Source of the DNA: Litoreibacter arenae DSM 19593
GTDB lineage: Bacteria > Pseudomonadota > Alphaproteobacteria > Rhodobacterales > Rhodobacteraceae
Length of the DNA stretch: 64,000 nt
Assembly (NCBI RefSeq): GCF_000442275.2
Contig: NZ_KE557312.1
Span: 1 to 64,000, forward strand
Direction: 5' to 3'
Position numbers and translations under genes: made by a program. This document shows positions 1 to 64,000 of the stretch, piece by piece (position 1 is the stretch's first letter; each line of letters opens with the position of its first letter). Under the pieces are notes generated by a model. It did not search any database. It saw only the letters and a program-made list of their open reading frames with translations, and had not been told where the DNA came from.

Positions 1-39
1 TCAGGCCGCTCTGAAGACCATTATCTCTGAAGACGGACA
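1..39 (-). mobile_element. Terminus of a transposable element lying off the left edge
   Basis: Read on the minus strand, HsdM homology stops exactly where the sequence becomes TGTCCGTCTTCAGAG. The 10-bp word CTCTGAAGAC (plus strand) occurs at 9-18 and again at 25-34, 16 bp apart. A TGT/ACA end with closely spaced direct repeats is typical of elements whose Mu/Tn7/IS21-type transposase binds several sites per end. Only the last 39 bp are in the window, so the family is not determined. The element extends left, so it is separate from the tns operon at 2.5-8.4 kb. Confidence 0.6.
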
Positions 40-411
40 TTCCGAGAAGATCTGCCCGATTTTGTAGTCGATCGTATCGGGATCTTCAGCGGTTTCGCGG
101 AATTTCTTGAGGTAGGGGAACAGGTTGCCGTTGACGAAGGTGATGAGATCTTCGCCGGTCATGGCGGTGTTGTGATCCAGTTTGCCGTCAATCTTGGGCG
201 CGGCCCACTTTTGCCAGCGATACTTCGGGTCGAGGATGGGGGTATAATCCTTGCCTTCAAGCTCGGCATTGTCCTGCCGCTCGGACTCCAGATCGTCGAG
301 ATATTTGAGGAACAGCAGCCAGGATGTCTGTTCGGCATAGTCGAGCTCGGACGCCAAACCTTCGTCATTGCGCAGAACACGGTCGATGTTGTTGAAAGCA
401 TTTTCGAACAT
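1..411 (-). pseudogene. hsdM: Type I restriction-modification methyltransferase HsdM, truncated by insertion
   Basis: The first 123 or so residues match the N-terminal helical domain of type I N6-adenine methyltransferase subunits (MFENAFNNID, ELDYAEQTSWLLFLKYLDDLE). The natural protein is about 500 residues and carries the SAM-binding and NPPF motifs, all absent here. After GQIFSE the frame enters the element end and stops within 13 codons. The start is taken at 411 because GAGGGG precedes that ATG and family members begin MFE; an ATG at 432 is also in frame. The remnant should have no methyltransferase activity, so any partner nuclease or specificity subunit off the left edge is probably silent. 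The 124-residue gene at 476-850 lies just upstream on the same strand. Confidence 0.85.
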
Positions 412-475
412 TACTGCCCCTCTTTTTGCCAAAGAGTAGTCGGAAGGGGGAGGGGCAGCAATCGGTTCTGTTCCG

Positions 476-850
476 TTAGTTGGGTCGTTTTGTTTGGTCC
501 AGCGCGTTTTGCACGCGGCCTATCGCCTGCAAACGTTCGTGAGCTGAAAGGTCCCTCGTCGAATCCGGCTGGGCATCAATGACATCACCACCGCCCCCCG
601 GGACGATCCGCCAGCCGAGCGCCTCAATCGCCAATGTCGCAGCGGCCCTGATCGCGCGCCTTCTTTCCTTTTCAGGTCCGAGGATAACAACGTAGGCGAT
701 TTCTTTGCTGTATTTCTGATGGTGGAAATAATCGACGACGAAAACAAAATTCTCGTCCGAATGCCTGTATTTCAGCCATATCGCAACGTCTGTCAGATCG
801 TCGCGCAGCAGATCGATGCGCTCACCGGGGTTAAGCTCATTTTGGTTCAT
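476..850 (-). CDS. Hypothetical protein, 124 residues, upstream of hsdM
   Basis: I do not recognise the family. The protein is soluble and highly charged, with no signal peptide or membrane segment; its central part (residues about 25-60) alternates hydrophobic and charged residues like a mixed alpha/beta fold, and residues 81-89 contain a glycine-rich stretch (IVPGGGGDV). The start has a good ribosome site, AGGAGA, eight bases upstream. It is codirectional with the truncated hsdM, 64 bp away, so it may have been part of the same defence locus. It is divergent from the XRE regulator at 1060, and the shared upstream region holds one complete and one partial copy of a repeated dyad. Confidence 0.6.
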   Translation of the reverse strand: MNQNELNPGERIDLLRDDLTDVAIWLKYRHSDENFVFVVDYFHHQKYSKEIAYVVILGPEKERRRAIRAAATLAIEALGWRIVPGGGGDVIDAQPDSTRDLSAHERLQAIGRVQNALDQTKRPN

Positions 851-880
851 GCAATTTTATCTCCTGTTAATATCAGGAGA

Positions 881-910
881 ACATTGGCCAAAGCGGCGCA
901 ATGCGAAGTA
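881..910 (-). promoter_or_regulatory. Partial copy of the XRE-flanking operator-like repeat
   Basis: On the minus strand this reads TACTTCG, 11 bases, TTTGGCCAATGT. It keeps 6 of 7 and 9 of 12 bases of the two blocks seen at 973-1018 and 1501-1546, with the same 11-base gap. The third block (GAAGC) is missing. It lies about 30 bp upstream of the start of the 476-850 gene. Confidence 0.4.
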
Positions 911-972
911 GGTGGGAACAATTCACTCGCGTTCATGCTTTGCCAGCCTAAAAACCAAAGGTCGAAAAATTT

Positions 973-1018
973 TGCTTCGTCGATTCCCGGTCTGGCCAAC
1001 ATCCAGTGCATCTGAAGC
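973..1018 (+). promoter_or_regulatory. 46-bp dyad, copy 1, upstream of the XRE gene
   Basis: Structure: TGCTTCG, 11 bases, TCTGGCCAACAT, 11 bases, GAAGC. The outer GCTTC and GAAGC arms are inverted repeats and the centre contains the palindrome TGGCCA, so the unit is a long dyad. It matches copy 2 (1501-1546) at 31 of 46 positions with identical spacing. It ends 41 bp before the XRE start codon, where an autoregulatory operator would be expected. Confidence 0.5.
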
Positions 1019-1059
1019 GACTCGCTTGAGGTGAGAACCCCGGGCTTCGGAGCAACTGC

Positions 1060-1392
1060 ATGAAAGGCCGAGAAATGAGCAAAAAGCCTATTCCGTTTCG
1101 GAAACAGATGAAGCTTGCGCGTCCGGACGTCGTAGAGCGTCAAAAGCAGCACAGCCGCAAAAGTGGTATCGCACTACAGCTTCGGATGTTGCGCGATGCG
1201 GAAGGCATGACACAAGCTGACATCGCGAAGGCAACTGGCATGACCAGGCAAAGCATTGCGGATATGGAGTCATTGGTCGGCCCGATCCCAGATATCGAAG
1301 ACCTCGGACGCTACGTTGATGTCTGCGGTGGCGACATCGAGGCGGTAATTTCGCCCAACGACACTGATCTGCCTGCCGATGAATCTGAATAG
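1060..1392 (+). CDS. XRE-family helix-turn-helix transcriptional regulator
   Basis: Residues about 45-75 form a lambda-repressor-like helix-turn-helix (LRMLRDAEGMTQADIAKATG, then MTRQSIADMES). The 40-residue basic N-terminal arm (RKQMKLARPDVVERQKQHSR) could be a linker or extra DNA contact. At 110 residues it has the size of HigA-type antitoxins and small element-borne repressors, but no HigB-like toxin frame is visible beside it. The start at 1060 has GGAG upstream; a second in-frame ATG at 1075 (MSKKPIPF) is equally plausible. The gene lies between two copies of a 46-bp dyad, one before it and one after it in the leader of the transposition operon, so autoregulation plus control of that operon is the likely role. 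Confidence 0.75.
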   Translation: MKGREMSKKPIPFRKQMKLARPDVVERQKQHSRKSGIALQLRMLRDAEGMTQADIAKATGMTRQSIADMESLVGPIPDIEDLGRYVDVCGGDIEAVISPNDTDLPADESE

Positions 1393-1500
1393 TCCTCGCC
1401 GAAATAGGCGTTCGATTTCCAATACTGTGAGCGAAAAGAACACTCAAAACACCATTATATCAACGAAAAATGAGATAATTTCTTGAACTCGAGATCTTTC

Positions 1501-1546
1501 TGCTTCGCGTTTTTCACATCTGGCCAACATTGATTACGACAGAAGC
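1501..1546 (+). promoter_or_regulatory. 46-bp dyad, copy 2, in the leader of the transposition operon
   Basis: Same three-block structure and spacing as 973-1018 (TGCTTCG, TCTGGCCAACAT, GAAGC with 11-base gaps). It lies 104 bp upstream of the first small gene of the tns operon and 109 bp after the XRE gene. The rest of the 1393-1649 gap is A+T-rich and shows no gene. A TnsB-type end site is an alternative reading, but I see no match to this motif at the presumed right end (8357-8797). Confidence 0.5.
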
Positions 1547-1649
1547 AAACAAGCAAAGGAAATCGAGAAAACCTAAGAAAGCCGTCGAAGCTACGGCACG
1601 ACCCTCCGAACCAAAATCTTGACGATAACAACAATTTTGGAGGTGACCT

Positions 1650-2018
1650 ATGAACTCGATAACCCCTTTTGACTTGCGCCACGCCGTATTGGCACAGCCC
1701 AGTCCCGTGCATGATTTTGTGGCTCAGAACTGGCCTGCGTTGCGCAATGCCGCCGCCCTTCTCGGCGGACGGCGCGCGGCCCAAGAAGCTGATCGTCTTT
1801 TCGATGATCTGACGGCCCACGCGACGATTGGCATACATGCCCGGCGGCGCCTCGAACGGATGATGCGCCGTCTCGAACTCGACGAAGATATCGTCAGCGA
1901 AGACACATTGCTGAATGCAGTCGATCCGTCTGATCCTATTGTCGATGAGCTTTGTCTTCTGGCGGATGGCTTGCGAGAGGCATCCGCGCAGGCCGACCTT
2001 AGCTCCGGACTTTCATAA
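1650..2018 (+). CDS. Hypothetical protein, 122 residues, first gene of the transposition operon
   Basis: I do not recognise the family. A near-perfect ribosome site (GGAGGTGA) precedes the ATG. The sequence looks all-helical and is rich in Arg, Leu and Ala; residues about 62-72 are a basic helix (HARRRLERMMRR) followed by an acidic C-terminal half. There is no membrane segment. The next gene starts 79 bp downstream on the same strand and the row continues through tnsA-tnsB-tniB-tniQ, so it is probably co-expressed with the transposase. A DNA-binding or adaptor role would fit the basic helix but is inference. Confidence 0.65.
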   Translation: MNSITPFDLRHAVLAQPSPVHDFVAQNWPALRNAAALLGGRRAAQEADRLFDDLTAHATIGIHARRRLERMMRRLELDEDIVSEDTLLNAVDPSDPIVDELCLLADGLREASAQADLSSGLS

Positions 2019-2097
2019 ACGCAGCACGACTTCGCAAACTGCGCGCGGTCTTCCGATCCCACGCATCCCCAATCCAAACTGAAAAGGAGAGTCAGCG

Positions 2098-2406
2098 ATG
2101 ACCCTTAATCCTAAACATGGGCAATTTGCCGTGGACGCAGGTCTGCAAGAACACCTGGCGAAGAACGGTGCGACTTTGTCGGAGCTAATCTCTGCGATCA
2201 ATGACCAGAAAGCCATGACAGCACTGTCCAAACTACTCAGTGGCGACTTGTGCTGTTCGAAGTGTCAGGCGCGAGATGTCGGGTTGGTACTTAACGCCCT
2301 GTCCGGTGCTTTTGAGGTGCCCGCTGCAACGCGCCCCGACTTCGATGCGGCAGTGCGCTGGCAGGGTGCTCGGATGGCAGATGTTCACTCAATTCTGGCG
2401 AGGTGA
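2098..2406 (+). CDS. Hypothetical protein, 102 residues, with a CxxC motif, before tnsA
   Basis: I do not recognise the family. A clear ribosome site (AAAGGAGAG) precedes ATG 2098. Residues about 50-56 read GDLCCSKCQ, a CxxC pair that could bind zinc or take part in redox chemistry; no second pair is present, so zinc binding would need a dimer or a partner. The rest is predicted helical. Its stop overlaps an in-frame GTG that opens the long tnsA frame, so it is translationally close to tnsA. Its position suggests an accessory factor of the transposon. Confidence 0.65.
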   Translation: MTLNPKHGQFAVDAGLQEHLAKNGATLSELISAINDQKAMTALSKLLSGDLCCSKCQARDVGLVLNALSGAFEVPAATRPDFDAAVRWQGARMADVHSILAR

Positions 2407-2513
2407 ACCTATCCGGAGAATACCGCCCATCTCCACGAACAGAACAATTTTCTAATCAGTCGAGCTCGGAAGCCCCTCTGAGTTCGGCAGAAACCAAAGA
2501 AAAAGAGACTGTT

Positions 2514-3311
2514 ATGAACAACCTAAAAACTACCGCCATATCCAGCAAAGAAATCACGATCGAGATGTCCATCCGGCCTGATCTGGAAATCCTTGCGACC
2601 CAGCCACCAGTTACGGACCCAGTCAGTGGCCACGAAGAAACCGAAAACGATATTTTTGCAAATGCGATCCGACTCCCTTCTGAATCAACCGGTGCCAGAA
2701 CTACTCAAAAGTCATCTGGTCGCAAGGCCAACGGACAAGTCGTGATTGGAAGCAATCCAGGGCGTCTGGTCCAGTTGGACAGTGAACTGGAATACAAGGT
2801 TGCGTTGGTCTTGTTAGCCAAACCTGATTTTGCCGACCTGCATGATCAGGTTCGTTTCAGATGGATCGACCATACGGGCAAGTCATGCAGCCATTTCTTT
2901 GACTTTATAAACATCTCCAAGTCCGGGGAAAGGACTGGCGTTATTGTCAAGGAAGCTTCGGCTTTGAAGAGTGAACGCTTGCAGCGTAAAATCGGGATGA
3001 TTTCCGAACAGGCGGTTACTGGTTTTGTCGACCGTGTAATTGTCGTCACTCAGCGCGATATCAATCCTGTCGATCTTCACAATGCAAAGTTGCTGCATGA
3101 GGTGCGGCATGCTGATCCGGAGGCAGATCAAGTGGCAGAGGCTGTCACAAGCGATTTGATTGGTGCCGCGACCTTGGCCGACCTTACTGCAATGATGAAG
3201 ATGGGCAGTCGCGGGTTTCGCGCATTGGCAAGGCTTATTCGCCAACAGACCCTCGTTCTACAAAATCACGAAGTCGTCTCATATGGTTCATTCGTGCGGA
3301 GGGCTGTCTGA
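2514..3311 (+). CDS. tnsA: TnsA-like transposon endonuclease
   Basis: TnsA cleaves the 5' strand at the ends of Tn7-family elements and turns replicative into cut-and-paste transposition. From ATG 2514 the 265-residue protein has the PD-(D/E)xK pattern: E91/E93 in LDSELEY, D130 in HFFDFIN and K146 in GVIVKEAS. The N-terminal 80 residues are low-complexity and not conserved-looking. A GTG at 2403 would give 302 residues but lacks a good ribosome site, so 2514 is preferred, with modest certainty. The gene ends in TGATG shared with tnsB. Divergence from classical Tn7 TnsA is strong; the call rests on the active-site pattern and on the gene order tnsA-tnsB-ATPase-tniQ. Confidence 0.75.
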   Translation: MNNLKTTAISSKEITIEMSIRPDLEILATQPPVTDPVSGHEETENDIFANAIRLPSESTGARTTQKSSGRKANGQVVIGSNPGRLVQLDSELEYKVALVLLAKPDFADLHDQVRFRWIDHTGKSCSHFFDFINISKSGERTGVIVKEASALKSERLQRKIGMISEQAVTGFVDRVIVVTQRDINPVDLHNAKLLHEVRHADPEADQVAEAVTSDLIGAATLADLTAMMKMGSRGFRALARLIRQQTLVLQNHEVVSYGSFVRRAV

Positions 3312-5536
3312 TGCTGATCTATCGCCCCAGTGAAAAGCAGTCTCGTCTTGCCATCAGTTCTTGGGATGAAGTTGTCTTGGACGGTGTTGCCTTTCGTGTC
3401 ATCGACGAAACGGACAAAGGCTTCGTGATGATCCGCGTCGATGGGAAGGGCGTTGCTGAAACTTTCGAACATGCCACACTGTCCCGCCGCGCCAATGCAG
3501 GACTGTTGACGCATAATCGGAACAAATTCCGTCCCGAGCATGCTGTTCAAGACGCCCACAGCACGACGGATCTTCTGGCGACGCTCTCGGATGAGGCACA
3601 GCAAGAAGTGCGGTACCGTCTCTCGATGGTTGATGCGGCCAATGAACTGTACGCCGAGGGTCTGCTCAAGAGAGACGACCAGTCAATCAGTAACAACATG
3701 CTTTTGATACGCGAACGTGCAACCGAGATGTTGGAACTCAACGCTAACAATGGCGATGGGCGGCTTTCTCGTAGCGAAGTGACGGCTGGTCGTGTCGGAG
3801 CATCGACGCTGCGCAAATGGCTTAAGAAACATGACCAGGGCGGCATATACGCGCTTGTCGATAAGAGGCACCTGCGGGGCAACCGAAAACGGCGCCTCTC
3901 ACCAGACGAATTGCTTATTCTGTCTCGGGAGGTGGCGAAGTTCGTCGATCCCCAGAAGCTCACCAAAGAGAACATTTTCCAAAACGTGCAGCGGGCTTTC
4001 TGCGCTGAAAATGAGCGGCGCGCTGAAGAGAACTTGTCGCTCTTGCAAGTTCCTTCGAGAGAAACCGTTCGCAAGGAAATCGCCAAGATTGACCCTTTTG
4101 CGGCCATGTGCGGTCGGGAAGGGCTTGCAAGGGCCAAGGCAAAATTTGCGCCCTTGCGCAAAGGCATCGAAGTGACGAGGCCGCTCGAGCGCGTCGAGAT
4201 CGATGACTATAGGTTGGATCTGAGCACCTTCATGGCCACATCGGGCATCCTTGAGCACTTTTCGAAAGAAGCCTTGGGCTCCCTTGGTCTGACTGGCGGC
4301 AAGGACCGCTGGTGGGTTTCTGCTGCAATTTGCTGCACCACGAAGTGCATCGTCGGCATGTGCATGACACGCAACCCGTCATCGCAAAGCGCCCTTAAAA
4401 CGATCGAGATGACAACACGCGACAAAGGGGTTTGGGCTGATGCGGTCGGTGTGCTTACGCCTTGGAACCAGTTCGGTACTATTGGTCTGTTGGTAGCAGA
4501 TAATGGCACTGCTTTCACTGCGGCAGTCACGAAAGCTGCGCTGAAGGACTTGGGAATTGCCTATATCAACCCACCGAAAGGGCCTTCTGAGCTACGCGGC
4601 ACCATTGAGCGCATGTTCGGCACATTGGCGCGTGGTTTGTTGCCTCGGCTGACAGGGCGGACATTTTCCAATGCTGTTGAGAAAGGAGATTACGACTCCG
4701 AAGGCAAAGCTGCGCTGAATGCCGAAGATGTATGCGAAGCATTGATCAGATGGGTTGTCGAGATTTATCACAAAACACCTCAGCGAGGCTTGGGGGGCAA
4801 GACCCCGCAAGATGCGTGGGATGAACTCACGGACAAGTATGGCGTCACGCCTCCGCCAGATCTGAGGACACGCCGGTTGGTATTTGGGACCAAGCTCACA
4901 CGTAAGGTCGGCAAACATGGCATTCGCGTGCTCAACATCGATTATCACCACCCTTCGATAGCAGAATGGCTTCTTCACAATGAAGATCGTGAGGCCAACG
5001 TTCGCTGGTATCCTGAAGATATCGGGGGATGTGCGGTCGAGGTCGACGGTGAGTGGATTGAGGTACCTGCGAAGTTTGCAAGGTTCCAAGGTGTTACTGC
5101 AACAATTTGGCAAGCAACGCTGAACAGCCTGCGCATGTCATCCAAACGGTCCCAGAAATTGAATGAAAAAGTGATCCACAAGGCGATTTCAGCGATCGAA
5201 GAGCTGAACTCGAATGCGATGGCGAAACTTGGAATCTTGCAAGAAGACTGGTCGGACGAACGTATTGCGCGCGAAGAAACCGAGCTCTTGGGGTTCTTTC
5301 AAGACGACTTTGACCTTGAAGATCCGTCAACTGAGCTCGGCAACCGCGACGGCGGCTTCGGTACTGTCATTTCTGAAACATTGGACTCTGGTGGACACTG
5401 CGAAAATAAAAATGAATCCAGCTCGTTTTCTTCCTGCGAGGGGCCGTCAGCTGAAATTCCTGCTCAAGATGCGCAAGGTCAAGGATTGACCTCCAAACCT
5501 CAGCGCAACCCAAACATCAAGTTCTCGGAGAAGTAA
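3311..5536 (+). CDS. tnsB: TnsB/TniA-like DDE transposase (Mu family, rve domain)
   Basis: The 741-residue protein is the strand-transfer transposase of a Tn7-superfamily element. An N-terminal helix-turn-helix region (about residues 140-200, with GASTLRKWLKK) precedes an RNase H-fold catalytic core. The active site is D298 (or D299) in VEIDDYRLDL, D397 in LVADNGT and E433 in GTIERMFG, giving the canonical 35-residue D-E spacing. A beta-barrel follows (about residues 515-600, TRRLVFGTKLTRKV onward) and then an acidic tail where TnsB proteins bind the ATPase. The start overlaps the tnsA stop by one base. All catalytic residues are present, so the enzyme appears intact. Confidence 0.93.
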   Translation: MLIYRPSEKQSRLAISSWDEVVLDGVAFRVIDETDKGFVMIRVDGKGVAETFEHATLSRRANAGLLTHNRNKFRPEHAVQDAHSTTDLLATLSDEAQQEVRYRLSMVDAANELYAEGLLKRDDQSISNNMLLIRERATEMLELNANNGDGRLSRSEVTAGRVGASTLRKWLKKHDQGGIYALVDKRHLRGNRKRRLSPDELLILSREVAKFVDPQKLTKENIFQNVQRAFCAENERRAEENLSLLQVPSRETVRKEIAKIDPFAAMCGREGLARAKAKFAPLRKGIEVTRPLERVEIDDYRLDLSTFMATSGILEHFSKEALGSLGLTGGKDRWWVSAAICCTTKCIVGMCMTRNPSSQSALKTIEMTTRDKGVWADAVGVLTPWNQFGTIGLLVADNGTAFTAAVTKAALKDLGIAYINPPKGPSELRGTIERMFGTLARGLLPRLTGRTFSNAVEKGDYDSEGKAALNAEDVCEALIRWVVEIYHKTPQRGLGGKTPQDAWDELTDKYGVTPPPDLRTRRLVFGTKLTRKVGKHGIRVLNIDYHHPSIAEWLLHNEDREANVRWYPEDIGGCAVEVDGEWIEVPAKFARFQGVTATIWQATLNSLRMSSKRSQKLNEKVIHKAISAIEELNSNAMAKLGILQEDWSDERIAREETELLGFFQDDFDLEDPSTELGNRDGGFGTVISETLDSGGHCENKNESSSFSSCEGPSAEIPAQDAQGQGLTSKPQRNPNIKFSEK

Positions 5537-5537
5537 A

Positions 5538-6491
5538 ATGACCTATGAAAATCAGAAATTTGCTGTACAGGATGCGGTAAGGGCCCTGCGCGACATATAT
5601 GTGGAGGGCGATCGCGATACTGTTTTTCGCGAACAACTGGACCGATTGATTGAATTCAGTCAGGTGCCCGGGGAAGCAGGCAAGCCAGTCATTTTTACGC
5701 GCACGGGGGAAACCCGCGGCATTATCCTTGTCGATGGTGCCGGTGGGGGCAAAACGTCACTCATCGACAAGGCGCTACGGAATCATCCTGCGCTCGAAAC
5801 CAGTTCAAGCGCTCTACGTCCGTGGATCGGAGTAAGTGTCCCAAGCCCTGCAACGCTTAAAAGCCTTGGCCGCGCGATCTTGAGCCAAACCGGCTACGCG
5901 GCGGTCTCCGACCGCAAGCCGGTTTGGGATATCTGGGCCCTGGTCAGGAACCGTCTAAAGGTCTTGGGAACCGTTGTGCTCTGGATCGACGAGGCACACG
6001 ACCTGTTCCACAGCGACGCGCGGCATGAGGTCAATAAGACGCTCAGGATGTTGAAGGCGCTCATGCAAGGGGAGGGCGCGGTTATTGTTGTGCTAAGCGG
6101 CATCGAGGCGCTATGGGACATCGCGTCTTTCGATGATCAGGTGCGGCGGCGATATGCCAAACTTGAGCTGCCTAAGGTCACCTTGGCGTCTCATGGTGAC
6201 GATCTGACCTCGATCGTTGAGGGTTACTGCGATCGCGTAGGGTTGCGGCTTCAAGAGACCGAAGATCTGCTACCGCGGCTCATTTACGCAAGTCGTGGGC
6301 GTTTCGGGCGCTGTATCGAATTCACGGTTCATGCCATCGAGGTTGCGCTGTCGCGCGGCCACGAAGTTCTCACGCGGGACCACTTTGCCGAGGCATGGGT
6401 CATGCAGGAAGGCTGTGCGCCAGGCAATAACGTATTTCTTGCGCCGAAATGGTCCCAGATCAATCTTACTGTCCGCAATCACGCCGCTTGA
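5538..6491 (+). CDS. tnsC: TniB/TnsC-like AAA+ ATPase, transposition regulator
   Basis: This 317-residue AAA+ protein connects target selection to the transposase and confers target immunity in related elements. The Walker A motif is DGAGGGKTS with K72, Walker B is VVLWIDEAHDLF with D151-E152, and a sensor-like VIVVLSGIEAL follows near residue 190. Its size fits TniB (about 300 residues) rather than Tn7 TnsC (about 550). It begins two bases after the tnsB stop and is followed 26 bp later by tniQ, so the three are one transcription unit. Confidence 0.92.
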   Translation: MTYENQKFAVQDAVRALRDIYVEGDRDTVFREQLDRLIEFSQVPGEAGKPVIFTRTGETRGIILVDGAGGGKTSLIDKALRNHPALETSSSALRPWIGVSVPSPATLKSLGRAILSQTGYAAVSDRKPVWDIWALVRNRLKVLGTVVLWIDEAHDLFHSDARHEVNKTLRMLKALMQGEGAVIVVLSGIEALWDIASFDDQVRRRYAKLELPKVTLASHGDDLTSIVEGYCDRVGLRLQETEDLLPRLIYASRGRFGRCIEFTVHAIEVALSRGHEVLTRDHFAEAWVMQEGCAPGNNVFLAPKWSQINLTVRNHAA

Positions 6492-6517
6492 ACCACAAAC
6501 TGAACAGGAGAATTCAG

Positions 6518-8356
6518 ATGACACAATTGTTCCCACACTTCCCTTTCGATGCGATCGAAACACCCCAATCCTATGCTGCGCGTCTTGCCTGGCTGCATAC
6601 GGGTGGCTCGCTGCTGCCTTTCCTGCACGACATGGGTATCCAACCTGCCGAACTGATGAGCAGTGAGCCCAACGCCATCGCGGCACTGGCAGAAATCTCG
6701 GGCGAGGATGTGGCAACCCTTGCCAGAAATGCGGCTGTGCGTGTGGCCAAGCGCAGTTACGACCTGCGTGGATCACGGGTTTCAGCAGAGTTTATGTCGC
6801 GTCCTGCGACGGTGTTCTGTCCGGCCTGTCTTGCCAAAGATGACGCTGTGTCTGGCAATCCAGGACTGCGTCGTGGCCGCTGGATCTGGACCCTATCCGT
6901 CGTTCGAACCTGTCCTGAGCACGGATTGCAACTGATCGAACGGGCCAAGGAAAACTGGTCCGACGAGCTGCACGTCATGTCCGATCGTGTTCCCGAATGT
7001 AAGCAAGAGTTGCAACGTCTGACGAGAGATCAACAGATGCGCCCGGTGTCACCCCTTCAATCTTACATCGTCGCGCGGTTGTCGGGTGAACGCGGGCCGG
7101 AATGGCTTGAGGCTCAAACGCTGGACCAAGCGTGGCGCGCGACCGAGATGCTGGGAATGGTCGCCGTGTTCGGGCCTGACAAGAATCTTCAGACAGCCAC
7201 GCGTGACGAGTGGGATGCCGCTGGCCGTGCGGGCTTCGCGTCTACGTCGCGAGGTGAGGCTGGAATCAAGGAGGGGCTTGAGCAGATATTTCAAGCTCGT
7301 CCGCGTTCGGCGACGAACGCAGGCCCGCAGAAAGTGTTCGGCCGCCTCTATCAGTGGCTTGCGTTCGCGAAGGGCAAGAAAGATCCTGGCGATATCAAGC
7401 GGATCATGCGCGATTTCATCGTGGATCATTTTGCCCTTTCATCAGGGCATAAGGTGTTTGGTGTGGCTCTGCCTGAACGTCGCCTGCACACTGCGGCATC
7501 CTTGGCAAGCGAGGCAGGCCTCGATGTGCGCACCCTCCGAAGTGTCCTGATTGCCAAACGTCTGGTGCCTACTGATGATGAAAATGTCCAAGTTGTTTTT
7601 GATGCAGAGGCTGGGCGGAAAGTAGCAAACTCAATCACGCGATTGGTCGCGGGCGCAGGCTTGCCCAAAGCTCTCGGCTGCACGCGTCCGCAGGCGGAAC
7701 AGTTCGTCGACGAAGGCTTGCTGACCCCCATAGTTGACGAGTTTCTGGAGGGCTATGGCCGTGTGCGTAAAGCCTTTGATGCGGCTCGGATTACCAACTT
7801 CCTGAAAGATCTGGATGGCGCCACACAAAGCGTCGATTTGATTTCTGATGATCTTGTGCCGATCTCTAAGGCTGCCGAACGCGCGAAGATCAGTAGCGCT
7901 GAAATCGTGCATCTGATCCTCGGGCGGCATCTGGAAGCCGTCGTTCGAAAATTTGACAGTACAGGGATTGCGTCCATCTTTGTGGACTCTGACGAGGTAA
8001 AATCTGCTGCAAATAATCTCCTGGTTGGCTCTTCCTTTTCAAGCACAGCGGGGCGTCTGAAAATACCGCGCCAGAGTCTCTTGAAACTTGCGAACAAATA
8101 CCCGGACTTGCTGCCCTCGCAGATCGTGAAGCCGCAGGCGGGGACACATGAATTTGGCCGATTTTTGGAGGGGAATGTCGAGGGGTTTCGAGAAAAGTTC
8201 ACAACAGCGATCCGAGTTGCGAACAGCCGCGGCGTCGAGCTTAAGGTTATTCTCGGCCGGTTCAAGCGGGCAGGGGTGAAGCCAGTTTTTCGACATGCTG
8301 ATTTCGGGATAAATCTGTATCGAACCAGCGACATCCCGGCGCTCCACCCGATTTAA
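6518..8356 (+). CDS. tniQ: TniQ/TnsD-like target-selection protein
   Basis: The 612-residue protein starts with the TniQ signature (FDAIETPQSYAARLAWLHTG). A zinc site follows: C101-x2-C104 (VFCPACLAK) and C132-x2-H135 (RTCPEHG). TnsD-type proteins bind a specific chromosomal site and recruit the ATPase; shorter TniQ proteins serve CRISPR-associated or res-site elements. This length and the long C-terminal part with two helix-turn-helix-like stretches (about 340-400 and 460-490) favour a TnsD-like, sequence-specific role. The ORF is open from 6449, but ATG 6518 has AGGAG and begins the family homology. No CRISPR array or Cas gene is near, and no TnsE is visible. A strong terminator follows. 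Confidence 0.87.
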   Translation: MTQLFPHFPFDAIETPQSYAARLAWLHTGGSLLPFLHDMGIQPAELMSSEPNAIAALAEISGEDVATLARNAAVRVAKRSYDLRGSRVSAEFMSRPATVFCPACLAKDDAVSGNPGLRRGRWIWTLSVVRTCPEHGLQLIERAKENWSDELHVMSDRVPECKQELQRLTRDQQMRPVSPLQSYIVARLSGERGPEWLEAQTLDQAWRATEMLGMVAVFGPDKNLQTATRDEWDAAGRAGFASTSRGEAGIKEGLEQIFQARPRSATNAGPQKVFGRLYQWLAFAKGKKDPGDIKRIMRDFIVDHFALSSGHKVFGVALPERRLHTAASLASEAGLDVRTLRSVLIAKRLVPTDDENVQVVFDAEAGRKVANSITRLVAGAGLPKALGCTRPQAEQFVDEGLLTPIVDEFLEGYGRVRKAFDAARITNFLKDLDGATQSVDLISDDLVPISKAAERAKISSAEIVHLILGRHLEAVVRKFDSTGIASIFVDSDEVKSAANNLLVGSSFSSTAGRLKIPRQSLLKLANKYPDLLPSQIVKPQAGTHEFGRFLEGNVEGFREKFTTAIRVANSRGVELKVILGRFKRAGVKPVFRHADFGINLYRTSDIPALHPI

Positions 8357-8395
8357 CATAATGGGGCTTACGTGATTTTCCCCTCGATTCAACTC

Positions 8396-8423
8396 AGGGC
8401 CATCCGAAAGGATGGTCCTTTTT
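8396..8423 (+). terminator. Rho-independent terminator after tniQ
   Basis: A 10-bp stem (AGGGCCATCC with GGATGGTCCT, one G-T pair) closes a GAAA tetraloop and is followed by a run of T. It lies 40 bp after the tniQ stop and should end the transposition operon. Confidence 0.9.
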
Positions 8424-8797
8424 GCTTGCAAACCGATCTATTTCCGCCAGGTGACGATAGCCATGTTTTGACTGTGAAATGGTCAAATATGGCGCTGAAC
8501 TGCCCATAAACCCTCCATTTTATGGGCTTTCTGAGCCTTCAATGGTCATTTGTCGGTTGGATCAACAGCGTGTAATATCATCAAAAAATGGACGGCATTC
8601 GGCAACTCACAACATCCACATTCTGCGCTTGATCGAATGATGCCAGACGACGCATACTCAACCCGGAGCGAGCAACCGAAAGTAGCATAAGATTTCAATC
8701 CGATACACCTTTGAAACGTTGCAAAACTGTTCGAAAAGCTGGGACCACTTCATTCTTCTGATCCATAACTTCCTGAAATTTCATAGGACTAAAGACG
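8424..8797. other. Long intergenic region; probable right end of the Tn7-like element
   Basis: No gene is visible. A 9-bp inverted repeat (GCCCATAAA / TTTATGGGC, 8502-8527) has no T-run. Three related words are spaced 63 and 46 bp apart: AATGGTCAAATATGG (8478), AATGGTCATTTGTCGG (8541) and AATGGACGGCATTCGG (8587). Such spaced repeats are what TnsB-binding sites at a transposon end look like. The decamer TCATTTGTCG (8546-8555) has a 9/10 match in inverted orientation at 1464-1473, a possible left-end counterpart. The exact boundary cannot be fixed. The remainder up to 8797 probably holds the promoter of the RTX gene. Confidence 0.35.
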
Positions 8798-10885
8798 ATG
8801 ATTGCTCATTTTGTGCTCGCCGGGCAGTCTAACATTGACCAATGGTTTCACGTAGATGACGGATCTGCACTCAAGGCATTCAAAGAAGCCTTTCTAGCGC
8901 TTAATCCCCGATACACGGATGTTCAGCTTTTCGACGCCGCCCGCGGTGGATCTGCCCTTCTGAGCGGGTCAGCATCGCAATATGCGGGTGTCAGAGCGCC
9001 CGGCGACGTCGACCTGTTCGAGCGTATCAGTCAGAACTACTGGTACGATGAAACAAATGGCGAGGCCGGTCCGAACCTGTCGCTTTTTCAGAGCAGGATC
9101 GAAGCGGCCACCGCGACGGGTGTTGAGTTTCTAGGTGTTATTTGGGCTCAGGGCGAAGCGGATACCACTTATGTGGGCGAGAATGGTGGTGATGAGTATA
9201 CAGAAGCTCTTGCGTTCGTTCTTGAGAAACTCGCCGACGCGAGTAATACGCCGAACATCTACATTCAGGCTTTGGGGGATCGGGCTTTCTATTCAGAGCG
9301 CCTTCATGGCGGTACGAACGCGATACGGGACGCCCAGCAATTCGTAGCGGAGTCCTCTGACACAATAATGCTGGCGACGACGACTTTTGATCTGGAATTG
9401 CGTGACAGCGTCCATTTGACTGCCGAGGCTTATGAGGCTGCGGCAACCAGGATGGCGGTTGCAATTTCTACGGGGGAGGTTTCGCCTGCAGTCGATCACG
9501 CCATCCTCTCGGACCCAAATACTATTCTCATTCAACTGCGACTGATGCAGGACCAGCGGTTTTCCGGGGCTTTCGATCTTGGTGGCTTCTCACTTATCGA
9601 GAATGGCGAGGAAATCCAAATCGCATCGGCAACTATAACCCCTTCTGGCTTGCTCCGAGTCGAGACATTTACAGAGCTTTCCAACCCGGTCATTTCATAT
9701 GGAGCAGTTAATAAAAGCGTCACAATGCAGACTGATGATTTCATCTACGTAACTGGACCAAATGGTATCGTCCCGATCCTTCCGTTCGAGCTGGAAGTCG
9801 CTCCACCCAGCCTTGACACCGCAGAAATAGACGGTCGCCTTTATGTCCAGGGCGGCGTTTTCAATGATCTGGTCATTGGTCTGTCTGGCGATGACTACCT
9901 CTATGGTAATGCTGGAGATGATATTCTGATCGGCGGCTGGGGTCGAGATCGGCTATATGGTGGCGCAGGATCAGACACCTTTGTTCTCAGCGCCGATAGC
10001 TGCACCGACATCGTATATGATTTCGACATCACCGAGGATGCCATTGGATTACAAGGCTATTCACAAGCCGAGATCACGTTTCGCCCCTATGGGGACAGAG
10101 ATCTGGATATCCGAACCCTCGACGGACAACGCATCGTGCTCAGAAATGTCAGCTATGAGTCTGCCGACGACATACGGTTCAACATGTTGGGCACTGACGC
10201 ATCCAATGAGTTAGTTGGCTCGGCAAAAGACGATCAAATATATGCTTACGGTGGAGATGACTGGATTAACAGCGGCGCGGGCTACGATCAGATAACCGTC
10301 GGGACCGGCTCGGATACGGTATCATTCGGCACGGGCTTCGACACAAATATCGTTCATGACTTCGACGTTGAGAACGACACTATATTGCTGACCGACTTCT
10401 TTGTGACATCTCTGACGGTGGCCCAGTCCGAAGGGGGTGATCTAGAGCTGAGATCGCCTGACGGGGATCTTTTGATACTGTCAGGCATTGCTCTGGCAGA
10501 TCTCGACCTGGTCAACATCATCGACGCGAGACCAGAGATCGCAATCGTTTCGGGAACAGACAACAATGATGTATTGCGGGGGTCCGCAGCCAATGATTTG
10601 ATCAACGGATATGGTGGAACGGACAGGCTTTATGGCGAAGGCGGCAGTGATGTATTCGTCTTTGACACAGGCTCCGGCCTGAATATCGTCTACGATTTTG
10701 TTCAGGGGCAGGACAGAATACTCGTTGACGGGCAGAATTTCGAAAGCCTGACGATTACCGCTTACAAAGCGACAGATGCCGAAATCCGCTTGGATTCCGG
10801 TGACAGGCTTGTCCTACGGGATGTTGACCATAGCACGGTGAGTGCCGATGACTTTGTATTTTCAGTTCCGGATGAGTTTATTTAG
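8798..10885 (+). CDS. SGNH/sialate O-acetylesterase-like domain fused to RTX calcium-binding repeats
   Basis: The first 230 or so residues resemble carbohydrate esterases of the SGNH/SASA type: nucleophile S11 in VLAGQSN, a block IWAQGEAD at about 115-122, and D203-x2-H206 in DSVHLT as the rest of a catalytic triad. Three clusters of RTX nonapeptides follow (about 364-396, near 480-515 and 588-618), with GNAGDD, GGAGSD and GEGGSD motifs that bind calcium outside the cell. There is no Sec signal; RTX repeats and the DDFVFSVPDEFI end imply type I secretion, but no exporter genes are nearby. Likely substrate: O-acetylated polysaccharide or glycan (inference). The gene sits immediately right of the presumed transposon end and is convergent with iolG. 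Confidence 0.8.
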   Translation: MIAHFVLAGQSNIDQWFHVDDGSALKAFKEAFLALNPRYTDVQLFDAARGGSALLSGSASQYAGVRAPGDVDLFERISQNYWYDETNGEAGPNLSLFQSRIEAATATGVEFLGVIWAQGEADTTYVGENGGDEYTEALAFVLEKLADASNTPNIYIQALGDRAFYSERLHGGTNAIRDAQQFVAESSDTIMLATTTFDLELRDSVHLTAEAYEAAATRMAVAISTGEVSPAVDHAILSDPNTILIQLRLMQDQRFSGAFDLGGFSLIENGEEIQIASATITPSGLLRVETFTELSNPVISYGAVNKSVTMQTDDFIYVTGPNGIVPILPFELEVAPPSLDTAEIDGRLYVQGGVFNDLVIGLSGDDYLYGNAGDDILIGGWGRDRLYGGAGSDTFVLSADSCTDIVYDFDITEDAIGLQGYSQAEITFRPYGDRDLDIRTLDGQRIVLRNVSYESADDIRFNMLGTDASNELVGSAKDDQIYAYGGDDWINSGAGYDQITVGTGSDTVSFGTGFDTNIVHDFDVENDTILLTDFFVTSLTVAQSEGGDLELRSPDGDLLILSGIALADLDLVNIIDARPEIAIVSGTDNNDVLRGSAANDLINGYGGTDRLYGEGGSDVFVFDTGSGLNIVYDFVQGQDRILVDGQNFESLTITAYKATDAEIRLDSGDRLVLRDVDHSTVSADDFVFSVPDEFI

Positions 10886-10902
10886 CTGCCTTTTGACTGC
10901 TA

Positions 10903-11892
10903 TCAGGCCACGCTGATGGGTGTCCTTTCTTTATAAGACTGCGTAGCGGCATCTGCCAGAACTTGCGCGCGCAATCCGTCCGTAATCCCGGGTGAGATGC
11001 GTTTCTGATTGACCACCCCGTCCACAAAATGCGCCATTTCCGCGCGATAGGCTGCCTCGTAGCGCTCCAGAAAGAAATGTTGGGCAGGGGCTTTGCTGAA
11101 ACCCGTTGAAGTCGCGATCTCGACTGTGTTCTCAAGCATGTTTTCGGCGCGCAGCATCCCCTTTGCGCCGTGGACTTCAATCCGCTGGTCGTAGCCGTAA
11201 GTGGCGCGGCGGGAATTGGTGATCTGGCATATCCGACCGGTTTTCGTGGTCAGGGTCACCGCCGCAGTGTCCACGTCGCCAGCCCGACCGATTTCGGGGT
11301 CGACCAGTGAAGCCCCCACCGCGTAGACGGTCACCGGCTCTTCGCCGAGCAGGAATCGAGCCATGTCCAGATCGTGGATCATCATGTCCCGAAACAGCCC
11401 GCCGGAACTTTTGATATAGCTGATAGGGGGTGGCGAGGGGTCGCGGGACTGGATTGTCACGATTTCGACCTCGCCGATTTCGCCTGCCGTTATACGGGAT
11501 TGCACGTTGGCGAAGTTTGGGTCAAATCGGCGGTTGAAGGCGGTCATGAAGGGCACTCCGGCGGCCTCCACCGCCTTGACGCAGTCGCGAATTCGGTCGG
11601 CGGACATGTCTACCGGCTTTTCGCAGAAAATGGCGTTGCCCTCTGCGGCGGCGGCGTGGATCAGATCGTAATGGGTGTCCGTAGGTGTGCCGATGACAAC
11701 AGCGTCAACGTCTGCACTGGCAATCAAATCGTCAACCGCCATTACTGCGGCGCCGGTTTTTTCTGCCAGCGCTTTGGCTGAGGCTTCGAAAGCATCGGCG
11801 ACCGCGGCCACCCTCGCGCCCTCGATCTGGCCGATGGAGCGAGCATGGACCTGCCCGATCCTGCCGCAGCCCAGAAGTCCGATATTCAGCAT
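10903..11892 (-). CDS. iolG: Inositol 2-dehydrogenase (Gfo/Idh/MocA family)
   Basis: IolG oxidises myo-inositol to scyllo-inosose with NAD+, the first step of inositol catabolism. The N-terminal Rossmann motif is IGLLGCGRIGQVHA; the EKP motif (FCEKPVD, about residue 95) holds the conserved lysine; and MMIHDLDMARFLLGEEP contains the catalytic Asp-x3-His-like segment of this family. At 329 residues the length is typical. It is the last gene of iolD-C-B-J-G and starts one base after the aldolase stop. Two other Gfo/Idh proteins are encoded on the opposite strand (16.6 and 18.6 kb); this one is assigned as IolG on the strength of sequence and operon position. Confidence 0.9.
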   Translation of the reverse strand: MLNIGLLGCGRIGQVHARSIGQIEGARVAAVADAFEASAKALAEKTGAAVMAVDDLIASADVDAVVIGTPTDTHYDLIHAAAAEGNAIFCEKPVDMSADRIRDCVKAVEAAGVPFMTAFNRRFDPNFANVQSRITAGEIGEVEIVTIQSRDPSPPPISYIKSSGGLFRDMMIHDLDMARFLLGEEPVTVYAVGASLVDPEIGRAGDVDTAAVTLTTKTGRICQITNSRRATYGYDQRIEVHGAKGMLRAENMLENTVEIATSTGFSKAPAQHFFLERYEAAYRAEMAHFVDGVVNQKRISPGITDGLRAQVLADAATQSYKERTPISVA

Positions 11893-11893
11893 G

Positions 11894-12724
11894 TCATGCT
11901 CCCTTGAAGGATTGCAGGACCGTGCGGGTGGCAGCCACCAGCGGGTCGTGGGTTTCTTTTAGGATCTGTACGCGATCAAAGCGCTCGGGGTCGCGCGTAA
12001 CGGCCTGCCGGAGCGCGTGACCGAATGCCATGCGCAGTTCCGTTCCGATGTTGAATTTGCAGATTGCAGACCCTCTCGCCAATGACCGGCGCTGCGCCAC
12101 AGGCACGCCTGAGCCGCCGTGAATGACCAGAGGGACCTGGGTGACAGCCTCGATTGCGCGAATTCGGTCCTCGTCCAGCCCGCCTTGCTTGTCCTGTTGC
12201 AGGTGCACGTTACCCACGGATATCGCCATAGCGTCGACGCCGGTTTCACCGGCGAACTGGGCAGCCTCTTCGGGAGCCGTTCCCGCGGAGCCTTCGCCGC
12301 CCGAGTAGCCGACGAAGCCGATTTCGCCTTCGCAGGAGACGTTTGCGGCATGGGCCATCTCGGCTATGGCGGCGGTCTCGTCGATGTTCTGGGCCAGTGG
12401 TTTCCGGGAGCCGTCATACATCACGGAGGTGAAGCCGCTGTCGATCGCAATACGGCAATCCTCGGCAGTGTAGCCGTGGTCGAGATGGGCGACGACGGGG
12501 ACCGAGGCGTTCTCGGCAAGGTATCGAAACATTGCACCCAGAACCGGCAGCGGAGTGTGCTCGCGGCAGGATGGTCCAGCCTGAAGGATTACGGGAACAC
12601 CCTCGGCCTCTGCGGCGGCGACGTAGGCGCGCATGTCTTCCCAGCCCAAAGTCACCAGACCGGCAACCGCATACCCGTCACGCAGCGCTGGCTGTAGGAC
12701 GTCTGCAAGTGTCACAAGGCTCAT
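11894..12724 (-). CDS. iolJ: Class II aldolase, 5-dehydro-2-deoxyphosphogluconate aldolase
   Basis: IolJ splits 2-deoxy-5-keto-gluconate 6-phosphate into dihydroxyacetone phosphate and malonate semialdehyde. The protein belongs to the zinc-dependent fructose-bisphosphate aldolase family: VVAHLDHGYTAEDC supplies the catalytic Asp and a zinc His, SVGNVHLQ and VIHGGSGVP contribute further metal and phosphate ligands, and CKFNIGTEL closes the site. The start at 12724 overlaps the iolB stop (ATGA); the open frame extends further upstream but only into iolB. Sequence alone cannot separate it from tagatose- or fructose-bisphosphate aldolase; the operon decides. Confidence 0.87.
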   Translation of the reverse strand: MSLVTLADVLQPALRDGYAVAGLVTLGWEDMRAYVAAAEAEGVPVILQAGPSCREHTPLPVLGAMFRYLAENASVPVVAHLDHGYTAEDCRIAIDSGFTSVMYDGSRKPLAQNIDETAAIAEMAHAANVSCEGEIGFVGYSGGEGSAGTAPEEAAQFAGETGVDAMAISVGNVHLQQDKQGGLDEDRIRAIEAVTQVPLVIHGGSGVPVAQRRSLARGSAICKFNIGTELRMAFGHALRQAVTRDPERFDRVQILKETHDPLVAATRTVLQSFKGA

Positions 12725-13575
12725 TTGAACTTTGCGACCATATCCATGATGCCCGGAATCGTATGCAATTGCTCCGCATGGGTGGGCTGGAAATATTGCT
12801 TCAGTGACCGCTGCGACAGCCCGCCCAAGATGGTGAAGTAGTACATCTCGTAGCCGGGTAAGACGCAGCACGGATGGTAGCCCTTGTCGATCAGGATCGT
12901 TGAGCCATCCATGATATGATACGCATCCCCCGGCTCGTTGTCCTCGCGTTGCAGCATTTGCACGCCCGAGCCTTTGTTGGGCTTGAACCGGAAGTTATAG
13001 GTCTCGTCATGGCGGGTTTCGACTGTTTCACCATTTTCCGCCCGGTCGGTGTCGTGCTTGTGCGACGGAAAGCCTGACCAGCCACCAGCTCCGACGGTGT
13101 ATAGCTCGCTCACCAGCAAACGCCCGACTTTACCGTGCTGGTTAGCGCCAAGGATATGCTTGATCTTACGATGGGTCTTGGTGTCGTCAGAGCCGTATTG
13201 CACGAGGTCAAGCTCAGGCTCCCGCACGTCGAAGGGCTCCAGCACCTTGTCGTATTTCGCCCCGGCGATGAACGTCTCTGTCTCGTCGCTCACGCAGGTC
13301 AGGCGCACCTTTGCGCCGACAGGGACGTAGACGCCCTCGGGCTCCCCGTCCCAGACATCGACGCCCCGCTTGCCGAGCCGATCAAAAGCCGCGCCGTCGA
13401 CATCCACGTCGACAGTGCCGGTGGCGGGAACCACGCAGGTCTCGTATCCCGGCACGGCGTATTCGAAGGTTTCACCCTTTTTCAGCTTGATGATGTTGAA
13501 GTAGTTGAGCGGCACCAGATCGTGATCTGCGTCGACAATCGGTTTGTTGGCGTTGTCATGGGGCGCGATGTGCAT
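12721..13575 (-). CDS. iolB: 5-deoxy-glucuronate isomerase
   Basis: IolB converts 5-deoxy-glucuronate to 2-deoxy-5-keto-gluconate in the inositol pathway. This is a cupin-fold protein of 284 residues, close to the family's usual size. The second half carries the metal-site motifs: FPSHKHDTD (His-x-His) and ETYNFRFKP (Glu), then YHIMDGSTILIDKGYHP with a further His. A good ribosome site (AAAGGAA) precedes the start, and the stop overlaps the aldolase start. Confidence 0.94.
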   Translation of the reverse strand: MHIAPHDNANKPIVDADHDLVPLNYFNIIKLKKGETFEYAVPGYETCVVPATGTVDVDVDGAAFDRLGKRGVDVWDGEPEGVYVPVGAKVRLTCVSDETETFIAGAKYDKVLEPFDVREPELDLVQYGSDDTKTHRKIKHILGANQHGKVGRLLVSELYTVGAGGWSGFPSHKHDTDRAENGETVETRHDETYNFRFKPNKGSGVQMLQREDNEPGDAYHIMDGSTILIDKGYHPCCVLPGYEMYYFTILGGLSQRSLKQYFQPTHAEQLHTIPGIMDMVAKFK

Positions 13576-13587
13576 CGGGTTTCCTTT

Positions 13588-14568
13588 CTAGACGTCTGTG
13601 GGGCCAGGGCGTGACGCGAGAAAGGCGTCGAGCTCGGCGGTTGTTGGCATGGCGGGGGCGCAGCCGGGCTGACTGACCACGATGGAGGCGCAGGCAGAGC
13701 CGCGCAGGACCGCCTCTTTCAGCGGCCTTCCTTCGGCAATCGCAGCCAGCAAACCGGCCATGAAGCTGTCGCCCGCGCCGTTGGGCTTGACCGCAGTGAC
13801 GGGATAGATGCCGGTGCGGATTTCTTCGCCGTCAGCCAAGGTCAGCGCACCTTCGTGGCCCATCTTGTAGATCACCATCTTGCCGGATGCTGCGAGTTCG
13901 CGGGCCTTGTCCAGCCCTTTGTCCATGCCGCCCGCCATGAAGCCGAACTCTTCGTCATTGCCGACAATCAAGTCGCTTTGCTCGCCTGCGCGGGTCAGCA
14001 CCTCCGAGGCGACCTGTGCCGAAGGCCAGCTATAGGGGCGGTAGTCGATGTCGAAGATCACGGGTAGTCCGGCCTTCCGGGCGTTCTCGAAGGCTCGGAA
14101 GGTGGAGCTGCGCGAGGGTTCGGCAGCGAAGACAGTGCCCGCCGTGATAAGCGCGCCGAAGTCGGCGTAATTTACGCGGTCGACGTCTTCCTCGGTCACT
14201 TGGAAGTCGACGGCGTTGTTGCGATAGATCACCAGCTGGAAATCTTCGATGCAGCTTTCGTAAACCGCCAGAGAAATCCGGGCTTCTCCACCCAGCACCT
14301 TCAGATATTGCGTGTCCACGCCGTAGTGGCGCAGCCGGTTGGAGCAGAAGCGCCCGACTGCGTCATCCGAGACGGAAGTTACCAGCGCCGATTTCATTCC
14401 CAGCTTGCACAGCCCCGCGCAGATATTGGCAGAAGACCCGCCCAGATCGGCACGAAAACTTTCGGCCTCCTCGGCTTTGGTCCCCGGCGGATCGGCGAAC
14501 ATGTCCATGCCCGCCCGTCCGAAGACTGCGAAATTGCCTGTGCGGATACCGTCGATCAATGCGCTCAT
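13588..14568 (-). CDS. iolC: 5-dehydro-2-deoxygluconokinase (PfkB family)
   Basis: IolC phosphorylates 2-deoxy-5-keto-gluconate ahead of the aldolase. PfkB signatures are present: LGGSSANICAGLCKLG near residue 42 (substrate side) and VKPNGAGDSFMAGLLA near 265, with the anion hole GAGD and catalytic Asp. The length (326) is that of a stand-alone kinase; some bacteria have a kinase-aldolase fusion, but here the aldolase is separate. The start shares TGATG with the iolD stop. A 12-bp gap separates it from iolB. Confidence 0.93.
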   Translation of the reverse strand: MSALIDGIRTGNFAVFGRAGMDMFADPPGTKAEEAESFRADLGGSSANICAGLCKLGMKSALVTSVSDDAVGRFCSNRLRHYGVDTQYLKVLGGEARISLAVYESCIEDFQLVIYRNNAVDFQVTEEDVDRVNYADFGALITAGTVFAAEPSRSSTFRAFENARKAGLPVIFDIDYRPYSWPSAQVASEVLTRAGEQSDLIVGNDEEFGFMAGGMDKGLDKARELAASGKMVIYKMGHEGALTLADGEEIRTGIYPVTAVKPNGAGDSFMAGLLAAIAEGRPLKEAVLRGSACASIVVSQPGCAPAMPTTAELDAFLASRPGPTDV

Positions 14569-16436
14569 CAGACGCCCCTTCGCTGACGTTCGCGGTCGGC
14601 TTCCCAGTCCTTATGAGCCTCGTTCACGCGGCCGCTCTCTGAGATGTGCGGCGTTCCGACCTCCCACCAAGCGTGGCCTTCGGTGGTCCAGCCCTCGTAG
14701 GCGTCCACGTCCATAACGATCACATAGGTCTTGTCCGATGCCTTGGCGCGCTTGAACGCCTCGGCCAATTCAGCGGGGTTGGCGACCTTCTCCGATGCGG
14801 CACCCATCGACGCCGCGTGCGCCACGAAATCCACGCCGAAGGGTTCGGGGATCGTCGGGCAATCCGCGAGAAGGTTGTTGAAGCTTTCGTTGCCGGTGTT
14901 GTTCTGGAGCTTGTTGATGACGGCAAACCCGCCATTGTCGAGCAGCAATATGATCAGTTTCTTGCGGCTGAGCACCGAGGAATAGATGTCGGAGTTTAGC
15001 ATGAGGTAAGAGCCGTCACCGCAAAAGGTGATCGTGTCCTGCTCCGGCTCCTGTTCCATCTGGGCGATCCGCGCGCCCCACGCACCTGCAATCTCGTAGC
15101 CCATGCAGGAAAAGCCGAACTCCACATCGACAGTCCCGATACCGAGCGTGCGCCAGTTGGCCGTGACTTCCGCAGGCAGGCCACCCGCCGCAGCGACCAC
15201 GCGATCACGCGGCTCGCAAAGGTCATTCACCCCGCCAATCGCCTGCGCATAGGAGTTGGGCCGGTTGCCGGGCCTTACGTTTTCGGCGACGTAGTCATCC
15301 CATTTGGCCCGACCGTCTTTCGCGAACTGCACCCAAGCGTCCGGTGCTGTGTAGCTCAAGGCGTCGCACAAAGCACTCAGCGACAGTTTCGCATCGCCCA
15401 CCACAGGTAGCGACATGTGCTTGCCCGCGTCGTGACGCGCCGCGTTGATCGAGATGAACTGCGCGTCCTTGGCGAAGGCGGTCCAGGAGCCGGTTGTGAA
15501 ATCCTGCAACCGGGTGCCGACCGCGAGGATGACGTCAGCCTTTTCCGCTACTGCATTTGCGCTGTCCGATCCGGTCACACCAATAGGGCCGATATTGAGA
15601 TCATGCGTCGCCAGCATATTTGCGCGGCCCGCTATGGTTTCGACCACAGGAATCTGGTGCGTTTCCGCAAATGCTGTCAGTTCATCTACAGCCCGCGAAT
15701 ATTGCACCCCACCACCAGCAATGATCATCGGACGCTCGGCTGCTTTCAGGGCGGCCACCGCGTCGGCGATCTCGGCGGTGTCGGGTGACTGGCGGCGAAT
15801 GCGGTGGACCTTCTTGGCAAAGAATGCTTCAGGGTAATCATAGGTCCATCCTTGCACATCCTGCGGCAATCCGATGAAAGCCGGGCCGCAATCCGCGGGG
15901 TCAAGCATGGTAGCAAGTGCGGATGGCAGGGACTGGATCACCTGCGCGGGATGACAAATTCTGTCCCAGTAGCGGGTTACCGGCTTGAAGGCGTCGTTCA
16001 CGCCGAAGGTCGGGTCGTTGAAGTTCTCCATCTGTTGCAGCACCGGATCGGGCAGCCTCGTGATGAACGTATCGCCGCAGAGCATCAGCATCGGCAGGCG
16101 GTTGGCATGAGCCAGTCCGGCAGCCGTCAAGAGGTTGGCGGTGCCCGGCCCGGCCGACGCCGTGCAAAACATGAAGCGCTGGCGCAGCCACTGCTTTGCG
16201 TAGCCAGCCGCAGCAAAGCCCATGCTTTGCTCGTTCTGGCCTCGATAAAGCGGCAGTTCCTCACGCACGCCATTCAAGGCTTCGCCCAGGCAGGTCACGT
16301 TGCCATGTCCGAAGATGCCAAAGCCGCCACCGCAGATCCGCATCTCCTGTCCGTCGATTACAATATACTGGTTGGACAGCCAGCGAATGATCGCTTGGGC
16401 TGTAGTCAGCCGAATGGTGCCCTCTGTCGTCGCCAT
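14568..16436 (-). CDS. iolD: 3D-(3,5/4)-trihydroxycyclohexane-1,2-dione acylhydrolase
   Basis: IolD opens the inositol-derived ring to give 5-deoxy-glucuronate, using thiamine diphosphate. The 622-residue protein has the three-domain layout of this enzyme family: N-terminal PYR domain with YRGQNEQSMGFAAAGYAK (catalytic Glu near 68), a central domain, and a C-terminal PP domain with FCGDGSYLMLNSDIYSSV and LLDNGGFAVINKLQ, the metal-diphosphate motif (GDG...N). It is the first gene of the leftward iol operon; GGAGGG precedes ATG 16436. The divergent gene at 16556 shares a promoter region that contains the LacI operator. Confidence 0.95.
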   Translation of the reverse strand: MATTEGTIRLTTAQAIIRWLSNQYIVIDGQEMRICGGGFGIFGHGNVTCLGEALNGVREELPLYRGQNEQSMGFAAAGYAKQWLRQRFMFCTASAGPGTANLLTAAGLAHANRLPMLMLCGDTFITRLPDPVLQQMENFNDPTFGVNDAFKPVTRYWDRICHPAQVIQSLPSALATMLDPADCGPAFIGLPQDVQGWTYDYPEAFFAKKVHRIRRQSPDTAEIADAVAALKAAERPMIIAGGGVQYSRAVDELTAFAETHQIPVVETIAGRANMLATHDLNIGPIGVTGSDSANAVAEKADVILAVGTRLQDFTTGSWTAFAKDAQFISINAARHDAGKHMSLPVVGDAKLSLSALCDALSYTAPDAWVQFAKDGRAKWDDYVAENVRPGNRPNSYAQAIGGVNDLCEPRDRVVAAAGGLPAEVTANWRTLGIGTVDVEFGFSCMGYEIAGAWGARIAQMEQEPEQDTITFCGDGSYLMLNSDIYSSVLSRKKLIILLLDNGGFAVINKLQNNTGNESFNNLLADCPTIPEPFGVDFVAHAASMGAASEKVANPAELAEAFKRAKASDKTYVIVMDVDAYEGWTTEGHAWWEVGTPHISESGRVNEAHKDWEADRERQRRGV

Positions 16437-16512
16437 GCGCGAACCCTCCCTGAGAAATCATGCGAGCTGGTCGATTGCAGCTTGCGAGAAGTCTAGACTC
16501 ACGATACAACTT

Positions 16513-16528
16513 TTGCAACCGGTTGCAA
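16513..16528. promoter_or_regulatory. LacI-type operator 1: perfect 16-bp palindrome
   Basis: TTGCAACCGGTTGCAA is a perfect palindrome with the central CG typical of LacI-family operators. It lies between the divergent iolD (start 16436) and the Gfo/Idh gene (start 16556), so one bound dimer could repress both operons. The same 14-bp core recurs at 20801-20814 next to the lacI-type gene. Confidence 0.85.
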
Positions 16529-16555
16529 CTGTATTCGCGAAATGGGAGGGGAGTG

Positions 16556-17659
16556 ATGACAGAGATCGGCATCGGCATTCTTGGCGGCGGCTACATGGGC
16601 AAGGCGCACGCAGTCGCGATGTCATCTGTAGGAGCGCTCTTTGATACAGCGCTTCGACCCCGTCTCGAAATGGTCTGTGCGTCCAGCCCGGAGACCGCAG
16701 AACGCTACCGCAAGGCATATGGGTTCGCCCGCGCCACGGACGACTGGCGCACGCTCGTGGAATCGCCCGAGGTCGAGGCCATCGTCATCGCGACGCCGCA
16801 GGAAACGCATCGCGAGATCGCTGAGTTGGCCTTCAAGCTCGACAAGCCAGTGTTCTGCGAAAAGCCGCTTGGTGCGTCGCTTGAAGACAGTGCTTCTATG
16901 GTCGCTGCCGCAGAGGCTGCGGGCGTGGTCAACATGGTGGGCTTCAACTACATACGGACGCCCGCCAGCCAGTTCGCCCGCAAGCTGATTGCCGACGGCG
17001 AAATCGGGGATATCACTTGGTTTCGTGGCGAGCACACTGAGGATTTCTATGCTGATCCGGAAGCTCCCGCCACATGGCGCACCAGCGGAATGGCCAACGG
17101 GACGATGGGTGATCTTGCACCTCATATGATCAACGCCGCGCTCGCGCTTGTCGGGCCAATCGCGCGAACCATGGGGGTTTACGAAACCGTCCATGAGACC
17201 CGCCCCGGCGGCACCGTCACAAATGACGACCACGCCCAGATGATGTGCCGGTTCGAGAATGGCGCGATGGGCCAGATGTATTTCTCGCGCGTGGCGACGG
17301 GGCGCAAGATGGGCTATGCTTATGAGATCACTGGTACAAAAGGTGCGATCCGCTTCGACCAAGAGGATCAGAACGCGCTTTGGCTTTACCGTATGAAGGG
17401 CCCGGAGGCGACGCGGGGTTTCACCAAGATCCTGACCGGTCCGGCGCATCCCGACTACGAGCCCTTCTGCCAAGGCCCGGGCCACGGCACCGGATATCAG
17501 GACCAGATCATTATCGAAGCCAAGGATTTTCTGACCGCCATCGACGCGGGCAAGTCGCTCTGGCCGACATTCCGCGACGGGCATGAGGTCAACCGGGTGA
17601 TCGCTGCCACACTGGCTTCGGCAGACAGCGAAACATGGAAAAATATCAACGATTTCTGA
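16556..17659 (+). CDS. Gfo/Idh/MocA-family oxidoreductase, probable inositol-related dehydrogenase
   Basis: NAD(P)-dependent sugar or polyol dehydrogenase of 367 residues. The Rossmann motif is IGILGGGYMGKAHA, the EKP motif is FCEKPLG near residue 100, and GTMGDLAPHMINAALALVG carries the family's Asp-x3-His. The open frame extends to 16460, but that part overlaps the operator; ATG 16556 has GGGAGGGG upstream and begins the homology. It opens a rightward operon with the TIM-barrel protein and a second Gfo/Idh enzyme. Candidate substrates are scyllo- or chiro-inositol, inososes or an inositol glycoside; sequence does not decide. Confidence 0.85.
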   Translation: MTEIGIGILGGGYMGKAHAVAMSSVGALFDTALRPRLEMVCASSPETAERYRKAYGFARATDDWRTLVESPEVEAIVIATPQETHREIAELAFKLDKPVFCEKPLGASLEDSASMVAAAEAAGVVNMVGFNYIRTPASQFARKLIADGEIGDITWFRGEHTEDFYADPEAPATWRTSGMANGTMGDLAPHMINAALALVGPIARTMGVYETVHETRPGGTVTNDDHAQMMCRFENGAMGQMYFSRVATGRKMGYAYEITGTKGAIRFDQEDQNALWLYRMKGPEATRGFTKILTGPAHPDYEPFCQGPGHGTGYQDQIIIEAKDFLTAIDAGKSLWPTFRDGHEVNRVIAATLASADSETWKNINDF

Positions 17660-17678
17660 TGACGGGAGACATCGACTA

Positions 17679-18572
17679 ATGACGATCAGAATTGGCAACG
17701 CGCCTTGCTCTTGGGGTGTCGAATTCGCAGGCGACCCACGCAACCCGACTTGGCAGCATGTCCTTAAGCAGTGTGCCGAGGCGGGCTACAAAGGTATTGA
17801 ACTTGGCCCCGTGGGCTTCATGCCCGAAGATCCCGCTCTGCTCCGTGAAGGGCTCGACGAAAACGGGCTTGAGCTGATCGGCGGGGTCGTCTTCCGCCCC
17901 TATCATGATCCGGAGGCATGGGACGATGTGCTGGACGCCACTCACCGGACGGCCCGCGCGCTCAAAGCGCATGGCGCACAGCACTTGGTCTTGATCGACT
18001 CCATCTCTCCGCGTCGTGCGCCTACTGCCGGTCGTGCGAACGAGGCTGAGCAGATGGACAAAGCCGAATGGACCGCCTACCGCGACCGCATCGCTGAAAG
18101 CGCCCGCATCGGAGCTGAAGAGTATGGGCTGACCGTGGGCATCCACGCCCATGCCGCGGGCTTCATGGATTTCGAGACTGAGCTGGAGCGCCTGCTGGAC
18201 GAGGTTGACGATAAAATCCTCAAGGTTTGTTTCGACACCGGCCACCATTCCTATGCGGGTTTCGATCCGGTGGCCTTCATGAAAAAGCACATCGGACGCA
18301 TTTCCTACATGCATTTCAAGGATATCGACCCAGAGGTCAAAGCCCGCGTGATCGAGAACCGCACCGGATTTTACGACGCCTGCGGTCAAGGCATCTTCTG
18401 CAATCTGGGTGAGGGCGACGTGGACTTCCCAGCCGTGCGTCAGGTGCTTCTAGATGCCGGTTTTGAGGGGTGGTGCACGGTCGAGCAGGATTGCGATCCG
18501 ACGCTAGACCCTGACACGTTGGGGGATGCGCGCAAAAACCGCGAGTATCTCGAAACTATCGGTTTCGTCTGA
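17679..18572 (+). CDS. TIM-barrel sugar isomerase/epimerase-like protein, possible inosose dehydratase
   Basis: AP-endonuclease-2-like TIM barrel of 297 residues (IGNAPCSWGVEF at the N-terminus; VGIHAHAAGFMDF, VCFDTGHHSYAGFD, YMHFKDIDPEV and WCTVEQDCD as the successive metal-ligand strands). These His, Asp and Glu residues form the divalent-metal site of xylose-isomerase-like enzymes. In inositol clusters this fold supplies IolE (2-keto-myo-inositol dehydratase), IolI and IolH. No other candidate for the obligatory IolE step is in the window, so this protein may fill it, but it could instead be an isomerase for the two flanking dehydrogenases. Confidence 0.75.
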   Translation: MTIRIGNAPCSWGVEFAGDPRNPTWQHVLKQCAEAGYKGIELGPVGFMPEDPALLREGLDENGLELIGGVVFRPYHDPEAWDDVLDATHRTARALKAHGAQHLVLIDSISPRRAPTAGRANEAEQMDKAEWTAYRDRIAESARIGAEEYGLTVGIHAHAAGFMDFETELERLLDEVDDKILKVCFDTGHHSYAGFDPVAFMKKHIGRISYMHFKDIDPEVKARVIENRTGFYDACGQGIFCNLGEGDVDFPAVRQVLLDAGFEGWCTVEQDCDPTLDPDTLGDARKNREYLETIGFV

Positions 18573-18583
18573 GGAGGCAAAAC

Positions 18584-19717
18584 ATGAGCAAACTGAACTG
18601 GGGCATGATCGGGGGCGGCGAAGGCAGTCAGATCGGACCGGCGCACCGGTTGGGCGCGCAGGCCGACGGGCGTTTCAGCTTTGTGGCTGGGGCATTGGAT
18701 CACCGGCCTGAGGAGGGCCGCGCTTATGCGGCGCGACTAGGGATCGCGGCAGACCGCGCCTATGGCGATTGGACCGAAATGCTTACAGGCGAGAAGGGCC
18801 GCGACGACCGGGTCGATCTGGTCACTGTTGCCACACCGAACGCCACGCATTTCGAGATTGCCAAGGCCTTCCTTGAAAATGGGTTCAACGTGCTTTGCGA
18901 GAAGCCTATGACCATGACGGTGGAGGAGGGCGAGGAAATTGTCAGGGTGGCGCAGAAATCCGGCAAAATCTGCGCGGTGAACTACTGTTATTCCGCCTAT
19001 CCAATGGTGCGCCAAGCCCGCGCCATGGTGCGGGCGGGCGAGATTGGCAAGGTTCGTCTCGTTGTAACCAACTTCAGCCACGGCCACCACGGTGACGCCA
19101 CTGATGCTGACAACCCGCGCGTGCGCTGGCGCTATGATCCCAAGATGGCGGGTGTCTCAGGCCAGTTCGCCGATTGCGGCATCCATGCCCTGCATATGGC
19201 GAGCTTCATTTGCGATGATGAGGTCACGAAACTGTCCGCCGACTTCGCTTCGACTATTCCGTCGCGCGAGTTGGAGGATGATGCCATGGTCAATTTCCGC
19301 ATGGCGGGCGGTACAGTCGGGCGGCTGTGGACCTCGTCTGTCGCTATCGGGCGTCAGCACGGGTTTGATATCCAGATATTCGGCGAAACCGGCGGTCTTC
19401 GCTGGGCCTCGGAGCAACCGAACCAGTTGATCTACACTCCAGTTGGTGGACGCACGCAGATTATCGAGAAAGGGGAGGGCGGCTTGCACGAAGATGCTCA
19501 ACGCCTCAGTCGGGTGTCTATCGCTCACCCAGAGGGCTTTCCGCTTGCAGTGGCCAATATCTACTGCGATCTGGCCGACGCGATTGCTGGTGAAATCCGC
19601 GATGGTCTGCCCGGTGCTGAGGCTGGCGTGCGGTCGATGGCGGCGGTGCATTGCGCTGTCGCGTCGGCCAAGGACAACGGCGCATGGATGGACGCGCGTC
19701 CGCCGATGTTCCGCTAA
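18584..19717 (+). CDS. Gfo/Idh/MocA-family oxidoreductase (second of the rightward operon)
   Basis: A 377-residue NAD(P)-dependent dehydrogenase with WGMIGGGEGSQIGPAHR as the nucleotide loop, LCEKPMTM near residue 107 and FADCGIHALHMASFI holding the Asp-x3-His. The GEGSQIG variant marks a different subfamily from the genes at 10.9 and 16.6 kb, one often paired with a TIM-barrel isomerase as here. It follows the TIM-barrel gene by 11 bp with a GAGGAGGC ribosome site. It converges on the repressor gene; the two stop codons overlap. Substrate not determined. Confidence 0.85.
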   Translation: MSKLNWGMIGGGEGSQIGPAHRLGAQADGRFSFVAGALDHRPEEGRAYAARLGIAADRAYGDWTEMLTGEKGRDDRVDLVTVATPNATHFEIAKAFLENGFNVLCEKPMTMTVEEGEEIVRVAQKSGKICAVNYCYSAYPMVRQARAMVRAGEIGKVRLVVTNFSHGHHGDATDADNPRVRWRYDPKMAGVSGQFADCGIHALHMASFICDDEVTKLSADFASTIPSRELEDDAMVNFRMAGGTVGRLWTSSVAIGRQHGFDIQIFGETGGLRWASEQPNQLIYTPVGGRTQIIEKGEGGLHEDAQRLSRVSIAHPEGFPLAVANIYCDLADAIAGEIRDGLPGAEAGVRSMAAVHCAVASAKDNGAWMDARPPMFR

Positions 19718-20718
19718 GCTTTCGGAGCGGGGCGCAATGTGCCCCGCTCTACGACCGAACAAGAGAAAATACGCGCTTCAGGATAGCGGTCACCCTCGGC
19801 CAACGTTGCGACCATTAGCTCTATCGACGAACTTACGATCTGGGGGATCGGCTGGTGGATCGTCGTCAGGTTAATGTTGTTCCAACGGGCCATTTCCATG
19901 TCGTTCAGTCCGAGAATGCCCACGTCGTCGGGGCATCTGAGGCCGCTGTCTTTGATAGCCGAAAGCGCCCCTATCGACAGGACATCATCACCGCCGAAAT
20001 ATGCCTGAGCGGGTCTATTCTTCAGTAGACGTAGCATCTCCTCCCGTCCGGCATCGAAAGAGTACTCCTTAGCGAAGGAATAGCTGACGTCAATATTGGG
20101 GTGTGCGGATATTTCCGACATGAAGCCTGTATAGCGATCTTGGGTGGAGGTTGCCGTTTCCGGACCGCCCATGAAGCCTACCTGAGTATAGCCCCGCTCC
20201 ACTAGTGTGCGCGCCGCGAGCCTTCCAGCTTCGCGGTTGTCGATCCCGACGACATGGACTTCAGGAGCCGAGGAATACCGCCCGAAGGAATGCACAACCG
20301 GCACTCCAGCATCGCGAAACGCTTTGGCGAAACCCGAAGGCAAGGTCGACGACGCGACGACAACGCCATCGACGGAATATTGTCGAAGCATTCGCACAGA
20401 GTTTTCCGGCTCAACCTCGTCAGACAGGTTTACGAGCAGCGGGCGAAGCCCTCTATCCTGCAATCCGCGCGTGAAAAGATCGAAGACCTCCAGGAAGATC
20501 GGGTTGTGAAAGTTGTTTGAGACCAATCCGATCAGCTTGGTCCGCCCTGTGGTCAAAGACGACGCCAGTGCATTCGGGCTGTAGCCCAACTCGCTAGCGG
20601 CTTTCTCGACCTTACGCCGCATGACGTCAGAAACAGATGCGCCGTCGGTGAAAGTGCGTGACACCGCCGATCGCGAAACGCCGGCCCGTTCCGCAACCTC
20701 TTTCAATGTCACTGCCAT
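19714..20718 (-). CDS. LacI-family transcriptional repressor of the inositol island
   Basis: The N-terminal 50 residues are a LacI helix-turn-helix with hinge helix (LKEVAERAGVSRSAVSRTF ... LGYSPNALASSL), followed by a periplasmic-binding-like effector domain to residue 334. It is encoded between the catabolic genes and the importer and faces away from the importer. Two copies of the palindrome TGCAACCGGTTGCA, one 82 bp upstream of its own start and one at the iolD promoter, are the obvious operators. The inducer is probably inositol or an early intermediate (inference). Confidence 0.92.
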   Translation of the reverse strand: MAVTLKEVAERAGVSRSAVSRTFTDGASVSDVMRRKVEKAASELGYSPNALASSLTTGRTKLIGLVSNNFHNPIFLEVFDLFTRGLQDRGLRPLLVNLSDEVEPENSVRMLRQYSVDGVVVASSTLPSGFAKAFRDAGVPVVHSFGRYSSAPEVHVVGIDNREAGRLAARTLVERGYTQVGFMGGPETATSTQDRYTGFMSEISAHPNIDVSYSFAKEYSFDAGREEMLRLLKNRPAQAYFGGDDVLSIGALSAIKDSGLRCPDDVGILGLNDMEMARWNNINLTTIHQPIPQIVSSSIELMVATLAEGDRYPEARIFSCSVVERGTLRPAPKA

Positions 20719-20800
20719 GCTTTCAAACCCGAATTACACTGTATTTCGGTCAACCTACCCTGATTTACAGATCAAGACAGCTTAAAAAGAACATGCGCAA

Positions 20801-20814
20801 TGCAACCGGTTGCA
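20801..20814. promoter_or_regulatory. LacI-type operator 2: perfect 14-bp palindrome
   Basis: TGCAACCGGTTGCA, identical to the core of operator 1 at 16513-16528. It lies between the divergent repressor gene (start 20718) and the binding-protein gene (start 20896), so it can serve autoregulation and importer control. Confidence 0.85.
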
Positions 20815-20895
20815 ACGAATCTCTTTTGCCTCTACGTTAAGCGTCAAGAGGCGGGCCGGACCTGTCTCGACGAACAAGATTTTAGGGAGGAAAAT

Positions 20896-21846
20896 ATGAA
20901 TAGGATTATCAGGAAGCTCGCGCTGGTCACGGCGGTAGCAGCGGCGCCGCTCGTCGCGGCGACTGCCGCATCGGCTGAAGGTGAGAAGTACATTCTGGTC
21001 AGCCACGCACCCGATAGCGACAGCTGGTGGAATACCATCAAGAACGGCATCGCTCTTGCGGGCGAGCAAATGGGCGTCGAGGTTGAATACCGCAATCCAC
21101 CCACAGGTGACCTTGCCGACATGGCGCGGATCATTGATCAGGCTGCAGCCTCCGGCCCGAACGGCATAATCACGACGCTGGCCGACCCCGATATCCTGGA
21201 GGGTCCGATCCGCAATGCAATCGACAGCGGCATCGACGTCATCATCATGAACACCGGCAGCCCCGAAAAGGCGCGCGAAATCGGTGCCCTAATGTACGTT
21301 GGTCAGCCTGAATATGACGCGGGCCTCGCTGCTGGTCAGCGCGCCAAGAAAGACGGCATCGAGTCCTTTCTCTGTGTGAACCACTATATCGTGCAACCGT
21401 CCTCGCAGGAACGCTGTCAGGGCTTCGCGGATGGTCTGGGTGTCGAACTCGGCAACCAGATGATCGACGCCGGGCAGGATCCGGGCGAGATCAAGAACCG
21501 CGTGATGGCCTACTTGTCGTCGAACCCCGATACTGACGCAGTGCTGACCCTCGGCCCGACTTCAGCCGATCCTACGCTGCTTGCGCTGGAAGAAAATGGC
21601 ATGGCTGGCGACATCTACTTCGGCACGTTCGATCTGGGCGGCGCAATTGTCGAAGGCATCAAGTCCGGCGTCATTCAGTGGGGCATCGACCAGCAACCAT
21701 TCCTTCAAGCCTATCTGCCGGTCGTGGTGATGACCAACTATCACCGCTACGGCGTTTTGCCGGGCAATAACATTAACTCCGGTCCTGGCTTCGTTACAGC
21801 CGACGGGCTCGGCAAAATCGAAGAGTTCGCGGGCGAATACCGCTAA
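20896..21846 (+). CDS. Periplasmic sugar/polyol-binding protein of a CUT2 ABC importer
   Basis: A 316-residue ribose-type (periplasmic-binding family 4) protein. A Sec signal peptide spans residues 1-26 (MNRIIRKLALVTAVAAAP onward, ending ASA), and the mature part starts EGEKYILVSHAPDSDSWWN. The open frame begins at 20800, inside the operator; ATG 20896 is preceded by GGGAGGAAAAT and begins the signal. Order (binding protein, permease, single-domain ATPase) matches FrcBCA, but the iol context and shared operator point to inositol or a related polyol as ligand. A hairpin follows the stop. Confidence 0.88.
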   Translation: MNRIIRKLALVTAVAAAPLVAATAASAEGEKYILVSHAPDSDSWWNTIKNGIALAGEQMGVEVEYRNPPTGDLADMARIIDQAAASGPNGIITTLADPDILEGPIRNAIDSGIDVIIMNTGSPEKAREIGALMYVGQPEYDAGLAAGQRAKKDGIESFLCVNHYIVQPSSQERCQGFADGLGVELGNQMIDAGQDPGEIKNRVMAYLSSNPDTDAVLTLGPTSADPTLLALEENGMAGDIYFGTFDLGGAIVEGIKSGVIQWGIDQQPFLQAYLPVVVMTNYHRYGVLPGNNINSGPGFVTADGLGKIEEFAGEYR

Positions 21847-21855
21847 GTCTTACTT

Positions 21856-21889
21856 GCGGAAGGGTGCCGGAAATCTGGCACTCTTCCGC
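21856..21889 (+). other. Intercistronic hairpin after the CUT2 binding-protein gene
   Basis: A 13-bp stem (GCGGAAGGGTGCC with GGCACTCTTCCGC, one G-T pair) around an 8-base loop, with no T-run. It sits between binding-protein and permease genes. Such hairpins protect the upstream mRNA 3' end or attenuate, so that binding protein exceeds permease. Confidence 0.75.
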
Positions 21890-21933
21890 TGCTTCTCGCT
21901 TCTTCAAAAACCTAGTTATCGGGGAGATGCCGC

Positions 21934-23058
21934 ATGTCAAACGCGACCCAACCCACGGCAAAGCCAGACGAACGCGTAAAAGAGATTTCTGCGTTTCGAA
22001 ATGCGTTGATACGTCCGGAATTGGGCGGCATCGTTGGTACTGTTGCCGTGTTCACTTTCTTTCTACTGTTCGCTTTTGACAGCGGTATGTTCAACAGTCA
22101 GGGCATCATGAACTGGTCCGTTGTGTCGGCGCAGTTCATGATCATCGCAGTTGGTGCATGCCTGCTGATGATCGCAGGGGAATTTGACCTGTCGGTCGGC
22201 TCAATGATCGGCTTCGCGGGGATGATGATCGCGATTTTCTCGGTCACCTATGGATGGCCCGTCTGGGCGGCCATCATAGTGACTTTCGTCCTTTGCACGG
22301 CAATCGGTGCCCTGAATGGCTGGATCGTCATTCGCACTGGCCTTCCCAGCTTCATCGTGACGCTGGCATTCCTGTTCATCTTGCGGGGCTTCACAATCTT
22401 CCTGCCACAGGTGATCGAGCGCAAGACCATTATCGGCGGCATTCTCGACGTGGCCGAGGGAGATTGGCTCGCGCCGGTCTTCGGCGGCACGATCTTCAAG
22501 GGGCTGTTTGTCTGGCTCGGTGAAGCCGGTCTAATCGCCACTTTCGAGCGCGGCACCAAACAAGGGCAGCCGGTTGTCGATGGCATCCCGATGCTGATCA
22601 TCTGGGCTATTGCTCTCATCATTTTCGGCCACGTGCTTCTGACCAAGACCAAGTTCGGCAACTGGATATTCGCGGCTGGCGGCGACGCCGAAGCCGCCCG
22701 CAACTCCGGCGTTCCGGTTAACCGGGTCAAAATTCTTATGTTCATGTTCACTGCTTTCTGCGCCACTGTCTTCGCGGTCTGTCAGGTGATGGAGTTCGGG
22801 TCGGCTGGTGCGGATCGGGGGTTGCTCAAGGAATTCGAGGCAATCATCGCCGTGGTCATCGGCGGCGCGCTTTTGACCGGCGGCTATGGCTCCGTGCTTG
22901 GGGCGGCCCTTGGCGCGCTGATCTTTGGCGTGGTGCAGCAGGGGCTGTTTTTCGCAGGGGTGGAAAGCTCGCTGTTCCGAGTGTTCCTGGGCGTGATCCT
23001 GCTCGGCGCGGTTATCCTGAACACTTACATCCGTCGCATCATCACGGGGGAGCGTTGA
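21934..23058 (+). CDS. CUT2 ABC importer permease (FrcC/RbsC-like)
   Basis: A 374-residue inner-membrane protein with about ten hydrophobic segments, the first near residue 28 (GGIVGTVAVFTFFLLFAF) and the family's EFDLSVGSMIGFAGM segment near 88. The cytoplasmic loop that contacts the ATPase (GGDAEAARNSGVPVNRVKI, about 249-267) is conserved. It is longer than RbsC (about 320) because of an inserted loop near 175-215, as in FrcC-type permeases. The ATPase gene follows after one base. Confidence 0.9.
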   Translation: MSNATQPTAKPDERVKEISAFRNALIRPELGGIVGTVAVFTFFLLFAFDSGMFNSQGIMNWSVVSAQFMIIAVGACLLMIAGEFDLSVGSMIGFAGMMIAIFSVTYGWPVWAAIIVTFVLCTAIGALNGWIVIRTGLPSFIVTLAFLFILRGFTIFLPQVIERKTIIGGILDVAEGDWLAPVFGGTIFKGLFVWLGEAGLIATFERGTKQGQPVVDGIPMLIIWAIALIIFGHVLLTKTKFGNWIFAAGGDAEAARNSGVPVNRVKILMFMFTAFCATVFAVCQVMEFGSAGADRGLLKEFEAIIAVVIGGALLTGGYGSVLGAALGALIFGVVQQGLFFAGVESSLFRVFLGVILLGAVILNTYIRRIITGER

Positions 23059-23059
23059 T

Positions 23060-23881
23060 ATGACCGGTAATAGCAAATTCCATCACGGCGACCCCAAGGG
23101 CGCGGTCCAGCCGATCATTGAGATGAAGAACATCGAAAAGCATTTCGGGCGCGTCATCGCTCTGGCTGGTGTCAGTTTCGATGTGAAGCCGGGCGAATGT
23201 CACTGCCTTCTGGGCGATAACGGTGCCGGTAAGTCGACCTTCATCAAGACCATGTCAGGCGTTCATCAGCCGACGGCTGGCGAGATCTTCTTCGAAGGTA
23301 AGCCGATGCATTTCGACGACCCGCGCGATGCCATCTCGGCCGGGATCGCCACGGTTCACCAACACTTGGCCATGATCCCCTTGATGAGCGTAAGCCGGAA
23401 CTTCTTCATGGGGAACGAGCCGACACGTAAGGTTGCCGGAATCAGCTTCTTCGACAAGAAGCGGGCGGACGAGGTGACCATGGAAGAGATGCGCAAAATG
23501 GGCATCAATTTGCGCGGCCCTGATCAGGCCGTTGGCACATTGTCGGGTGGCGAGCGACAGACTGTGGCGATTGCCAGAGCGGTCCATTTCGGCGCGAAGA
23601 TCCTGATCCTCGACGAGCCGACATCGGCGCTTGGTGTGCGTCAGACTTCAAACGTTTTGGCGACGATTGACAGGGTCCGCAAGCAGGGTATCGGCGTCGT
23701 CTTTATCAGCCACAATGTGCGCCATGCTTTGGCCGTTGGCGACAGGTTCACCGTATTGAACCGTGGCCAGACCCTTGGGACGGCCGCGCGCGGAGAAATC
23801 TCACCCGAGGAGCTTCAGGATTTGATGGCTGGTGGTCAGGAGCTCGCTCAACTCGAAGGGTCGCTCGGCGGTACGGTCTGA
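23060..23881 (+). CDS. CUT2 ABC importer ATPase, single-domain (FrcA-like)
   Basis: Walker A is GDNGAGKST near residue 55, the signature is LSGGERQTVAIARA, and Walker B is ILILDEPTSALG. At 273 residues it has one nucleotide-binding domain, unlike the tandem-domain RbsA/IatA ATPases of about 500 residues, so the functional transporter should contain two copies. This single-domain form is known from FrcA. A short stem with a T-run follows and may end the operon. Confidence 0.9.
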   Translation: MTGNSKFHHGDPKGAVQPIIEMKNIEKHFGRVIALAGVSFDVKPGECHCLLGDNGAGKSTFIKTMSGVHQPTAGEIFFEGKPMHFDDPRDAISAGIATVHQHLAMIPLMSVSRNFFMGNEPTRKVAGISFFDKKRADEVTMEEMRKMGINLRGPDQAVGTLSGGERQTVAIARAVHFGAKILILDEPTSALGVRQTSNVLATIDRVRKQGIGVVFISHNVRHALAVGDRFTVLNRGQTLGTAARGEISPEELQDLMAGGQELAQLEGSLGGTV

Positions 23882-23882
23882 G

Positions 23883-23911
23883 CGGGTTGTGATGTAGCGC
23901 CACCCGTTTTT
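23883..23911 (+). terminator. Possible weak terminator after the CUT2 importer operon
   Basis: A 5-bp stem (CGGGT / ACCCG) with a 14-base loop is followed by five T. The stem is short, so termination would be partial. The rest of the gap to 24006 shows no other feature. Confidence 0.4.
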
Positions 23912-24006
23912 CGTTACGCGTCTCGGGTTGCTGATAGCAGGCAGTTTCGAGGCGGGAGAGCACTCGCCCCAACGCGCACTCTCCGAGTCTTGCAAACGCA
24001 TGCAGA

Positions 24007-25074
24007 TCAGCCGCCGCGCCGGAAGTGGATTTGCATCCGGTCCAAAACGTCGACGCCCATTTGCAAGAGCAGGTCCAGCACGTCGAGCGGCACCCAGTTT
24101 TCCCGGATCAGTCCTTCGTGGTGCAGGTAAAAGTCCATCACCCGCATTGTCACCGCGCGGCCCGTCGGGCCGACACCGAGGAAGTCGTTGCCGACGTGGT
24201 TGGCGAAAACGCTGGGCCAGCCGCCAGTAACAGAATAGGGGCCGTCACCCACGCGGATATAATGCCCGCCCCCGTGCTTGGCTTTCATCTCGGTGATCTC
24301 GTCCCACTGGCCGCCACCCTTGCGCTTGGGGAAGGCCTTGCGGAACGGCAGCTGGTGGTAATCGACGAAGCCTTGCAGCCCGCGGGTCGTGCCGATGCCG
24401 GAGGGCCCATACCACATCATTTTCGGATGCCAGTGGTCCTTTTGAGGCATGTTAAGCAGCCCCTCGCGGCCCTTGTTGTTCAGGTCGTCATAAGCGCCAA
24501 GAGTGCCATGCATAGAAAGCGTCTGGGCGATACTCGCCTGTGACTGCTGGGGATTTTGCTCACTGAACAACAATCCGTCAGCGGTAAGTGGACCGGGCCA
24601 CATGCCCTCGGTACCGAGGCTCGGGGCCAGCGGCCAGAACCCGGCTTGCCGGATGACGTCCAGCACATCCCACAGGCAGTTGGACTGCACGATCTTGCCG
24701 TCACGCATCTCATGGACTTCGCCATAGCGTATATATAGCGGACGACCCGTAGCTGGGATTGTCAGCCAGTCGTGGCGGAATGTGCCGCAGTAATGGCCCA
24801 TCATGGCTACGTATTCACGCCCCTCGAAGCTGCCGCCCATTACGATCAGGTCGCGGCGCTCAAGGTCCGGCAGGGCAGTCATCAGCGGCATCCAGAGTGT
24901 CGCGACAAGCCCCTCGTGGCCGTGCGATTCGTTCATCGGGTGCGAGGCGCGAAGGTGAATATCAGTGCGATAGAGCGCGTTAATGTTGCTTTGCAGGCCG
25001 TTTGCTCCAGCGTCGGCAAGACGGCTTAACCCTTCGTAAACTACGGTTTTGTTTTTCAAATTCCGGTCCGGCAC
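24007..25074 (-). CDS. Large SnoaL/NTF2-like protein, 355 residues, two domains
   Basis: The central part (EYVAMMGHYCGTFRHDWLTI then YIRYGEVHEMRDGKIVQSNC, residues about 90-135) has the cone-shaped SnoaL/NTF2-like pattern with the conserved end-strand E-x-DGKI. A second, weaker SnoaL-like half follows (about 210-350; HYIRVGDGPYSVTGGW and VTMRVMDFYLHHEGLIRENW). Single-domain SnoaL proteins are about 130-160 residues. Members of this fold act as cyclases, dehydratases, isomerases or epoxide hydrolases, so the reaction cannot be named. The gene is divergent from the CUT1 importer operon that carries three more SnoaL-type genes and is probably controlled with it. Confidence 0.75.
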   Translation of the reverse strand: MPDRNLKNKTVVYEGLSRLADAGANGLQSNINALYRTDIHLRASHPMNESHGHEGLVATLWMPLMTALPDLERRDLIVMGGSFEGREYVAMMGHYCGTFRHDWLTIPATGRPLYIRYGEVHEMRDGKIVQSNCLWDVLDVIRQAGFWPLAPSLGTEGMWPGPLTADGLLFSEQNPQQSQASIAQTLSMHGTLGAYDDLNNKGREGLLNMPQKDHWHPKMMWYGPSGIGTTRGLQGFVDYHQLPFRKAFPKRKGGGQWDEITEMKAKHGGGHYIRVGDGPYSVTGGWPSVFANHVGNDFLGVGPTGRAVTMRVMDFYLHHEGLIRENWVPLDVLDLLLQMGVDVLDRMQIHFRRGG

Positions 25075-25127
25075 GATTTTTCAAAGCTCCCTGTTTCTGG
25101 GGTCATTCATGCTTGGAATGAAAATTA

Positions 25128-25143
25128 TTGCAAGCGTATTCAA
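25128..25143. promoter_or_regulatory. Candidate operator for the second LacI-type regulator
   Basis: TTGCAAGCGTATTCAA has an imperfect 16-bp dyad centred on CG (10 of 16 symmetric positions), the usual form of natural LacI-family operators. It lies in the 183-bp divergent region between the SnoaL gene (start 25074) and the CUT1 importer operon (start 25258). Assignment to the regulator at 32154 is inference. Confidence 0.4.
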
Positions 25144-25257
25144 CAGCCGCTACCGTTGGAGATGTCGAGGCTCGCAAACGGCCTGATCAACAATCAAATG
25201 TCTTGGTGGTCCCTCTCGGACGGCACAGGACAACTGCCAACAACGGGAGATCCCTGA

Positions 25258-26493
25258 ATGAACATCATCTTGAAAACGACGGCTGCGGCCTGCGCCCTCA
25301 TCGCCGCCGCCAGCGCGGCGACCGCCGAGTGCAGTATTGACGGCGGTCGCGTCAACATCATCGGCAATGAGTTTCCTGCCATCCAGACCGTCGCCGCTGC
25401 CGCTGCCGAATGCACTGGCGTAACCGTCGAGGCGAACCTGACCGCCGATCACCAGACGCTGAATGTCGCTGGCATGTCCGGCAATCCCGCCGAGTATACC
25501 AGCGCAATCGTCGCCAACTCCTCCATCGTCGCGCTGATCAACGAGGACGTGATCCGGCCGCTGGATGAACTGGTCGCAGAATACGGCAAGGACATCCCGC
25601 AGCGCCAGCTGATCACCGTTGGAGGCAAGGTCATGGCTGTTGCCTTTATGGCAAACGCCCAGACGCTGACTTACCGCGCTGACGTGCTGGAGGAGGTCGG
25701 GCTCGACGTGCCGACGACCTATGAAGAGGTGCTGGTGGCTGCCGAGGCTATTCGTGCAGCAGGCATCATGGAAAACCCTGTTGGCGGCCCTTACGCGGCT
25801 GGCTGGAATCTCGCTCAGGAATTTAACAATATGTATTTGGGGCACGGCGGAGAGTTCTTCGAGCCGGGCACAGCCAAGATCTCCATCAACAACGAAAAGG
25901 GCGTTGCCACGCTCGAAATGATGAAGGCCCTGACCGAGTACATGAACCCCGACTACCTGACCCACGATTCCAACGGAACGTCCGCAGAGTGGGAGGCGGG
26001 CAATGTTGCCCTGATGCACATGTGGGGCAGCCGTGCGCAGGTCCTGATGGACGACGAAGGCTCCGAGCCGCAGGTGTATGAGAACACCAAGGTGGCAGCG
26101 CCGTTGATGGTCGGTGACAGTGGCGTGCCCGCATCGACCCTGTGGTGGGATGGCTGGACAGTCGCCAAGAATATAAGCGACGAAGACGCTGCCGCCACGT
26201 TCCAGGCGCTGGCCTATGCGGTTTCGCCGCAAACGTTGAACGACACGACGATGAATCAGGCGGTGTGGCTGATCGACGGCTACGAGCCTGCCCCGGTCTC
26301 GGAAGGTGTGTTGGCTGCGGTTGCCTCCGGCACCAAGCCTTATCCGATGTTGCCTTACATGGGCCTGCTGCACACCGCATCCGGTGACAACATCGCAGAC
26401 TTCCTGACCGGCAAGGAAAGCGCCGAGCAGACGTTGGCCGATATCGAAGCGGCGTACAATGCTGCTGCAAAAGAGCAGGGCTACATCCAGTAA
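25258..26493 (+). CDS. CUT1-type extracellular solute-binding protein (family 1)
   Basis: A 411-residue lipoprotein-less periplasmic binding protein with a Sec signal (residues 1-23, ending ATA) and mature start ECSIDGGRVNIIG. It has the family-1 pattern of carbohydrate-binding proteins: APLMVGDSGVPASTLWWDGWTVAKN near 280-300 and GMMLP-like hinge regions. Two early cysteines (mature residue 2 and the one in AAECTG) could form a disulfide. It heads a long operon, so its ligand is presumably the substrate of the SnoaL/HisD/SDR enzymes. CUT1 systems carry oligosaccharides, polyols and glycerol-phosphate-like compounds. A strong hairpin follows. Confidence 0.88.
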   Translation: MNIILKTTAAACALIAAASAATAECSIDGGRVNIIGNEFPAIQTVAAAAAECTGVTVEANLTADHQTLNVAGMSGNPAEYTSAIVANSSIVALINEDVIRPLDELVAEYGKDIPQRQLITVGGKVMAVAFMANAQTLTYRADVLEEVGLDVPTTYEEVLVAAEAIRAAGIMENPVGGPYAAGWNLAQEFNNMYLGHGGEFFEPGTAKISINNEKGVATLEMMKALTEYMNPDYLTHDSNGTSAEWEAGNVALMHMWGSRAQVLMDDEGSEPQVYENTKVAAPLMVGDSGVPASTLWWDGWTVAKNISDEDAAATFQALAYAVSPQTLNDTTMNQAVWLIDGYEPAPVSEGVLAAVASGTKPYPMLPYMGLLHTASGDNIADFLTGKESAEQTLADIEAAYNAAAKEQGYIQ

Positions 26494-26505
26494 GCCAGAC
26501 CTCTT

Positions 26506-26550
26506 GAAAGGGCGCGCCGAACCTGCTTCGGGAAACCGTCGCGCCCTTTC
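26506..26550 (+). other. Intercistronic hairpin after the CUT1 binding-protein gene
   Basis: A perfect 11-bp stem (GAAAGGGCGCG / CGCGCCCTTTC) with a 23-base loop, starting 12 bp after the stop. No T-run directly follows, so it is more likely an mRNA stabiliser or partial attenuator than a full terminator. Confidence 0.75.
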
Positions 26551-26583
26551 TACTGCCCAATCTCACACAAAGGCAGCCGCGCC

Positions 26584-27606
26584 ATGAAACACAGTTCCTT
26601 TTTCTGGTTCGTCCTTCCATCCACGTTGTTGATGCTGGCGTTCATCGCCTTTCCCATCGTGTCGGTCGTGACTCAATCCTTCTATACCGCCCACGAGCAA
26701 GTCGTCGTGCAGGTGGAAAACTGTGGCCCCTTCGGCTGCACACAAGAAACCTCCGTCGATCAGGAAGCCACGGCAGCCCTCCGCGAGGCCGAGCCGATGG
26801 GCGAGTTTGCCGGCTTTGAAATCTACACGGACCGCAACCATCTGGCCTTCGGCGAAGTCGCAGCGGCTTGGGTCAACGCCGACGGCCTTCCGGACTTCGG
26901 GCGCAGCTTGATGAACCTGCCGTTCTACAAGGCGCTCGCGTTCACGCTGACCTACACCGCCGTCGTCACTCCGCTGACGATCATCTTGGGCTTTTTCATC
27001 GCCATCGCGGTCAACTCCGTAGCGCGGGCGATGAAGGGGCCGACCATTTTCTTCTCGCTGCTGCCGATGATTGTGACGCCGCTGGTTGGCTCGCTGATCC
27101 TGTTCTGGATGGTCGACGCGCGCGGTATTCTGGGTGCCGGATTGCAGTGGCTGACGGATGACCCGAACCTGTCGGTCAAGGCGTCGACCGGGCTGATGTG
27201 GATCATGTTGATGGTCTACGGCGTCTGGCACGCGGCTCCGTTCGCCTTCGTCGTTTTCTACGCAGGTCTACAGACGGTCAATACTGACACGCTTGAAAGC
27301 GCCATGGTCGATGGTGCCACCCGCTGGGAGCGCATCCGCTTCGTCGTGCTGCCGCATCTGTTCCCGCTGGTCACCTTTGTGGCGCTCATTCAGCTGATGG
27401 ACAATTTCAGGGTCTTTGAACCCATCGTCAGTTTTCAGGCGTCGGCCCACGCCACCTCGCTGTCCTACGCGATCTACAACGATCTGGGGGGCGAGACGCG
27501 CTTGCTGTCTTCCGCCGCTGCCACGTCGGTGTTGACCATCATCGGCATCGCCATCCTTCTGTCGCCCGTCCTTGTTCGGACATGGCGCGACTTTGACCGC
27601 AAGTAA
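26584..27606 (+). CDS. CUT1 ABC importer permease 1, with an enlarged periplasmic loop
   Basis: MalF/UgpA-like inner-membrane subunit of 340 residues. After the first membrane segment (FWFVLPSTLLMLAFIAFPIV) comes a soluble insertion of about 80 residues (35-115) containing CGPFGC and a charged helix, before the second segment at about 120. Typical sugar permeases of this class are about 290-310 residues without it. The ATPase-contact EAA loop is present (ESAMVDGATRWERIRFVVLPHL, about 239). The inserted loop may help dock the binding protein (inference). Confidence 0.88.
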   Translation: MKHSSFFWFVLPSTLLMLAFIAFPIVSVVTQSFYTAHEQVVVQVENCGPFGCTQETSVDQEATAALREAEPMGEFAGFEIYTDRNHLAFGEVAAAWVNADGLPDFGRSLMNLPFYKALAFTLTYTAVVTPLTIILGFFIAIAVNSVARAMKGPTIFFSLLPMIVTPLVGSLILFWMVDARGILGAGLQWLTDDPNLSVKASTGLMWIMLMVYGVWHAAPFAFVVFYAGLQTVNTDTLESAMVDGATRWERIRFVVLPHLFPLVTFVALIQLMDNFRVFEPIVSFQASAHATSLSYAIYNDLGGETRLLSSAAATSVLTIIGIAILLSPVLVRTWRDFDRK

Positions 27607-27620
27607 GAGGACGCAAGGAC

Positions 27621-28499
27621 ATGTCAAAAGCTACTCGTCAACCGCCCTCCGTGCGGATCATGGCCACCTCATTTCTGGTGATCTGGTTGATCGTCGCGGC
27701 CTTCCCCTTCCTCTGGACACTCTGGGGATCGTTCAAGGTCGAGGGGGATTTTTTCTCCAAGGCCAACTGGGCCAACGCCATTTTCGGCACCCTCACCCAA
27801 GAGGAAACCGGAAGCAGCTTTACCGGTGCGGGCTATTACGGCGCGTGGGTGCAGGAAGAATTCTGGCGCGCCGCGCTCAACACCACGCTCGTGTGCATAT
27901 TCGTCGTAACCGTATCTCTCACCTGCGGCACGCTGGGCGGCTACGCACTGGCGCGATCGACCCACCGCTATGCGTTCTGGTTCCTTCTCTTCGCCCTCAT
28001 GTTCCGCGCCATGCCGCCGATTACGCTGGTGTCAGGCTACCTGTTGCCATTCTTCGAGTGGAACCTCTGGGGCCACCTCTACACGACGGTCATCGTGCTC
28101 GTGGCGCTGAACCAGCCGTTCACGCTCTGGATGCTGCATTCGTTCTTCAAGAACATCCCCAAGGATCTGGACGAAAGCGCCATGGTTGACGGCTGCACCC
28201 GCTTTCAGGCGTTCCGCCATGTCATCATTCCGGTCATGTGGCCGGGGGTTATCACGACAGGGCTGTTCAGTTTCCTGCTGGCCTACAATGACTTTGCCGT
28301 GACCACGATGCTTCTGAGCAAGGAAAACCAGACAATGGTGCCGAAGATCGCAAGTTTCCTCGGGACTACTCAAACCAAGGGTAACGTCATGTTCGCCGTG
28401 TCGGCCGTTGTCTCGGTCACCGCGCCGCTGTTCGTGATGGTTATGTTCTTCCAACGTCAAATCGTGAGCGGGCTGACCGCTGGCGCCGTCAAAGGATAA
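27621..28499 (+). CDS. CUT1 ABC importer permease 2
   Basis: MalG/UgpE-like inner-membrane subunit of 292 residues. First membrane segment at about 15-35; an extended periplasmic stretch follows (KVEGDFFSKANWANAIFG onward to about 80); the EAA loop is DESAMVDGCTRFQAFRHVIIPV near 182. It starts 14 bp after permease 1 with AGGACG upstream, and the ATPase gene follows after 12 bp. Confidence 0.9.
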   Translation: MSKATRQPPSVRIMATSFLVIWLIVAAFPFLWTLWGSFKVEGDFFSKANWANAIFGTLTQEETGSSFTGAGYYGAWVQEEFWRAALNTTLVCIFVVTVSLTCGTLGGYALARSTHRYAFWFLLFALMFRAMPPITLVSGYLLPFFEWNLWGHLYTTVIVLVALNQPFTLWMLHSFFKNIPKDLDESAMVDGCTRFQAFRHVIIPVMWPGVITTGLFSFLLAYNDFAVTTMLLSKENQTMVPKIASFLGTTQTKGNVMFAVSAVVSVTAPLFVMVMFFQRQIVSGLTAGAVKG

Positions 28500-28511
28500 G
28501 GGGCTTTAGTT

Positions 28512-29567
28512 ATGGCCAGACTTCAATTGAAAAACGTGAACAAGCGTTGGGGCTCCTTCGTCGGTGTCGACAACTTCAACCTCGACATTGCCGATGAGGA
28601 ATTCCTCGTGCTGCTGGGTCCCTCGGGCTGTGGCAAATCGACGACCATGCGGATGATTGCGGGCCTTGAGGATGTCACCGATGGCGAGATCATTTTGGGC
28701 GACCGTGTCGTCAACGATCTGGAGCCGAAGGACCGCGACATCTCCATGGTGTTTCAGTCCTATGGTCTCTACCCGAACCTGACCGTCTACGAAAACATCC
28801 GTTTCCCGCTGCGCGTGCGCAAGGTGCCGAAGGAAAAGCACGACGAGATGGTGATGAAGGCGATCCAGATGACCGAGTTGGAGGACTTCATGCATCGCCG
28901 TCCGGCTGAACTTTCGGGCGGCCAGCGACAGCGCGTCGCCTTGGGCCGCGCCATCGTGCGCAAGCCGACTGTGTTCCTGATGGACGAGCCGTTGTCCAAC
29001 CTTGACGCCAAGCTGCGCGTCAGCACGCGCGCGCAGATAAAGAACCTGCAATCGAAGCTGAAGACCACCACTGTCTACGTGACCCACGACCAGATCGAGG
29101 CCATGACGCTGGCCGATCGTGTGGTTGTGATGAACGCAGGCAAGATCCAGCAGGTCGGCACGCCCACGGATATCTACGACATGCCCGCCAACACATTTGT
29201 CGCCAGCTTCATCGGCTCCCCGGCCATGAACCTCGTCGAGGGGACGCTGGAGAGCGGCACCTTCACGGCAGACGGTATCAGGGTCGAAGGCCTGCCCGCA
29301 GGTCCTTCCGGCAAGGTCACGCTGGGTTTTCGCGCCGAGGACGCCGAAATCGTCGATGCGGGCGGTCAGATCTCCGCGCCGATGTACTCGATTGAGTTGC
29401 TGGGCGAGGCCTCGATGATCAGTTGGCGTCTTGGCGGTGCGTTGGTGTCGGTCAAGACCAACAAGGACTATCGCGCCGAGATCGGCGAGATCGTGCAGGC
29501 AAGCATTCCTGCCGCCATTTGCCACCTCTTCGACACCGCTTCTGGCGAAAGGATTCATCTGAAATGA
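28512..29567 (+). CDS. CUT1 ABC importer ATPase (UgpC/MsmK-like)
   Basis: A 351-residue ATPase with Walker [10 protein letters not shown] near residue 36, Q-loop [14 protein letters not shown], signature [14 protein letters not shown] and Walker [13 protein letters not shown]. The C-terminal MalK-like regulatory TOBE part (from about 235, [14 protein letters not shown]) is complete. The stop overlaps the next SnoaL gene (ATGA), tying transport to catabolism in one transcript. Confidence 0.93.
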
Positions 29568-30049
29568 CCCCTACCGAAGAGGCGGAAGCCACCCGTCAGG
29601 TCATCTTGCGAATGGAGGCGGCACTTGCCGCGAATTCCAACGACATGGCGGCCCATTTCCACGAGGATTTCCGCTGGATGGGCAATCAAGGCTGCGGCAC
29701 CAAGCCGGACTTGCAGGCGTTCCGAAACAATTGGCAGCTGCCCATCCGCGCTGCGTTCACGGAACGCGATTACAAAACAGACCGCTTCATCTGCGAAGGT
29801 GAATGGGCGTCCTGCTTCGGCCATATCGAGGCGACGCATTCGGGCACGTTCATGGGCATTGAGGCAACCGGCAAGCGGGTCAAAATCCCGTATATGGATT
29901 TCTGGAAGGTCGAGGACGGTCGGATTAAGGACAACTGGGTCTCCGTCGATTTTCCCTCAGTTTTAGCCCAGCTGGGCCGCGACGTATTCGATGGCCATGG
30001 TTGGGAGCATTACGACGACGGCACCGCCACGCCGCAACACCCGAAATAA
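29564..30049 (+). CDS. Single-domain SnoaL/NTF2-like protein, 161 residues
   Basis: A compact SnoaL-like fold: N-terminal helix ([20 protein letters not shown]), then [13 protein letters not shown], and the closing strands [20 protein letters not shown] with the E-DGRI-x-NW signature of ester-cyclase-type members. Fold members bind a small substrate in the cone; common catalytic residues are His and Asp, and both are present (H45 in [10 protein letters not shown]103-E105 region). The gene overlaps the ATPase gene by four bases and is followed 12 bp later by the HisD-like gene, so it probably handles the imported compound early. Reaction unknown. Confidence 0.82.
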
Positions 30050-30061
30050 GGACGCAAGACA

Positions 30062-31393
30062 ATGACCATTCGCCACCTGAAAACCGCCCGTTCCGAAGCC
30101 GACCGCGCCGAGGATGACGCAAAGGTTCGTGCCATCGTCGAGAATGGCCTGAAAGATATTGAGGCCCGTGGCGATGCAGCCGTGCGGGAAATGGCCGAGA
30201 AGTTCGACAATTACAGCCCCGCCAGCTACCGTCTGTCCGACGACGACATCCAGTCCATCATCGCCAAGGTGTCCGACCGCGACATGGCCGATATTCGCTT
30301 CGCGCAGGAACAGGTGCGCAACTTCGCGCAGGCGCAGCGGGACTCGATGCTCGACATCGAGGTGGAGCCGATGCCCGGAGTGATCCTCGGTCACAAGAAC
30401 ATTCCCGTGCAATCCGCGGGTTGCTACGTGCCGGGCGGCAAGTTCCCCATGGTCGCCTCCGCCCACATGTCCGTCGCCACCGCCAGCGTCGCCAAGGTGC
30501 CGCGCATCGTCGCTTGCACACCGCCCTTCAAGGGCGAGCCGAATCCGGCGGTGATCGCCGCGATGCACATGGGCGGCGCGCATGAGATCTACGTGCTGGG
30601 TGGTATCCAAGCCGTCGGAGCCATGGCCATCGGCACCGAGACGATTGAGCCGGTGCATATGCTCGTCGGCCCCGGCAACGCATTTGTGGCGGAAGCCAAA
30701 CGCCAGCTGTTCGGGCGCGTCGGCATCGACCTGTTCGCAGGCCCTACCGAGACCATGGTGATCGCCGACGAAACCGCCGCAGATGGCGAGCTTTGCGCCA
30801 CAGACCTGCTGGGGCAGGCGGAGCACGGGTATAACTCGCCCGCCGTGCTGCTGACCAACTCCGAGAAACTCGCCAAAGACACTCTGGCCGAGATCGACCG
30901 CCTGCTGAAAATCATCCCCACCGCCGACACCGCTGGGAAAAGCTGGGAAGATTACGGCGAGGTGATCGTCTGCGACACATATGACGAAATGCTGGCCGTG
31001 GCCGACGACATTGCATCCGAGCATGTGCAAGTGATGACCGACCGCGACGACTGGTTCCTTGAGAACATGACCTGCTACGGCGCGCTGTTCCTCGGGCCGC
31101 GCACCAATGTCTCCAACGGCGACAAGGTGATCGGCACCAACCACACGCTGCCGACCAAGAAGGCGGGGCGCTATACGGGCGGTCTCTGGGTTGGCAAGTA
31201 TCTGAAAACACATAGCTATCAGAAGATCACAACCGATGCGGCCGCGGCCAAGATCGGCGCTTACGGCTCGCGCCTGTGCCTGCTGGAAGGCTTCGTCGGC
31301 CATGCCGAGCAATGCAACGTCCGCGTGCGTCGCTATGGTGGCATCAATGTGCCTTATGGCGGGCCAGCCCCCTATACGGACGCCGCAGAATGA
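30062..31393 (+). CDS. Histidinol-dehydrogenase-like enzyme (HpsN-type), NAD-dependent alcohol-to-acid oxidase
   Basis: The 443-residue protein is a HisD homologue. Zinc-site residues are present: Q and H in [10 protein letters not shown], then [17 protein letters not shown] and [14 protein letters not shown]-binding and core motifs ([30 protein letters not shown]) are intact. Context is catabolic, not histidine synthesis: it lies among importer, SnoaL and SDR genes. HisD homologues such as HpsN oxidise sulfopropanediol to sulfolactate in two NAD-dependent steps, so a terminal primary alcohol to carboxylate conversion is likely here. The substrate is not identified. Confidence 0.88.
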
Positions 31394-32154
31394 GCCTTCC
31401 CAAGACACCCTCCTTCAACCTCTCCGGCAAACGCGCGCTGGTGACAGGCGCGTCTTCCGGCATTGGGCTGGCCTGCGCCGTGGCGCTAGCCGAGGCGGGG
31501 GCAGAGGTCACACTCGCCGCGCGGTCTGCCGACAAGTTGGAAGCGACTGCTCAGGAACTGCGCGGTTCGGGGTTCAAGGCGGAAACGATGCCGTTGGACG
31601 TCGCGGACATTCCCGCAATGCAAGCAACGGTGGACAAGGCTGGCCCGTTCGACATACTGGTGAACTCCGCCGGTCTCGCCATTCATAGCCCCGCGCTTGA
31701 GACGCAGGAAGAAGACTTCGACCGCGTGTCCGACCTGAACTTCAAGGGCGCATATTTCCTGACCACCGCCGTGGCCAAAGGCCTGATAGCGGCGGGAAAG
31801 CCCGGCTCGCTCATCAACATCACCAGCCAGATGGCCCATGTCGGCGGTATCGACCGCGCGGTCTATTGCGGCACCAAGCACGCCGTCGAAGGCTTTACCA
31901 AAGCCATGGCAATCGAGTGGGGGCCGCACAGCATCCGCGTCAACACGATCTGCCCGACCTTCGTCCGCACGCCCCTGACCGAAAGCACCTTCGACAACCC
32001 CGAGCGGGTCAAATGGATCGAGGAAAAGATCAAGCTGGGCCGCGTGGGCGAGGTCACCGACATTATGGGGCCGGTGGTTTATCTGGCCTCCGATGCCTCG
32101 GCGCTGATGACAGGCACGCATCTGCTGATCGACGGAGGTTGGACGGCGGATTGA
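31390..32154 (+). CDS. Short-chain dehydrogenase/reductase
   Basis: Classical SDR of 254 residues: cofactor motif TGASSGIG at about 19-26, NSAG near 95, catalytic Ser in [12 protein letters not shown], and Y-x3-K in AVYCGTKHA near 160. An NAD preference is suggested by the absence of a basic residue after the glycine motif but is not certain. Start ATG 31390 overlaps the HisD-like stop (ATGA) and its stop shares TGATG with the regulator gene. It probably oxidises a secondary alcohol of the same substrate as the HisD-like enzyme. Confidence 0.9.
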
Positions 32155-33167
32155 TGGCACGCAAGGTCACCTCTCTTCAGGTCGCGGAACGCGCAGGGGT
32201 GAGCCAGTCGGCTGTCAGCCGCGTCTTCACCCGTGGCGCATCCGCGTCGCCTGCGACCGTGGCGAAGGTGAAGAAGGCCGCTGCAGAACTGGGCTACCGC
32301 CCCAACGCCATGGCCCGCGCCATGATCACCGGCAAAAGCCGGATGATCGGGCTGGTGGTCGCCTATCTGGAAAACCAGTTCTACCCTGAAGCGGTGGAGC
32401 GGCTGTCAAACGCGCTGCAAGAACGCGGCTACCATGTGCTGATGTTCATGGCGTCCCCTACAGCGGGCGATGATGTGCAGTCGGTCATGGAGGAAATTCT
32501 GGACCATCAGGTTGAGGGGATCGTGCTGGCCTCGGTCTCCATGTCCTCCAGCCTCAGCACCCGCTGCGCGGAACACGGCATCCCCGTCGTGCTGTTCAAC
32601 CGTGAGCAGGACGACCCGCGCATGTCTGCGGTCACCACCAACAACTACGGTGGCGGCTTCGCAATCGGTACCCATTTTGCGGAGCTTGGTCACAGCCGTA
32701 TCGGCTACATCGCCGGATTCGAAGGCGCATCCACGCAGCGGGATCGCGAACAAGGATTCCGCGACGGGCTTGCCTCAGCGGGATTGGATTTGTCGGCGCG
32801 TGAGGTCGGCAACTTCATTTATGCCGACGCCCGCGCGGCGGCGCTGGAGATGTGCGCAGGCACTGACCGTCCCGAGGCCATTTTCGTGTGCAACGACCAC
32901 ATGGCGTTCGCCGTCATGGACGCGTTGCGCTTCAAATTGGGGTTGCGGGTGCCGGAAGATATCAGTGTCGCAGGCTTCGACGACGTGCCGATTGCGGCGT
33001 GGCCCGCCTATGACCTGACCAGCTACCGCCAACCCATCAACCGGATGGTGGCGCAAACGGTCGAGGCGCTGATGCAGAGGATAGAAGACCCGACACGTCC
33101 TGCACATAGGGCGAAACTGGAAGGGGCATTGATCCAGCGCGGATCGACCGCTCCGGCAAAAGGATAG
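32154..33167 (+). CDS. LacI-family transcriptional regulator of the SnoaL/HisD island
   Basis: The N-terminal DNA-binding domain reads TSLQVAERAGVSQSAVSRVF, with hinge LGYRPNAMARAM, then a 280-residue sugar-binding-like effector domain ending in the usual GFDDVPIAAWPAYDLTSYRQP. The open frame extends upstream inside the SDR gene; ATG 32154 (TGATG with the SDR stop) begins the homology. It is embedded mid-operon, an arrangement that gives autoregulated local control. A candidate operator lies at 25128-25143. Confidence 0.9.
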   Translation: MARKVTSLQVAERAGVSQSAVSRVFTRGASASPATVAKVKKAAAELGYRPNAMARAMITGKSRMIGLVVAYLENQFYPEAVERLSNALQERGYHVLMFMASPTAGDDVQSVMEEILDHQVEGIVLASVSMSSSLSTRCAEHGIPVVLFNREQDDPRMSAVTTNNYGGGFAIGTHFAELGHSRIGYIAGFEGASTQRDREQGFRDGLASAGLDLSAREVGNFIYADARAAALEMCAGTDRPEAIFVCNDHMAFAVMDALRFKLGLRVPEDISVAGFDDVPIAAWPAYDLTSYRQPINRMVAQTVEALMQRIEDPTRPAHRAKLEGALIQRGSTAPAKG

Positions 33168-33170
33168 GAT

Positions 33171-34181
33171 ATGCGCGGCTTTGACAGCAAATGGCGTGAC
33201 GTTCCCGATTTCATTATCGGCATCACCAAGGAAATCTGGGAGGACCGCGAAATCGGCTCCCTGCGCAAGCGTTATGCGGACGGTCTGATCGTGCGCTCTC
33301 CTGCGTCGGTGGTGGTCGACAATTCCCGCGTGATCGCCGCCACTATGGCGACGCTGGCCGAGTTCCCCGACCGCGAATTGCTGGGCGAGGATGTGATCTG
33401 GTGCGACGACCCCGAAGGTGCCACCGAAACCTCCGACGCCTTCCTGTCCTCGCACCGCCTCTATTGCACCGCGACGCATACACATCCGGGCATGTATGGC
33501 GCGCCCACCGGACGGCGCTTTGCCTACCGCATCCTTGCCGACTGCGCGATCCGCGACGACGCTGTTTATGACGAATGGCTGGTACGCGACCAGTCGGCCA
33601 TTGTGCAGCAAATGGGGGCGGATATCGTCGACTGGACCCGCGACCTGATCGCCCGCGAAGGCGGGGCGGAGCGTTGCGTGAAACCCATGCCCCCCGCCAA
33701 TGATGTGGCGGGGCCGTATACCCGCACGGGCAATGACAGTGAATGGGGCGAACGCTACGCCGATACGCTGCGGGCAATCATGGCCGCTGATATGCACGTG
33801 ATCCCCAAACGTTACGACCGCGCCTGCGCGCTGCATTATCCGGCCGCGAATGACGCGATGGGGTGGGCCGAGGCGGACCAGTTCTGGATGGGCCTGCGCG
33901 CGGCATTCCCTGATGCTGAGTTCACCATCGACCACGTCATCGGCCGCGACGATCCGCTGATGCCGCCGCGTGCCGCCGTGCGCTGGTCGCTGCACGGCAA
34001 GCATTCCGGCTGGGGCCGCTTCGGCACGCCGACAGGGGCCGAGGTCTACATCATGGGCATCAGCCACGCCGAGTTCGGCCCGTTCGGAACAGGCGAGCCG
34101 ACCATCCGCCGCGAATACACATTGATTGATGAAACGGCGATCTGGAAACAGATATTGCTCCAGACAGGACAGCACGAATGA
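33171..34181 (+). CDS. Double SnoaL/NTF2-like protein, 336 residues (paralogue A)
   Basis: Two SnoaL-like halves: residues about 20-145 (FIIGITKEIWEDREIGSLR ... DEWLVRDQSAIVQQMG) and about 195-330 (ACALHYPAANDAMGWAEADQFW ... YTLIDETAIWKQILLQ). The first half resembles SnoaL ester-cyclase proteins that begin ITKEIWEDR. It is clearly paralogous to the next gene: both share the opening, TLAEFPDR-x-LLGEDVIW, GKHSG and EVAIWKQILL-type end. It follows the regulator by 3 bp and overlaps paralogue B by four bases. Enzymatic role unknown. Confidence 0.8.
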   Translation: MRGFDSKWRDVPDFIIGITKEIWEDREIGSLRKRYADGLIVRSPASVVVDNSRVIAATMATLAEFPDRELLGEDVIWCDDPEGATETSDAFLSSHRLYCTATHTHPGMYGAPTGRRFAYRILADCAIRDDAVYDEWLVRDQSAIVQQMGADIVDWTRDLIAREGGAERCVKPMPPANDVAGPYTRTGNDSEWGERYADTLRAIMAADMHVIPKRYDRACALHYPAANDAMGWAEADQFWMGLRAAFPDAEFTIDHVIGRDDPLMPPRAAVRWSLHGKHSGWGRFGTPTGAEVYIMGISHAEFGPFGTGEPTIRREYTLIDETAIWKQILLQTGQHE

Positions 34182-35149
34182 AGGGCTTTTCGAACCAGTT
34201 CAAGGACTTGCCGGACTACATTATCAAGATCACCAAAGAGATTTGGGAGGATCGCGGTCTTGCCACCTTGCACCACTATTACGGCAAGGACATCCCGATG
34301 CGCTTTCCCTCCGGGCTGGTAAAGGGCAATGAGAGCGTAATCGACGGGACGCTGGCGACGCTGGCCGAATTCCCCGACCGCTACCTGCTAGGCGAGGACG
34401 TGATCTGGTCGCAAGACGGCGACCGCTACCTATCTTCGCACCGGATCGTGACGGGCGGTACGCATACGGGTCACGGGGCGTTCGGGCCTCCGACGGGGCG
34501 CAAGTTTCAGGTCCGCACCATCGCCGATTGTGCCGCCAAGGATGACGTGATCGACGACGAATGGCTGATCCGCGACGTCGGCGGCATTGCGCGGCAACTC
34601 GGCTGGGACCCGAAAGACTACGCCGCGTGGCAGATCGAGCAGGAAGGCGGACCAGAGAAATGCACACGGCCGTTCCATCCGTCGCATGACGTTGACGGCC
34701 CCTACATGGGGCGCGGCAATGACAACGAATGGGGCGCCAAGCTGGCCAGCATCCTGCAAAGGATCATGGACAAGGACTTCACCGTCATTCGCAGCGAATA
34801 TGACCGCGCGGTCTGCACCGAGCATTGGGGCGCGCGCAACGGCTGGTCGTGGGACTTCCCGGAGACCGACTGGATGCGCCTGCTCTCGTCCTTCCCGACG
34901 GCCAAGTTTGAAATCCACCACCAGATCGGCCGCTCTGACGCTGGAACACCCAACCGCGCCGCCGTGCGCTGGTCGCTGACCGGCAAGCATAGCGGGCCGG
35001 GCTTCTTCGGCGCACCCACCGGGGCCGAGGTGCATGTCATGGGCATAACCCACGCCGAATGGGGTGACTGGGGCCTGCGCCGCGAGTTCACGCTGATCGA
35101 CGAAGTGGCAATCTGGAAACAAATCCTGCTGCATCAAGGCGCGCAGTGA
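34178..35149 (+). CDS. Double SnoaL/NTF2-like protein, 323 residues (paralogue B)
   Basis: Adjacent paralogue of the preceding gene, with the same two-domain plan: DYIIKITKEIWEDRGLATL, LAEFPDRYLLGEDVIW, NDNEWGAKLASILQRIM, AAVRWSLTGKHSG and FTLIDEVAIWKQILLH. It lacks a short insert present in paralogue A (near residue 80, DDPEGATETSD). The pair may form a heteromer or act on successive intermediates. Last gene of the importer operon; a 138-bp gap follows with a perfect 12-bp palindrome (CCCGTGCACGGG, 35176-35187). Confidence 0.8.
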   Translation: MKGFSNQFKDLPDYIIKITKEIWEDRGLATLHHYYGKDIPMRFPSGLVKGNESVIDGTLATLAEFPDRYLLGEDVIWSQDGDRYLSSHRIVTGGTHTGHGAFGPPTGRKFQVRTIADCAAKDDVIDDEWLIRDVGGIARQLGWDPKDYAAWQIEQEGGPEKCTRPFHPSHDVDGPYMGRGNDNEWGAKLASILQRIMDKDFTVIRSEYDRAVCTEHWGARNGWSWDFPETDWMRLLSSFPTAKFEIHHQIGRSDAGTPNRAAVRWSLTGKHSGPGFFGAPTGAEVHVMGITHAEWGDWGLRREFTLIDEVAIWKQILLHQGAQ

Positions 35150-35175
35150 TGTTGCAACGCGCCCGCTCGCTTTTG

Positions 35176-35187
35176 CCCGTGCACGGG
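35176..35187. promoter_or_regulatory. Perfect 12-bp palindrome before the bicupin gene
   Basis: CCCGTGCACGGG lies in the 138-bp gap between the SnoaL pair and the bicupin gene. It could be an operator or a small hairpin; it does not match either LacI-type site in the window. Confidence 0.3.
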
Positions 35188-35287
35188 TTCTTGGAGAGCC
35201 GCCGCGCGCGCAGGCTGAATTTGCGCCCGCCGTCAGGATAGGCACAAGACAATCGCAACCCTACATAACTTCAGTCAGGAAGACATC

Positions 35288-36256
35288 ATGACACCTCAAG
35301 ACATGGAAGCCCGCATCGTTCGCTACGGCGATCTGCAACCCTGCAAAACCGCCTTCATCGACGCCCACACGCCTGGCAGCGATCAGAAGGAGAACTTCAC
35401 CATTATCGGCGGCGGGGTCTCTGAGTCCCCCGACCAGCACGTCCACATCTCGATACCGCACGGGTTCAACATCGGCGCTGCGGGCCAGCCGCCCCATTGC
35501 CGCAACTCGCTTCACAATCACCGCACGGCGGAGGTGTTCTTCATCCTCAAAGGCCGCTGGCGCTTCTTCTGGGGCGAGCATGGCGATCTGGGCGAAGTGG
35601 TGATGGAGGAGGGCGATATCTTCAACATCCCCACCAACATCTTCCGCGGTTTCGAGAATATCGGCACGGATTACGGGATGATCATGGCCATTCTGGGCGG
35701 TGACGACGCGGGCGGTGGCGTGATCTGGGCGCCGCATGTGATCAAGGACGCCAAGGCACATGGCTTGGTGCTGGGTGACAACGGCAAGCTCTACGACAGC
35801 AAGAAAGGCCAGAGCCTGCCCGACGGCGTGAAGCCAATGCCGCTGCTGACGAAGGACGAGTTGGACAAGGTCGACAAACCTACCCCGATGGACGTGATTG
35901 GCGGCTATGTGCGGCGGTATCTCGATATGGAGGCGCTGGGGCGCAGCGGCAAGCCGGTCAAGGTGATCGGCGAGAACGGCCTGATCCGCGACAAGCCGGG
36001 TTTCGAGGTCGACCTGATCACCCGTGAAAGTGCTTCCGACAAGAAACACAAACATGACCGCCCTTCGGTGCTGATGCCCATGCATGGCCACTGGCGTGTG
36101 GATTACGAGGGCGGCTCGGTCACTCTGGCCCCCGGCGACACGATGTCGGTGCCTGAAAACCTGATGCACTCCGCAGTGCCGTCGATGACTGGAGAGGCGT
36201 CACTCTATCACGTGGTTGCCACCGACGACGCCGCCGGAGCGACCTGGAAGGGCTAA
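35288..36256 (+). CDS. Bicupin protein, possible metal-dependent dioxygenase or isomerase
   Basis: Two cupin domains in 322 residues. The first has the complete metal motif: PPHCRNSLHNHRTAEVFFILKG, residues about 71-92 (His, His and Glu), with a closing MEEGDIFNIPTNIFRGFEN. The second half (about 255-310, DRPSVLMPMHGHWRVDYEGG ... LAPGDTMSVPENLMHS) has lost most ligands. This arrangement resembles gentisate/hydroxyanthranilate-type dioxygenases and sugar bicupins, but no aromatic substrate site can be inferred. It opens the second operon of the island; a hairpin separates it from the MetE-like gene. Confidence 0.8.
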   Translation: MTPQDMEARIVRYGDLQPCKTAFIDAHTPGSDQKENFTIIGGGVSESPDQHVHISIPHGFNIGAAGQPPHCRNSLHNHRTAEVFFILKGRWRFFWGEHGDLGEVVMEEGDIFNIPTNIFRGFENIGTDYGMIMAILGGDDAGGGVIWAPHVIKDAKAHGLVLGDNGKLYDSKKGQSLPDGVKPMPLLTKDELDKVDKPTPMDVIGGYVRRYLDMEALGRSGKPVKVIGENGLIRDKPGFEVDLITRESASDKKHKHDRPSVLMPMHGHWRVDYEGGSVTLAPGDTMSVPENLMHSAVPSMTGEASLYHVVATDDAAGATWKG

Positions 36257-36264
36257 CGCAATCT

Positions 36265-36288
36265 GCCGGTCCCCCGCGGGGAACCGGC
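36265..36288 (+). other. GC-rich hairpin between the bicupin and MetE-like genes
   Basis: Stem GCCGGT / ACCGGC enclosing CCCCGCGGGG with one C-A mismatch. There is no T-run, so partial attenuation or mRNA protection is more likely than full termination. Confidence 0.6.
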
Positions 36289-36319
36289 GCTTCACCAAAC
36301 GACCGTTGAAAGGGCACCA

Positions 36320-37444
36320 ATGACCAAAGTTATGACAACCCATGTCGGCTCGCTGCCACGCACGCAGAAAGTTGTGGATTTCATTTTCGCCCGTGAAAAC
36401 GGCGAGAAGTATGATGCGGATGCGTTCGATAAAGCGATGACCCAAGCGGTCAGCGACACCGTGGCCAAGCAGAAGGCCGCTGGGGTGGATATCGTCTCGG
36501 ACGGGGAAACCTCAAAGATCAGCTACGCCACCTATGTCAAGGACCGCTACACCGGCTTTGACGGCGACAGCCCGCGCAACGCGCCTGCTGATTTGAAGAA
36601 ATTCCCCAGTTTCCTGAAGCGTCTGGCCGATGACGGCGGCACGCCGCAATATGCGCGGCCCATGTGTGTGGGCGAGGTGAAGTCCAAGGGGCAGGGGGAG
36701 CTGGAAAAGGACATCAGCAATCTCAAGGCTGCGATGGCGGAGCATGGCGTTGAGCGGGGCTTCATGAACGCGGCGTCGCCGGGGGTGATTTCGCTGTTTC
36801 TACAAAACGACCACTACAAGACGCGGGAGGCTTATCTCGCCGCGTTGGCCGACGCCATGAAGGCGGAATACGAGACCATCGTCGCCTCTGGCCTTGATCT
36901 GCAACTGGACTGCCCCGATCTGGCGCTGTCGCGGCACATGCTGTTCAATGATCTTTCCGATGACGAGTTTCTGAAGGTCGCGGCCAGCCATGTGGAGGCG
37001 TTGAACCACGCGCTTCAAGATGTGCCTGCCGAGAAGGTGCGCGTGCATATTTGCTGGGGCAACTACGAAGGCCCGCATGTGTGTGACATCCCCATGTCGA
37101 AGATGTTCGATACGTTGATGGCGACCAAATCGCGCTATGTATTGTTCGAGACGTCTAACCCGCGCCACGGCCATGAATGGGCCGTGTTCCGCGACCGCAA
37201 GGCGGATATTCCGGACAACAAGGTGCTGGTGCCGGGCGTGGTGGACACGACGACGAACTTCGTCGAGCACCCCGATCTGGTGGCGGAACGCATCCGGCGC
37301 TTCGTGGATATCGTCGGGGCGGATAGGGTCGTTGCAGGGTCCGATTGCGGGTTTGGTACCTTTGCGGGCTTTGGCGCAGTGGACCCGGAGATCGCCTATG
37401 CCAAGCTGGGCGCATTGGCCGAAGGGGCGGCGCAGGTGCGATGA
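36320..37444 (+). CDS. MetE-core zinc enzyme (cobalamin-independent methionine synthase / epoxyalkane:CoM transferase family)
   Basis: A 374-residue single-barrel relative of the MetE catalytic domain, half the length of full MetE and without its N-terminal barrel. The zinc thiol-activation site is intact: H and C in VRVHICWGN (about residue 241), E in VLFETSNPRHGHE (about 276) and C in VAGSDCGFGTFAGFG (about 341). The N-terminus TTHVGSLPRT is the usual start. Such stand-alone proteins move an alkyl group to a thiol, open epoxides with a thiol, or split a thioether. That suggests a methyl, sulfonium or thioether step in this pathway (inference). It overlaps the hydrolase gene (ATGA). Confidence 0.87.
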   Translation: MTKVMTTHVGSLPRTQKVVDFIFARENGEKYDADAFDKAMTQAVSDTVAKQKAAGVDIVSDGETSKISYATYVKDRYTGFDGDSPRNAPADLKKFPSFLKRLADDGGTPQYARPMCVGEVKSKGQGELEKDISNLKAAMAEHGVERGFMNAASPGVISLFLQNDHYKTREAYLAALADAMKAEYETIVASGLDLQLDCPDLALSRHMLFNDLSDDEFLKVAASHVEALNHALQDVPAEKVRVHICWGNYEGPHVCDIPMSKMFDTLMATKSRYVLFETSNPRHGHEWAVFRDRKADIPDNKVLVPGVVDTTTNFVEHPDLVAERIRRFVDIVGADRVVAGSDCGFGTFAGFGAVDPEIAYAKLGALAEGAAQVR

Positions 37445-38136
37445 CACCGCTTGTCCTTTTGCCCGGCATGATGTGTGACGCGCGGTTGTTCGCGCCGCAG
37501 ATCGCTGCGTTTTCCGCCACCCGCGCGGTGCAGGTCGCACCGATTGGCGGGGCGGATAACGTCGCGGACTTGGCGGCGGAGGTGCTGGTCCATGCGCCGC
37601 CACGCTTTGCGCTGGCGGGGTTGTCCATGGGCGGGATCGTGGCGATGGAGGTGTTTCGCCAAGCACCCGACCGGATCGACCGCATTGCCTTTCTGGACAC
37701 CAACCCCAAGGCGGAGGCTGATGCCATCGCCAAAGGCCGCGAGCCGCAGATCGCGCGGGCTGAAGCGGGGGAGTTGCGGGCCATCATGCGTGACGAGATG
37801 AAGCCGCGCTATCTGGCAGATGGGCCGAGCCGTGGTGCCATACTCGACCTGTGCATGGACATGGCGGAAGCCCTTGGGCCGGACGTCTTCGTGCGACAAT
37901 CCCGCGCGCTTCAAACGCGGCCCGACCAGCAAGACACGCTGCGCCAGATCAAAGTGCCGACGCTGGCGTTGTGCGGGCGGGAGGACATGCTGTGTCCGAT
38001 ACATCGCCACGAGTTGATCTGCTCGCTTGTCGCTGGTGCCACGCTGGAGGTGATTGACGGCGCAGGCCACCTACCCACGCTGGAACAACCCCAAGCAACC
38101 AACGCGGCCTTGGCCCGCTGGCTGGAGGCATCATGA
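37441..38136 (+). CDS. Alpha/beta hydrolase
   Basis: A 231-residue alpha/beta-fold hydrolase with the oxyanion region VLLPGMMCDARLF, nucleophile elbow GLSMGG near residue 62, acid in LCGREDMLCP near 184 and histidine in GAGHLPTLE near 206, so the triad is complete. ATG 37441 overlaps the MetE-like stop. Esterase, lactonase or thioesterase activity is possible; placing it between the thiol-active zinc enzyme and the RraA-like protein suggests it acts on a product of the former. Confidence 0.87.
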   Translation: MTPLVLLPGMMCDARLFAPQIAAFSATRAVQVAPIGGADNVADLAAEVLVHAPPRFALAGLSMGGIVAMEVFRQAPDRIDRIAFLDTNPKAEADAIAKGREPQIARAEAGELRAIMRDEMKPRYLADGPSRGAILDLCMDMAEALGPDVFVRQSRALQTRPDQQDTLRQIKVPTLALCGREDMLCPIHRHELICSLVAGATLEVIDGAGHLPTLEQPQATNAALARWLEAS

Positions 38137-38825
38137 AAGACAGTCTACTCACCCTTCTTCGCAGCGTGGACACGCCGACCGTTTGCAACGCAATCGAAGT
38201 GGCTCAAGGCAAGCGCGGGTTTAACGACTTCACCCGTGGCACCATGCTGATCAACGAGCCGACAGGCGTGGTTGTGGGCTATGCAAGCACGGCGAAAATT
38301 GCCGCGGTGAAACCGCCGACCGAGCCGCCGGACGTGATCCGCGCACGCCGCATGGCATATTACAAACAGATGGCGGAGGCGCCACAGCCCTCCGTCTGCG
38401 TGATCGAGGATGAGGACTATCCGAACGCCATCGGCGCCTACTGGGGCGAGGTGAACACCGAGATACACAAAGGCTTTGGCATGTCCGGCACCCTGACCAA
38501 CGGCGTCATGCGCGATTTGGGTGATATGGCACCGGACTATCCGGTGGTCGCTGGCAGCATCGGGCCAAGCCACGGCTTCGTGCATGTGACGGCGCTGGAT
38601 GTGCCTGTGACGGTGTTCGGGCTGACGGTGCGCCCCGGCGATCTGGTCCATGCCGACCGCCACGGGGCGGTTCTTGTGCCGCCCGAGGTGATTGACCAAC
38701 TCGAGGCCGCCATCGCCCAGATGCAGGACACGGAACGTCTGGTGTTGGGTCCGGCCCGCGAGAAGGGTTTCAACTTCGCCGCGTTCGAGCGGGCTTGGGA
38801 GGCGTTCGAGAAAGCGCGAACCTGA
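38133..38825 (+). CDS. RraA-like protein, probable class II oxo-acid aldolase/decarboxylase
   Basis: A 230-residue protein of the RraA/HMG-aldolase fold: substrate and metal motif GEVNTEIHKGFGMSGTLTNGVMRDL (about 111-135, including the R-D pair) and GDLVHADRHGAVLVPP (about 169-184). Relatives cleave 4-hydroxy-4-methyl-2-oxoglutarate or decarboxylate oxaloacetate with Mg2+. The catalytic R-D and acidic loop are present, which favours an enzyme over the RNase E-inhibitor type. It overlaps the hydrolase gene (ATGA) and ends the operon; it may deliver the final C-C cleavage. No terminator is visible in the 161-bp gap that follows. Confidence 0.87.
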   Translation: MKDSLLTLLRSVDTPTVCNAIEVAQGKRGFNDFTRGTMLINEPTGVVVGYASTAKIAAVKPPTEPPDVIRARRMAYYKQMAEAPQPSVCVIEDEDYPNAIGAYWGEVNTEIHKGFGMSGTLTNGVMRDLGDMAPDYPVVAGSIGPSHGFVHVTALDVPVTVFGLTVRPGDLVHADRHGAVLVPPEVIDQLEAAIAQMQDTERLVLGPAREKGFNFAAFERAWEAFEKART

Positions 38826-38986
38826 GAGAACGCCTTAGTTGGTGCCACTTACCCGCCGAGATAGTGTCCTGAGCCACAGGGATCTGAGTCCTACCCGAGG
38901 TTGCGCGGAACATGTTAGGCCCTATATGCGTTCACTAGCTTCACGCCATGTGAATGCGGGAAAACGACTCCCAAAGGATCAGACTG

Positions 38987-40120
38987 ATGAGCAAAGACAC
39001 CGGCGCAACGCCGACCGACGGCGCACCAAACACGCTGGAGTTTGAAGACGACAAGGGCGCGTCACGTTCGACGTGGATCGCAGGTGCGCTTGTCATAGCA
39101 ATCGTTGCATGGATGGGCAGTGGTTTCATTTTTCCGTCCGCCGAAGACGAGCAAGCCCCTGCACGGGAGGACGTCAAGCCGGTTTCCGTTGCCGTTAGCA
39201 GCTCCACCGCCGAAACGGTCACGCAGTTCTACCGCGCCGAGGGGCAGGCGCTGCCAGACCGCGATACCATGATGCGGGCCGAGACGTCGGGCGACGTCAT
39301 GGAGGTGCTGGTTAGGAAAGGGCAGGATGTAGAAGCAGGGGCGATTATCGCCCGGCTCGACCCGACCAATAACAAAGCCGACCTGAACCGCGCGCAGGAA
39401 GAACTGGCGCGCGCGCAGCGCGAGTTTGACAATGCCGAGCAACTGCTTGATCGCGGCGTCGCCACCGCCGACCGTGTCGCGCAGGCTCGTGCGGCACTGG
39501 CGTCCGCACAGGCACAAGTTACCGCAGCGGAGCAAGCGGCAGAGGCGCTCACGATCACTGCACCGTTTGCCGGACGGATCGAGACACTTGATCTGGACGA
39601 AGGCGAGTTCGTATCGGCAGGGGCGAACGTCGGGCGTCTGGTCGACATCACTCCGCTGACCGTGGCCATTCAGGTGCCGCAGCAATCTCTCACACGGATC
39701 AAGAAAGGCCAACCTGCGACTGTGCGTTTCATCACAGGTGAGGAACGCGAAGGCACGGTCGTCTTCGTCGGCACCTCCGCCGCCGCCGAGACGCGCACCT
39801 TTCTGGCCGAGGTCGAGGTTTCCAACGAAGATCGCGCAATCCCTGCGGGGATTTCGGCACAGGTCGTGATCCCGACGGGTGAGACGACGGCGCATTTCCT
39901 GTCGCCCTCCATCGTGTCGCTGAACACGGCGGGCGCCCTCGGTGTCAAAACGGTGAACGAAGACGATGTGGTTGAGTTTTTTCCCATCGAGGTGGTGAAG
40001 GCGCAAATTGACGGCATCTGGGTGACCGGCCTGCCGGAAAAGGCTGACGTTATCACGGTCGGGCAGGGGTTTGTGGATGAGGGCGAGACCGTTGCGCCGA
40101 GTGCGGGCGAGACCAACTGA
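38987..40120 (+). CDS. RND efflux periplasmic adaptor (membrane fusion protein)
   Basis: A 377-residue adaptor linking an inner-membrane RND pump to the outer membrane. One N-terminal membrane anchor (STWIAGALVIAIVAWMG, about 27-45), a lipoyl half-motif (MRAETSGDVMEVLVRKGQDVEAG), an alpha-hairpin at about 125-185 (NRAQEELARAQREF ... RVAQARAALASAQAQV), the second lipoyl half (APFAGRIETLDLDEGEFVSAG) and a beta-barrel. ATG 38987 with AAAGGA is preferred over the in-frame 38954. Shares TGATG with the pump gene. No outer-membrane factor is nearby. Confidence 0.92.
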   Translation: MSKDTGATPTDGAPNTLEFEDDKGASRSTWIAGALVIAIVAWMGSGFIFPSAEDEQAPAREDVKPVSVAVSSSTAETVTQFYRAEGQALPDRDTMMRAETSGDVMEVLVRKGQDVEAGAIIARLDPTNNKADLNRAQEELARAQREFDNAEQLLDRGVATADRVAQARAALASAQAQVTAAEQAAEALTITAPFAGRIETLDLDEGEFVSAGANVGRLVDITPLTVAIQVPQQSLTRIKKGQPATVRFITGEEREGTVVFVGTSAAAETRTFLAEVEVSNEDRAIPAGISAQVVIPTGETTAHFLSPSIVSLNTAGALGVKTVNEDDVVEFFPIEVVKAQIDGIWVTGLPEKADVITVGQGFVDEGETVAPSAGETN

Positions 40121-43100
40121 TGGACAAGCTTATCTCCGCTGCGTTTTCGCGGTCCCGTGTCGTCGTTATGGCGCTTTTCATGGTGCTGTCGGTCGGTGCT
40201 TTCGCGTATATCTCCATCCCCAAGGAATCCACGCCGGAAATCCCGCTACCGTTCTTCTACGTGTCGACGGGGCTTGACGGGATCAGCCCGGCCGATGCCG
40301 AACGCCTGTTACTTGAACCTCTGGAGACCGAGTTCGCGTCTATCGCGGGGCTTGAAAGCCTCAAGTCTGATGCTGCCGAAGGGTTTGCCAGCCTACAGTT
40401 GGAGTTCAGCCCCGGATTTGACAGCGATGAAGCGCTCGACAAGGTGCGCGAGGCCGTTGACCGCGCCGAGAGCGATTTGCCCGATGACGCCTATGACGTA
40501 ACCGTCATCGAGATCAACACCGCGCTTTTCCCGATCATTACCGCAATCCTGTCGGGGCCTGTGCCGGAGCGCACATTGAACGATCTGGCAGAGCGTTTGC
40601 AGGAAGAGGTCGAAGGCCTGCCAGGCGTGCTAGAGGTCGACATTGGCGGGCAGCGCTTCGAGTTTCTGGAAGTCCTGATCGACCCGACGGTATTCGAGAC
40701 CTACAACCTGTCGTTTGACGAACTTATCGGCCAGATCCAGCGCAACAACCGCCTGATTGCAGCAGGTGCCATCGAGACCGGGTCCGGTCGCGTCGTGCTG
40801 AAGGTGCCGGGCCTGATCGAGAATCTGGAAGACGTGATGGCGATGCCCGTGAAGGTGCGCGGCAATGCGGTCGTGACGTTCGGGGACATCGCCACGATCC
40901 GGCGCGCCTTCGAGGATCCAGACTCCTTCGCGCGGATCAACGGCCAGCCTGCACTTGCGCTTGAGGTGACGAAGCGGTCGGGCTCCAACATCATCGAGAC
41001 GGTGGCGGAGGTCAAAGCGCTGATCAACGAGGTGCAGTCCGAGTGGCCGGAGAGCATCGAGATCACCTACCTGCAAGACCAGAGCAAGCAGGTCAAAGAC
41101 CTGCTCAGCGACCTGGAAGCCAACGTCATGGCGGCGGTCATTCTGGTGATGATCGTGATCGTTCTGGCGCTTGGGACGCGGTCGGCGGTGCTTGTGGGCC
41201 TGTCGATCCCGGGCGCATTCCTGTCGGGTGTGATCGCGCTTTGGGTGATGGGCTACACGATGAACATCGTGGTGCTGTTCTCGCTGATCCTTGTGGTGGG
41301 CATGCTGGTGGACGGGGCGATCGTGACGACCGAGCTGGCCGACCGCAAGTTACAGGAAGGGGCGCCTCCGAAAGAGGCCTATGCTTTCGCCGCCAAGCGC
41401 ATGTCGTGGCCGATCATCGCCTCCACCGCCACCACGCTGAGCGTGTTCTTCCCGCTGCTGTTCTGGTCCGGCATGGTGGGGGAGTTTATGAAATACTTGC
41501 CCACCACCGTGATCTTGACGCTGACCGCGTCATTATTCATGGCGCTGGTGTTCATCCCCGTCGTCGGCGGGCTGATTGGCAAGAGGCAGCCCCAGACAGC
41601 GCGCGCCAAAGCGGCCCTGCACGCGGCAGAGGCTGGCGATCCGCGCACGATGGGCGGGTTCACCGGCGGTTATGTTCGGCTGCTTGAATGGGCCGTGTTG
41701 CGACCGGTGACGACCTTGCTGTTCGCCATTGCATTGCTGCTGGGTGCTTTCGGGCTCTACGGCCAGTTCGGCAAGGGGATCAGCTTTTTCCCCTCGGTGG
41801 AGCCTGATTTTATGCAGGTGCAGATCCGCGCTCGTGACAATTTCTCGATCTTCGAGCGGGACGCTTTGGTGCGGGCGGCCGAGGAGCGACTGCTAAACTT
41901 TGACGAGATCGCCAGCGTCTACGCGCGCTCCACCATGAGCGCGGGGCAGGGTGACGAGGAAACCATCGGCACATTGCAGCTGGAACTTACGCCGTGGGAC
42001 ACGCGCCGGACCGCTGAGGAAATCGGCGTCGACATCCGACAAAGCGTATCAGACATCGCGGGTATCGACGTTCAGGTGCAGACGGAAAGCGGTGGCCCGA
42101 CCCAGGGCAAGCCGGTCAATTTGCAGATCACCGCGAAAGACCCTGAAAAGCAGGCGAAAGCCGTTCAGCAGATCAGGGACATTATGGATCGTCTTGGCGG
42201 CTTTACGGACGTCACCGACACCCGCCCGGTTCCCGGCGTTGAGGTCTCGATTCTCGTGAACCGCGCGGAAGCTGCCCGTTTCGGGGCGGATGTGAGCCTG
42301 CTGGGGCAAGCCGTGCAACTGCTGACGCAGGGGATCACGGTGGCGGATTACCGTCCGGAGGACGTCGACGGCTCTCTCGACATCAAGGTGAGGTTCCCCA
42401 AGGAGGACCGGTCGCTGGCAGAGTTGGGCAGCCTGCGGGTCCCGACCGCGGCCGGATTGGTGCCGATATCCAACTTCGTCACCTTCGAGCCGACCGAACG
42501 CACGGGTGTCATCCGCCGCATAGACGAAAAGCGCGTGACCACTATTGAGGCCAACGTTGCACCGGGCTTGCTTGTCAACGATCAGGTCGTTGCCCTGACC
42601 GCCGCATTGGAGCGCGCGGACCTGCCGGAGGGCGTCGAGTATAATTTCGCCGGAGAGGCAGAGGACCAACAGGAAAGCATGAACTTTCTGATCGGTGCCT
42701 TCATCACGGCGGTCTTTCTGATGTTCGTAATCCTCGTTTTGCAGTTCAACAGCTTCTATCAGGCGTTTGTGGTGATGAGCGCGATCATATTCTCCATCGC
42801 GGGTGTGCTGCTGGGGCTGATCGTTACAGGTCGACCGTTTGGCGTCGTCATGGGCGGGATCGGTGTCATCGCGCTTGCTGGCATCGTGGTGAACAACAAC
42901 ATCGTGTTGATCGACACATATAACGACCTCAAGAATGCCGGTCAGTCACCTTTGGAAGCTGCATTGCGCACCGGTGCGCAGCGCTTGCGACCTGTTGTTC
43001 TGACTTCGGTGACGACAGCGCTAGGGCTTATGCCGATGGTGATCGGAGTTAACCTGAATTTCTTCACCCGGGATATCGTATACGGCGCACCCTCGACGCA

Positions 43101-43233
43101 ATGGTGGACCGAGCTATCGTCAGCTATCGCCGGTGGGTTGGTCGTGGCGACGATCCTGACGCTGGTGGTAACCCCGGCCATGCTGATGTTGGCCGAGCGT
43201 AACCGCCACGAGAGCGCAAACAGCAAGGCGTGA
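40120..43233 (+). CDS. RND family efflux pump, inner-membrane transporter
   Basis: A 1037-residue proton-driven RND pump with the usual two repeats of a TM helix, a large periplasmic porter domain and five more TM helices. The proton-relay region in TM4 reads LVVGMLVDGAIVTTE near 390-404: it keeps one Asp where AcrB has two, as in several less-studied RND subfamilies. TM10-12 carry VVNNNIVLIDTYNDL and LRPVVLTSVTTALGLMP. Substrate unknown; drug, lipid or solvent export are all possible. The gene abuts the convergent galactosidase gene with no gap. Confidence 0.92.
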   Translation: MDKLISAAFSRSRVVVMALFMVLSVGAFAYISIPKESTPEIPLPFFYVSTGLDGISPADAERLLLEPLETEFASIAGLESLKSDAAEGFASLQLEFSPGFDSDEALDKVREAVDRAESDLPDDAYDVTVIEINTALFPIITAILSGPVPERTLNDLAERLQEEVEGLPGVLEVDIGGQRFEFLEVLIDPTVFETYNLSFDELIGQIQRNNRLIAAGAIETGSGRVVLKVPGLIENLEDVMAMPVKVRGNAVVTFGDIATIRRAFEDPDSFARINGQPALALEVTKRSGSNIIETVAEVKALINEVQSEWPESIEITYLQDQSKQVKDLLSDLEANVMAAVILVMIVIVLALGTRSAVLVGLSIPGAFLSGVIALWVMGYTMNIVVLFSLILVVGMLVDGAIVTTELADRKLQEGAPPKEAYAFAAKRMSWPIIASTATTLSVFFPLLFWSGMVGEFMKYLPTTVILTLTASLFMALVFIPVVGGLIGKRQPQTARAKAALHAAEAGDPRTMGGFTGGYVRLLEWAVLRPVTTLLFAIALLLGAFGLYGQFGKGISFFPSVEPDFMQVQIRARDNFSIFERDALVRAAEERLLNFDEIASVYARSTMSAGQGDEETIGTLQLELTPWDTRRTAEEIGVDIRQSVSDIAGIDVQVQTESGGPTQGKPVNLQITAKDPEKQAKAVQQIRDIMDRLGGFTDVTDTRPVPGVEVSILVNRAEAARFGADVSLLGQAVQLLTQGITVADYRPEDVDGSLDIKVRFPKEDRSLAELGSLRVPTAAGLVPISNFVTFEPTERTGVIRRIDEKRVTTIEANVAPGLLVNDQVVALTAALERADLPEGVEYNFAGEAEDQQESMNFLIGAFITAVFLMFVILVLQFNSFYQAFVVMSAIIFSIAGVLLGLIVTGRPFGVVMGGIGVIALAGIVVNNNIVLIDTYNDLKNAGQSPLEAALRTGAQRLRPVVLTSVTTALGLMPMVIGVNLNFFTRDIVYGAPSTQWWTELSSAIAGGLVVATILTLVVTPAMLMLAERNRHESANSKA

Positions 43234-45171
43234 TCAGTCGGTTTTCGCAGCCTGCCGCACCACGCCCGCAGCCTCAATGGTCAGACCTTCCACCGTTACT
43301 GTTTGGTCGGTATAGTTGAACCAGAACCGCTCCGCCCCGCAGTCGCGGAGACGGACACCGTCAGGCAGGTCCAGTGTCGGGACGCCCGCCTGTTCGCAGG
43401 CGCTACCGATAACTCGCCGCAACGCTTCTTGGTCGAGCCATCCTCCGACATAGGAAATCGCGCCGTTTGTCATCACCACCGGCTCTCCCGTGTCCGTTTG
43501 CTCGACGGTTGTGGCAGATCCCTCCAACACATCGCGGTAAAGCTGGATATGACCGCCCGACGCCAAGGCGATAGACATGTCCGGGCGCAGGCTTTCGACA
43601 TAGCTTACGGTTACGTCCAGCCCCGGCATGTTCGGGGGCAAGGGAACGGGGATCGCCATATCCGCATCCCGCGCGCCGCTGCGCGGGCCAAGCAACACCT
43701 GCGTGCCGGATTGGGTCAACGCGGCTTTCAGGTCGTCGGACATATGCATGAGACCCGGCGCGGCGATGACGCTGTAGCCAGTGAAGTCGCGTGTGCTGGC
43801 AGGCGTTATATCGACCGACAGTCCGAGGCTGCGCATGGCCCGATAGGTATCGAAAACCAACCCGAAGTAACTCAGCCCGTTGCCATGGGGCTGGGTGGTC
43901 CACGCGAAGTCGGCGGCGTAGTCGAAGATCAGGGCAACGGGAGCGGCGGCATGCATCACGTGCGGCGCCTCAGTAAGCTCTTCTGCCACGCGCCGTGCCT
44001 CCGCCATTGCTGGCGCATCCTCGCTGTCGGGGCGCAGCAACCCCGCGTGCATTTGCTCTTGCGCGAAGGGCGCTTGCCGCCATCGGAAATAGCACACAGC
44101 CTCCGCCCCGTGGGCAAAAGCCTCCCACGTCCACAAGCGGACCATGCCGGGCAGCGGGGCAGGGTTGTATGGCGCCCAGTTCACAGGGCCGGGCTGTTGT
44201 TCCATCACCCACCAGCGCCCGCGTCCTACCGCGCGGTAAAGGTCGTGATGAAACGCCTGAAAGTCGGGGTCGCCCTGTCGGGCATATTTGCGCTGCCGCT
44301 CCGCATCCGCGCCCACGCGGTCCTCCAGAAAGCCCAGCGGGTAGCTGTCCCATGTGGCGATATCAAGATCTGCGCCGACGTCGAAATGGTCGAAATCCGT
44401 GATGCGCCCCATGTAATTATGCGAGATCGGAGCCTCGGTATGCGCGCGTAGAATGTCTACCTGAAGCCGGTTGAACGCGACCACCTGATCCGAGCTGAAC
44501 CGCCGGAAGGCGAGGCTGTGGGACGGGTTCGGCTCTGTCACGGTCAGGTTTGGCAGGTCGATCTGGTCGAAGTTGTCATATTCCATGGACCAGAACACAT
44601 TGCCCCACGCCTTGTTGAGTGCGGTGATGTCGCCGTCATTGCCATAGCCGGGGTAGCGCTTGCGCAGCCAGCCCTGAAATGCCCGCCGCGCTGCGTCGCT
44701 ATACGAAATGGTCGTATCGTGGCATCCGTACTCGTTGTCAGTTTGCCATGCCGCAACATGGCGGGTCGCACCGTAGCGTCGAGCGAGTTCGGTGACGATG
44801 CGCGCGCATTCGACCTTGTAGCCTTCGTGGCTGAAACAGTAGTGCCGACGCGCGCCGAACTTACGGGATCGACCTTCGGCATCGACCGCCAGCATGTCGG
44901 GGTGGCGATCCACGAGCCAGCGGGGCGGGGTGGCTGTAGGCGTGCCGAGCACGACCTTTAGACCAGCATTTCCCAGCACGTCTATGGCATCGTCGAGCCA
45001 GTCGAAGGAATACTGGCCGGGGGCTGGCTCCAGACGGCTCCACGCGAATTCCCCGATCCGCACCCAGGTTAGCCCCGCCTCCGCCATGCGGCGGGCGTCT
45101 TGCTCCCAGATATCGCGGGGCCAGTGCTCGGGATAGTAGCAGGTGCCAAGAGTGCGCTTGAGTGTGCTCAT
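43234..45171 (-). CDS. GH42 beta-galactosidase
   Basis: A 645-residue glycoside hydrolase family 42 enzyme starting LGTCYYPEHWP. The acid/base is E147 in AWQTDNEYGCH and the nucleophile E324 in WWVMEQQPGPVNW. A trimerisation domain (about 380-580) and C-terminal beta domain follow. The frame is open much further upstream, but only over the lactonase gene; ATG 45171 overlaps the lactonase stop (ATGA). There is no signal peptide, so it acts on imported galactosides. Last gene of the nine-gene leftward galactoside operon. Confidence 0.93.
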   Translation of the reverse strand: MSTLKRTLGTCYYPEHWPRDIWEQDARRMAEAGLTWVRIGEFAWSRLEPAPGQYSFDWLDDAIDVLGNAGLKVVLGTPTATPPRWLVDRHPDMLAVDAEGRSRKFGARRHYCFSHEGYKVECARIVTELARRYGATRHVAAWQTDNEYGCHDTTISYSDAARRAFQGWLRKRYPGYGNDGDITALNKAWGNVFWSMEYDNFDQIDLPNLTVTEPNPSHSLAFRRFSSDQVVAFNRLQVDILRAHTEAPISHNYMGRITDFDHFDVGADLDIATWDSYPLGFLEDRVGADAERQRKYARQGDPDFQAFHHDLYRAVGRGRWWVMEQQPGPVNWAPYNPAPLPGMVRLWTWEAFAHGAEAVCYFRWRQAPFAQEQMHAGLLRPDSEDAPAMAEARRVAEELTEAPHVMHAAAPVALIFDYAADFAWTTQPHGNGLSYFGLVFDTYRAMRSLGLSVDITPASTRDFTGYSVIAAPGLMHMSDDLKAALTQSGTQVLLGPRSGARDADMAIPVPLPPNMPGLDVTVSYVESLRPDMSIALASGGHIQLYRDVLEGSATTVEQTDTGEPVVMTNGAISYVGGWLDQEALRRVIGSACEQAGVPTLDLPDGVRLRDCGAERFWFNYTDQTVTVEGLTIEAAGVVRQAAKTD

Positions 45172-46013
45172 AGGAGGATCTGATGCTCCTCTTGCCCCTT
45201 TACGGGAAGATCGATGCAGAAAGTGCGCCCCGCGTCGGTCTCGCCGACGCCATCGGCTGCGGAGGTGATGAACAAGGTCGACAAGTCCGCACCGCCGAAT
45301 GACGGGCAGGTGATTTGGCTGGCGGGCAAGTCGATGGTCGACATCAGAGAGCCGTCGGGACCGTGCCGCGCCACACGCGATGCGCCCCATTGGGCGAGCC
45401 ACATACAGCCGTCGCTGTCGATTACCGCGCCGTCCGGGTTCAACGCATCCGGGTTCAGATCGAGGAACAGGTCGGGTGCGCCATCTGGCCAGCCGTCGTC
45501 GTCGAGCCGCTGGCGCATGACCTTTCGGGTCGGGGTGTCGGTGAAATAGGCGTAGCGCTTGTCGGGTGAAAAACAGATCGCATTGGAGATCGAGACGGGC
45601 GCGTAGAGTTTGCGCAGCTGCCCACGGTAGAAGCGGTAGATCACCCCCAGTTCCGGCTCCTGCTGCTTGCCCATAGTGCCGATCCAGAATCCGCCCCAAG
45701 GATCGGCGCGCCCATCATTGGAGCGCGTGCGCGGATCGTCCGCCTCAAGTTTGACCACATCGGAGCGGTCGCCAGTGGCTATATCGAAACGGAACAGCGC
45801 TGTCTCGGAGGCTATCAGCAGCGTGTCGTGATCGACCCAGCCAGCCGCCGAGACATGTTCGTCAAATTGCCAGTCCTGCGCGTTATCGCCATCACGGGTG
45901 AGCAGGCGCTTTCCTAGGATGTCAAACCAGAACAGTTGATTGCGCAATGGGTGCCAAAGTGGGCCTTCGCCGAGGGTGCATTTGCGCCCATCAAAGGTAT
46001 CTACTGCGCTCAT
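45168..46013 (-). CDS. SMP-30/gluconolactonase family sugar lactonase
   Basis: A 281-residue six-bladed beta-propeller. Metal ligands typical of the family are visible: E in LGEGPLWH (residue 16), N in ISNAICFSPD (about 143) and D in LNPDGAVIDSDGCMW (about 190-198). In this operon it should hydrolyse galactono-lactone formed by the SDR sugar dehydrogenase. It overlaps both neighbours: the aldolase stop before it and the galactosidase start after it. Confidence 0.9.
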   Translation of the reverse strand: MSAVDTFDGRKCTLGEGPLWHPLRNQLFWFDILGKRLLTRDGDNAQDWQFDEHVSAAGWVDHDTLLIASETALFRFDIATGDRSDVVKLEADDPRTRSNDGRADPWGGFWIGTMGKQQEPELGVIYRFYRGQLRKLYAPVSISNAICFSPDKRYAYFTDTPTRKVMRQRLDDDGWPDGAPDLFLDLNPDALNPDGAVIDSDGCMWLAQWGASRVARHGPDGSLMSTIDLPASQITCPSFGGADLSTLFITSAADGVGETDAGRTFCIDLPVKGQEEHQILL

Positions 46014-46615
46014 GGTCGGGCCACATCATAGGCCGCGACGATCCGGGTGGCGCGGGTGGCAACCTCGTCGACCGAGAAGCCCGGCTTGTAAAGACCCGTG
46101 CCGATGCCAAACCCTGTGACACCGGCTGCGAACCAGTCGGCGAAATTCTCGGGCCCGACGCCGCCAACCGCATAGGTTTCAGTCCCAGTAGGAAGAACCG
46201 CCCTGAACGCCCTCAGCCCGTCAGTGCCGATCAGCGAGGAAGGGAACAATTTCAACCCGTCCGCACCCGCCCCCAGAGCGGCGAAGCACTCGGTGGGCGT
46301 CATAATGCCGGGATATGAGAACAGACCAGCAGTCTTGGTTGCCGCGATCACGTCGGTGTTGGCGTTGGGCGACACAATCATCGTGCCGCCTGCTGACGCG
46401 ACATCTGCCACATCGTCAGTGGTCAGGACGGTTCCCGCGCCGATCATCGCGTCTTTGCTGAACGCTTCGGCCATGGTCGCGATACTCTTCAACGGCTCTG
46501 GCGAGTTCAGTGGCACTTCGATCCGGTTAATGCCGGCCTCGATCAGCGCGGCACAAACTGCCTTGGCCTCATCAGGGCGGATACCGCGGAGGATGGCGAT
46601 GATATTTCGGCTCAT
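46010..46615 (-). CDS. dgoA: 2-dehydro-3-deoxy-6-phosphogalactonate aldolase
   Basis: KDPG/KDPGal-type class I aldolase, 201 residues, yielding pyruvate and glyceraldehyde 3-phosphate. The general-acid Glu is in INRIEVPLNSPEP (about 35), and the Schiff-base lysine is in GADGLKLFPSS (about 124). The IEVPLNSP motif (rather than IEVTLRTP) is the galactonate version. ATG 46615 overlaps the kinase stop. Confidence 0.92.
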   Translation of the reverse strand: MSRNIIAILRGIRPDEAKAVCAALIEAGINRIEVPLNSPEPLKSIATMAEAFSKDAMIGAGTVLTTDDVADVASAGGTMIVSPNANTDVIAATKTAGLFSYPGIMTPTECFAALGAGADGLKLFPSSLIGTDGLRAFRAVLPTGTETYAVGGVGPENFADWFAAGVTGFGIGTGLYKPGFSVDEVATRATRIVAAYDVARP

Positions 46616-47523
46616 GTCGTGACTTCCTTCAGAGAATGATGGGCGGCGATCAGGCCGCTCAGCGTCATGTCCTCGACTTCGGCGAGGGTGATGCTCAGCC
46701 CTTGGGCTTCCAGACCTGTCCGATACAGTCCCGCCAGCGTGCTGGCCCCTATGATAGCGACATTCTGGCCCAGCCAATAGGGTCGCGCGGCGGCGAGTTC
46801 CGCACCGATCAGCAGGCCCGACAGGCGGGACCGCGCCGCCGCAGCACCGAGATCAGCCACCAAGGACGCGGCGCGCAAGCCGAACAGTTGCGAAGCAAGC
46901 GCTTGCGGATGCGCCATGGCGTCGGCAAGCGAAGCCGCGAACGTATCCGCGTCGAAGGCGTCGGTGGTCACGCTGTGGCGCAGCACGGACTGCTCCGAGA
47001 ATAGCGCGAAGGCCTCCCCCGTCATGAAGGTCTGGAAGTTGACGATTTCGCCCGCGCTGATACGCGCCCATTTGGTGTGCGTGCCGGGCAGACAGATTAC
47101 GCCGTCGAAGTCTGGATTGCGGTGCAGGAAGCCTGCTATCTGCGTTTCCTCGCCGCGCATGACGTCTGGCGGGCTTAATTGTTTCACCCCCGGAAGAATG
47201 AACACAGAGACGCGCGGATCTTGAGCTGCCACGCGGGTGGCCACTTTGCCGTCGGGGGGCAGGCAAGGGGCGGTGGCATAGGCGGCCTCCGCCCAACCTT
47301 GCCGGGAGCCGACCATGCCGCAGCATATGACCGGCAATGCAGTTTCAGATGTCAGGTAGGGCGCGATCAAGGCCAGCAGCGCCGCCTCGAAACCGTCACG
47401 CTCCAGCACGCCCATGCCTTGATCGGAGGTATGGCTGGCAATGACGCGGTCGTCCGCATCCATCGCCCAAACCCGCAAGTTGGATGTGCCCCAGTCGACC
47501 GCTATCCAGGCCGCAGCCGCCAT
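46612..47523 (-). CDS. dgoK: 2-dehydro-3-deoxygalactonokinase
   Basis: A 303-residue sugar-acid kinase of the actin-like ATPase fold. IAVDWGTSNLRVWAMD is the phosphate-1 motif, VICLPGTHTKWARI the DgoK signature near 172, and IIGASTLAGLY the adenosine region. It phosphorylates 2-keto-3-deoxygalactonate before DgoA. The start shares TGATG with the SDR stop. The long upstream open frame only covers the SDR gene. Confidence 0.92.
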   Translation of the reverse strand: MAAAAWIAVDWGTSNLRVWAMDADDRVIASHTSDQGMGVLERDGFEAALLALIAPYLTSETALPVICCGMVGSRQGWAEAAYATAPCLPPDGKVATRVAAQDPRVSVFILPGVKQLSPPDVMRGEETQIAGFLHRNPDFDGVICLPGTHTKWARISAGEIVNFQTFMTGEAFALFSEQSVLRHSVTTDAFDADTFAASLADAMAHPQALASQLFGLRAASLVADLGAAAARSRLSGLLIGAELAAARPYWLGQNVAIIGASTLAGLYRTGLEAQGLSITLAEVEDMTLSGLIAAHHSLKEVTT

Positions 47524-48293
47524 CAGCCTGTCACCACGACGCCGCCATCGACGACCAGAGCCTGCCCCGTCATCATGCGGCTGGTGTTTGATGCCAAGAA
47601 CAGCACCGCGTCGACCATGTCTTGAGGGGCGAGCGTGTCCTTGAGGCATTGACGGGCGACATGGGCCTCCAGCGCCTCGGGGGTTACCCATAGCTCCTTT
47701 TGCTTATCGGTCAGCACCCAGCCGGGGGCGAGCGCGTTGACCCTTATTTTGTCAGGGCCAAACTCACGGGCCAAGCTGCGGGTCATTCCGTTGATGCCGG
47801 AATTCGCGGTGGTGTAGGCGGGATAGCCTGCGTTGCCCATCATGTAGCTGATGGACGAGAAGTTGATGATGGAGCCACCACCTGCCTTGCGCATACCGTC
47901 GATAACCGCCTGACACGCAAAGAAATACGCTTTCAGGTTGATCGCCATCGACCAGTCCCAGAACGCCTCGTCCACCTCCTCGGTACTGTGGCGCTTGTCG
48001 TTTGCGGCGTTGTTGACCAGCACCGTCACGGGGCCATGGGCATCACTCGCCTCTTTGATGCAGCTTTGCAGGCGCGGGATGTCGGTGATGTCGCATTGCA
48101 AAAACAGCGGGCGGGTGCCGTGCTTCTGCTCCATCTCGTCGGCAAAATCCGTGGCGTCGGAGCGTTGCACGAACGCGACCTTCGCACCCTGCGCCATCAG
48201 GCCGTCGGTCAGGGACGCGCCGATGCCGGAGCCGCCGCCTGTGACAAACACAGACGCCCCGTCGAGATCGTGGAAAGTAGCGGTCTTTGTCAT
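47523..48293 (-). CDS. SDR sugar dehydrogenase (probable D-galactose 1-dehydrogenase) with a Y-x3-N active site
   Basis: Classical SDR fold of 256 residues: TGGGSGIG at about 18-25, NNAA near 96, catalytic Ser in INFSSISYMMG. The usual Y-x3-K is replaced: the sequence is PAYTTANSGING, with Asn (codon AAT) in place of the catalytic lysine. The C-terminal LAPGWVLTDKQKELW is shared with SDR galactose/arabinose 1-dehydrogenases, and the operon supplies the rest of galactose oxidation. Start ATG 48293 overlaps the GH36 stop. Either this is a subfamily using a different relay or the enzyme is impaired. Confidence 0.85.
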   Translation of the reverse strand: MTKTATFHDLDGASVFVTGGGSGIGASLTDGLMAQGAKVAFVQRSDATDFADEMEQKHGTRPLFLQCDITDIPRLQSCIKEASDAHGPVTVLVNNAANDKRHSTEEVDEAFWDWSMAINLKAYFFACQAVIDGMRKAGGGSIINFSSISYMMGNAGYPAYTTANSGINGMTRSLAREFGPDKIRVNALAPGWVLTDKQKELWVTPEALEAHVARQCLKDTLAPQDMVDAVLFLASNTSRMMTGQALVVDGGVVVTG

Positions 48294-50374
48294 AGGAGCG
48301 TTCCTTCGATGACCCACATCGTTTCAGGGAAGGACCATGGCAGGGTCAGGCCATGGCTCATCAGATAAGCGCCACTTAGCACCAGCGGGCCGGATTTGAG
48401 GGCGGGATCACCGCGTGACAGACCGACCGCATCGCCGCGGTTTATAAGCTCCACGCGATACTTGGCGTCCGGCGTCAGCCGCGTCAGGCGCAGCGGGCGG
48501 GGGGCGATTTGGGCGCTGGTATCGGCCTTGCCCGCGAACACCACGAACCTGTCGCCTCCTTCCGCCAGTTGCTGCTCTGCGATGACCGCCGGATCGGCGC
48601 TGTCGAGGCGCAGGATATCGGCGCGGTACATCCAGTCGCGGTTGGCTTTCCACCACGTCGTGACCTCGGTCAGCACCCCGGCCTCTTCGTCCGTCAGCTC
48701 GCGCGGGTCCATCTCGAAGCCCATATGCCGCTGGGCCGCGATCCACGCTCGGAAACGGATATCCAGCACCCGCCCCGATGTGTGGCATTTGCGCGGGCCG
48801 ACATGGCTGCCGGTGACCGCCAAAGGCAGGAAAATCGCCGCGTTGTGCTGCATGCGTAGCCGCTCCAACGCGTCGTTGCTGTCTGAGAGCCAAACGCGAT
48901 GCGTGCGCTTGAGGATGCCGAAGTCGATCCGCCCGCCGCCAGAGGCGCAGCTTTCAATTTCGACATGCGGGAAGTCCTGCCGCAATTGGTCTATCAGCAT
49001 GTATGAGCCGCGTGTTTGCGCGGCGTCGGGCATGGGCAGAACGCGGTTGTGGTCCCATTTGATGTAGTCGATCGGATTGTCTCGCAGCACCTTGCTCATG
49101 CGGTCCAGCAGAAACGCACGGACCTCGGGCAAGGCCATGTTTAGAGCCTTCTGGTTGCGGCCCAGAATCTGATCCTCGCCGCCAAATGCCCAGTCAGGGT
49201 GGGCTCGGTAGATATCACTGTCGGGGTTGATCATCTCTGGCTCGAACCAGATGCCGAAGGTCATGCCCAGATCGTGGACATGGTCGATCAGCGGCTTCAA
49301 GCCGTTGGGATATTTGCGCGGGTCCACCTCCCAATCGCTGAGCGCGCGCGTGTCATCGTCGCGACCGCCGAACCAGCCGTCATCAAGCACGAAGCGCTCC
49401 GCCCCCAAGGCGGCGACGCGTGTGGCTATGTCTTTGAGCTGCGGTAGTTTGTGGTCAAAATAGACCGCTTCCCAACAGTTGAAATGCACTGGGCGCGGTC
49501 GGTCGGGGTCGGGGAATTGCACGATTTGATCCCGCAGGTGCCGTTGGAAGGCAACCGCACAGCCGTTGATGCCATCGTCCGAGAACATCGCGTAAAGCGG
49601 TGCGGTCTGGAAGCGCGTTTGCGGCGCGCCTTCGACCCGTGCGGCGTGACCGAACTGGATCTGGCGGCGGCCGTCGGGCAGCTCTTCGGCGACCATGCGG
49701 TGCCCGCCGGACCAGCCGTAATGGAACGCATAGGCGTGGCCTTGCCCGTTGGTCGCCCCCCGACAGGGGACGATAAGGCCGGGAAAATGCTCGTGCCCCG
49801 TGCGACCCGTGCGGTTCTCGCGGTAACGGATTCCGGCGGACCACGGCGTGCGGTTCAACTGGAATTCGCCACACCAGCGTCCGGCCACGTCGATCATCTC
49901 GTCCGACATTTGCGGCGCAGGGAAAACCGGCGCGCTGAGCCAGTGCAGGTGAACGGGCTCGGACGCCTCCAGCGTCGCCTGCGCCTCGATCATGTGGGTT
50001 TGCCCGTTGATCGAGAAGCTGGCCATGTAGATCAGCCCGTTGGCCGCGTCCTCATAGGTCAGGATCAGGCTGTCCGTGTCGGTCTGGGCCTCCGAAAGGC
50101 AGAACTTCGGCAGCAGCGGCGTTCCGTCCTTGGCGCGTAGGATCAGGCCCGGCTGGCCGGGGAAGGTGCGCGTCGCTTCGGGACATAGCGACAGTTCCGG
50201 GTTGGCATCCAGCATGCCGCCAGTCACGTCGATGGCGTAGGCGCGGTAGAGTGTCGTGAGGTCTTCGTCGTCGGGCAACCTCGGACCCCAATAGACCACC
50301 TCTGCGAGGCGGTCTTTCTGGGACGCGAGGACCAGTGATTGACGTCCGTCGTCGAGCCGCCAGCTTTGGATCAT
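48290..50374 (-). CDS. GH36 alpha-galactosidase
   Basis: A 694-residue glycoside hydrolase family 36 enzyme. N-terminal beta-sandwich to about 290, then a TIM barrel with FVLDDGWFGGRDDD and GIWFEPEMINPDS; nucleophile D441 in DYIKWDHNR; acid/base in WLSDSND (D498 or D501). The ESCASGGGRID motif confirms the family. No signal peptide, so it works on imported alpha-galactosides such as melibiose, raffinose-type sugars or galactosylglycerol. The start overlaps the permease stop (ATGA); the frame runs open upstream only through the permease gene. Confidence 0.94.
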   Translation of the reverse strand: MIQSWRLDDGRQSLVLASQKDRLAEVVYWGPRLPDDEDLTTLYRAYAIDVTGGMLDANPELSLCPEATRTFPGQPGLILRAKDGTPLLPKFCLSEAQTDTDSLILTYEDAANGLIYMASFSINGQTHMIEAQATLEASEPVHLHWLSAPVFPAPQMSDEMIDVAGRWCGEFQLNRTPWSAGIRYRENRTGRTGHEHFPGLIVPCRGATNGQGHAYAFHYGWSGGHRMVAEELPDGRRQIQFGHAARVEGAPQTRFQTAPLYAMFSDDGINGCAVAFQRHLRDQIVQFPDPDRPRPVHFNCWEAVYFDHKLPQLKDIATRVAALGAERFVLDDGWFGGRDDDTRALSDWEVDPRKYPNGLKPLIDHVHDLGMTFGIWFEPEMINPDSDIYRAHPDWAFGGEDQILGRNQKALNMALPEVRAFLLDRMSKVLRDNPIDYIKWDHNRVLPMPDAAQTRGSYMLIDQLRQDFPHVEIESCASGGGRIDFGILKRTHRVWLSDSNDALERLRMQHNAAIFLPLAVTGSHVGPRKCHTSGRVLDIRFRAWIAAQRHMGFEMDPRELTDEEAGVLTEVTTWWKANRDWMYRADILRLDSADPAVIAEQQLAEGGDRFVVFAGKADTSAQIAPRPLRLTRLTPDAKYRVELINRGDAVGLSRGDPALKSGPLVLSGAYLMSHGLTLPWSFPETMWVIEGTLL

Positions 50375-51219
50375 TTGACGGCTCCGAGGGTCAGGCCTGC
50401 GATGAAGTGCTTTTGCATCAGGAAGAACATCGCCACCGGCGGCAGGGCCGCGACGATCGCGCCCGCACTCATCAGGTGATATGCCGCGCGATACTGCGCG
50501 TTGAACGAGGTTATCCCCGCTGTGACCGGCTGCGATTCCGCGCCTTGGGTCAGCACCACTGCCCAGAAATAGTCGTTCCAGATGAAGGTGAAGATCAACA
50601 CCATCAGCGCCGCGATTGCGGGCTTCATCAATGGCAGGACCACGTAGACGAAAATCCGCCATTCGGCCACGCCCTCGACCCGTGCGGCCTCGATCAGCGC
50701 GAAGGGCAGGCCCTTGATGAAGTTGCGCATGAACAGCGTGCAGAACCCCGTCTGGAAGGCGATGTGGAACAGCACGAGGCCGGTCTTCGTGTTGTAGAGG
50801 CCGAGGTCCAGCGTCAGGTCGCGCACCGGCACCATCAGAATCTGGAAGGGCACGAAGTTGCCCGCCACGAACATGAAGAACAGCCACAGGTTCGCCTTGA
50901 ACTTGTAGATGCCAAGCGCGAAACCCGCCATGCAGGACAACGCCACCGCGCCGATGGCCGTAGGAACCGTGATCAGGATCGAGTTCAACAGATAGCGCGG
51001 CATGTCGGACTCGAAGAACACCTTGCCGTAGTTTTCCCAGCCGCCGAACTGAGACGGCAGGTTCCAGTAGTCACCGGTGGAAAAGTCCGCAGCGGGCTTG
51101 ACCGAGAACAGAGCTACGGCGATCAGCGGTAGTAGCCACAGGATCAGCGCTACTGGTAACATCGACTGGTAGCCGATCTGGACTGAGCGGGATGATTTCT
51201 CAATAGGTTTCGGAAACAT
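50371..51219 (-). CDS. CUT1 ABC importer permease 2 (galactoside system)
   Basis: MalG/LacG-like inner-membrane protein of 282 residues with six segments, the first at about 17-37 (LPVALILWLLPLIAVALFSV). The EAA loop is LIEAARVEGVAEWRIFVYVVLPL near 174-196. Begins 1 bp after the partner permease stop and overlaps the alpha-galactosidase gene. Confidence 0.9.
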   Translation of the reverse strand: MFPKPIEKSSRSVQIGYQSMLPVALILWLLPLIAVALFSVKPAADFSTGDYWNLPSQFGGWENYGKVFFESDMPRYLLNSILITVPTAIGAVALSCMAGFALGIYKFKANLWLFFMFVAGNFVPFQILMVPVRDLTLDLGLYNTKTGLVLFHIAFQTGFCTLFMRNFIKGLPFALIEAARVEGVAEWRIFVYVVLPLMKPAIAALMVLIFTFIWNDYFWAVVLTQGAESQPVTAGITSFNAQYRAAYHLMSAGAIVAALPPVAMFFLMQKHFIAGLTLGAVK

Positions 51220-51220
51220 C

Positions 51221-52150
51221 TCAGTGCCCCCTCTCTTCTTTGTACATCGAGTAGAGGAAATACGCGATAAAGCAGAGCATGATCAGGAACAGCACGACGG
51301 CAATAGCGGCGCCATAGCCCATGCGGAACCCGTATTCGGACAGCGCGACCTCGAACATGTAGAAGCTGAGCACGCGGCTTTCTCCGAACGGCCCGCCATT
51401 GGTCATGATCGAGATCAGGTCGAACGAGCGCAGCGCACCCACAATGGTCACGACGAAGGCAATGAAAGTGGCGGGCTTCAACTGCGGCACGATCACATAC
51501 CAGAGCATTTTCCAGCCCTTCGCGCCGTCAAGTCGCGCGGCCTCGACTTGCTCGGGGTCAACCGCGTTCAAACCCGTCAGGTATAGGATCATGCAATAAG
51601 CAGTCTGCGGCCACAGCCCTGCGGCGATGATGCCGTAGGTCACGTAGGTCGGGTCACCCAGCACGTTGACCGGCCCAAGGCCGACGACGCCGAGGATAGA
51701 GTTAAGCAGGCCGAAGGTCGGGTCATAGAACCACGTGAACACAAGGCCTACGACCACCTGACTAATCACGAACGGGAAGAAGAACAGCGACTTGTAGATG
51801 CGGATGCCGGTCACGGTCTGGTTGAGAAACAGCGCGATGAACAGACCCGCGGGGATTGCCAGCAGATATAGAACCAGCCAGATCAGGTTGTTCTTGAGAG
51901 AGGTGTAGAAGGCGGGGTCGTCCCACAATTCCTGATAATTGCTCAGACCGACATATTCCTTCTCGCCCAGCCCGTCCCATTGATAGGCAGAGATGTTGAA
52001 ACTCTGGATGATCGGGAAGATCACGTAGACGAGGAAAAACAGGATCGCCGGGATCAGGAACAGCCATGGCGTCACGCCGATCTCGTTGCGCTTGTACCAT
52101 GATCGTCTTGGCTGATCCGGCGATGTCGGAGGGACTGCGGTGGTCGTCAT
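51221..52150 (-). CDS. CUT1 ABC importer permease 1 (galactoside system)
   Basis: MalF/LacF-like inner-membrane protein of 309 residues. After a 30-residue cytoplasmic tail the first membrane segment is WLFLIPAILFFLVYVIFPII. The EAA loop (DPEQVEAARLDGAKGWKMLWYVIVPQL) is at about 200-226. ATG 52150 (MTTTAVPP) is preferred over the in-frame 52177, since a GAGG site lies just upstream. It has normal length, unlike the enlarged permease at 26.6 kb. Confidence 0.9.
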   Translation of the reverse strand: MTTTAVPPTSPDQPRRSWYKRNEIGVTPWLFLIPAILFFLVYVIFPIIQSFNISAYQWDGLGEKEYVGLSNYQELWDDPAFYTSLKNNLIWLVLYLLAIPAGLFIALFLNQTVTGIRIYKSLFFFPFVISQVVVGLVFTWFYDPTFGLLNSILGVVGLGPVNVLGDPTYVTYGIIAAGLWPQTAYCMILYLTGLNAVDPEQVEAARLDGAKGWKMLWYVIVPQLKPATFIAFVVTIVGALRSFDLISIMTNGGPFGESRVLSFYMFEVALSEYGFRMGYGAAIAVVLFLIMLCFIAYFLYSMYKEERGH

Positions 52151-52220
52151 AGGAACCTCGCTCAAATGGCACGCCAAATAGCAGCAGGCGCAGATCGGTT
52201 GGGCAATTCAGACGGTGGTG

Positions 52221-52249
52221 TCGGGGGCAGACCGGCGGCCCGCCCCCGA
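52221..52249 (-). other. Intercistronic hairpin after the galactoside-binding-protein gene
   Basis: Eight-bp stem TCGGGGGC / GCCCCCGA with a 13-base loop, lying just after the binding-protein stop (leftward). No T-run. Same position as the hairpins at 21856 and 26506. Confidence 0.7.
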
Positions 52250-52255
52250 TAAACG

Positions 52256-53515
52256 CTATTTGTAGATACGGCCGCGGGCCTTTTCCAAGCGTGCAAGGAT
52301 GGCGTCCAGGTTGTCCGGACGCACCATGAATTCCTGCAAGCCTTCCATGGCAACTTTTGCCATTTCAGCGGGAAAATCACGGTCGAAGAATTGTGCCACG
52401 CCACCGGGCGAGTTGGACGACAGCATCTCGAAGCCCTCGTTCAGGAACTTGTCGTCATCGACGGAAGATTTCGCGTTGACCGGCAACTGACCCAAGGCAT
52501 CGCCTGCGTTGATCGTGGTCTGAACCTCGGGCGAGACCATGTAGCGCAGGAACGCACGGGCGTTGTCCTTGTTGCTGGCACCGGACGGGATGTGGAACGT
52601 GTCGGTCGGTGCATCTTCGGCCAGTTCAACGTCAGGGTTGATCACCGGGAATTGGTAGAAATCCAACTGGTCATCGGTCAGGCCAGCCTCGCGCAGCGGC
52701 GCGACGGCGAAGTTACCGATCAGATAGGAGGCAGCATCACCCTGCACCATGAAGGGCAGCGCTTCCTGCCAACTGTAGGATTGGTGGTTCTCGAGGAAGC
52801 CGCCCATGTCGATCAGCTCACGCCATTTGGCGAAGGTCTCGCGCACGCGCTCGTCTTCCCAGCTGATCTCGCCATTGGCGAGTTGCATGTGGAAATCGAA
52901 GCCGTTGGTGCGCAGGTTCAGGTAGTCGAACCAGCCGCCAGCCGTCCAAAGGAACTTGGAGCCAATCGCGTAGCAGGCGCGGCCCGACTCAACGATCTTG
53001 GCGCAGTTGGCTTTTTCTTCTTCCCAGTTGGCAGGCTCGGACAAGCCCAACTCGTCAAAGATGTCTTTGCGGTAGTAAATGCCCCATTGGTAGTAGGTAT
53101 ATGGAACGCCCCACTGCTTGCCGTCGATGGTCATCGCACCCTTGGTCGAGGCAAGGTTTTCTGCGATTTCCGGCTCTGCCCACAGGTCGGACACATCTTC
53201 AAACAGACCTGCCTCCACATACGGCTTCATCCGGTTCGCGGCATACCAGTTGGCGACGTCCGGTGAATTGGCGGTCAGGAAGTTGCGGATCTGGGTTTTG
53301 TAGGCCTCGCGGTCGATGATCGTAGTCTCGATGTTGAGGTCCGGGTTCATCTCGCCAAACTTGGCGATGGCACTTTCCATCGTAGCGCGGGGTGCGGGGT
53401 TTGATGTGTCGAGGAAGATCTTGAGATCTCCCGTCAGCTCTTGCGCGGATACGCCGGTCGTCAGCATGGCGGCCGTCGATAGCGCCAGCATCGGCGCCTT
53501 GTAAGTGAAACGCAT
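52256..53515 (-). CDS. CUT1 extracellular solute-binding protein (galactoside system)
   Basis: A 419-residue family-1 carbohydrate-binding protein. Sec signal peptide of about 24 residues (MRFTYKAPMLALSTAAMLTT onward, cut after VSA); mature start QELTGDLKIFLDTSNPAP. PYTYYQWGIYYRKDIFDELG is the usual hinge-proximal segment. ATG 53515 has AAAGGGAGGACAC upstream and is preferred over 53551. First gene of the leftward operon; the regulator and the ATPase are divergent. Confidence 0.92.
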   Translation of the reverse strand: MRFTYKAPMLALSTAAMLTTGVSAQELTGDLKIFLDTSNPAPRATMESAIAKFGEMNPDLNIETTIIDREAYKTQIRNFLTANSPDVANWYAANRMKPYVEAGLFEDVSDLWAEPEIAENLASTKGAMTIDGKQWGVPYTYYQWGIYYRKDIFDELGLSEPANWEEEKANCAKIVESGRACYAIGSKFLWTAGGWFDYLNLRTNGFDFHMQLANGEISWEDERVRETFAKWRELIDMGGFLENHQSYSWQEALPFMVQGDAASYLIGNFAVAPLREAGLTDDQLDFYQFPVINPDVELAEDAPTDTFHIPSGASNKDNARAFLRYMVSPEVQTTINAGDALGQLPVNAKSSVDDDKFLNEGFEMLSSNSPGGVAQFFDRDFPAEMAKVAMEGLQEFMVRPDNLDAILARLEKARGRIYK

Positions 53516-53531
53516 GGTGTCCTCCCTTTGT

Positions 53532-53568
53532 GTTTCAAATAGTGAAATCATGATTTATATATTGAAAC
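53532..53568. promoter_or_regulatory. Nested dyad between the galactoside operon and the IclR gene
   Basis: Outer arms GTTTCAA (53532-53538) and TTGAAAC (53562-53568) surround the 12-bp palindrome AAATCATGATTT (53545-53556), nearly concentric. It is 17 bp upstream of the binding-protein start and 77 bp upstream of the IclR gene start, a suitable operator for both. Confidence 0.6.
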
Positions 53569-53644
53569 CGAACCACGAGTCGGCTAGCTTTGTCAATAGG
53601 GACCTCGCCGGCTCATGCCCGGTCAGGATGGAGGAGGAACCAGA

Positions 53645-54454
53645 ATGCAAGGCACGCAAACGGCCAGCGGAACCGTGAAGAAAGCGCTATGCGTGCTGGA
53701 TCAGGCGGCCTCTTTCGGGCGACCGGTGCGGTTCAACGAGCTTCTGGAAAACTCGCCATACCCGAAGGGCACGCTTTACCGGATGCTGCAAACGCTGAGG
53801 TCTGAGGGGATGCTGTCATACGACGAGACCTCGCAGACCTACTCGCTGGGCATCCGCCTCGTGCGGCTGGCGCATACGGCATGGACTCAATCATCACTGG
53901 CACCTGTCGCGCGGCCGTTTCTGGATACGCTCAGCAAGTCTATAGGCGAGACGATCCACCTCGCGCAGCTTGACAACGCACAGGTCCTCTATGTCGACAA
54001 GCGCAACGCGGAGCGTCCCGTGGAGATGTTCTCGCAGGCCGGAAAGGTCGGGCCAGCCTATTGCACAGGCGTGGGTAAGGCCATGCTGGCGTTTCTGCCT
54101 GAAAAGGAGTTGCAGCAAGCGCTTGCGCAGCAGTCTTTCCACCGTTTTACGCCACAAACACTGGCCTCGACTGACGTGCTGCGCGACGAGTTGGTGAATA
54201 TCCGAAAGCGCGGCTATGCGTTCGACCGCGAAGAGCACGAGCCGGGCATCATTTGCGTCGCGATACCGATCCTTACCCGAACCGAGCGTGTGATCGGTGC
54301 CATTTCCGTAACCAGCACGACCTCGCGCACCTCACTTGACCAGCTAGAGGGGCTGGCCCCCGAGATGCGGCAGGCGGCAGACGCGATCGCCGACGCAGCG
54401 GAGCATTGGAGCTTCCCTGTTCAACAGAAAACCAAAGAGACATTGGAGAGCTGA
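53645..54454 (+). CDS. IclR-family transcriptional regulator
   Basis: A 269-residue regulator: winged helix-turn-helix at about 10-70 (TVKKALCVLDQAASFGRP, PKGTLYRMLQTLRSEGMLS) and the IclR effector domain (GKVGPAYCTGVGKAMLAFLP, then GYAFDREEHEPGIICVAIPI). ATG 53645 follows GGAGGAGG and is preferred over 53615. It probably controls the divergent galactoside operon and its own operon; its effector should be galactose, galactonate or a keto-deoxy acid (inference). Confidence 0.92.
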   Translation: MQGTQTASGTVKKALCVLDQAASFGRPVRFNELLENSPYPKGTLYRMLQTLRSEGMLSYDETSQTYSLGIRLVRLAHTAWTQSSLAPVARPFLDTLSKSIGETIHLAQLDNAQVLYVDKRNAERPVEMFSQAGKVGPAYCTGVGKAMLAFLPEKELQQALAQQSFHRFTPQTLASTDVLRDELVNIRKRGYAFDREEHEPGIICVAIPILTRTERVIGAISVTSTTSRTSLDQLEGLAPEMRQAADAIADAAEHWSFPVQQKTKETLES

Positions 54455-54458
54455 AGTC

Positions 54459-55517
<1,059 letters not shown>

Positions 55518-55604
55518 CCGGGGCTGTGCCGTAACCATCACAAGTAATTTGCAGACCGACGTTCACGGCGCTACCTCTGGGCGGAAGCTTGGAGGAGGAT
55601 TATC

Positions 55605-56372
55605 ATGGAACTGAAGCAAGGTATGGCCGCTGTCGTGACAGGCGGCGGCTCCGGCTTGGGTGAGGCGACTGCCCGCGCGTTGGCGGGCAAGGGCGTGAAA
55701 GTCGCCATTTTCGACCGCAACGCCAAGACTGGAGAGGCCGTCGCGGCTGAGATCGGGGGCGTGTTTTGCGAGACTGACGTCACCGACAACGACAGCATGG
55801 TTGCGGCCTTCGACAAGGCCCGCGCCGCACACGGTCAGGAACGCGTGCTGGTGTCATGCGCGGGTATCGCGCCGGGGGCCAAGACGGTGTCCAAAGGCCA
55901 ACCCCATGACGCGCAGCTGTTTCGCACCGCGCTGGACGTGAACCTGTTCGGGGTCTTTTTGGCTTCTTCACTTTCGGCGGCTGGCATGTCCGAGGCCGAT
56001 CCCCTGAACGACGATGGCGAGCGGGGCGTGATCATCAACACCGCGTCCATCGCGGCGTTTGACGGGCAGATGGGTCAGATCGCCTACGCCGCGTCCAAGG
56101 CTGGCATCGTCGGGATGACCTTGCCCATGGCGCGTGACCTCAGCCGGTCCGGCGTGCGCGTGATGGCGATTGCGCCGGGCTTGTTTATGACGCCCATGAT
56201 GAAAGGCCTGCCGCAGGAAGTACAGGATTCGCTTGGGGGGCAGACACCGTTTCCGCCGCGCCTTGGTGATCCGGCGGAGTTCGCGGCGCTGGTCTGCTCG
56301 ATCTGTGAGAACGCCATGATGAACGGCGAGGTGATCCGCCTCGATGGTGCCATCCGCATGGCGGCGCGTTAA
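55605..56372 (+). CDS. Short-chain dehydrogenase, 3-hydroxyacyl-CoA dehydrogenase type II-like
   Basis: A 255-residue SDR with TGGGSGLGEATARALA at about 11-26, catalytic Ser in INTASIAAFDGQ and Y-x3-K in AYAASKAG near 160. The long insert before the active site (ASSLSAAGMSEADPLNDDGERG) and PGLFMTPMMKGLP resemble HSD17B10-type 3-hydroxyacyl-CoA dehydrogenases. It follows the ATPase gene by 87 bp with GGAGGAGG upstream and may be independent of galactoside use. Fatty-acid or branched-chain oxidation is the family role. Confidence 0.85.
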   Translation: MELKQGMAAVVTGGGSGLGEATARALAGKGVKVAIFDRNAKTGEAVAAEIGGVFCETDVTDNDSMVAAFDKARAAHGQERVLVSCAGIAPGAKTVSKGQPHDAQLFRTALDVNLFGVFLASSLSAAGMSEADPLNDDGERGVIINTASIAAFDGQMGQIAYAASKAGIVGMTLPMARDLSRSGVRVMAIAPGLFMTPMMKGLPQEVQDSLGGQTPFPPRLGDPAEFAALVCSICENAMMNGEVIRLDGAIRMAAR

Positions 56373-56397
56373 GCGCGCCTGACCGACGCGCCTCGAT

Positions 56398-56411
56398 TTG
56401 ATCCAGGTCAA
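56398..56411. promoter_or_regulatory. FNR/CRP-type box upstream of the YeeE/YedE pair
   Basis: TTGATCCAGGTCAA has the FNR form TTGAT-N4-ATCAA with one change (GTCAA). If it sits at -41.5, transcription would start near 56446, and TATTCA around 56434-56439 would be the -10 element. Oxygen-responsive activation by an FnrL-like protein is inferred. Confidence 0.6.
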
Positions 56412-56432
56412 CATCACTCCTCCCGTTTTGTG

Positions 56433-56452
56433 ATATTCATAAATTAGAATAT
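56433..56452. promoter_or_regulatory. SqrR/BigR-type operator upstream of the YeeE/YedE pair
   Basis: ATATTC, eight bases, GAATAT. This is the ATTC-N8-GAAT form described for SqrR, the persulfide-sensing repressor of Rhodobacter, and related BigR. It would overlap the predicted -10 and start site, fitting repression lifted by sulfide or polysulfide. No sqrR/bigR gene is in the window. Confidence 0.65.
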
Positions 56453-56472
56453 GATGCGGAAAGGAGAGACTC

Positions 56473-57021
56473 ATGACCCTCAACTGGAAATCTGGCGGGG
56501 TGCTGCTCGGCGTAGTATTCTTCCTCGCAGTCGCGCTGGTGAAGCCGATTGGCGTCTCCACGCAGTTTGTGATCTTCGACGGGATACTTTGGAACGCCAT
56601 AAATCCTGACGTCGTGACCACGACGGCTGACGGCTTTACCTCGCCCAATGCCTATCTGGCGAAATCGGGCGGGAAATATGCTGAAGCGGTCGCCAACCCG
56701 ATAAATTACAGCTTTATCTTCGTGCTGGCGATGATGGTCGGCGCGGCACTCTCGGTTCTTGCGCGGGGCGGGTTGTCCCGCGAGGAACGCGCAATGCCGG
56801 AGCTATGGCGCAGCACAATCGGCGGTAGCAGTCTGAAGCGATATGCGGTCGCGTTTGTTGGTGGTTTCATCGTGCTTTATGGCGCACGTCTGGCGGGCGG
56901 ATGCACGTCGGGCCATATGATGTCGGGCATGATGCAGACGGCCCTGTCCGGCTACATTTTCAGCGCCGGAGCTTTTGCCGCCGCCGTTCCTGTCGCCATG
57001 TTCATGTATAAGGAGGTTTGA
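56473..57021 (+). CDS. YeeE/YedE-family sulfur-compound transporter, half 1
   Basis: A 182-residue inner-membrane protein with about four membrane segments (first at 9-26, VLLGVVFFLAVALVKPIG). The family signature GARLAGGCTSGHMMSG near 140 carries the conserved Cys used for thiol relay in thiosulfate channels such as TsuA. Half-length proteins of this type usually work as a pair; the second half follows 3 bp later. AAAGGAGAG precedes the start. A likely role is movement of thiosulfate, sulfide or polysulfide sulfur. Confidence 0.88.
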   Translation: MTLNWKSGGVLLGVVFFLAVALVKPIGVSTQFVIFDGILWNAINPDVVTTTADGFTSPNAYLAKSGGKYAEAVANPINYSFIFVLAMMVGAALSVLARGGLSREERAMPELWRSTIGGSSLKRYAVAFVGGFIVLYGARLAGGCTSGHMMSGMMQTALSGYIFSAGAFAAAVPVAMFMYKEV

Positions 57022-57024
57022 GCC

Positions 57025-57615
57025 ATGACTTCTATCATCCTCGCAATCGTAATTGGCGCGGCTTTCGGTGCCACGCTTGACCGGGTCGGCGCGACCAACC
57101 CCTCCCTGATCGGGCGCATGCTGAACCTGACCAACCTGCATTTGATGAAAACAATTCTGCTGGCCATCGGCGTCGGCTCCATCCTGATGTTTGGCGGTCA
57201 GATGATCGGCTTGGTTGATGTCGGCCACATGTCGGTAAAAGCCGCCTATATCGGCGTCTTCATTGGCGGGCTGTTGTTGGGTGGCGGCTGGGCGATGTCC
57301 GGCTATTGTCCCGGTACAGGTGTCTGCGCAGCAGCATCAGGCCGCAAGGACGCGCTGTTCTTCATCGCGGGCGGCCTGTTTGGCGCTGCGGCCTATATGG
57401 GCACCTATCCCGCTTGGAAAGCCAGTGGCATGCTGGACGACATTGCAGGCGGCAAGGTGACGCTGGGCACCGTTCCGGGCGCGTCTTACGAGGGGCTGAC
57501 CGCCATCTCGGGCGACCTGCTGGGACTGGCTATCGGGGCGGTGTTCGTGCTGGTTGCCTTCGTCCTGCCGGACACCGCGTCGCGGAGTGGCGGGCAGGTT
57601 CAACCGGCGGAGTAG
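57025..57615 (+). CDS. YeeE/YedE-family sulfur-compound transporter, half 2
   Basis: A 196-residue inner-membrane partner of the preceding protein. Five or so hydrophobic segments; GGLLLGGGWAMSGYCPGTGVCAAASGRKDA near 75-105 holds the second conserved cysteine motif (SGYCPGT) and an extra Cys. A TAAGGAGG ribosome site overlaps the end of half 1, so the two are made together. It ends 8 bp from the convergent hyuB gene. Confidence 0.88.
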   Translation: MTSIILAIVIGAAFGATLDRVGATNPSLIGRMLNLTNLHLMKTILLAIGVGSILMFGGQMIGLVDVGHMSVKAAYIGVFIGGLLLGGGWAMSGYCPGTGVCAAASGRKDALFFIAGGLFGAAAYMGTYPAWKASGMLDDIAGGKVTLGTVPGASYEGLTAISGDLLGLAIGAVFVLVAFVLPDTASRSGGQVQPAE

Positions 57616-57622
57616 GCTATCC

Positions 57623-59332
57623 TCACCCGGCGTCGCCCTTGCGGGCTTTGGCATCCACATCCGCGATGTCCGCATCGCTGAGGCCATAGTCCCGCTTGGC
57701 GGCCGCGGCGGTGATATAGCCGCGCAGCAGGTCGCGTTTGATTAGGTCCACCGAACGCTCGACAGGGTCGCCATAGCCCGCGCCGCCGGGCAGGGCGAGC
57801 ATGACCTTGTGCCCATGCGGCACGAACTGCTTGCCCTTGCCATACATCTTGGACCCGTCGTCCTGCGCGATGGTCGTGCAGGCGCCCGCCTTGCCGCCAC
57901 GACGTCCGCGGGCGGGATGATCTACGCGGTCGAACATGGCTTGGAAGTCGAACTCGTGCCCCTCGCGTGCGCCGACCTCCATGTATTGCCCCAACCCGCC
58001 GCGCTGTTTGCCCGCGCCACCTGAATCGGGACGCAATTCCTTGCGCCAGATTATGACCGGTCCCGCGTGTTCCGTGGCCTCGATCGGCATGGTCATGACG
58101 CCGGACGGGAACGCGGTGGCATTCAGCCCATCATGCTCGGGACGCGCGCCGGAGCCGCCGGAGTTGAACGTCAACACCTCGGAGCGCACGGCACCCGCTG
58201 GTGCTGGCGCGTCGGTGCGGGGCCGCAAGGACACTTGGAAGTTGCACAGGCAGCCCGCACCTTCGGCGGGCACGACGCCCGGCAGGATTTTGTCCAACGC
58301 GTCGTAGACCGTATCCGGCACGAAATGTCCCACGATATGGCGCAAGGCCACCGGCGCGGGATGCACCGCGTTGACGATAGTGTTCTCCGGCGCTTCGATC
58401 TCGAACGGGGCCAGTGAGGCCGCGTTATTCGGGATCTCCGGCGCAATCGCGCATTTCAGCGCGTAGCAGGCATAGGCCTTGGCGTAGACCAACGGGCAGT
58501 TGATGCCCTTCTTGTCGACGCCCGAGGTGCCGGTGAAGTCCGATATGATCCGGTCCTCCTCGATCGTCAGTTTGACCTTCAGCGTGATTGGGGTGGCGAA
58601 GCCGTCGACCGTCATCTCGCCCTCTGCGCTGGAGCGGGGCAGGGCGGCGATACGCTCCAACGTGGCGCGGCGGGAATTGTCCAAGATAAACGCGGCGATG
58701 CCGTCCAGATCGTCCAGCCCGAACTCCTCCATCATCTCGATCAGGCGGCGGTGGCCGATCTCGTTACAGGTCGCCAGCGCATACATGTCGCCAATCAACT
58801 GATCCGGCTCGCGCACGTTGCCGCGCACGATGCGCACCAAGGTGTCGTCCACGTCGCCGCGCTCGGCAAACTTCATGATCGGGATGTAGAGCCCTTCCTC
58901 ATAAACGCTGGCCGCGTCTGCCCCGAAGCCGCGCCCGCCGATATCCACTATATGCGCGGTGCAGGCGAAGAAGCCGACCAGAACGCCGTTATGGAAAGAG
59001 GGTGTCACCATCGTGATGTCGTGCAGGTGGCCGGTGCCCTCCCACGGGTCATTGGTCAGGTAGACGTCGCCTTCAAAGATGTTCTGCCGACCGATGCGCC
59101 GGATGAAATGCGCCACCGCGTCGGCCATGGCGTTCACATGCCCCGGCGTGCCGGTGATTGCCTGCGCCAGCATCCGGCCATGGGTGTCATAGACCCCCGC
59201 GGACAAATCGCCCGCTTCGCGCACGGAGGTCGAGAACGCGGTGCGCACTAGGGCTTGCGCCTGCTCTTCGACGACCGAGATCAGACGGTTCCACATGACC
59301 TGATAGGCGACGTTGGACTGCGACTGTGCCAT
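57623..59332 (-). CDS. hyuB: Hydantoinase B/oxoprolinase subunit (HyuB)
   Basis: A 569-residue partner of HyuA in ATP-dependent hydantoinase, N-methylhydantoinase or 5-oxoprolinase complexes. Family motifs are present: SVREAGDLSAGVYDTHGRML near 36, GDVYLTNDPWEGTGHLHD near 89-106 and ISDFTGTSGVDKKGINCP. It lies five bases after hyuA. The two proteins form a heteromultimer; sequence alone does not fix the cyclic amide used. Confidence 0.9.
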   Translation of the reverse strand: MAQSQSNVAYQVMWNRLISVVEEQAQALVRTAFSTSVREAGDLSAGVYDTHGRMLAQAITGTPGHVNAMADAVAHFIRRIGRQNIFEGDVYLTNDPWEGTGHLHDITMVTPSFHNGVLVGFFACTAHIVDIGGRGFGADAASVYEEGLYIPIMKFAERGDVDDTLVRIVRGNVREPDQLIGDMYALATCNEIGHRRLIEMMEEFGLDDLDGIAAFILDNSRRATLERIAALPRSSAEGEMTVDGFATPITLKVKLTIEEDRIISDFTGTSGVDKKGINCPLVYAKAYACYALKCAIAPEIPNNAASLAPFEIEAPENTIVNAVHPAPVALRHIVGHFVPDTVYDALDKILPGVVPAEGAGCLCNFQVSLRPRTDAPAPAGAVRSEVLTFNSGGSGARPEHDGLNATAFPSGVMTMPIEATEHAGPVIIWRKELRPDSGGAGKQRGGLGQYMEVGAREGHEFDFQAMFDRVDHPARGRRGGKAGACTTIAQDDGSKMYGKGKQFVPHGHKVMLALPGGAGYGDPVERSVDLIKRDLLRGYITAAAAKRDYGLSDADIADVDAKARKGDAG

Positions 59333-59337
59333 GTGAC

Positions 59338-61422
59338 TCAGGCCCCCTTCTTGGTGGTGATGTCGATGCAGCCGTCCGGCTGGCGGATGGCTTTGCGGGA
59401 CGACGGGACGATGATCGTCGTCTCATCCTCGGTGATTGCGGCCGGGCCGGTGACCTCAGCGCCCTCGATCATGTCCTCGCGCAACACGACGGAGGCTTGC
59501 GCGAAATCCGCAGTGGCCGGATCGAATAGCGAGCGCGAGCCGTGAATCGGGGCGGCACCACTGGGCTTGGTGGGCGCGATCAGCGCTACTTTTTCGGGCG
59601 GTGTCGTGGCATTGACCGACCAGACGGTGATTTCGATATCCATGCCTGTAACTGCGCGGCCAAACAGCTTGGTGTAATCCTCGACAAACCGCGCCTCGAA
59701 GGTCGCGGCGTCCGGGTTCATTGCCTGCGCTTCGGTCAGGGTGATCGGGATTTCCCAGCCTTGCCCTGTGTAGCGCATGTAGACCTTGAACTCCGACAGA
59801 ATGTCGCTTTCCGCATCGCAGTTGCGCACGAAGCCAGTGGCCTCGGCCTTCAGGTCGCTCAACAGCGCGTTGATCTTGTCCGCGTCGAAGTCTGACAGCT
59901 TCATGTAGACCGAGCGGTTGGCCTCGAAGCTGAACGGCGCACGCAGGAAGCCGATGGCGGAGCCGACACCTGCGCCGGGCGGCACCAGAAGGCGCTCTAC
60001 CCCCAGTTTTTCGCACAAGCGTCCCGCGTGCAGCGGTGCCGCGCCGCCGAAGGCGATCATGGTGTATTCGCTCAGGTCCTCGCCGTTTTCCACCGCATGA
60101 ACCCGCGCCGCGTTCGCCATGTTTTCGTCCACAACTTCGGCCAACCCGAAGGCCGATGTCGCGGCGTCCATGTCCAGCACGTCACCCAGAACAGCGCGCA
60201 ACGCGATTTCCGACGCGGCAGTTTGCAGCTTGATCGAGCCGCCCGCGAAGTTGTCGGGGTCCAGTTTGCCCAGCACAAGATCAGCGTCTGTCACCGCAGG
60301 CTTGTCGCCCCCGCGCCCGTAGCAGGCAGGTCCCGGCTCTGAGCCTGCGCTTTCCGGCCCGACGCGGATCTGGCGCATCGCGTCCACATGGGCCAGCGAC
60401 CCGCCGCCCGCGCCGATTTCCACCATGTCGATCACGGGGATCGAGATGGGCATACCGGAGCCTTTCTTGAAGCGATAGGTCCGCGCCACTTCGAACACGC
60501 GGGAGGTCTTCGGCGTCTGATCCTTGATCAGACAAATCTTGGCAGTGGTCCCGCCCATGTCGAAGGACAGCACCTTGTCCAAGCCATAGCGCGCGGCGAT
60601 GTTGGCGGCGAACACCGCGCCACCGGCAGGGCCGGATTCGACCAGACGCACGGGGAACTCCGCTGCGTTTTCCAGCGAGATAATCCCGCCTCCCGAATGC
60701 ATCAGGAAGATGTTGCAATCGACGCCTTCGTCTCGCAAACGCCCCTCAAGGCGGCCCAGATAGGACTTCATCAACGGCTTGATATAGGCGTTCGCCACGA
60801 CAGTATTGAAGCGCTCGTATTCGCGCATCTGCGGGCTAACTTCGGAAGACAGCGAGATCATCACGTTCGGCAAGCGCTTCGCCAGAACGTCGCGGACCAG
60901 CTTCTCATGCGTGTCGTTGAGATAGGAGTGGATCAGCCCGATGGCGACACTGTCATATCCGGCCTCCGCGATGGCCTCGACGACCGGCTCGATATCCGCC
61001 TCTGTCAGCGGCATCAGTTCGGCCCCCGTCGCATCAATCCGCCCCGGCACGGTGTAGCGGCACTGGCGGGGCAGAAGCGGCTTGGGGATGTTGAGGTTCA
61101 GGTCATACTGTTCGAACCGCGATTCCGTGCGCATCTCGATCACGTCGCGGAAGCCTTCGGTGGTGATCAGCGCGGTCTTCGCCCCGCGCCGCTCGATCAG
61201 CGCGTTGGTGGCGAGGGTCGTCCCGTGGATGATCTGCCCGATATCGGCAGGCGTGATACCCGCCTTGGCGCAGACCTGCTGCATTCCGTCGATGATGGCG
61301 TTCTCCGGCGCGATGTAGGTGGTCAGAACCTTGGTGGAGAACGACGCGCCGTCCACCTCCAGCACCACGTCGGTAAACGTGCCGCCGATATCCACACCCA
61401 GCCGAACAGAAGAAGGATTCAT
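59338..61422 (-). CDS. hyuA: Hydantoinase A/oxoprolinase subunit, ATP-binding (HyuA)
   Basis: A 694-residue subunit with the actin-like ATPase phosphate motif LGVDIGGTFTDVVLEVDG at 8-25 and the second motif DKVLSFDMGGTTAKICL near 280. It activates the cyclic amide substrate by phosphorylation before ring opening. The pair is separate from the zinc genes upstream and no hydantoin transporter is adjacent, so 5-oxoproline or N-methylhydantoin (creatinine-derived) are both possible. Confidence 0.9.
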   Translation of the reverse strand: MNPSSVRLGVDIGGTFTDVVLEVDGASFSTKVLTTYIAPENAIIDGMQQVCAKAGITPADIGQIIHGTTLATNALIERRGAKTALITTEGFRDVIEMRTESRFEQYDLNLNIPKPLLPRQCRYTVPGRIDATGAELMPLTEADIEPVVEAIAEAGYDSVAIGLIHSYLNDTHEKLVRDVLAKRLPNVMISLSSEVSPQMREYERFNTVVANAYIKPLMKSYLGRLEGRLRDEGVDCNIFLMHSGGGIISLENAAEFPVRLVESGPAGGAVFAANIAARYGLDKVLSFDMGGTTAKICLIKDQTPKTSRVFEVARTYRFKKGSGMPISIPVIDMVEIGAGGGSLAHVDAMRQIRVGPESAGSEPGPACYGRGGDKPAVTDADLVLGKLDPDNFAGGSIKLQTAASEIALRAVLGDVLDMDAATSAFGLAEVVDENMANAARVHAVENGEDLSEYTMIAFGGAAPLHAGRLCEKLGVERLLVPPGAGVGSAIGFLRAPFSFEANRSVYMKLSDFDADKINALLSDLKAEATGFVRNCDAESDILSEFKVYMRYTGQGWEIPITLTEAQAMNPDAATFEARFVEDYTKLFGRAVTGMDIEITVWSVNATTPPEKVALIAPTKPSGAAPIHGSRSLFDPATADFAQASVVLREDMIEGAEVTGPAAITEDETTIIVPSSRKAIRQPDGCIDITTKKGA

Positions 61423-61519
61423 GCGATTAGCCCCTTAGATTTGGGCCGAAGGTAGCGGAGATCAGCGCCAACAATCCAACGATTTATTCGCTTGCAGAAG
61501 ACGGTTTTCGCAGGCAGGC

Positions 61520-62422
61520 TCAGCAGCCCGCGATGGCATCCGCCATAGCGCGCAACGTCGCTTCATAGTGCTGTGGCCCCAAGGGCAACGCCGCGCCCAG
61601 CGGGTCCAGCACGGCGACCCGTGCGTCGGTGCCGTCCAGCACGGTCGCCAACAACCCATCCGAGAACTGAGGCTCCGAAAATGCGCAGGACACGCCGTTC
61701 TGGCGCACGGTCTCTTGAATGCGCTCCACCCGCGCGGGGCCGGGGGTTGCGGCGTCGCCCAGCGAAATCGCCGCTATGGCCTCAATTCCGAAACGGGCCT
61801 CGAAATAGTGGTAGGCGTCGTGGAAGACGATGAACGCGGTGTCTTTTGCAGGCGCTAGAGTGGTTTCGATCTGAGCTACGGTTTCCGCCAGAGCTTCCTT
61901 CGCCGCCTGTGCGTTGGCGTCGTAAGTCGCGGCGTTCTCAGGGTCGAGCGTCGATAACTCGGTTGCAACCGCATCAAGCCACACCATCGCGTTGTCCGGG
62001 TTCAACCACGCATGTGGGTCGATATCGCCATGCGCGTCGTGGCCATGATCGTCGTCATGGTCATGCGCCTCGAACCCGTCCGCGTCCCGAAACTCCAGCG
62101 TCTGCGTCTCTGGCAGGTGCAGCAACTCCACCTGCACCGCGTCGGCCGACAAGCGGTCCAGCGTCGGCTCTAGCCAAGGCGTCAGGCTTTCGCCTACCCA
62201 GAACACCGCCTGCGCCTGCTCCAACGCACCGGCTTGCGAAGGTCGCAGCGCAAAGCTGTGGGGCGAAGCGCTGGCGGTGACCAAAACCTCCGGCTCCCCC
62301 AACTCGCCCATCACCTGCGCAACCAGAGAATGGACGGGGGCGATGTCGGTCACAACACGCGGGACATCCGCGAAAGCAGGGGAGGCGAAGAGTATGGAGG
62401 ACAGAAGGACAGTGCGCAGCAT
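61520..62422 (-). CDS. znuA: Zinc ABC transporter substrate-binding protein
   Basis: A 300-residue periplasmic cluster-9 metal-binding protein. Signal peptide of 18 residues (ends AFA). Metal ligands: H54 in SASPHSFALRP, H in IDPHAWLNPDN, H in FIVFHDAYHYFEARFG, and D in the C-terminal VLDPLGAALPLG. The His/Asp-rich loop HDHDDDHGHDAHGD (about 120-133) is the zinc-specific hallmark. Divergent from zur, with candidate Zur sites between. Confidence 0.94.
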   Translation of the reverse strand: MLRTVLLSSILFASPAFADVPRVVTDIAPVHSLVAQVMGELGEPEVLVTASASPHSFALRPSQAGALEQAQAVFWVGESLTPWLEPTLDRLSADAVQVELLHLPETQTLEFRDADGFEAHDHDDDHGHDAHGDIDPHAWLNPDNAMVWLDAVATELSTLDPENAATYDANAQAAKEALAETVAQIETTLAPAKDTAFIVFHDAYHYFEARFGIEAIAAISLGDAATPGPARVERIQETVRQNGVSCAFSEPQFSDGLLATVLDGTDARVAVLDPLGAALPLGPQHYEATLRAMADAIAGC

Positions 62423-62430
62423 GGTTTACC

Positions 62431-62449
62431 TATGTGATTGTATAACATA
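62431..62449. promoter_or_regulatory. Candidate Zur box, znuA-proximal
   Basis: TATGT, nine bases, ACATA, containing TATAACAT, which resembles alphaproteobacterial Zur sites. It lies just upstream of the znuA start at 62422 in the 86-bp divergent region. Confidence 0.45.
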
Positions 62450-62465
62450 TTGCCCTCTGTTAGTT

Positions 62466-62478
62466 GTTATATCATAAC
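62466..62478. promoter_or_regulatory. Candidate Zur box, zur-proximal
   Basis: GTTAT-ATC-ATAAC is a 13-bp dyad, A+T-rich and of the TGTTAT..ATAACA type bound by Zur. It lies 31 bp upstream of the zur start and could give autoregulation plus control of znuC-znuB. Confidence 0.55.
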
Positions 62479-62508
62479 GTATCAACCCCAAAGTTTCAGG
62501 AGCCTTCC

Positions 62509-62988
62509 ATGGACCCGCTCGGATTCAAACGCCACGATCATTCTAGCTGCATCACCGAGGGCGTGGCCGCTGTGGCGCAGACCTGCGCCGAGGAAGGGCT
62601 GCAATTCACCCCCGTGCGCAAGCGTGTGCTGGAAATTCTGCTGGAAGGTCACCGCGCCATCGGGGCCTATGAAATCCTCGACACCTTGCGGCAGGAGGGA
62701 CTCGGCTCGCAGCCACCGGTCGCCTACCGCGCGCTGGATTTTCTGGTCAAGCACGGCTTTGCTCACAAGATCGAGCGTCTCAACGCCTTCATCGCCTGCG
62801 CCCATCCCGGCGATGCCCATGCGCCCGCGTTCCTGATCTGCCGAAGCTGCGACGCAGTGGCGGAAACAGTGACTGCGCAGGAAGGCGGGCGGTTGGGGAA
62901 AGCGGCGGAAGCGACCGGTTTCACGATCGAGCGCACGGTGCTTGAGGCTGAAGGTGTCTGCCCGAACTGCCAAGGCGCCGCTGGATGA
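62509..62988 (+). CDS. zur: Zinc uptake regulator Zur (Fur family)
   Basis: A 159-residue Fur-family repressor. The winged-helix part spans about 25-85 (EEGLQFTPVRKRVLEILLEGHRAIGAYEIL); metal sites include IACAHPGDAHAPAFLICRSCD and the terminal VCPNCQ, giving the two structural CxxC pairs. Start ATG 62509 follows CAGGAG and is preferred over 62464, which would run through the operator. Overlaps znuC by four bases. Confidence 0.93.
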   Translation: MDPLGFKRHDHSSCITEGVAAVAQTCAEEGLQFTPVRKRVLEILLEGHRAIGAYEILDTLRQEGLGSQPPVAYRALDFLVKHGFAHKIERLNAFIACAHPGDAHAPAFLICRSCDAVAETVTAQEGGRLGKAAEATGFTIERTVLEAEGVCPNCQGAAG

Positions 62989-63737
62989 GCCCGCTCGTCA
63001 CTTTTGAAAACGTCAGCGTTCGTTACGGCGCGCAAAGAGTGCTGGATGCGGTCAATCTCAGCATCCAGCCGGGCGAGATCGTGACAATAGTCGGGCCGAA
63101 CGGGTCCGGCAAATCCTCCCTGCTGCGGGCGCTGATCGGGGCGCTCACGCCGTCGTCAGGCCAGATCACCCGAGCGCCGGACCTGCGTATCGGCTATGTG
63201 CCGCAAAAGCTGCATATCGAGCCGACCCTGCCGATGACGGTCACCCGTTTCCTGAGCTTGCCGGTCAAGGTCGCAACCCACGCGGCCGCCGAGGCGCTGG
63301 CGCAAGCAGGCGTTCCCGAGCTTGGTCCGCGCCAGATGTCCAACCTGTCCGGCGGCCAGTTCCAGCGCGTGTTGCTGGCCCGCGCGTTGCTGCACAAGCC
63401 GCAACTCTTGTTGCTGGACGAGGCGACGCAAGGTCTCGACCAACTGGGCTCCGCCGCGTTTTACCGCCATATAGAGCAGGTCCGCGAGAAGCTTGGCTGC
63501 GCGGTCCTGATGATAAGCCACGAGTTGCACGTGGTGATGAGTGCGTCCGACCGTGTGATCTGCCTGAACGGTCATGTGTGTTGCGAGGGCAAGCCCGACG
63601 TCGTCGCCTCCGCCCCAGAATACCGTGCCTTGTTTGGCACCGGCACGGGCGGGGCTTTGGCGCTCTATCGCCACGATCATGACCATGTGCATGGCGACGG
63701 GTGCAATCACGACCACCCCCATGAGGCCGCAGAATAA
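62985..63737 (+). CDS. znuC: Zinc ABC transporter ATPase with a His-rich tail
   Basis: A 250-residue ATPase: Walker A GPNGSGKSS near 37, signature LSGGQFQRVLLARA, Walker B LLLLDEATQGLD. The last 25 residues are rich in His and Asp (RHDHDHVHGDGCNHDHPHE), a probable zinc-binding cytoplasmic sensor or buffer found in many ZnuC proteins. It shares TAATG with znuB. Confidence 0.94.
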   Translation: MSPLVTFENVSVRYGAQRVLDAVNLSIQPGEIVTIVGPNGSGKSSLLRALIGALTPSSGQITRAPDLRIGYVPQKLHIEPTLPMTVTRFLSLPVKVATHAAAEALAQAGVPELGPRQMSNLSGGQFQRVLLARALLHKPQLLLLDEATQGLDQLGSAAFYRHIEQVREKLGCAVLMISHELHVVMSASDRVICLNGHVCCEGKPDVVASAPEYRALFGTGTGGALALYRHDHDHVHGDGCNHDHPHEAAE

Positions 63738-64000
63738 TGCTCGACAGTTTCCTTGTTCGCGCCGCCCTTGCCGGGCTTGGTGTCGCCGTGGCCGCCGCCC
63801 CCTTGGGCTGCTTCGTCGTCTGGCGGCGCATGGCGTATTTCGGCGACGCCACGGCGCACGCGTCCATTCTTGGCGTCGCGCTGGCGCTCAGCTTCAACAT
63901 GTCCGTTTTCGCGGGCGTCCTTGTAGTCGCCTTGGTGATGGCGACTACGGTATCCACCCTGTCAGGTAGAGGCTATGCAATGGACACGTTACTGGGCGTC
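63737..64000 (+). CDS. znuB: Zinc ABC transporter permease, partial (runs off the right edge)
   Basis: The first 88 codons of an ABC-3 family permease: LAGLGVAVAAAPLGCFVVWRRMAYFGDATAHASILGVAL is the family start, with the conserved FGDATAHAS loop near 40. The ATG overlaps the znuC stop (TAATG). The rest of the gene is outside the window. Confidence 0.92.
   Translation, partial: MLDSFLVRAALAGLGVAVAAAPLGCFVVWRRMAYFGDATAHASILGVALALSFNMSVFAGVLVVALVMATTVSTLSGRGYAMDTLLGV

Follow-up and report, generated by a model that had tools for sequence, protein, structure and literature searches.

Positions 24007-38825 of the window (the whole 64,000-nt stretch of Litoreibacter arenae DSM 19593, NZ_KE557312.1, that was analysed) hold an island made up of the following genes.

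24007..25074, minus strand: SnoaL/NTF2-fold protein A, double-domain (Pfam SnoaL 4.4e-18, two stretches), divergent from the transporter
25258..26493, plus strand: CUT1 solute-binding protein (SBP_bac_1 4e-21)
26584..27606, plus strand: CUT1 permease 1 (BPD_transp_1)
27621..28499, plus strand: CUT1 permease 2 (BPD_transp_1)
28512..29567, plus strand: ABC ATPase of MalK/UgpC type (ABC_tran and OB_MalK)
29564..30049, plus strand: SnoaL protein B, single-domain (SnoaL 5e-17, one stretch), overlapping the ATPase gene by 4 bp
30062..31393, plus strand: HisD-like zinc dehydrogenase with motif GKFPM (Histidinol_dh 6.7e-130)
31390..32154, plus strand: short-chain dehydrogenase, SDR (adh_short_C2 2.4e-58)
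32154..33167, plus strand: LacI-family regulator (LacI and Peripla_BP_3), from ATG 32154, with TTG 32151 also open
33171..34181, plus strand: SnoaL protein C, double-domain (SnoaL 2.8e-15, two stretches)
34178..35149, plus strand: SnoaL protein D, double-domain (SnoaL 2.5e-16, two stretches)
35288..36256, plus strand: bicupin (Cupin_2 1.5e-12)
36320..37444, plus strand: MetE-core protein, the catalytic domain of cobalamin-independent methionine synthase (Meth_synt_2 1.2e-14)
37441..38136, plus strand: alpha/beta hydrolase (Abhydrolase_6 3.3e-13)
38133..38825, plus strand: RraA-like aldolase or decarboxylase (RraA-like 8e-19)

All the genes named in the original prediction were found open at their coordinates, and Pfam and NCBIfam profiles gave the family matches claimed for them. 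The genes also form one contiguous set as proposed, except that the first SnoaL gene (24007-25074), being divergent, is not a member of the transporter operon. Coordinates and start codons indicated five 4-bp ATGA overlaps (ATPase/SnoaL, HisD/SDR, SnoaL/SnoaL, MetE/hydrolase and hydrolase/RraA), and the stop codon of the SDR gene shares one base with the LacI ATG at 32154. The two plus-strand groups, operon 1 and operon 2, are spaced by 138 bp (35150-35287); a terminator-like site was looked for on the plus strand of this gap, and none was found.

Operons 1 and 2 were found together, with the seven operon-1 markers and at least three of the four operon-2 genes, in 55 of 69 long relatives. In a sample of 248 genomes from this genome's own family, the SnoaL marker (E<=1e-20) was detected in 114 and MetE (E<=1e-120) in 98. 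Both were present in 94 genomes and neither in 130, with 20 that had SnoaL without MetE and 4 that had MetE without SnoaL (Fisher p 1.3e-42, relatedness uncorrected). Because of this co-occurrence, the island is more than a chance arrangement, and the possibility of two unrelated operons is ruled out by the joint loci together with these 94 genomes. Lack of co-occurrence of the 24.0-35.1 and 35.3-38.8 kb operons in other genomes had been named in advance as a result that would refute the prediction; the joint conservation shows the opposite and supports the proposal of a dedicated island for import and degradation. The gene set recurs as a unit in many bacteria of marine habitats or associated with plants, among them strains of Ruegeria, Litoreibacter and Shimia, and variants of the island were found in Vibrio, Pantoea, Klebsiella, Sinorhizobium, Deinococcus, Priestia and alphaproteobacterial genomes of 1.4 Mb. 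Presence of the SnoaL marker in nearly half of the family genomes, together with island-like loci in the 1.4-Mb genomes, suggests that the island's compound is common in nature.

For comparison between loci, genes were counted as tblastn matches within the fetched stretches, 'absent' meaning absent from that stretch. The loci found with HisD are the best 80 of 578 matches, and a further set of stretches was found with the cupin, both HisD and cupin being over-represented by design. A complete locus was defined as one with cupin, HisD and either RraA or HpcH (n=95, or 93 non-redundant after the duplicates L080 and L145 were dropped). Overlapping loci of one genome were kept in the counts of HisD motifs, residue conservation, amidase with two HisD genes, and the sets of 119 and 137 loci; for residue conservation, only identical proteins were dropped. 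The recurring core of the 137 cupin loci consists of the cupin and a retro-aldolase, which is either RraA or HpcH/HpaI; the hydrolase is usually present too. This core joins either HisD-SDR or 3-oxo-tetronate kinase (OtnK) and never both, HisD being present in 119 loci, OtnK in 7 and both in 0. Clusters of the OtnK type include those of Thioclava and Salinivibrio. In one locus set, 10 of 40 stretches carried a SnoaL gene but lacked HisD and had no more than one of the operon-2 genes.

The nearest solved relative of the island HisD is HpsN, the (R-)DHPS 3-dehydrogenase, with which it shares the fold family, the zinc ligands Q248, H251, D352 and H411, the catalytic pair E318 H319, and Lys353. 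All these residues are present in 125 of 125 sequences of the island motif type, and Lys353 is kept in 142 of the 143 HisD-family proteins of the loci. Like the biosynthetic L-histidinol dehydrogenase, the protein also scores over the cut-offs of Pfam Histidinol_dh and TIGR00069. The diagnostic motifs are different: PMC11382572 gives G-R-Y-A/S-H with a conserved His126 for HpsN and G-S-A-P-L for histidinol dehydrogenase HisD, whereas the island type carries GK-F/Y-P-M/L (GKFPM in the island itself, with Met126) and is without the sulfonate-reading His126. This His is missing in 142 of the 143 HisD-family proteins, which is the non-circular count, as the 125 of 125 for residue 126 follows from the motif that defines the type; second HisD genes were likewise assigned to type by motif. 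The single bearer (L159) is a separate GRYAH-type HpsN of the same genome, outside the island. The genome holds still another, more distant HisD (L160, 37%), which we take as the biosynthetic enzyme.

These features bear on the proposal, made in the original prediction, of a sulfur-linked or sulfonate substrate. For such sulfonate or sulfonium catabolism HisD would be a DHPS-type dehydrogenase and MetE would cleave a C-S bond, in line with HpsN as the nearest solved relative, with Lys353, which also binds sulfonate in HpsN, and with the intact zinc site of MetE. Loss of the residue that marks HpsN and the presence of a separate HpsN in the same genome point the other way, and the recurring genes of the loci included none seen to handle sulfite or sulfonate. 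The gene context of CUT1, SnoaL, cupin and RraA also differs from that of HpsN. For the island a DHPS pathway is unlikely, and a DHPS or sulfonate route was rejected because of the missing His126 and the separate HpsN; sulfonate or sulfonium catabolism in general appears highly improbable, and this branch of the prediction was not upheld. Annotations of 'hisD' in such clusters probably denote neither histidine biosynthesis nor DHPS degradation.

The MetE-core protein has the His-Cys-Glu-Cys zinc site of MetE-type methyltransferases (H243, C245, E277 and C343, each in 82 or 83 of 83 sequences), as aligned to solved MetE-family proteins; its nearest known counterparts are Core-MetE and MetE methionine synthase. 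Unlike MetE methionine synthase, it has no N-terminal half, lies in a catabolic operon and scores far under the NCBIfam cut-offs of methionine synthase models. Since all four zinc ligands are kept, the protein could plausibly transfer an alkyl or methyl group to a thiol, and the zinc-thiol chemistry foreseen for this protein is supported at that level. The alpha/beta hydrolase has S62, D182 and H210 conserved in 95 of 96 sequences, and its nearest NCBIfam models are, below their cut-offs, PcaD enol-lactonase and BioH methyl esterase. RraA belongs to the same fold family as the HMG/CHA aldolases and has their Arg-Asp pair (R127 D128, 79/79), but represents a distinct subfamily; comparison with solved proteins gave five matches at E<=0.01, none of them named HMG or CHA aldolase. 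HpcH/HpaI aldolases, with top scores for HpaI and GarL, replace RraA in other lineages, and the predicted retro-aldol role fits this replacement as well as the Arg-Asp pair.

The bicupin residues H76, H78, E82 and R120 are invariant in 124 of 124 sequences. Based on the cupin metal motif, H76, H78 and E82 are the putative metal ligands, with R120 at the usual place of the third His, so that the three-His (or three-His-one-Glu) metal site of ring-cleaving dioxygenases is lacking throughout. In a fold search with the model (best 50 of 1,833 matches), the top neighbours were ring-opening dioxygenases of the quercetin 2,3-dioxygenase, 3-hydroxyanthranilate dioxygenase and gentisate types, followed by oxalate decarboxylases with an almost equal match; TM-scores were about 0.4, and the model is poor in the N-terminal half, which bears the conserved metal motif. 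The AlphaFold2 model of SnoaL D has a mean pLDDT of 90. Its fold neighbours (best 50 of 1,226 matches) include PhzA/B, SnoaL-fold cyclases and polyether epoxide hydrolases at only 10-27% identity, and those with names are proteins of biosynthetic pathways or uncharacterised. PhzA/B is involved in imine formation on a cyclohexenone-type ring. SnoaL C and D are 53% identical; the SnoaL A query matched in 64 of 80 loci (best 80 of 578), mostly paralogues near 30-40%, and three to five SnoaL proteins were found in 77 of 93 complete loci. The best solved relatives of the binding protein (25258), with low scores, are MalE3, sugar-binding proteins and SmoF.

Within one open-access library, and among the matches listed, neither a published assignment of this gene set to a pathway, in keeping with the original prediction, which could match the enzyme mix to none, nor a characterised gene set for catabolism of mycosporines or mycosporine-like amino acids (MAAs) was found; where lists were cut, the 15 of 1,533 and 15 of 46 matches displayed included no paper on mycosporines. 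Mycosporines, sunscreen compounds of algae and fungi, share a 5-hydroxy-5-hydroxymethyl-2-methoxycyclohexenone. We tentatively propose that the island may encode a whole pathway for degrading a small ring compound bearing methyl and hydroxymethyl groups, with mycosporines (MAAs, gadusol and fungal mycosporines) as the likeliest class. From the observed gene content, conservation, residues and alternative modules, we infer the substrate, each reaction and their order as follows. The CUT1 system would import the mycosporine, and the SnoaL/NTF2-fold proteins would hydrolyse its enaminone or imine C-N bonds to give amino acids and a 2-methoxy-1,3-dione (4-deoxygadusol or gadusol). HisD would oxidize the CH2OH beside the tertiary OH to a carboxylate, with an enolate oxygen at the place of the histidinol imidazole or DHPS sulfonate. 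Using O2, the cupin would then open the dione ring; demethylation would fall to the zinc-thiol MetE protein or, if the group is present as a methyl ester, to the alpha/beta hydrolase; and RraA (or HpcH/HpaI) would split 4-carboxy-4-hydroxy-2-oxoadipate into pyruvate and oxaloacetate. In HisD-less loci, gadusol could yield pyruvate and 3-oxo-tetronate by the same chemistry, OtnK and OtnC leading the latter to DHAP. The SDR has no fixed role in the scheme.

The mycosporine reading is supported by a HisD that keeps the zinc and catalytic residues and Lys353 yet lacks His126, by the ring-opening dioxygenases at the top of the cupin fold search and PhzA/B among the neighbours of SnoaL D, and by the mutual exclusion of HisD and OtnK. 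The OtnK and OtnI proteins of one such variant (L199) score over the equivalog cut-offs of the NCBIfam models of 3-oxo-tetronate kinase and 2-oxo-tetronate isomerase, respectively, and OtnI is present in 6 of the 7 OtnK loci. These enzymes are those of the D-erythronate/L-threonate (OtnK-OtnC-OtnI) pathway, but they form a replacement module in other genomes and are not found in the window; tetronate dehydrogenase is annotated in none of the four annotated OtnK loci. DUF1537/OtnK tetronate catabolism was rejected on these grounds as the sole explanation. Substitution of the tetronate kinase module for HisD also agrees with degradation of ascorbate, a related compound or another reductone or lactone, in which the cupin would cleave the enediol, the hydrolase would cut an oxalyl ester, and the remaining C4 tetronate would pass to OtnK/OtnC or be oxidised by HisD and SDR. 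The cupin fold is near that of quercetin 2,3-dioxygenase, of which the substrate is an enol-ketone, the ascorbate side chain could offer a CH(OH)CH2OH unit to HisD-type enzymes, and the SDR would gain a task. HpcH/RraA, SnoaL, MetE and the amidase would nevertheless be left without a job and the four annotated OtnK loci show no annotated tetronate dehydrogenase, and we consider this route improbable.

Further support for mycosporines came from variant loci. The amidase was found in 10 of 14 loci with two HisD genes as against 4 of 94 with one, and in every one of the 7 complete loci that have just one SnoaL gene. Mycosporine-glutaminol is an amino alcohol with an amide, and the association of the amidase with a second HisD type fits this compound. 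It is found in terrestrial fungi and cyanobacteria, according to PMC3083659, which also cites bacterial conversion, with Vibrio harveyi suggested, of shinorine and porphyra-334 to mycosporine-glycine and 4-deoxygadusol. The SnoaL, importer and OtnK modules of V. pelagius share one plasmid, and together with the cited Vibrio conversion this supports the mycosporine reading. So does a homocysteine S-methyltransferase gene adjoining HisD-SDR in a single locus (L228).

Among the 93 complete non-redundant loci, MetE and hydrolase were both present in 59, MetE only in 14, hydrolase only in 20 and neither in 0 (p 0.035, relatedness uncorrected), as expected if each handles one methyl group. Over all 119 loci with HisD and cupin, the corresponding numbers were 71, 20, 20 and 8, and the odds ratio of 1.4 (calculated by hand) indicated no clear departure from chance; the 8 loci without either gene are also without aldolase in the stretch. 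The pattern depends on the definition of 'complete' and to this extent counts against mycosporines. In two MetE-only loci (L223 and L224), the cupin and RraA relatives are only 31-37% identical.

Several other observations argue against mycosporines. CUT1 importers and LacI regulators usually have sugars as clients, and the MFS and TRAP importers found elsewhere point to sugar acids. The SDR, for which the best NCBIfam model is KduD and the scores are KduD/gluconate-dehydrogenase-like, all below cut-off, is present in 93 of 95 complete loci without a required place in the scheme, and HisD-SDR pairs occur also away from the cupin. OtnI would be superfluous if 3-oxo-tetronate forms directly, RraA is not close to any solved CHA- or HMG-named aldolase, and the cupin has no third His, a poor N-terminal model and low TM-scores. 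A relative of galactonate and gluconate dehydratases (MR/enolase) is present in 6 cupin loci, and HpcH is nearest to HpaI and GarL.

The main rival is accordingly a new sugar-acid pathway, in which CUT1 would import a sugar, alditol or aldonate, HisD would convert the terminal CH2OH to an aldarate, the SDR would form a keto group, the hydrolase would open a lactone, cupin and SnoaL would dehydrate or isomerise, and RraA or the GarL-like HpcH would split a 2-oxo-3-deoxy-aldarate into pyruvate and an aldehyde. The importer and regulator, the SDR, the HpcH and dehydratase relationships and the OtnK modules all suit this route, as does an FGGY-like kinase that by eye adjoins one locus (L122). MetE, the amidase with a second HisD and the multiple SnoaL proteins are unexplained by it, a dehydratase of known sugar-acid families is not recurrent among the conserved genes, and the 3-oxo-tetronate of OtnK would not be obtainable by retro-aldol cleavage of a linear 2-oxo-3-deoxy acid. 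We regard it as rather unlikely. Another methylated and aminated ring or polyol, degraded by the same steps (C-N cleavage, CH2OH oxidation, demethylation, ring or chain cleavage and retro-aldol), would draw on the same gene evidence, as these families permit many substrates; being less specific and leaving the OtnK and amidase variants unexplained by itself, it is judged unlikely.

If mycosporines are the substrate, the island would provide genes and chemistry for what microbes do with these widespread biological sunscreens. Bacterial conversion of them is on record, but within one open-access library and among the matches listed, no genes for it were found. It is possible, though doubtful, that these are the first genes for full mycosporine breakdown, with NTF2-fold chromophore hydrolases, a HisD-superfamily enzyme for a third class of substrates, oxidising a cyclohexenone CH2OH, a two-His-one-Glu ring-opening cupin, zinc-thiol O-demethylation, and as products pyruvate and oxaloacetate or, with the tetronate kinase, pyruvate and DHAP, in hosts that range from bacteria of leaves and roots to Roseobacters and alphaproteobacteria with streamlined genomes. 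Otherwise, the modular pattern (HisD/OtnK, RraA/HpcH, and amidase with a second HisD) reduces an unannotated 'ester cyclase / histidinol dehydrogenase' cluster to a short list of testable substrates.

A search for extra genes recurring inside or beside the islands detected no large family, the largest group being of 6 loci. GH1, dipeptidase and PNPOx-like proteins were observed in single or few loci each. A GMC oxidoreductase is present in a subset of 11 cupin loci, and a SAM methyltransferase in 21 cupin loci, every one of which carries MetE.

All genes listed for the island in the original prediction were present between 24.0 and 38.8 kb, and their families were confirmed by Pfam and NCBIfam. 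According to these searches, the set opens with a divergent double-SnoaL gene, followed by the CUT1 importer genes (for the binding protein, both permeases and the ATPase) and a single-SnoaL gene. Next come genes for a HisD-type dehydrogenase, SDR and LacI regulator and for two double-SnoaL proteins; bicupin, MetE-core, alpha/beta hydrolase and RraA-like genes complete it. The dense gene overlaps were likewise observed, with a 4-base overlap in five adjacent pairs and a single base shared by the SDR stop codon and the LacI ATG. The G+C content of the island (0.59-0.63) was similar to that of the right flank, and no tRNA was found across the 64-kb window. The neighbouring features are:

14568-16436, thiamine-pyrophosphate enzyme, adjoining the sugar-type locus at 16460-23881
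16460-23881, second sugar-type locus, adjoining the island: two Gfo/Idh/MocA oxidoreductases, xylose-isomerase-like TIM barrel, LacI regulator
38954-43233, immediately downstream of the island: membrane fusion protein plus large transporter of an RND-type efflux pair (assigned by eye)
43234-46777, minus strand, GH42 beta-galactosidase and KDPG/KHG aldolase

The second sugar-type locus also includes a CUT2-type importer (binding protein, permease and ATPase). Our guess is that this locus is inositol-like, as judged from its families, and that the adjoining enzyme is IolD-like, as judged from its position. The RND membrane fusion protein had no match in 40 SnoaL-centred stretches and 80 HisD-found loci.

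The original prediction had joined the importer-dehydrogenase operon (operon 1) and the bicupin-MetE-hydrolase-RraA operon (operon 2) into one system, and this linkage was borne out in other genomes. In a sample of 248 genomes from the same family, the double-SnoaL protein was present in 114 and the MetE protein in 98 (both in 94, MetE alone in 4, SnoaL alone in 20, neither in 130). In the SnoaL-centred sample (40 stretches from 35 genomes), 24 stretches combined HisD and LacI with two or more of the four operon-2 genes; another 10 had SnoaL but no HisD and no more than one operon-2 gene. For the HisD-found loci, the best 80 of 578 were taken, of which 69 span 19 kb or more; these carried four operon-2 genes in 41 cases, three in 15, two in 3, one in 4 and none in 6. 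The binding protein, both permeases, ATPase, HisD, SDR and LacI were all present together with at least three operon-2 genes in 55 of the 69. From these counts we conclude that the two operons are a single functional unit, sometimes rearranged, as in L050, where the cupin and HisD genes lie at the far end on the opposite strand.

The closest solved relatives of the island HisD are the DHPS dehydrogenases. As described in PMC11382572, HpsN carries the motif G-R-Y-A/S-H, of which His126 contacts the sulfonate, and Lys353 also binds the sulfonate; the corresponding HisD motif is G-S-A-P-L. Among 143 HisD-family proteins in the collected loci, the motifs GKFPM (113), GKYPL (10) and GKYPM (2) were found, and residue 126 was most often Met (116), followed by Leu (20), Ile (5), Tyr (1) and His (1). 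The only His126 belongs to L159, a GRYAH-type HpsN, 47% identical, encoded in the same genome as the island. The third HisD-family gene of this genome, L160 (37%, more distant), is presumably the biosynthetic hisD. All 125 GK[FY]P[ML]-type sequences kept the zinc ligands Q248, H251, D352 and H411, the catalytic E318 and H319, and Lys353. The residue 126 counts, the kept catalytic residues and the separate HpsN together suggest that the island HisD looks catalytically complete and is probably not a DHPS enzyme, so that a sulfonate substrate, one of the candidates originally named, is very improbable. An oxygen anion of the substrate may lie at Lys353.

For the other enzymes, the MetE zinc ligands, aligned to three solved MetE-family proteins, were each conserved in either 82 or all of the 83 sequences. 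Cupin residues H76, H78, E82 and R120 were invariant (124/124); the common cupin motif has a third metal-binding His, which is replaced here. The cupin model (mean pLDDT 70, residues 17-75 below 50) gave quercetin 2,3-dioxygenase, 3-hydroxyanthranilate dioxygenase, salicylate 1,2-dioxygenase and oxalate decarboxylase as the best fold matches listed, with TM near 0.4. Hydrolase residues S62, D182 and H210 were each kept in 95/96 sequences and R160 in 96/96, the latter of which may suggest an acidic substrate; the closest models for the hydrolase, PcaD and BioH, fell below the cut-off. R127-D128 of RraA was kept in 79/79. SnoaL protein D was modelled well (pLDDT 90), and its fold neighbours, among the matches listed, included polyether epoxide hydrolases, IdmH, SnoaL-like cyclases and PhzA/B.

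Of 137 cupin loci, 119 carried HisD and 7 carried OtnK (3-oxo-tetronate kinase), none carrying both. RraA was found in 86, HpcH/HpaI aldolase in 24 and both in 2; in 29, neither lay within the stretch. In L199, an OtnK locus, both OtnK (560.7 against the NCBIfam equivalog cut-off of 350) and the isomerase OtnI (332.5 against 325) passed. Complete loci were defined by cupin, HisD and aldolase (95 loci, 93 non-redundant), and SDR was present in 93 of the 95. The 93 non-redundant loci carried MetE and hydrolase in 59 cases, MetE only in 14, hydrolase only in 20 and neither in 0 (Fisher p 0.035, kinship ignored). Over all 119 HisD-cupin loci the counts became 71, 20, 20 and 8, the last 8 also having no visible aldolase; the MetE-or-hydrolase pattern therefore hinges on the definition of complete. 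HisD proteins of a second type, with the motif GR[YF]P[LI] (14 sequences), go with an amidase, which was found in 10 of 14 two-HisD loci against 4 of 94 one-HisD loci (cupin plus HisD, >13 kb, duplicates kept). Among the two-HisD loci without amidase, L155 has a carbon-nitrogen hydrolase, and L209-L211 have the second HisD close to the stretch edge. Each of the 7 complete loci having just one SnoaL gene carried an amidase; the 80 complete loci without amidase had 0 (1 locus) or 2-5 SnoaL genes.

MetE points to a substrate with a methyl group, HisD to a CH2OH beside an OH, and the SnoaL number and amidase to removable nitrogen substituents. As the OtnK modules of L197, L199, L216 and L218 have no annotated dehydrogenase, the ring or chain would be at the dione oxidation level. 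Retro-aldol cleavage of the substrate would release pyruvate together with a C4 keto acid. By chemical reasoning and general knowledge, mycosporines would provide all of these features: their ring is of the 2-methoxy-1,3-dione type, the CH2OH sits on a tertiary alcohol carbon, and one or two amino acids are attached. The CH2OH would be oxidised, the ring cut next to the methoxy carbon and the methyl lost, giving 4-carboxy-4-hydroxy-2-oxoadipate, the classical substrate for RraA-type CHA aldolases. Without HisD, gadusol would yield pyruvate and 3-oxo-tetronate, which is the OtnK substrate. By analogy, the enolate oxygen would be placed relative to CH(OH)CH2OH as are the DHPS sulfonate and the histidinol ring nitrogen. 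PMC3083659 reports mycosporine-glutaminol in fungi and terrestrial cyanobacteria and cites the bacterial conversion of shinorine and porphyra-334 to mycosporine-glycine and 4-deoxygadusol, with Vibrio harveyi suggested.

Several points do not fit well. The SDR is almost always present and has no fixed task in the mycosporine scheme; OtnI would be superfluous if 3-oxo-tetronate arises directly; the cupin metal site appears odd for a dioxygenase; the RraA protein seems, by sequence, not close to a solved CHA aldolase; and the MetE-or-hydrolase pattern is weak. Signs of a sugar-acid route, which we consider rather unlikely, are the CUT1 importer, the LacI regulator, HpcH proteins that score as GarL-like, and neighbours of the MR/enolase type. 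For these reasons mycosporine catabolism, the leading reading, is proposed only tentatively, at less than even confidence. A different substrate of the same general kind is unlikely, and an ascorbate-like route quite improbable. A search of one open-access library for the combined gene families, HisD-like catabolic genes and mycosporine catabolism gave, among the matches listed, no published assignment for this gene set and no mycosporine catabolism genes. An importer with a catabolic operon is of a known kind; the pathway itself appears new.

The cupin was found in 35 of 397 sampled genomes of the phylum. When plasmids were searched with the SnoaL and cupin proteins and the neighbourhoods read, related gene sets were recognised outside the family in Pantoea, Klebsiella, Priestia, Novosphingobium, Sinorhizobium and Martelella, and further in Roseibium, Deinococcus, Vibrio, Salinivibrio and Thioclava. 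Two alphaproteobacterial genomes of 1.4 Mb each (L223, L224; stretches of 31-32% GC) carry importer parts, five SnoaL proteins, SDR, HisD (73-74% identity), MetE (50-51%), RraA (33-37%) and cupin (31-32%). About 11 kb of these small genomes, which resemble those of streamlined ocean bacteria in size and GC, is given to this set. HisD was detected at E<=1e-170 in 45 of 289 genomes of the class searched; several of 20 stretches examined from this search held HisD and SDR without cupin, and HisD alone is therefore no marker for the island. In L128 (8106-13786), an 84% identical HisD stands with SDR, a CUT2 importer and, as assigned by eye, 3-hydroxyacyl-CoA-dehydrogenase/L-gulonate-dehydrogenase-like and MBL lactonase-like proteins, without the cupin module; HisD and SDR can thus occur in other contexts. 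In L228 a homocysteine S-methyltransferase (PF02574, 2.1e-52) follows HisD-SDR, and none like it was found in the other loci examined. In Vibrio pelagius (L153, 465-5707), sarcosine oxidase subunits and formyltetrahydrofolate deformylase lie beside SnoaL and importer genes; speculatively, these neighbours could dispose of freed glycine-type side chains. In L231 (5799-8966), three cyclase-like proteins, recognised by eye, are encoded in tandem near a HisD relative and a TRAP importer.
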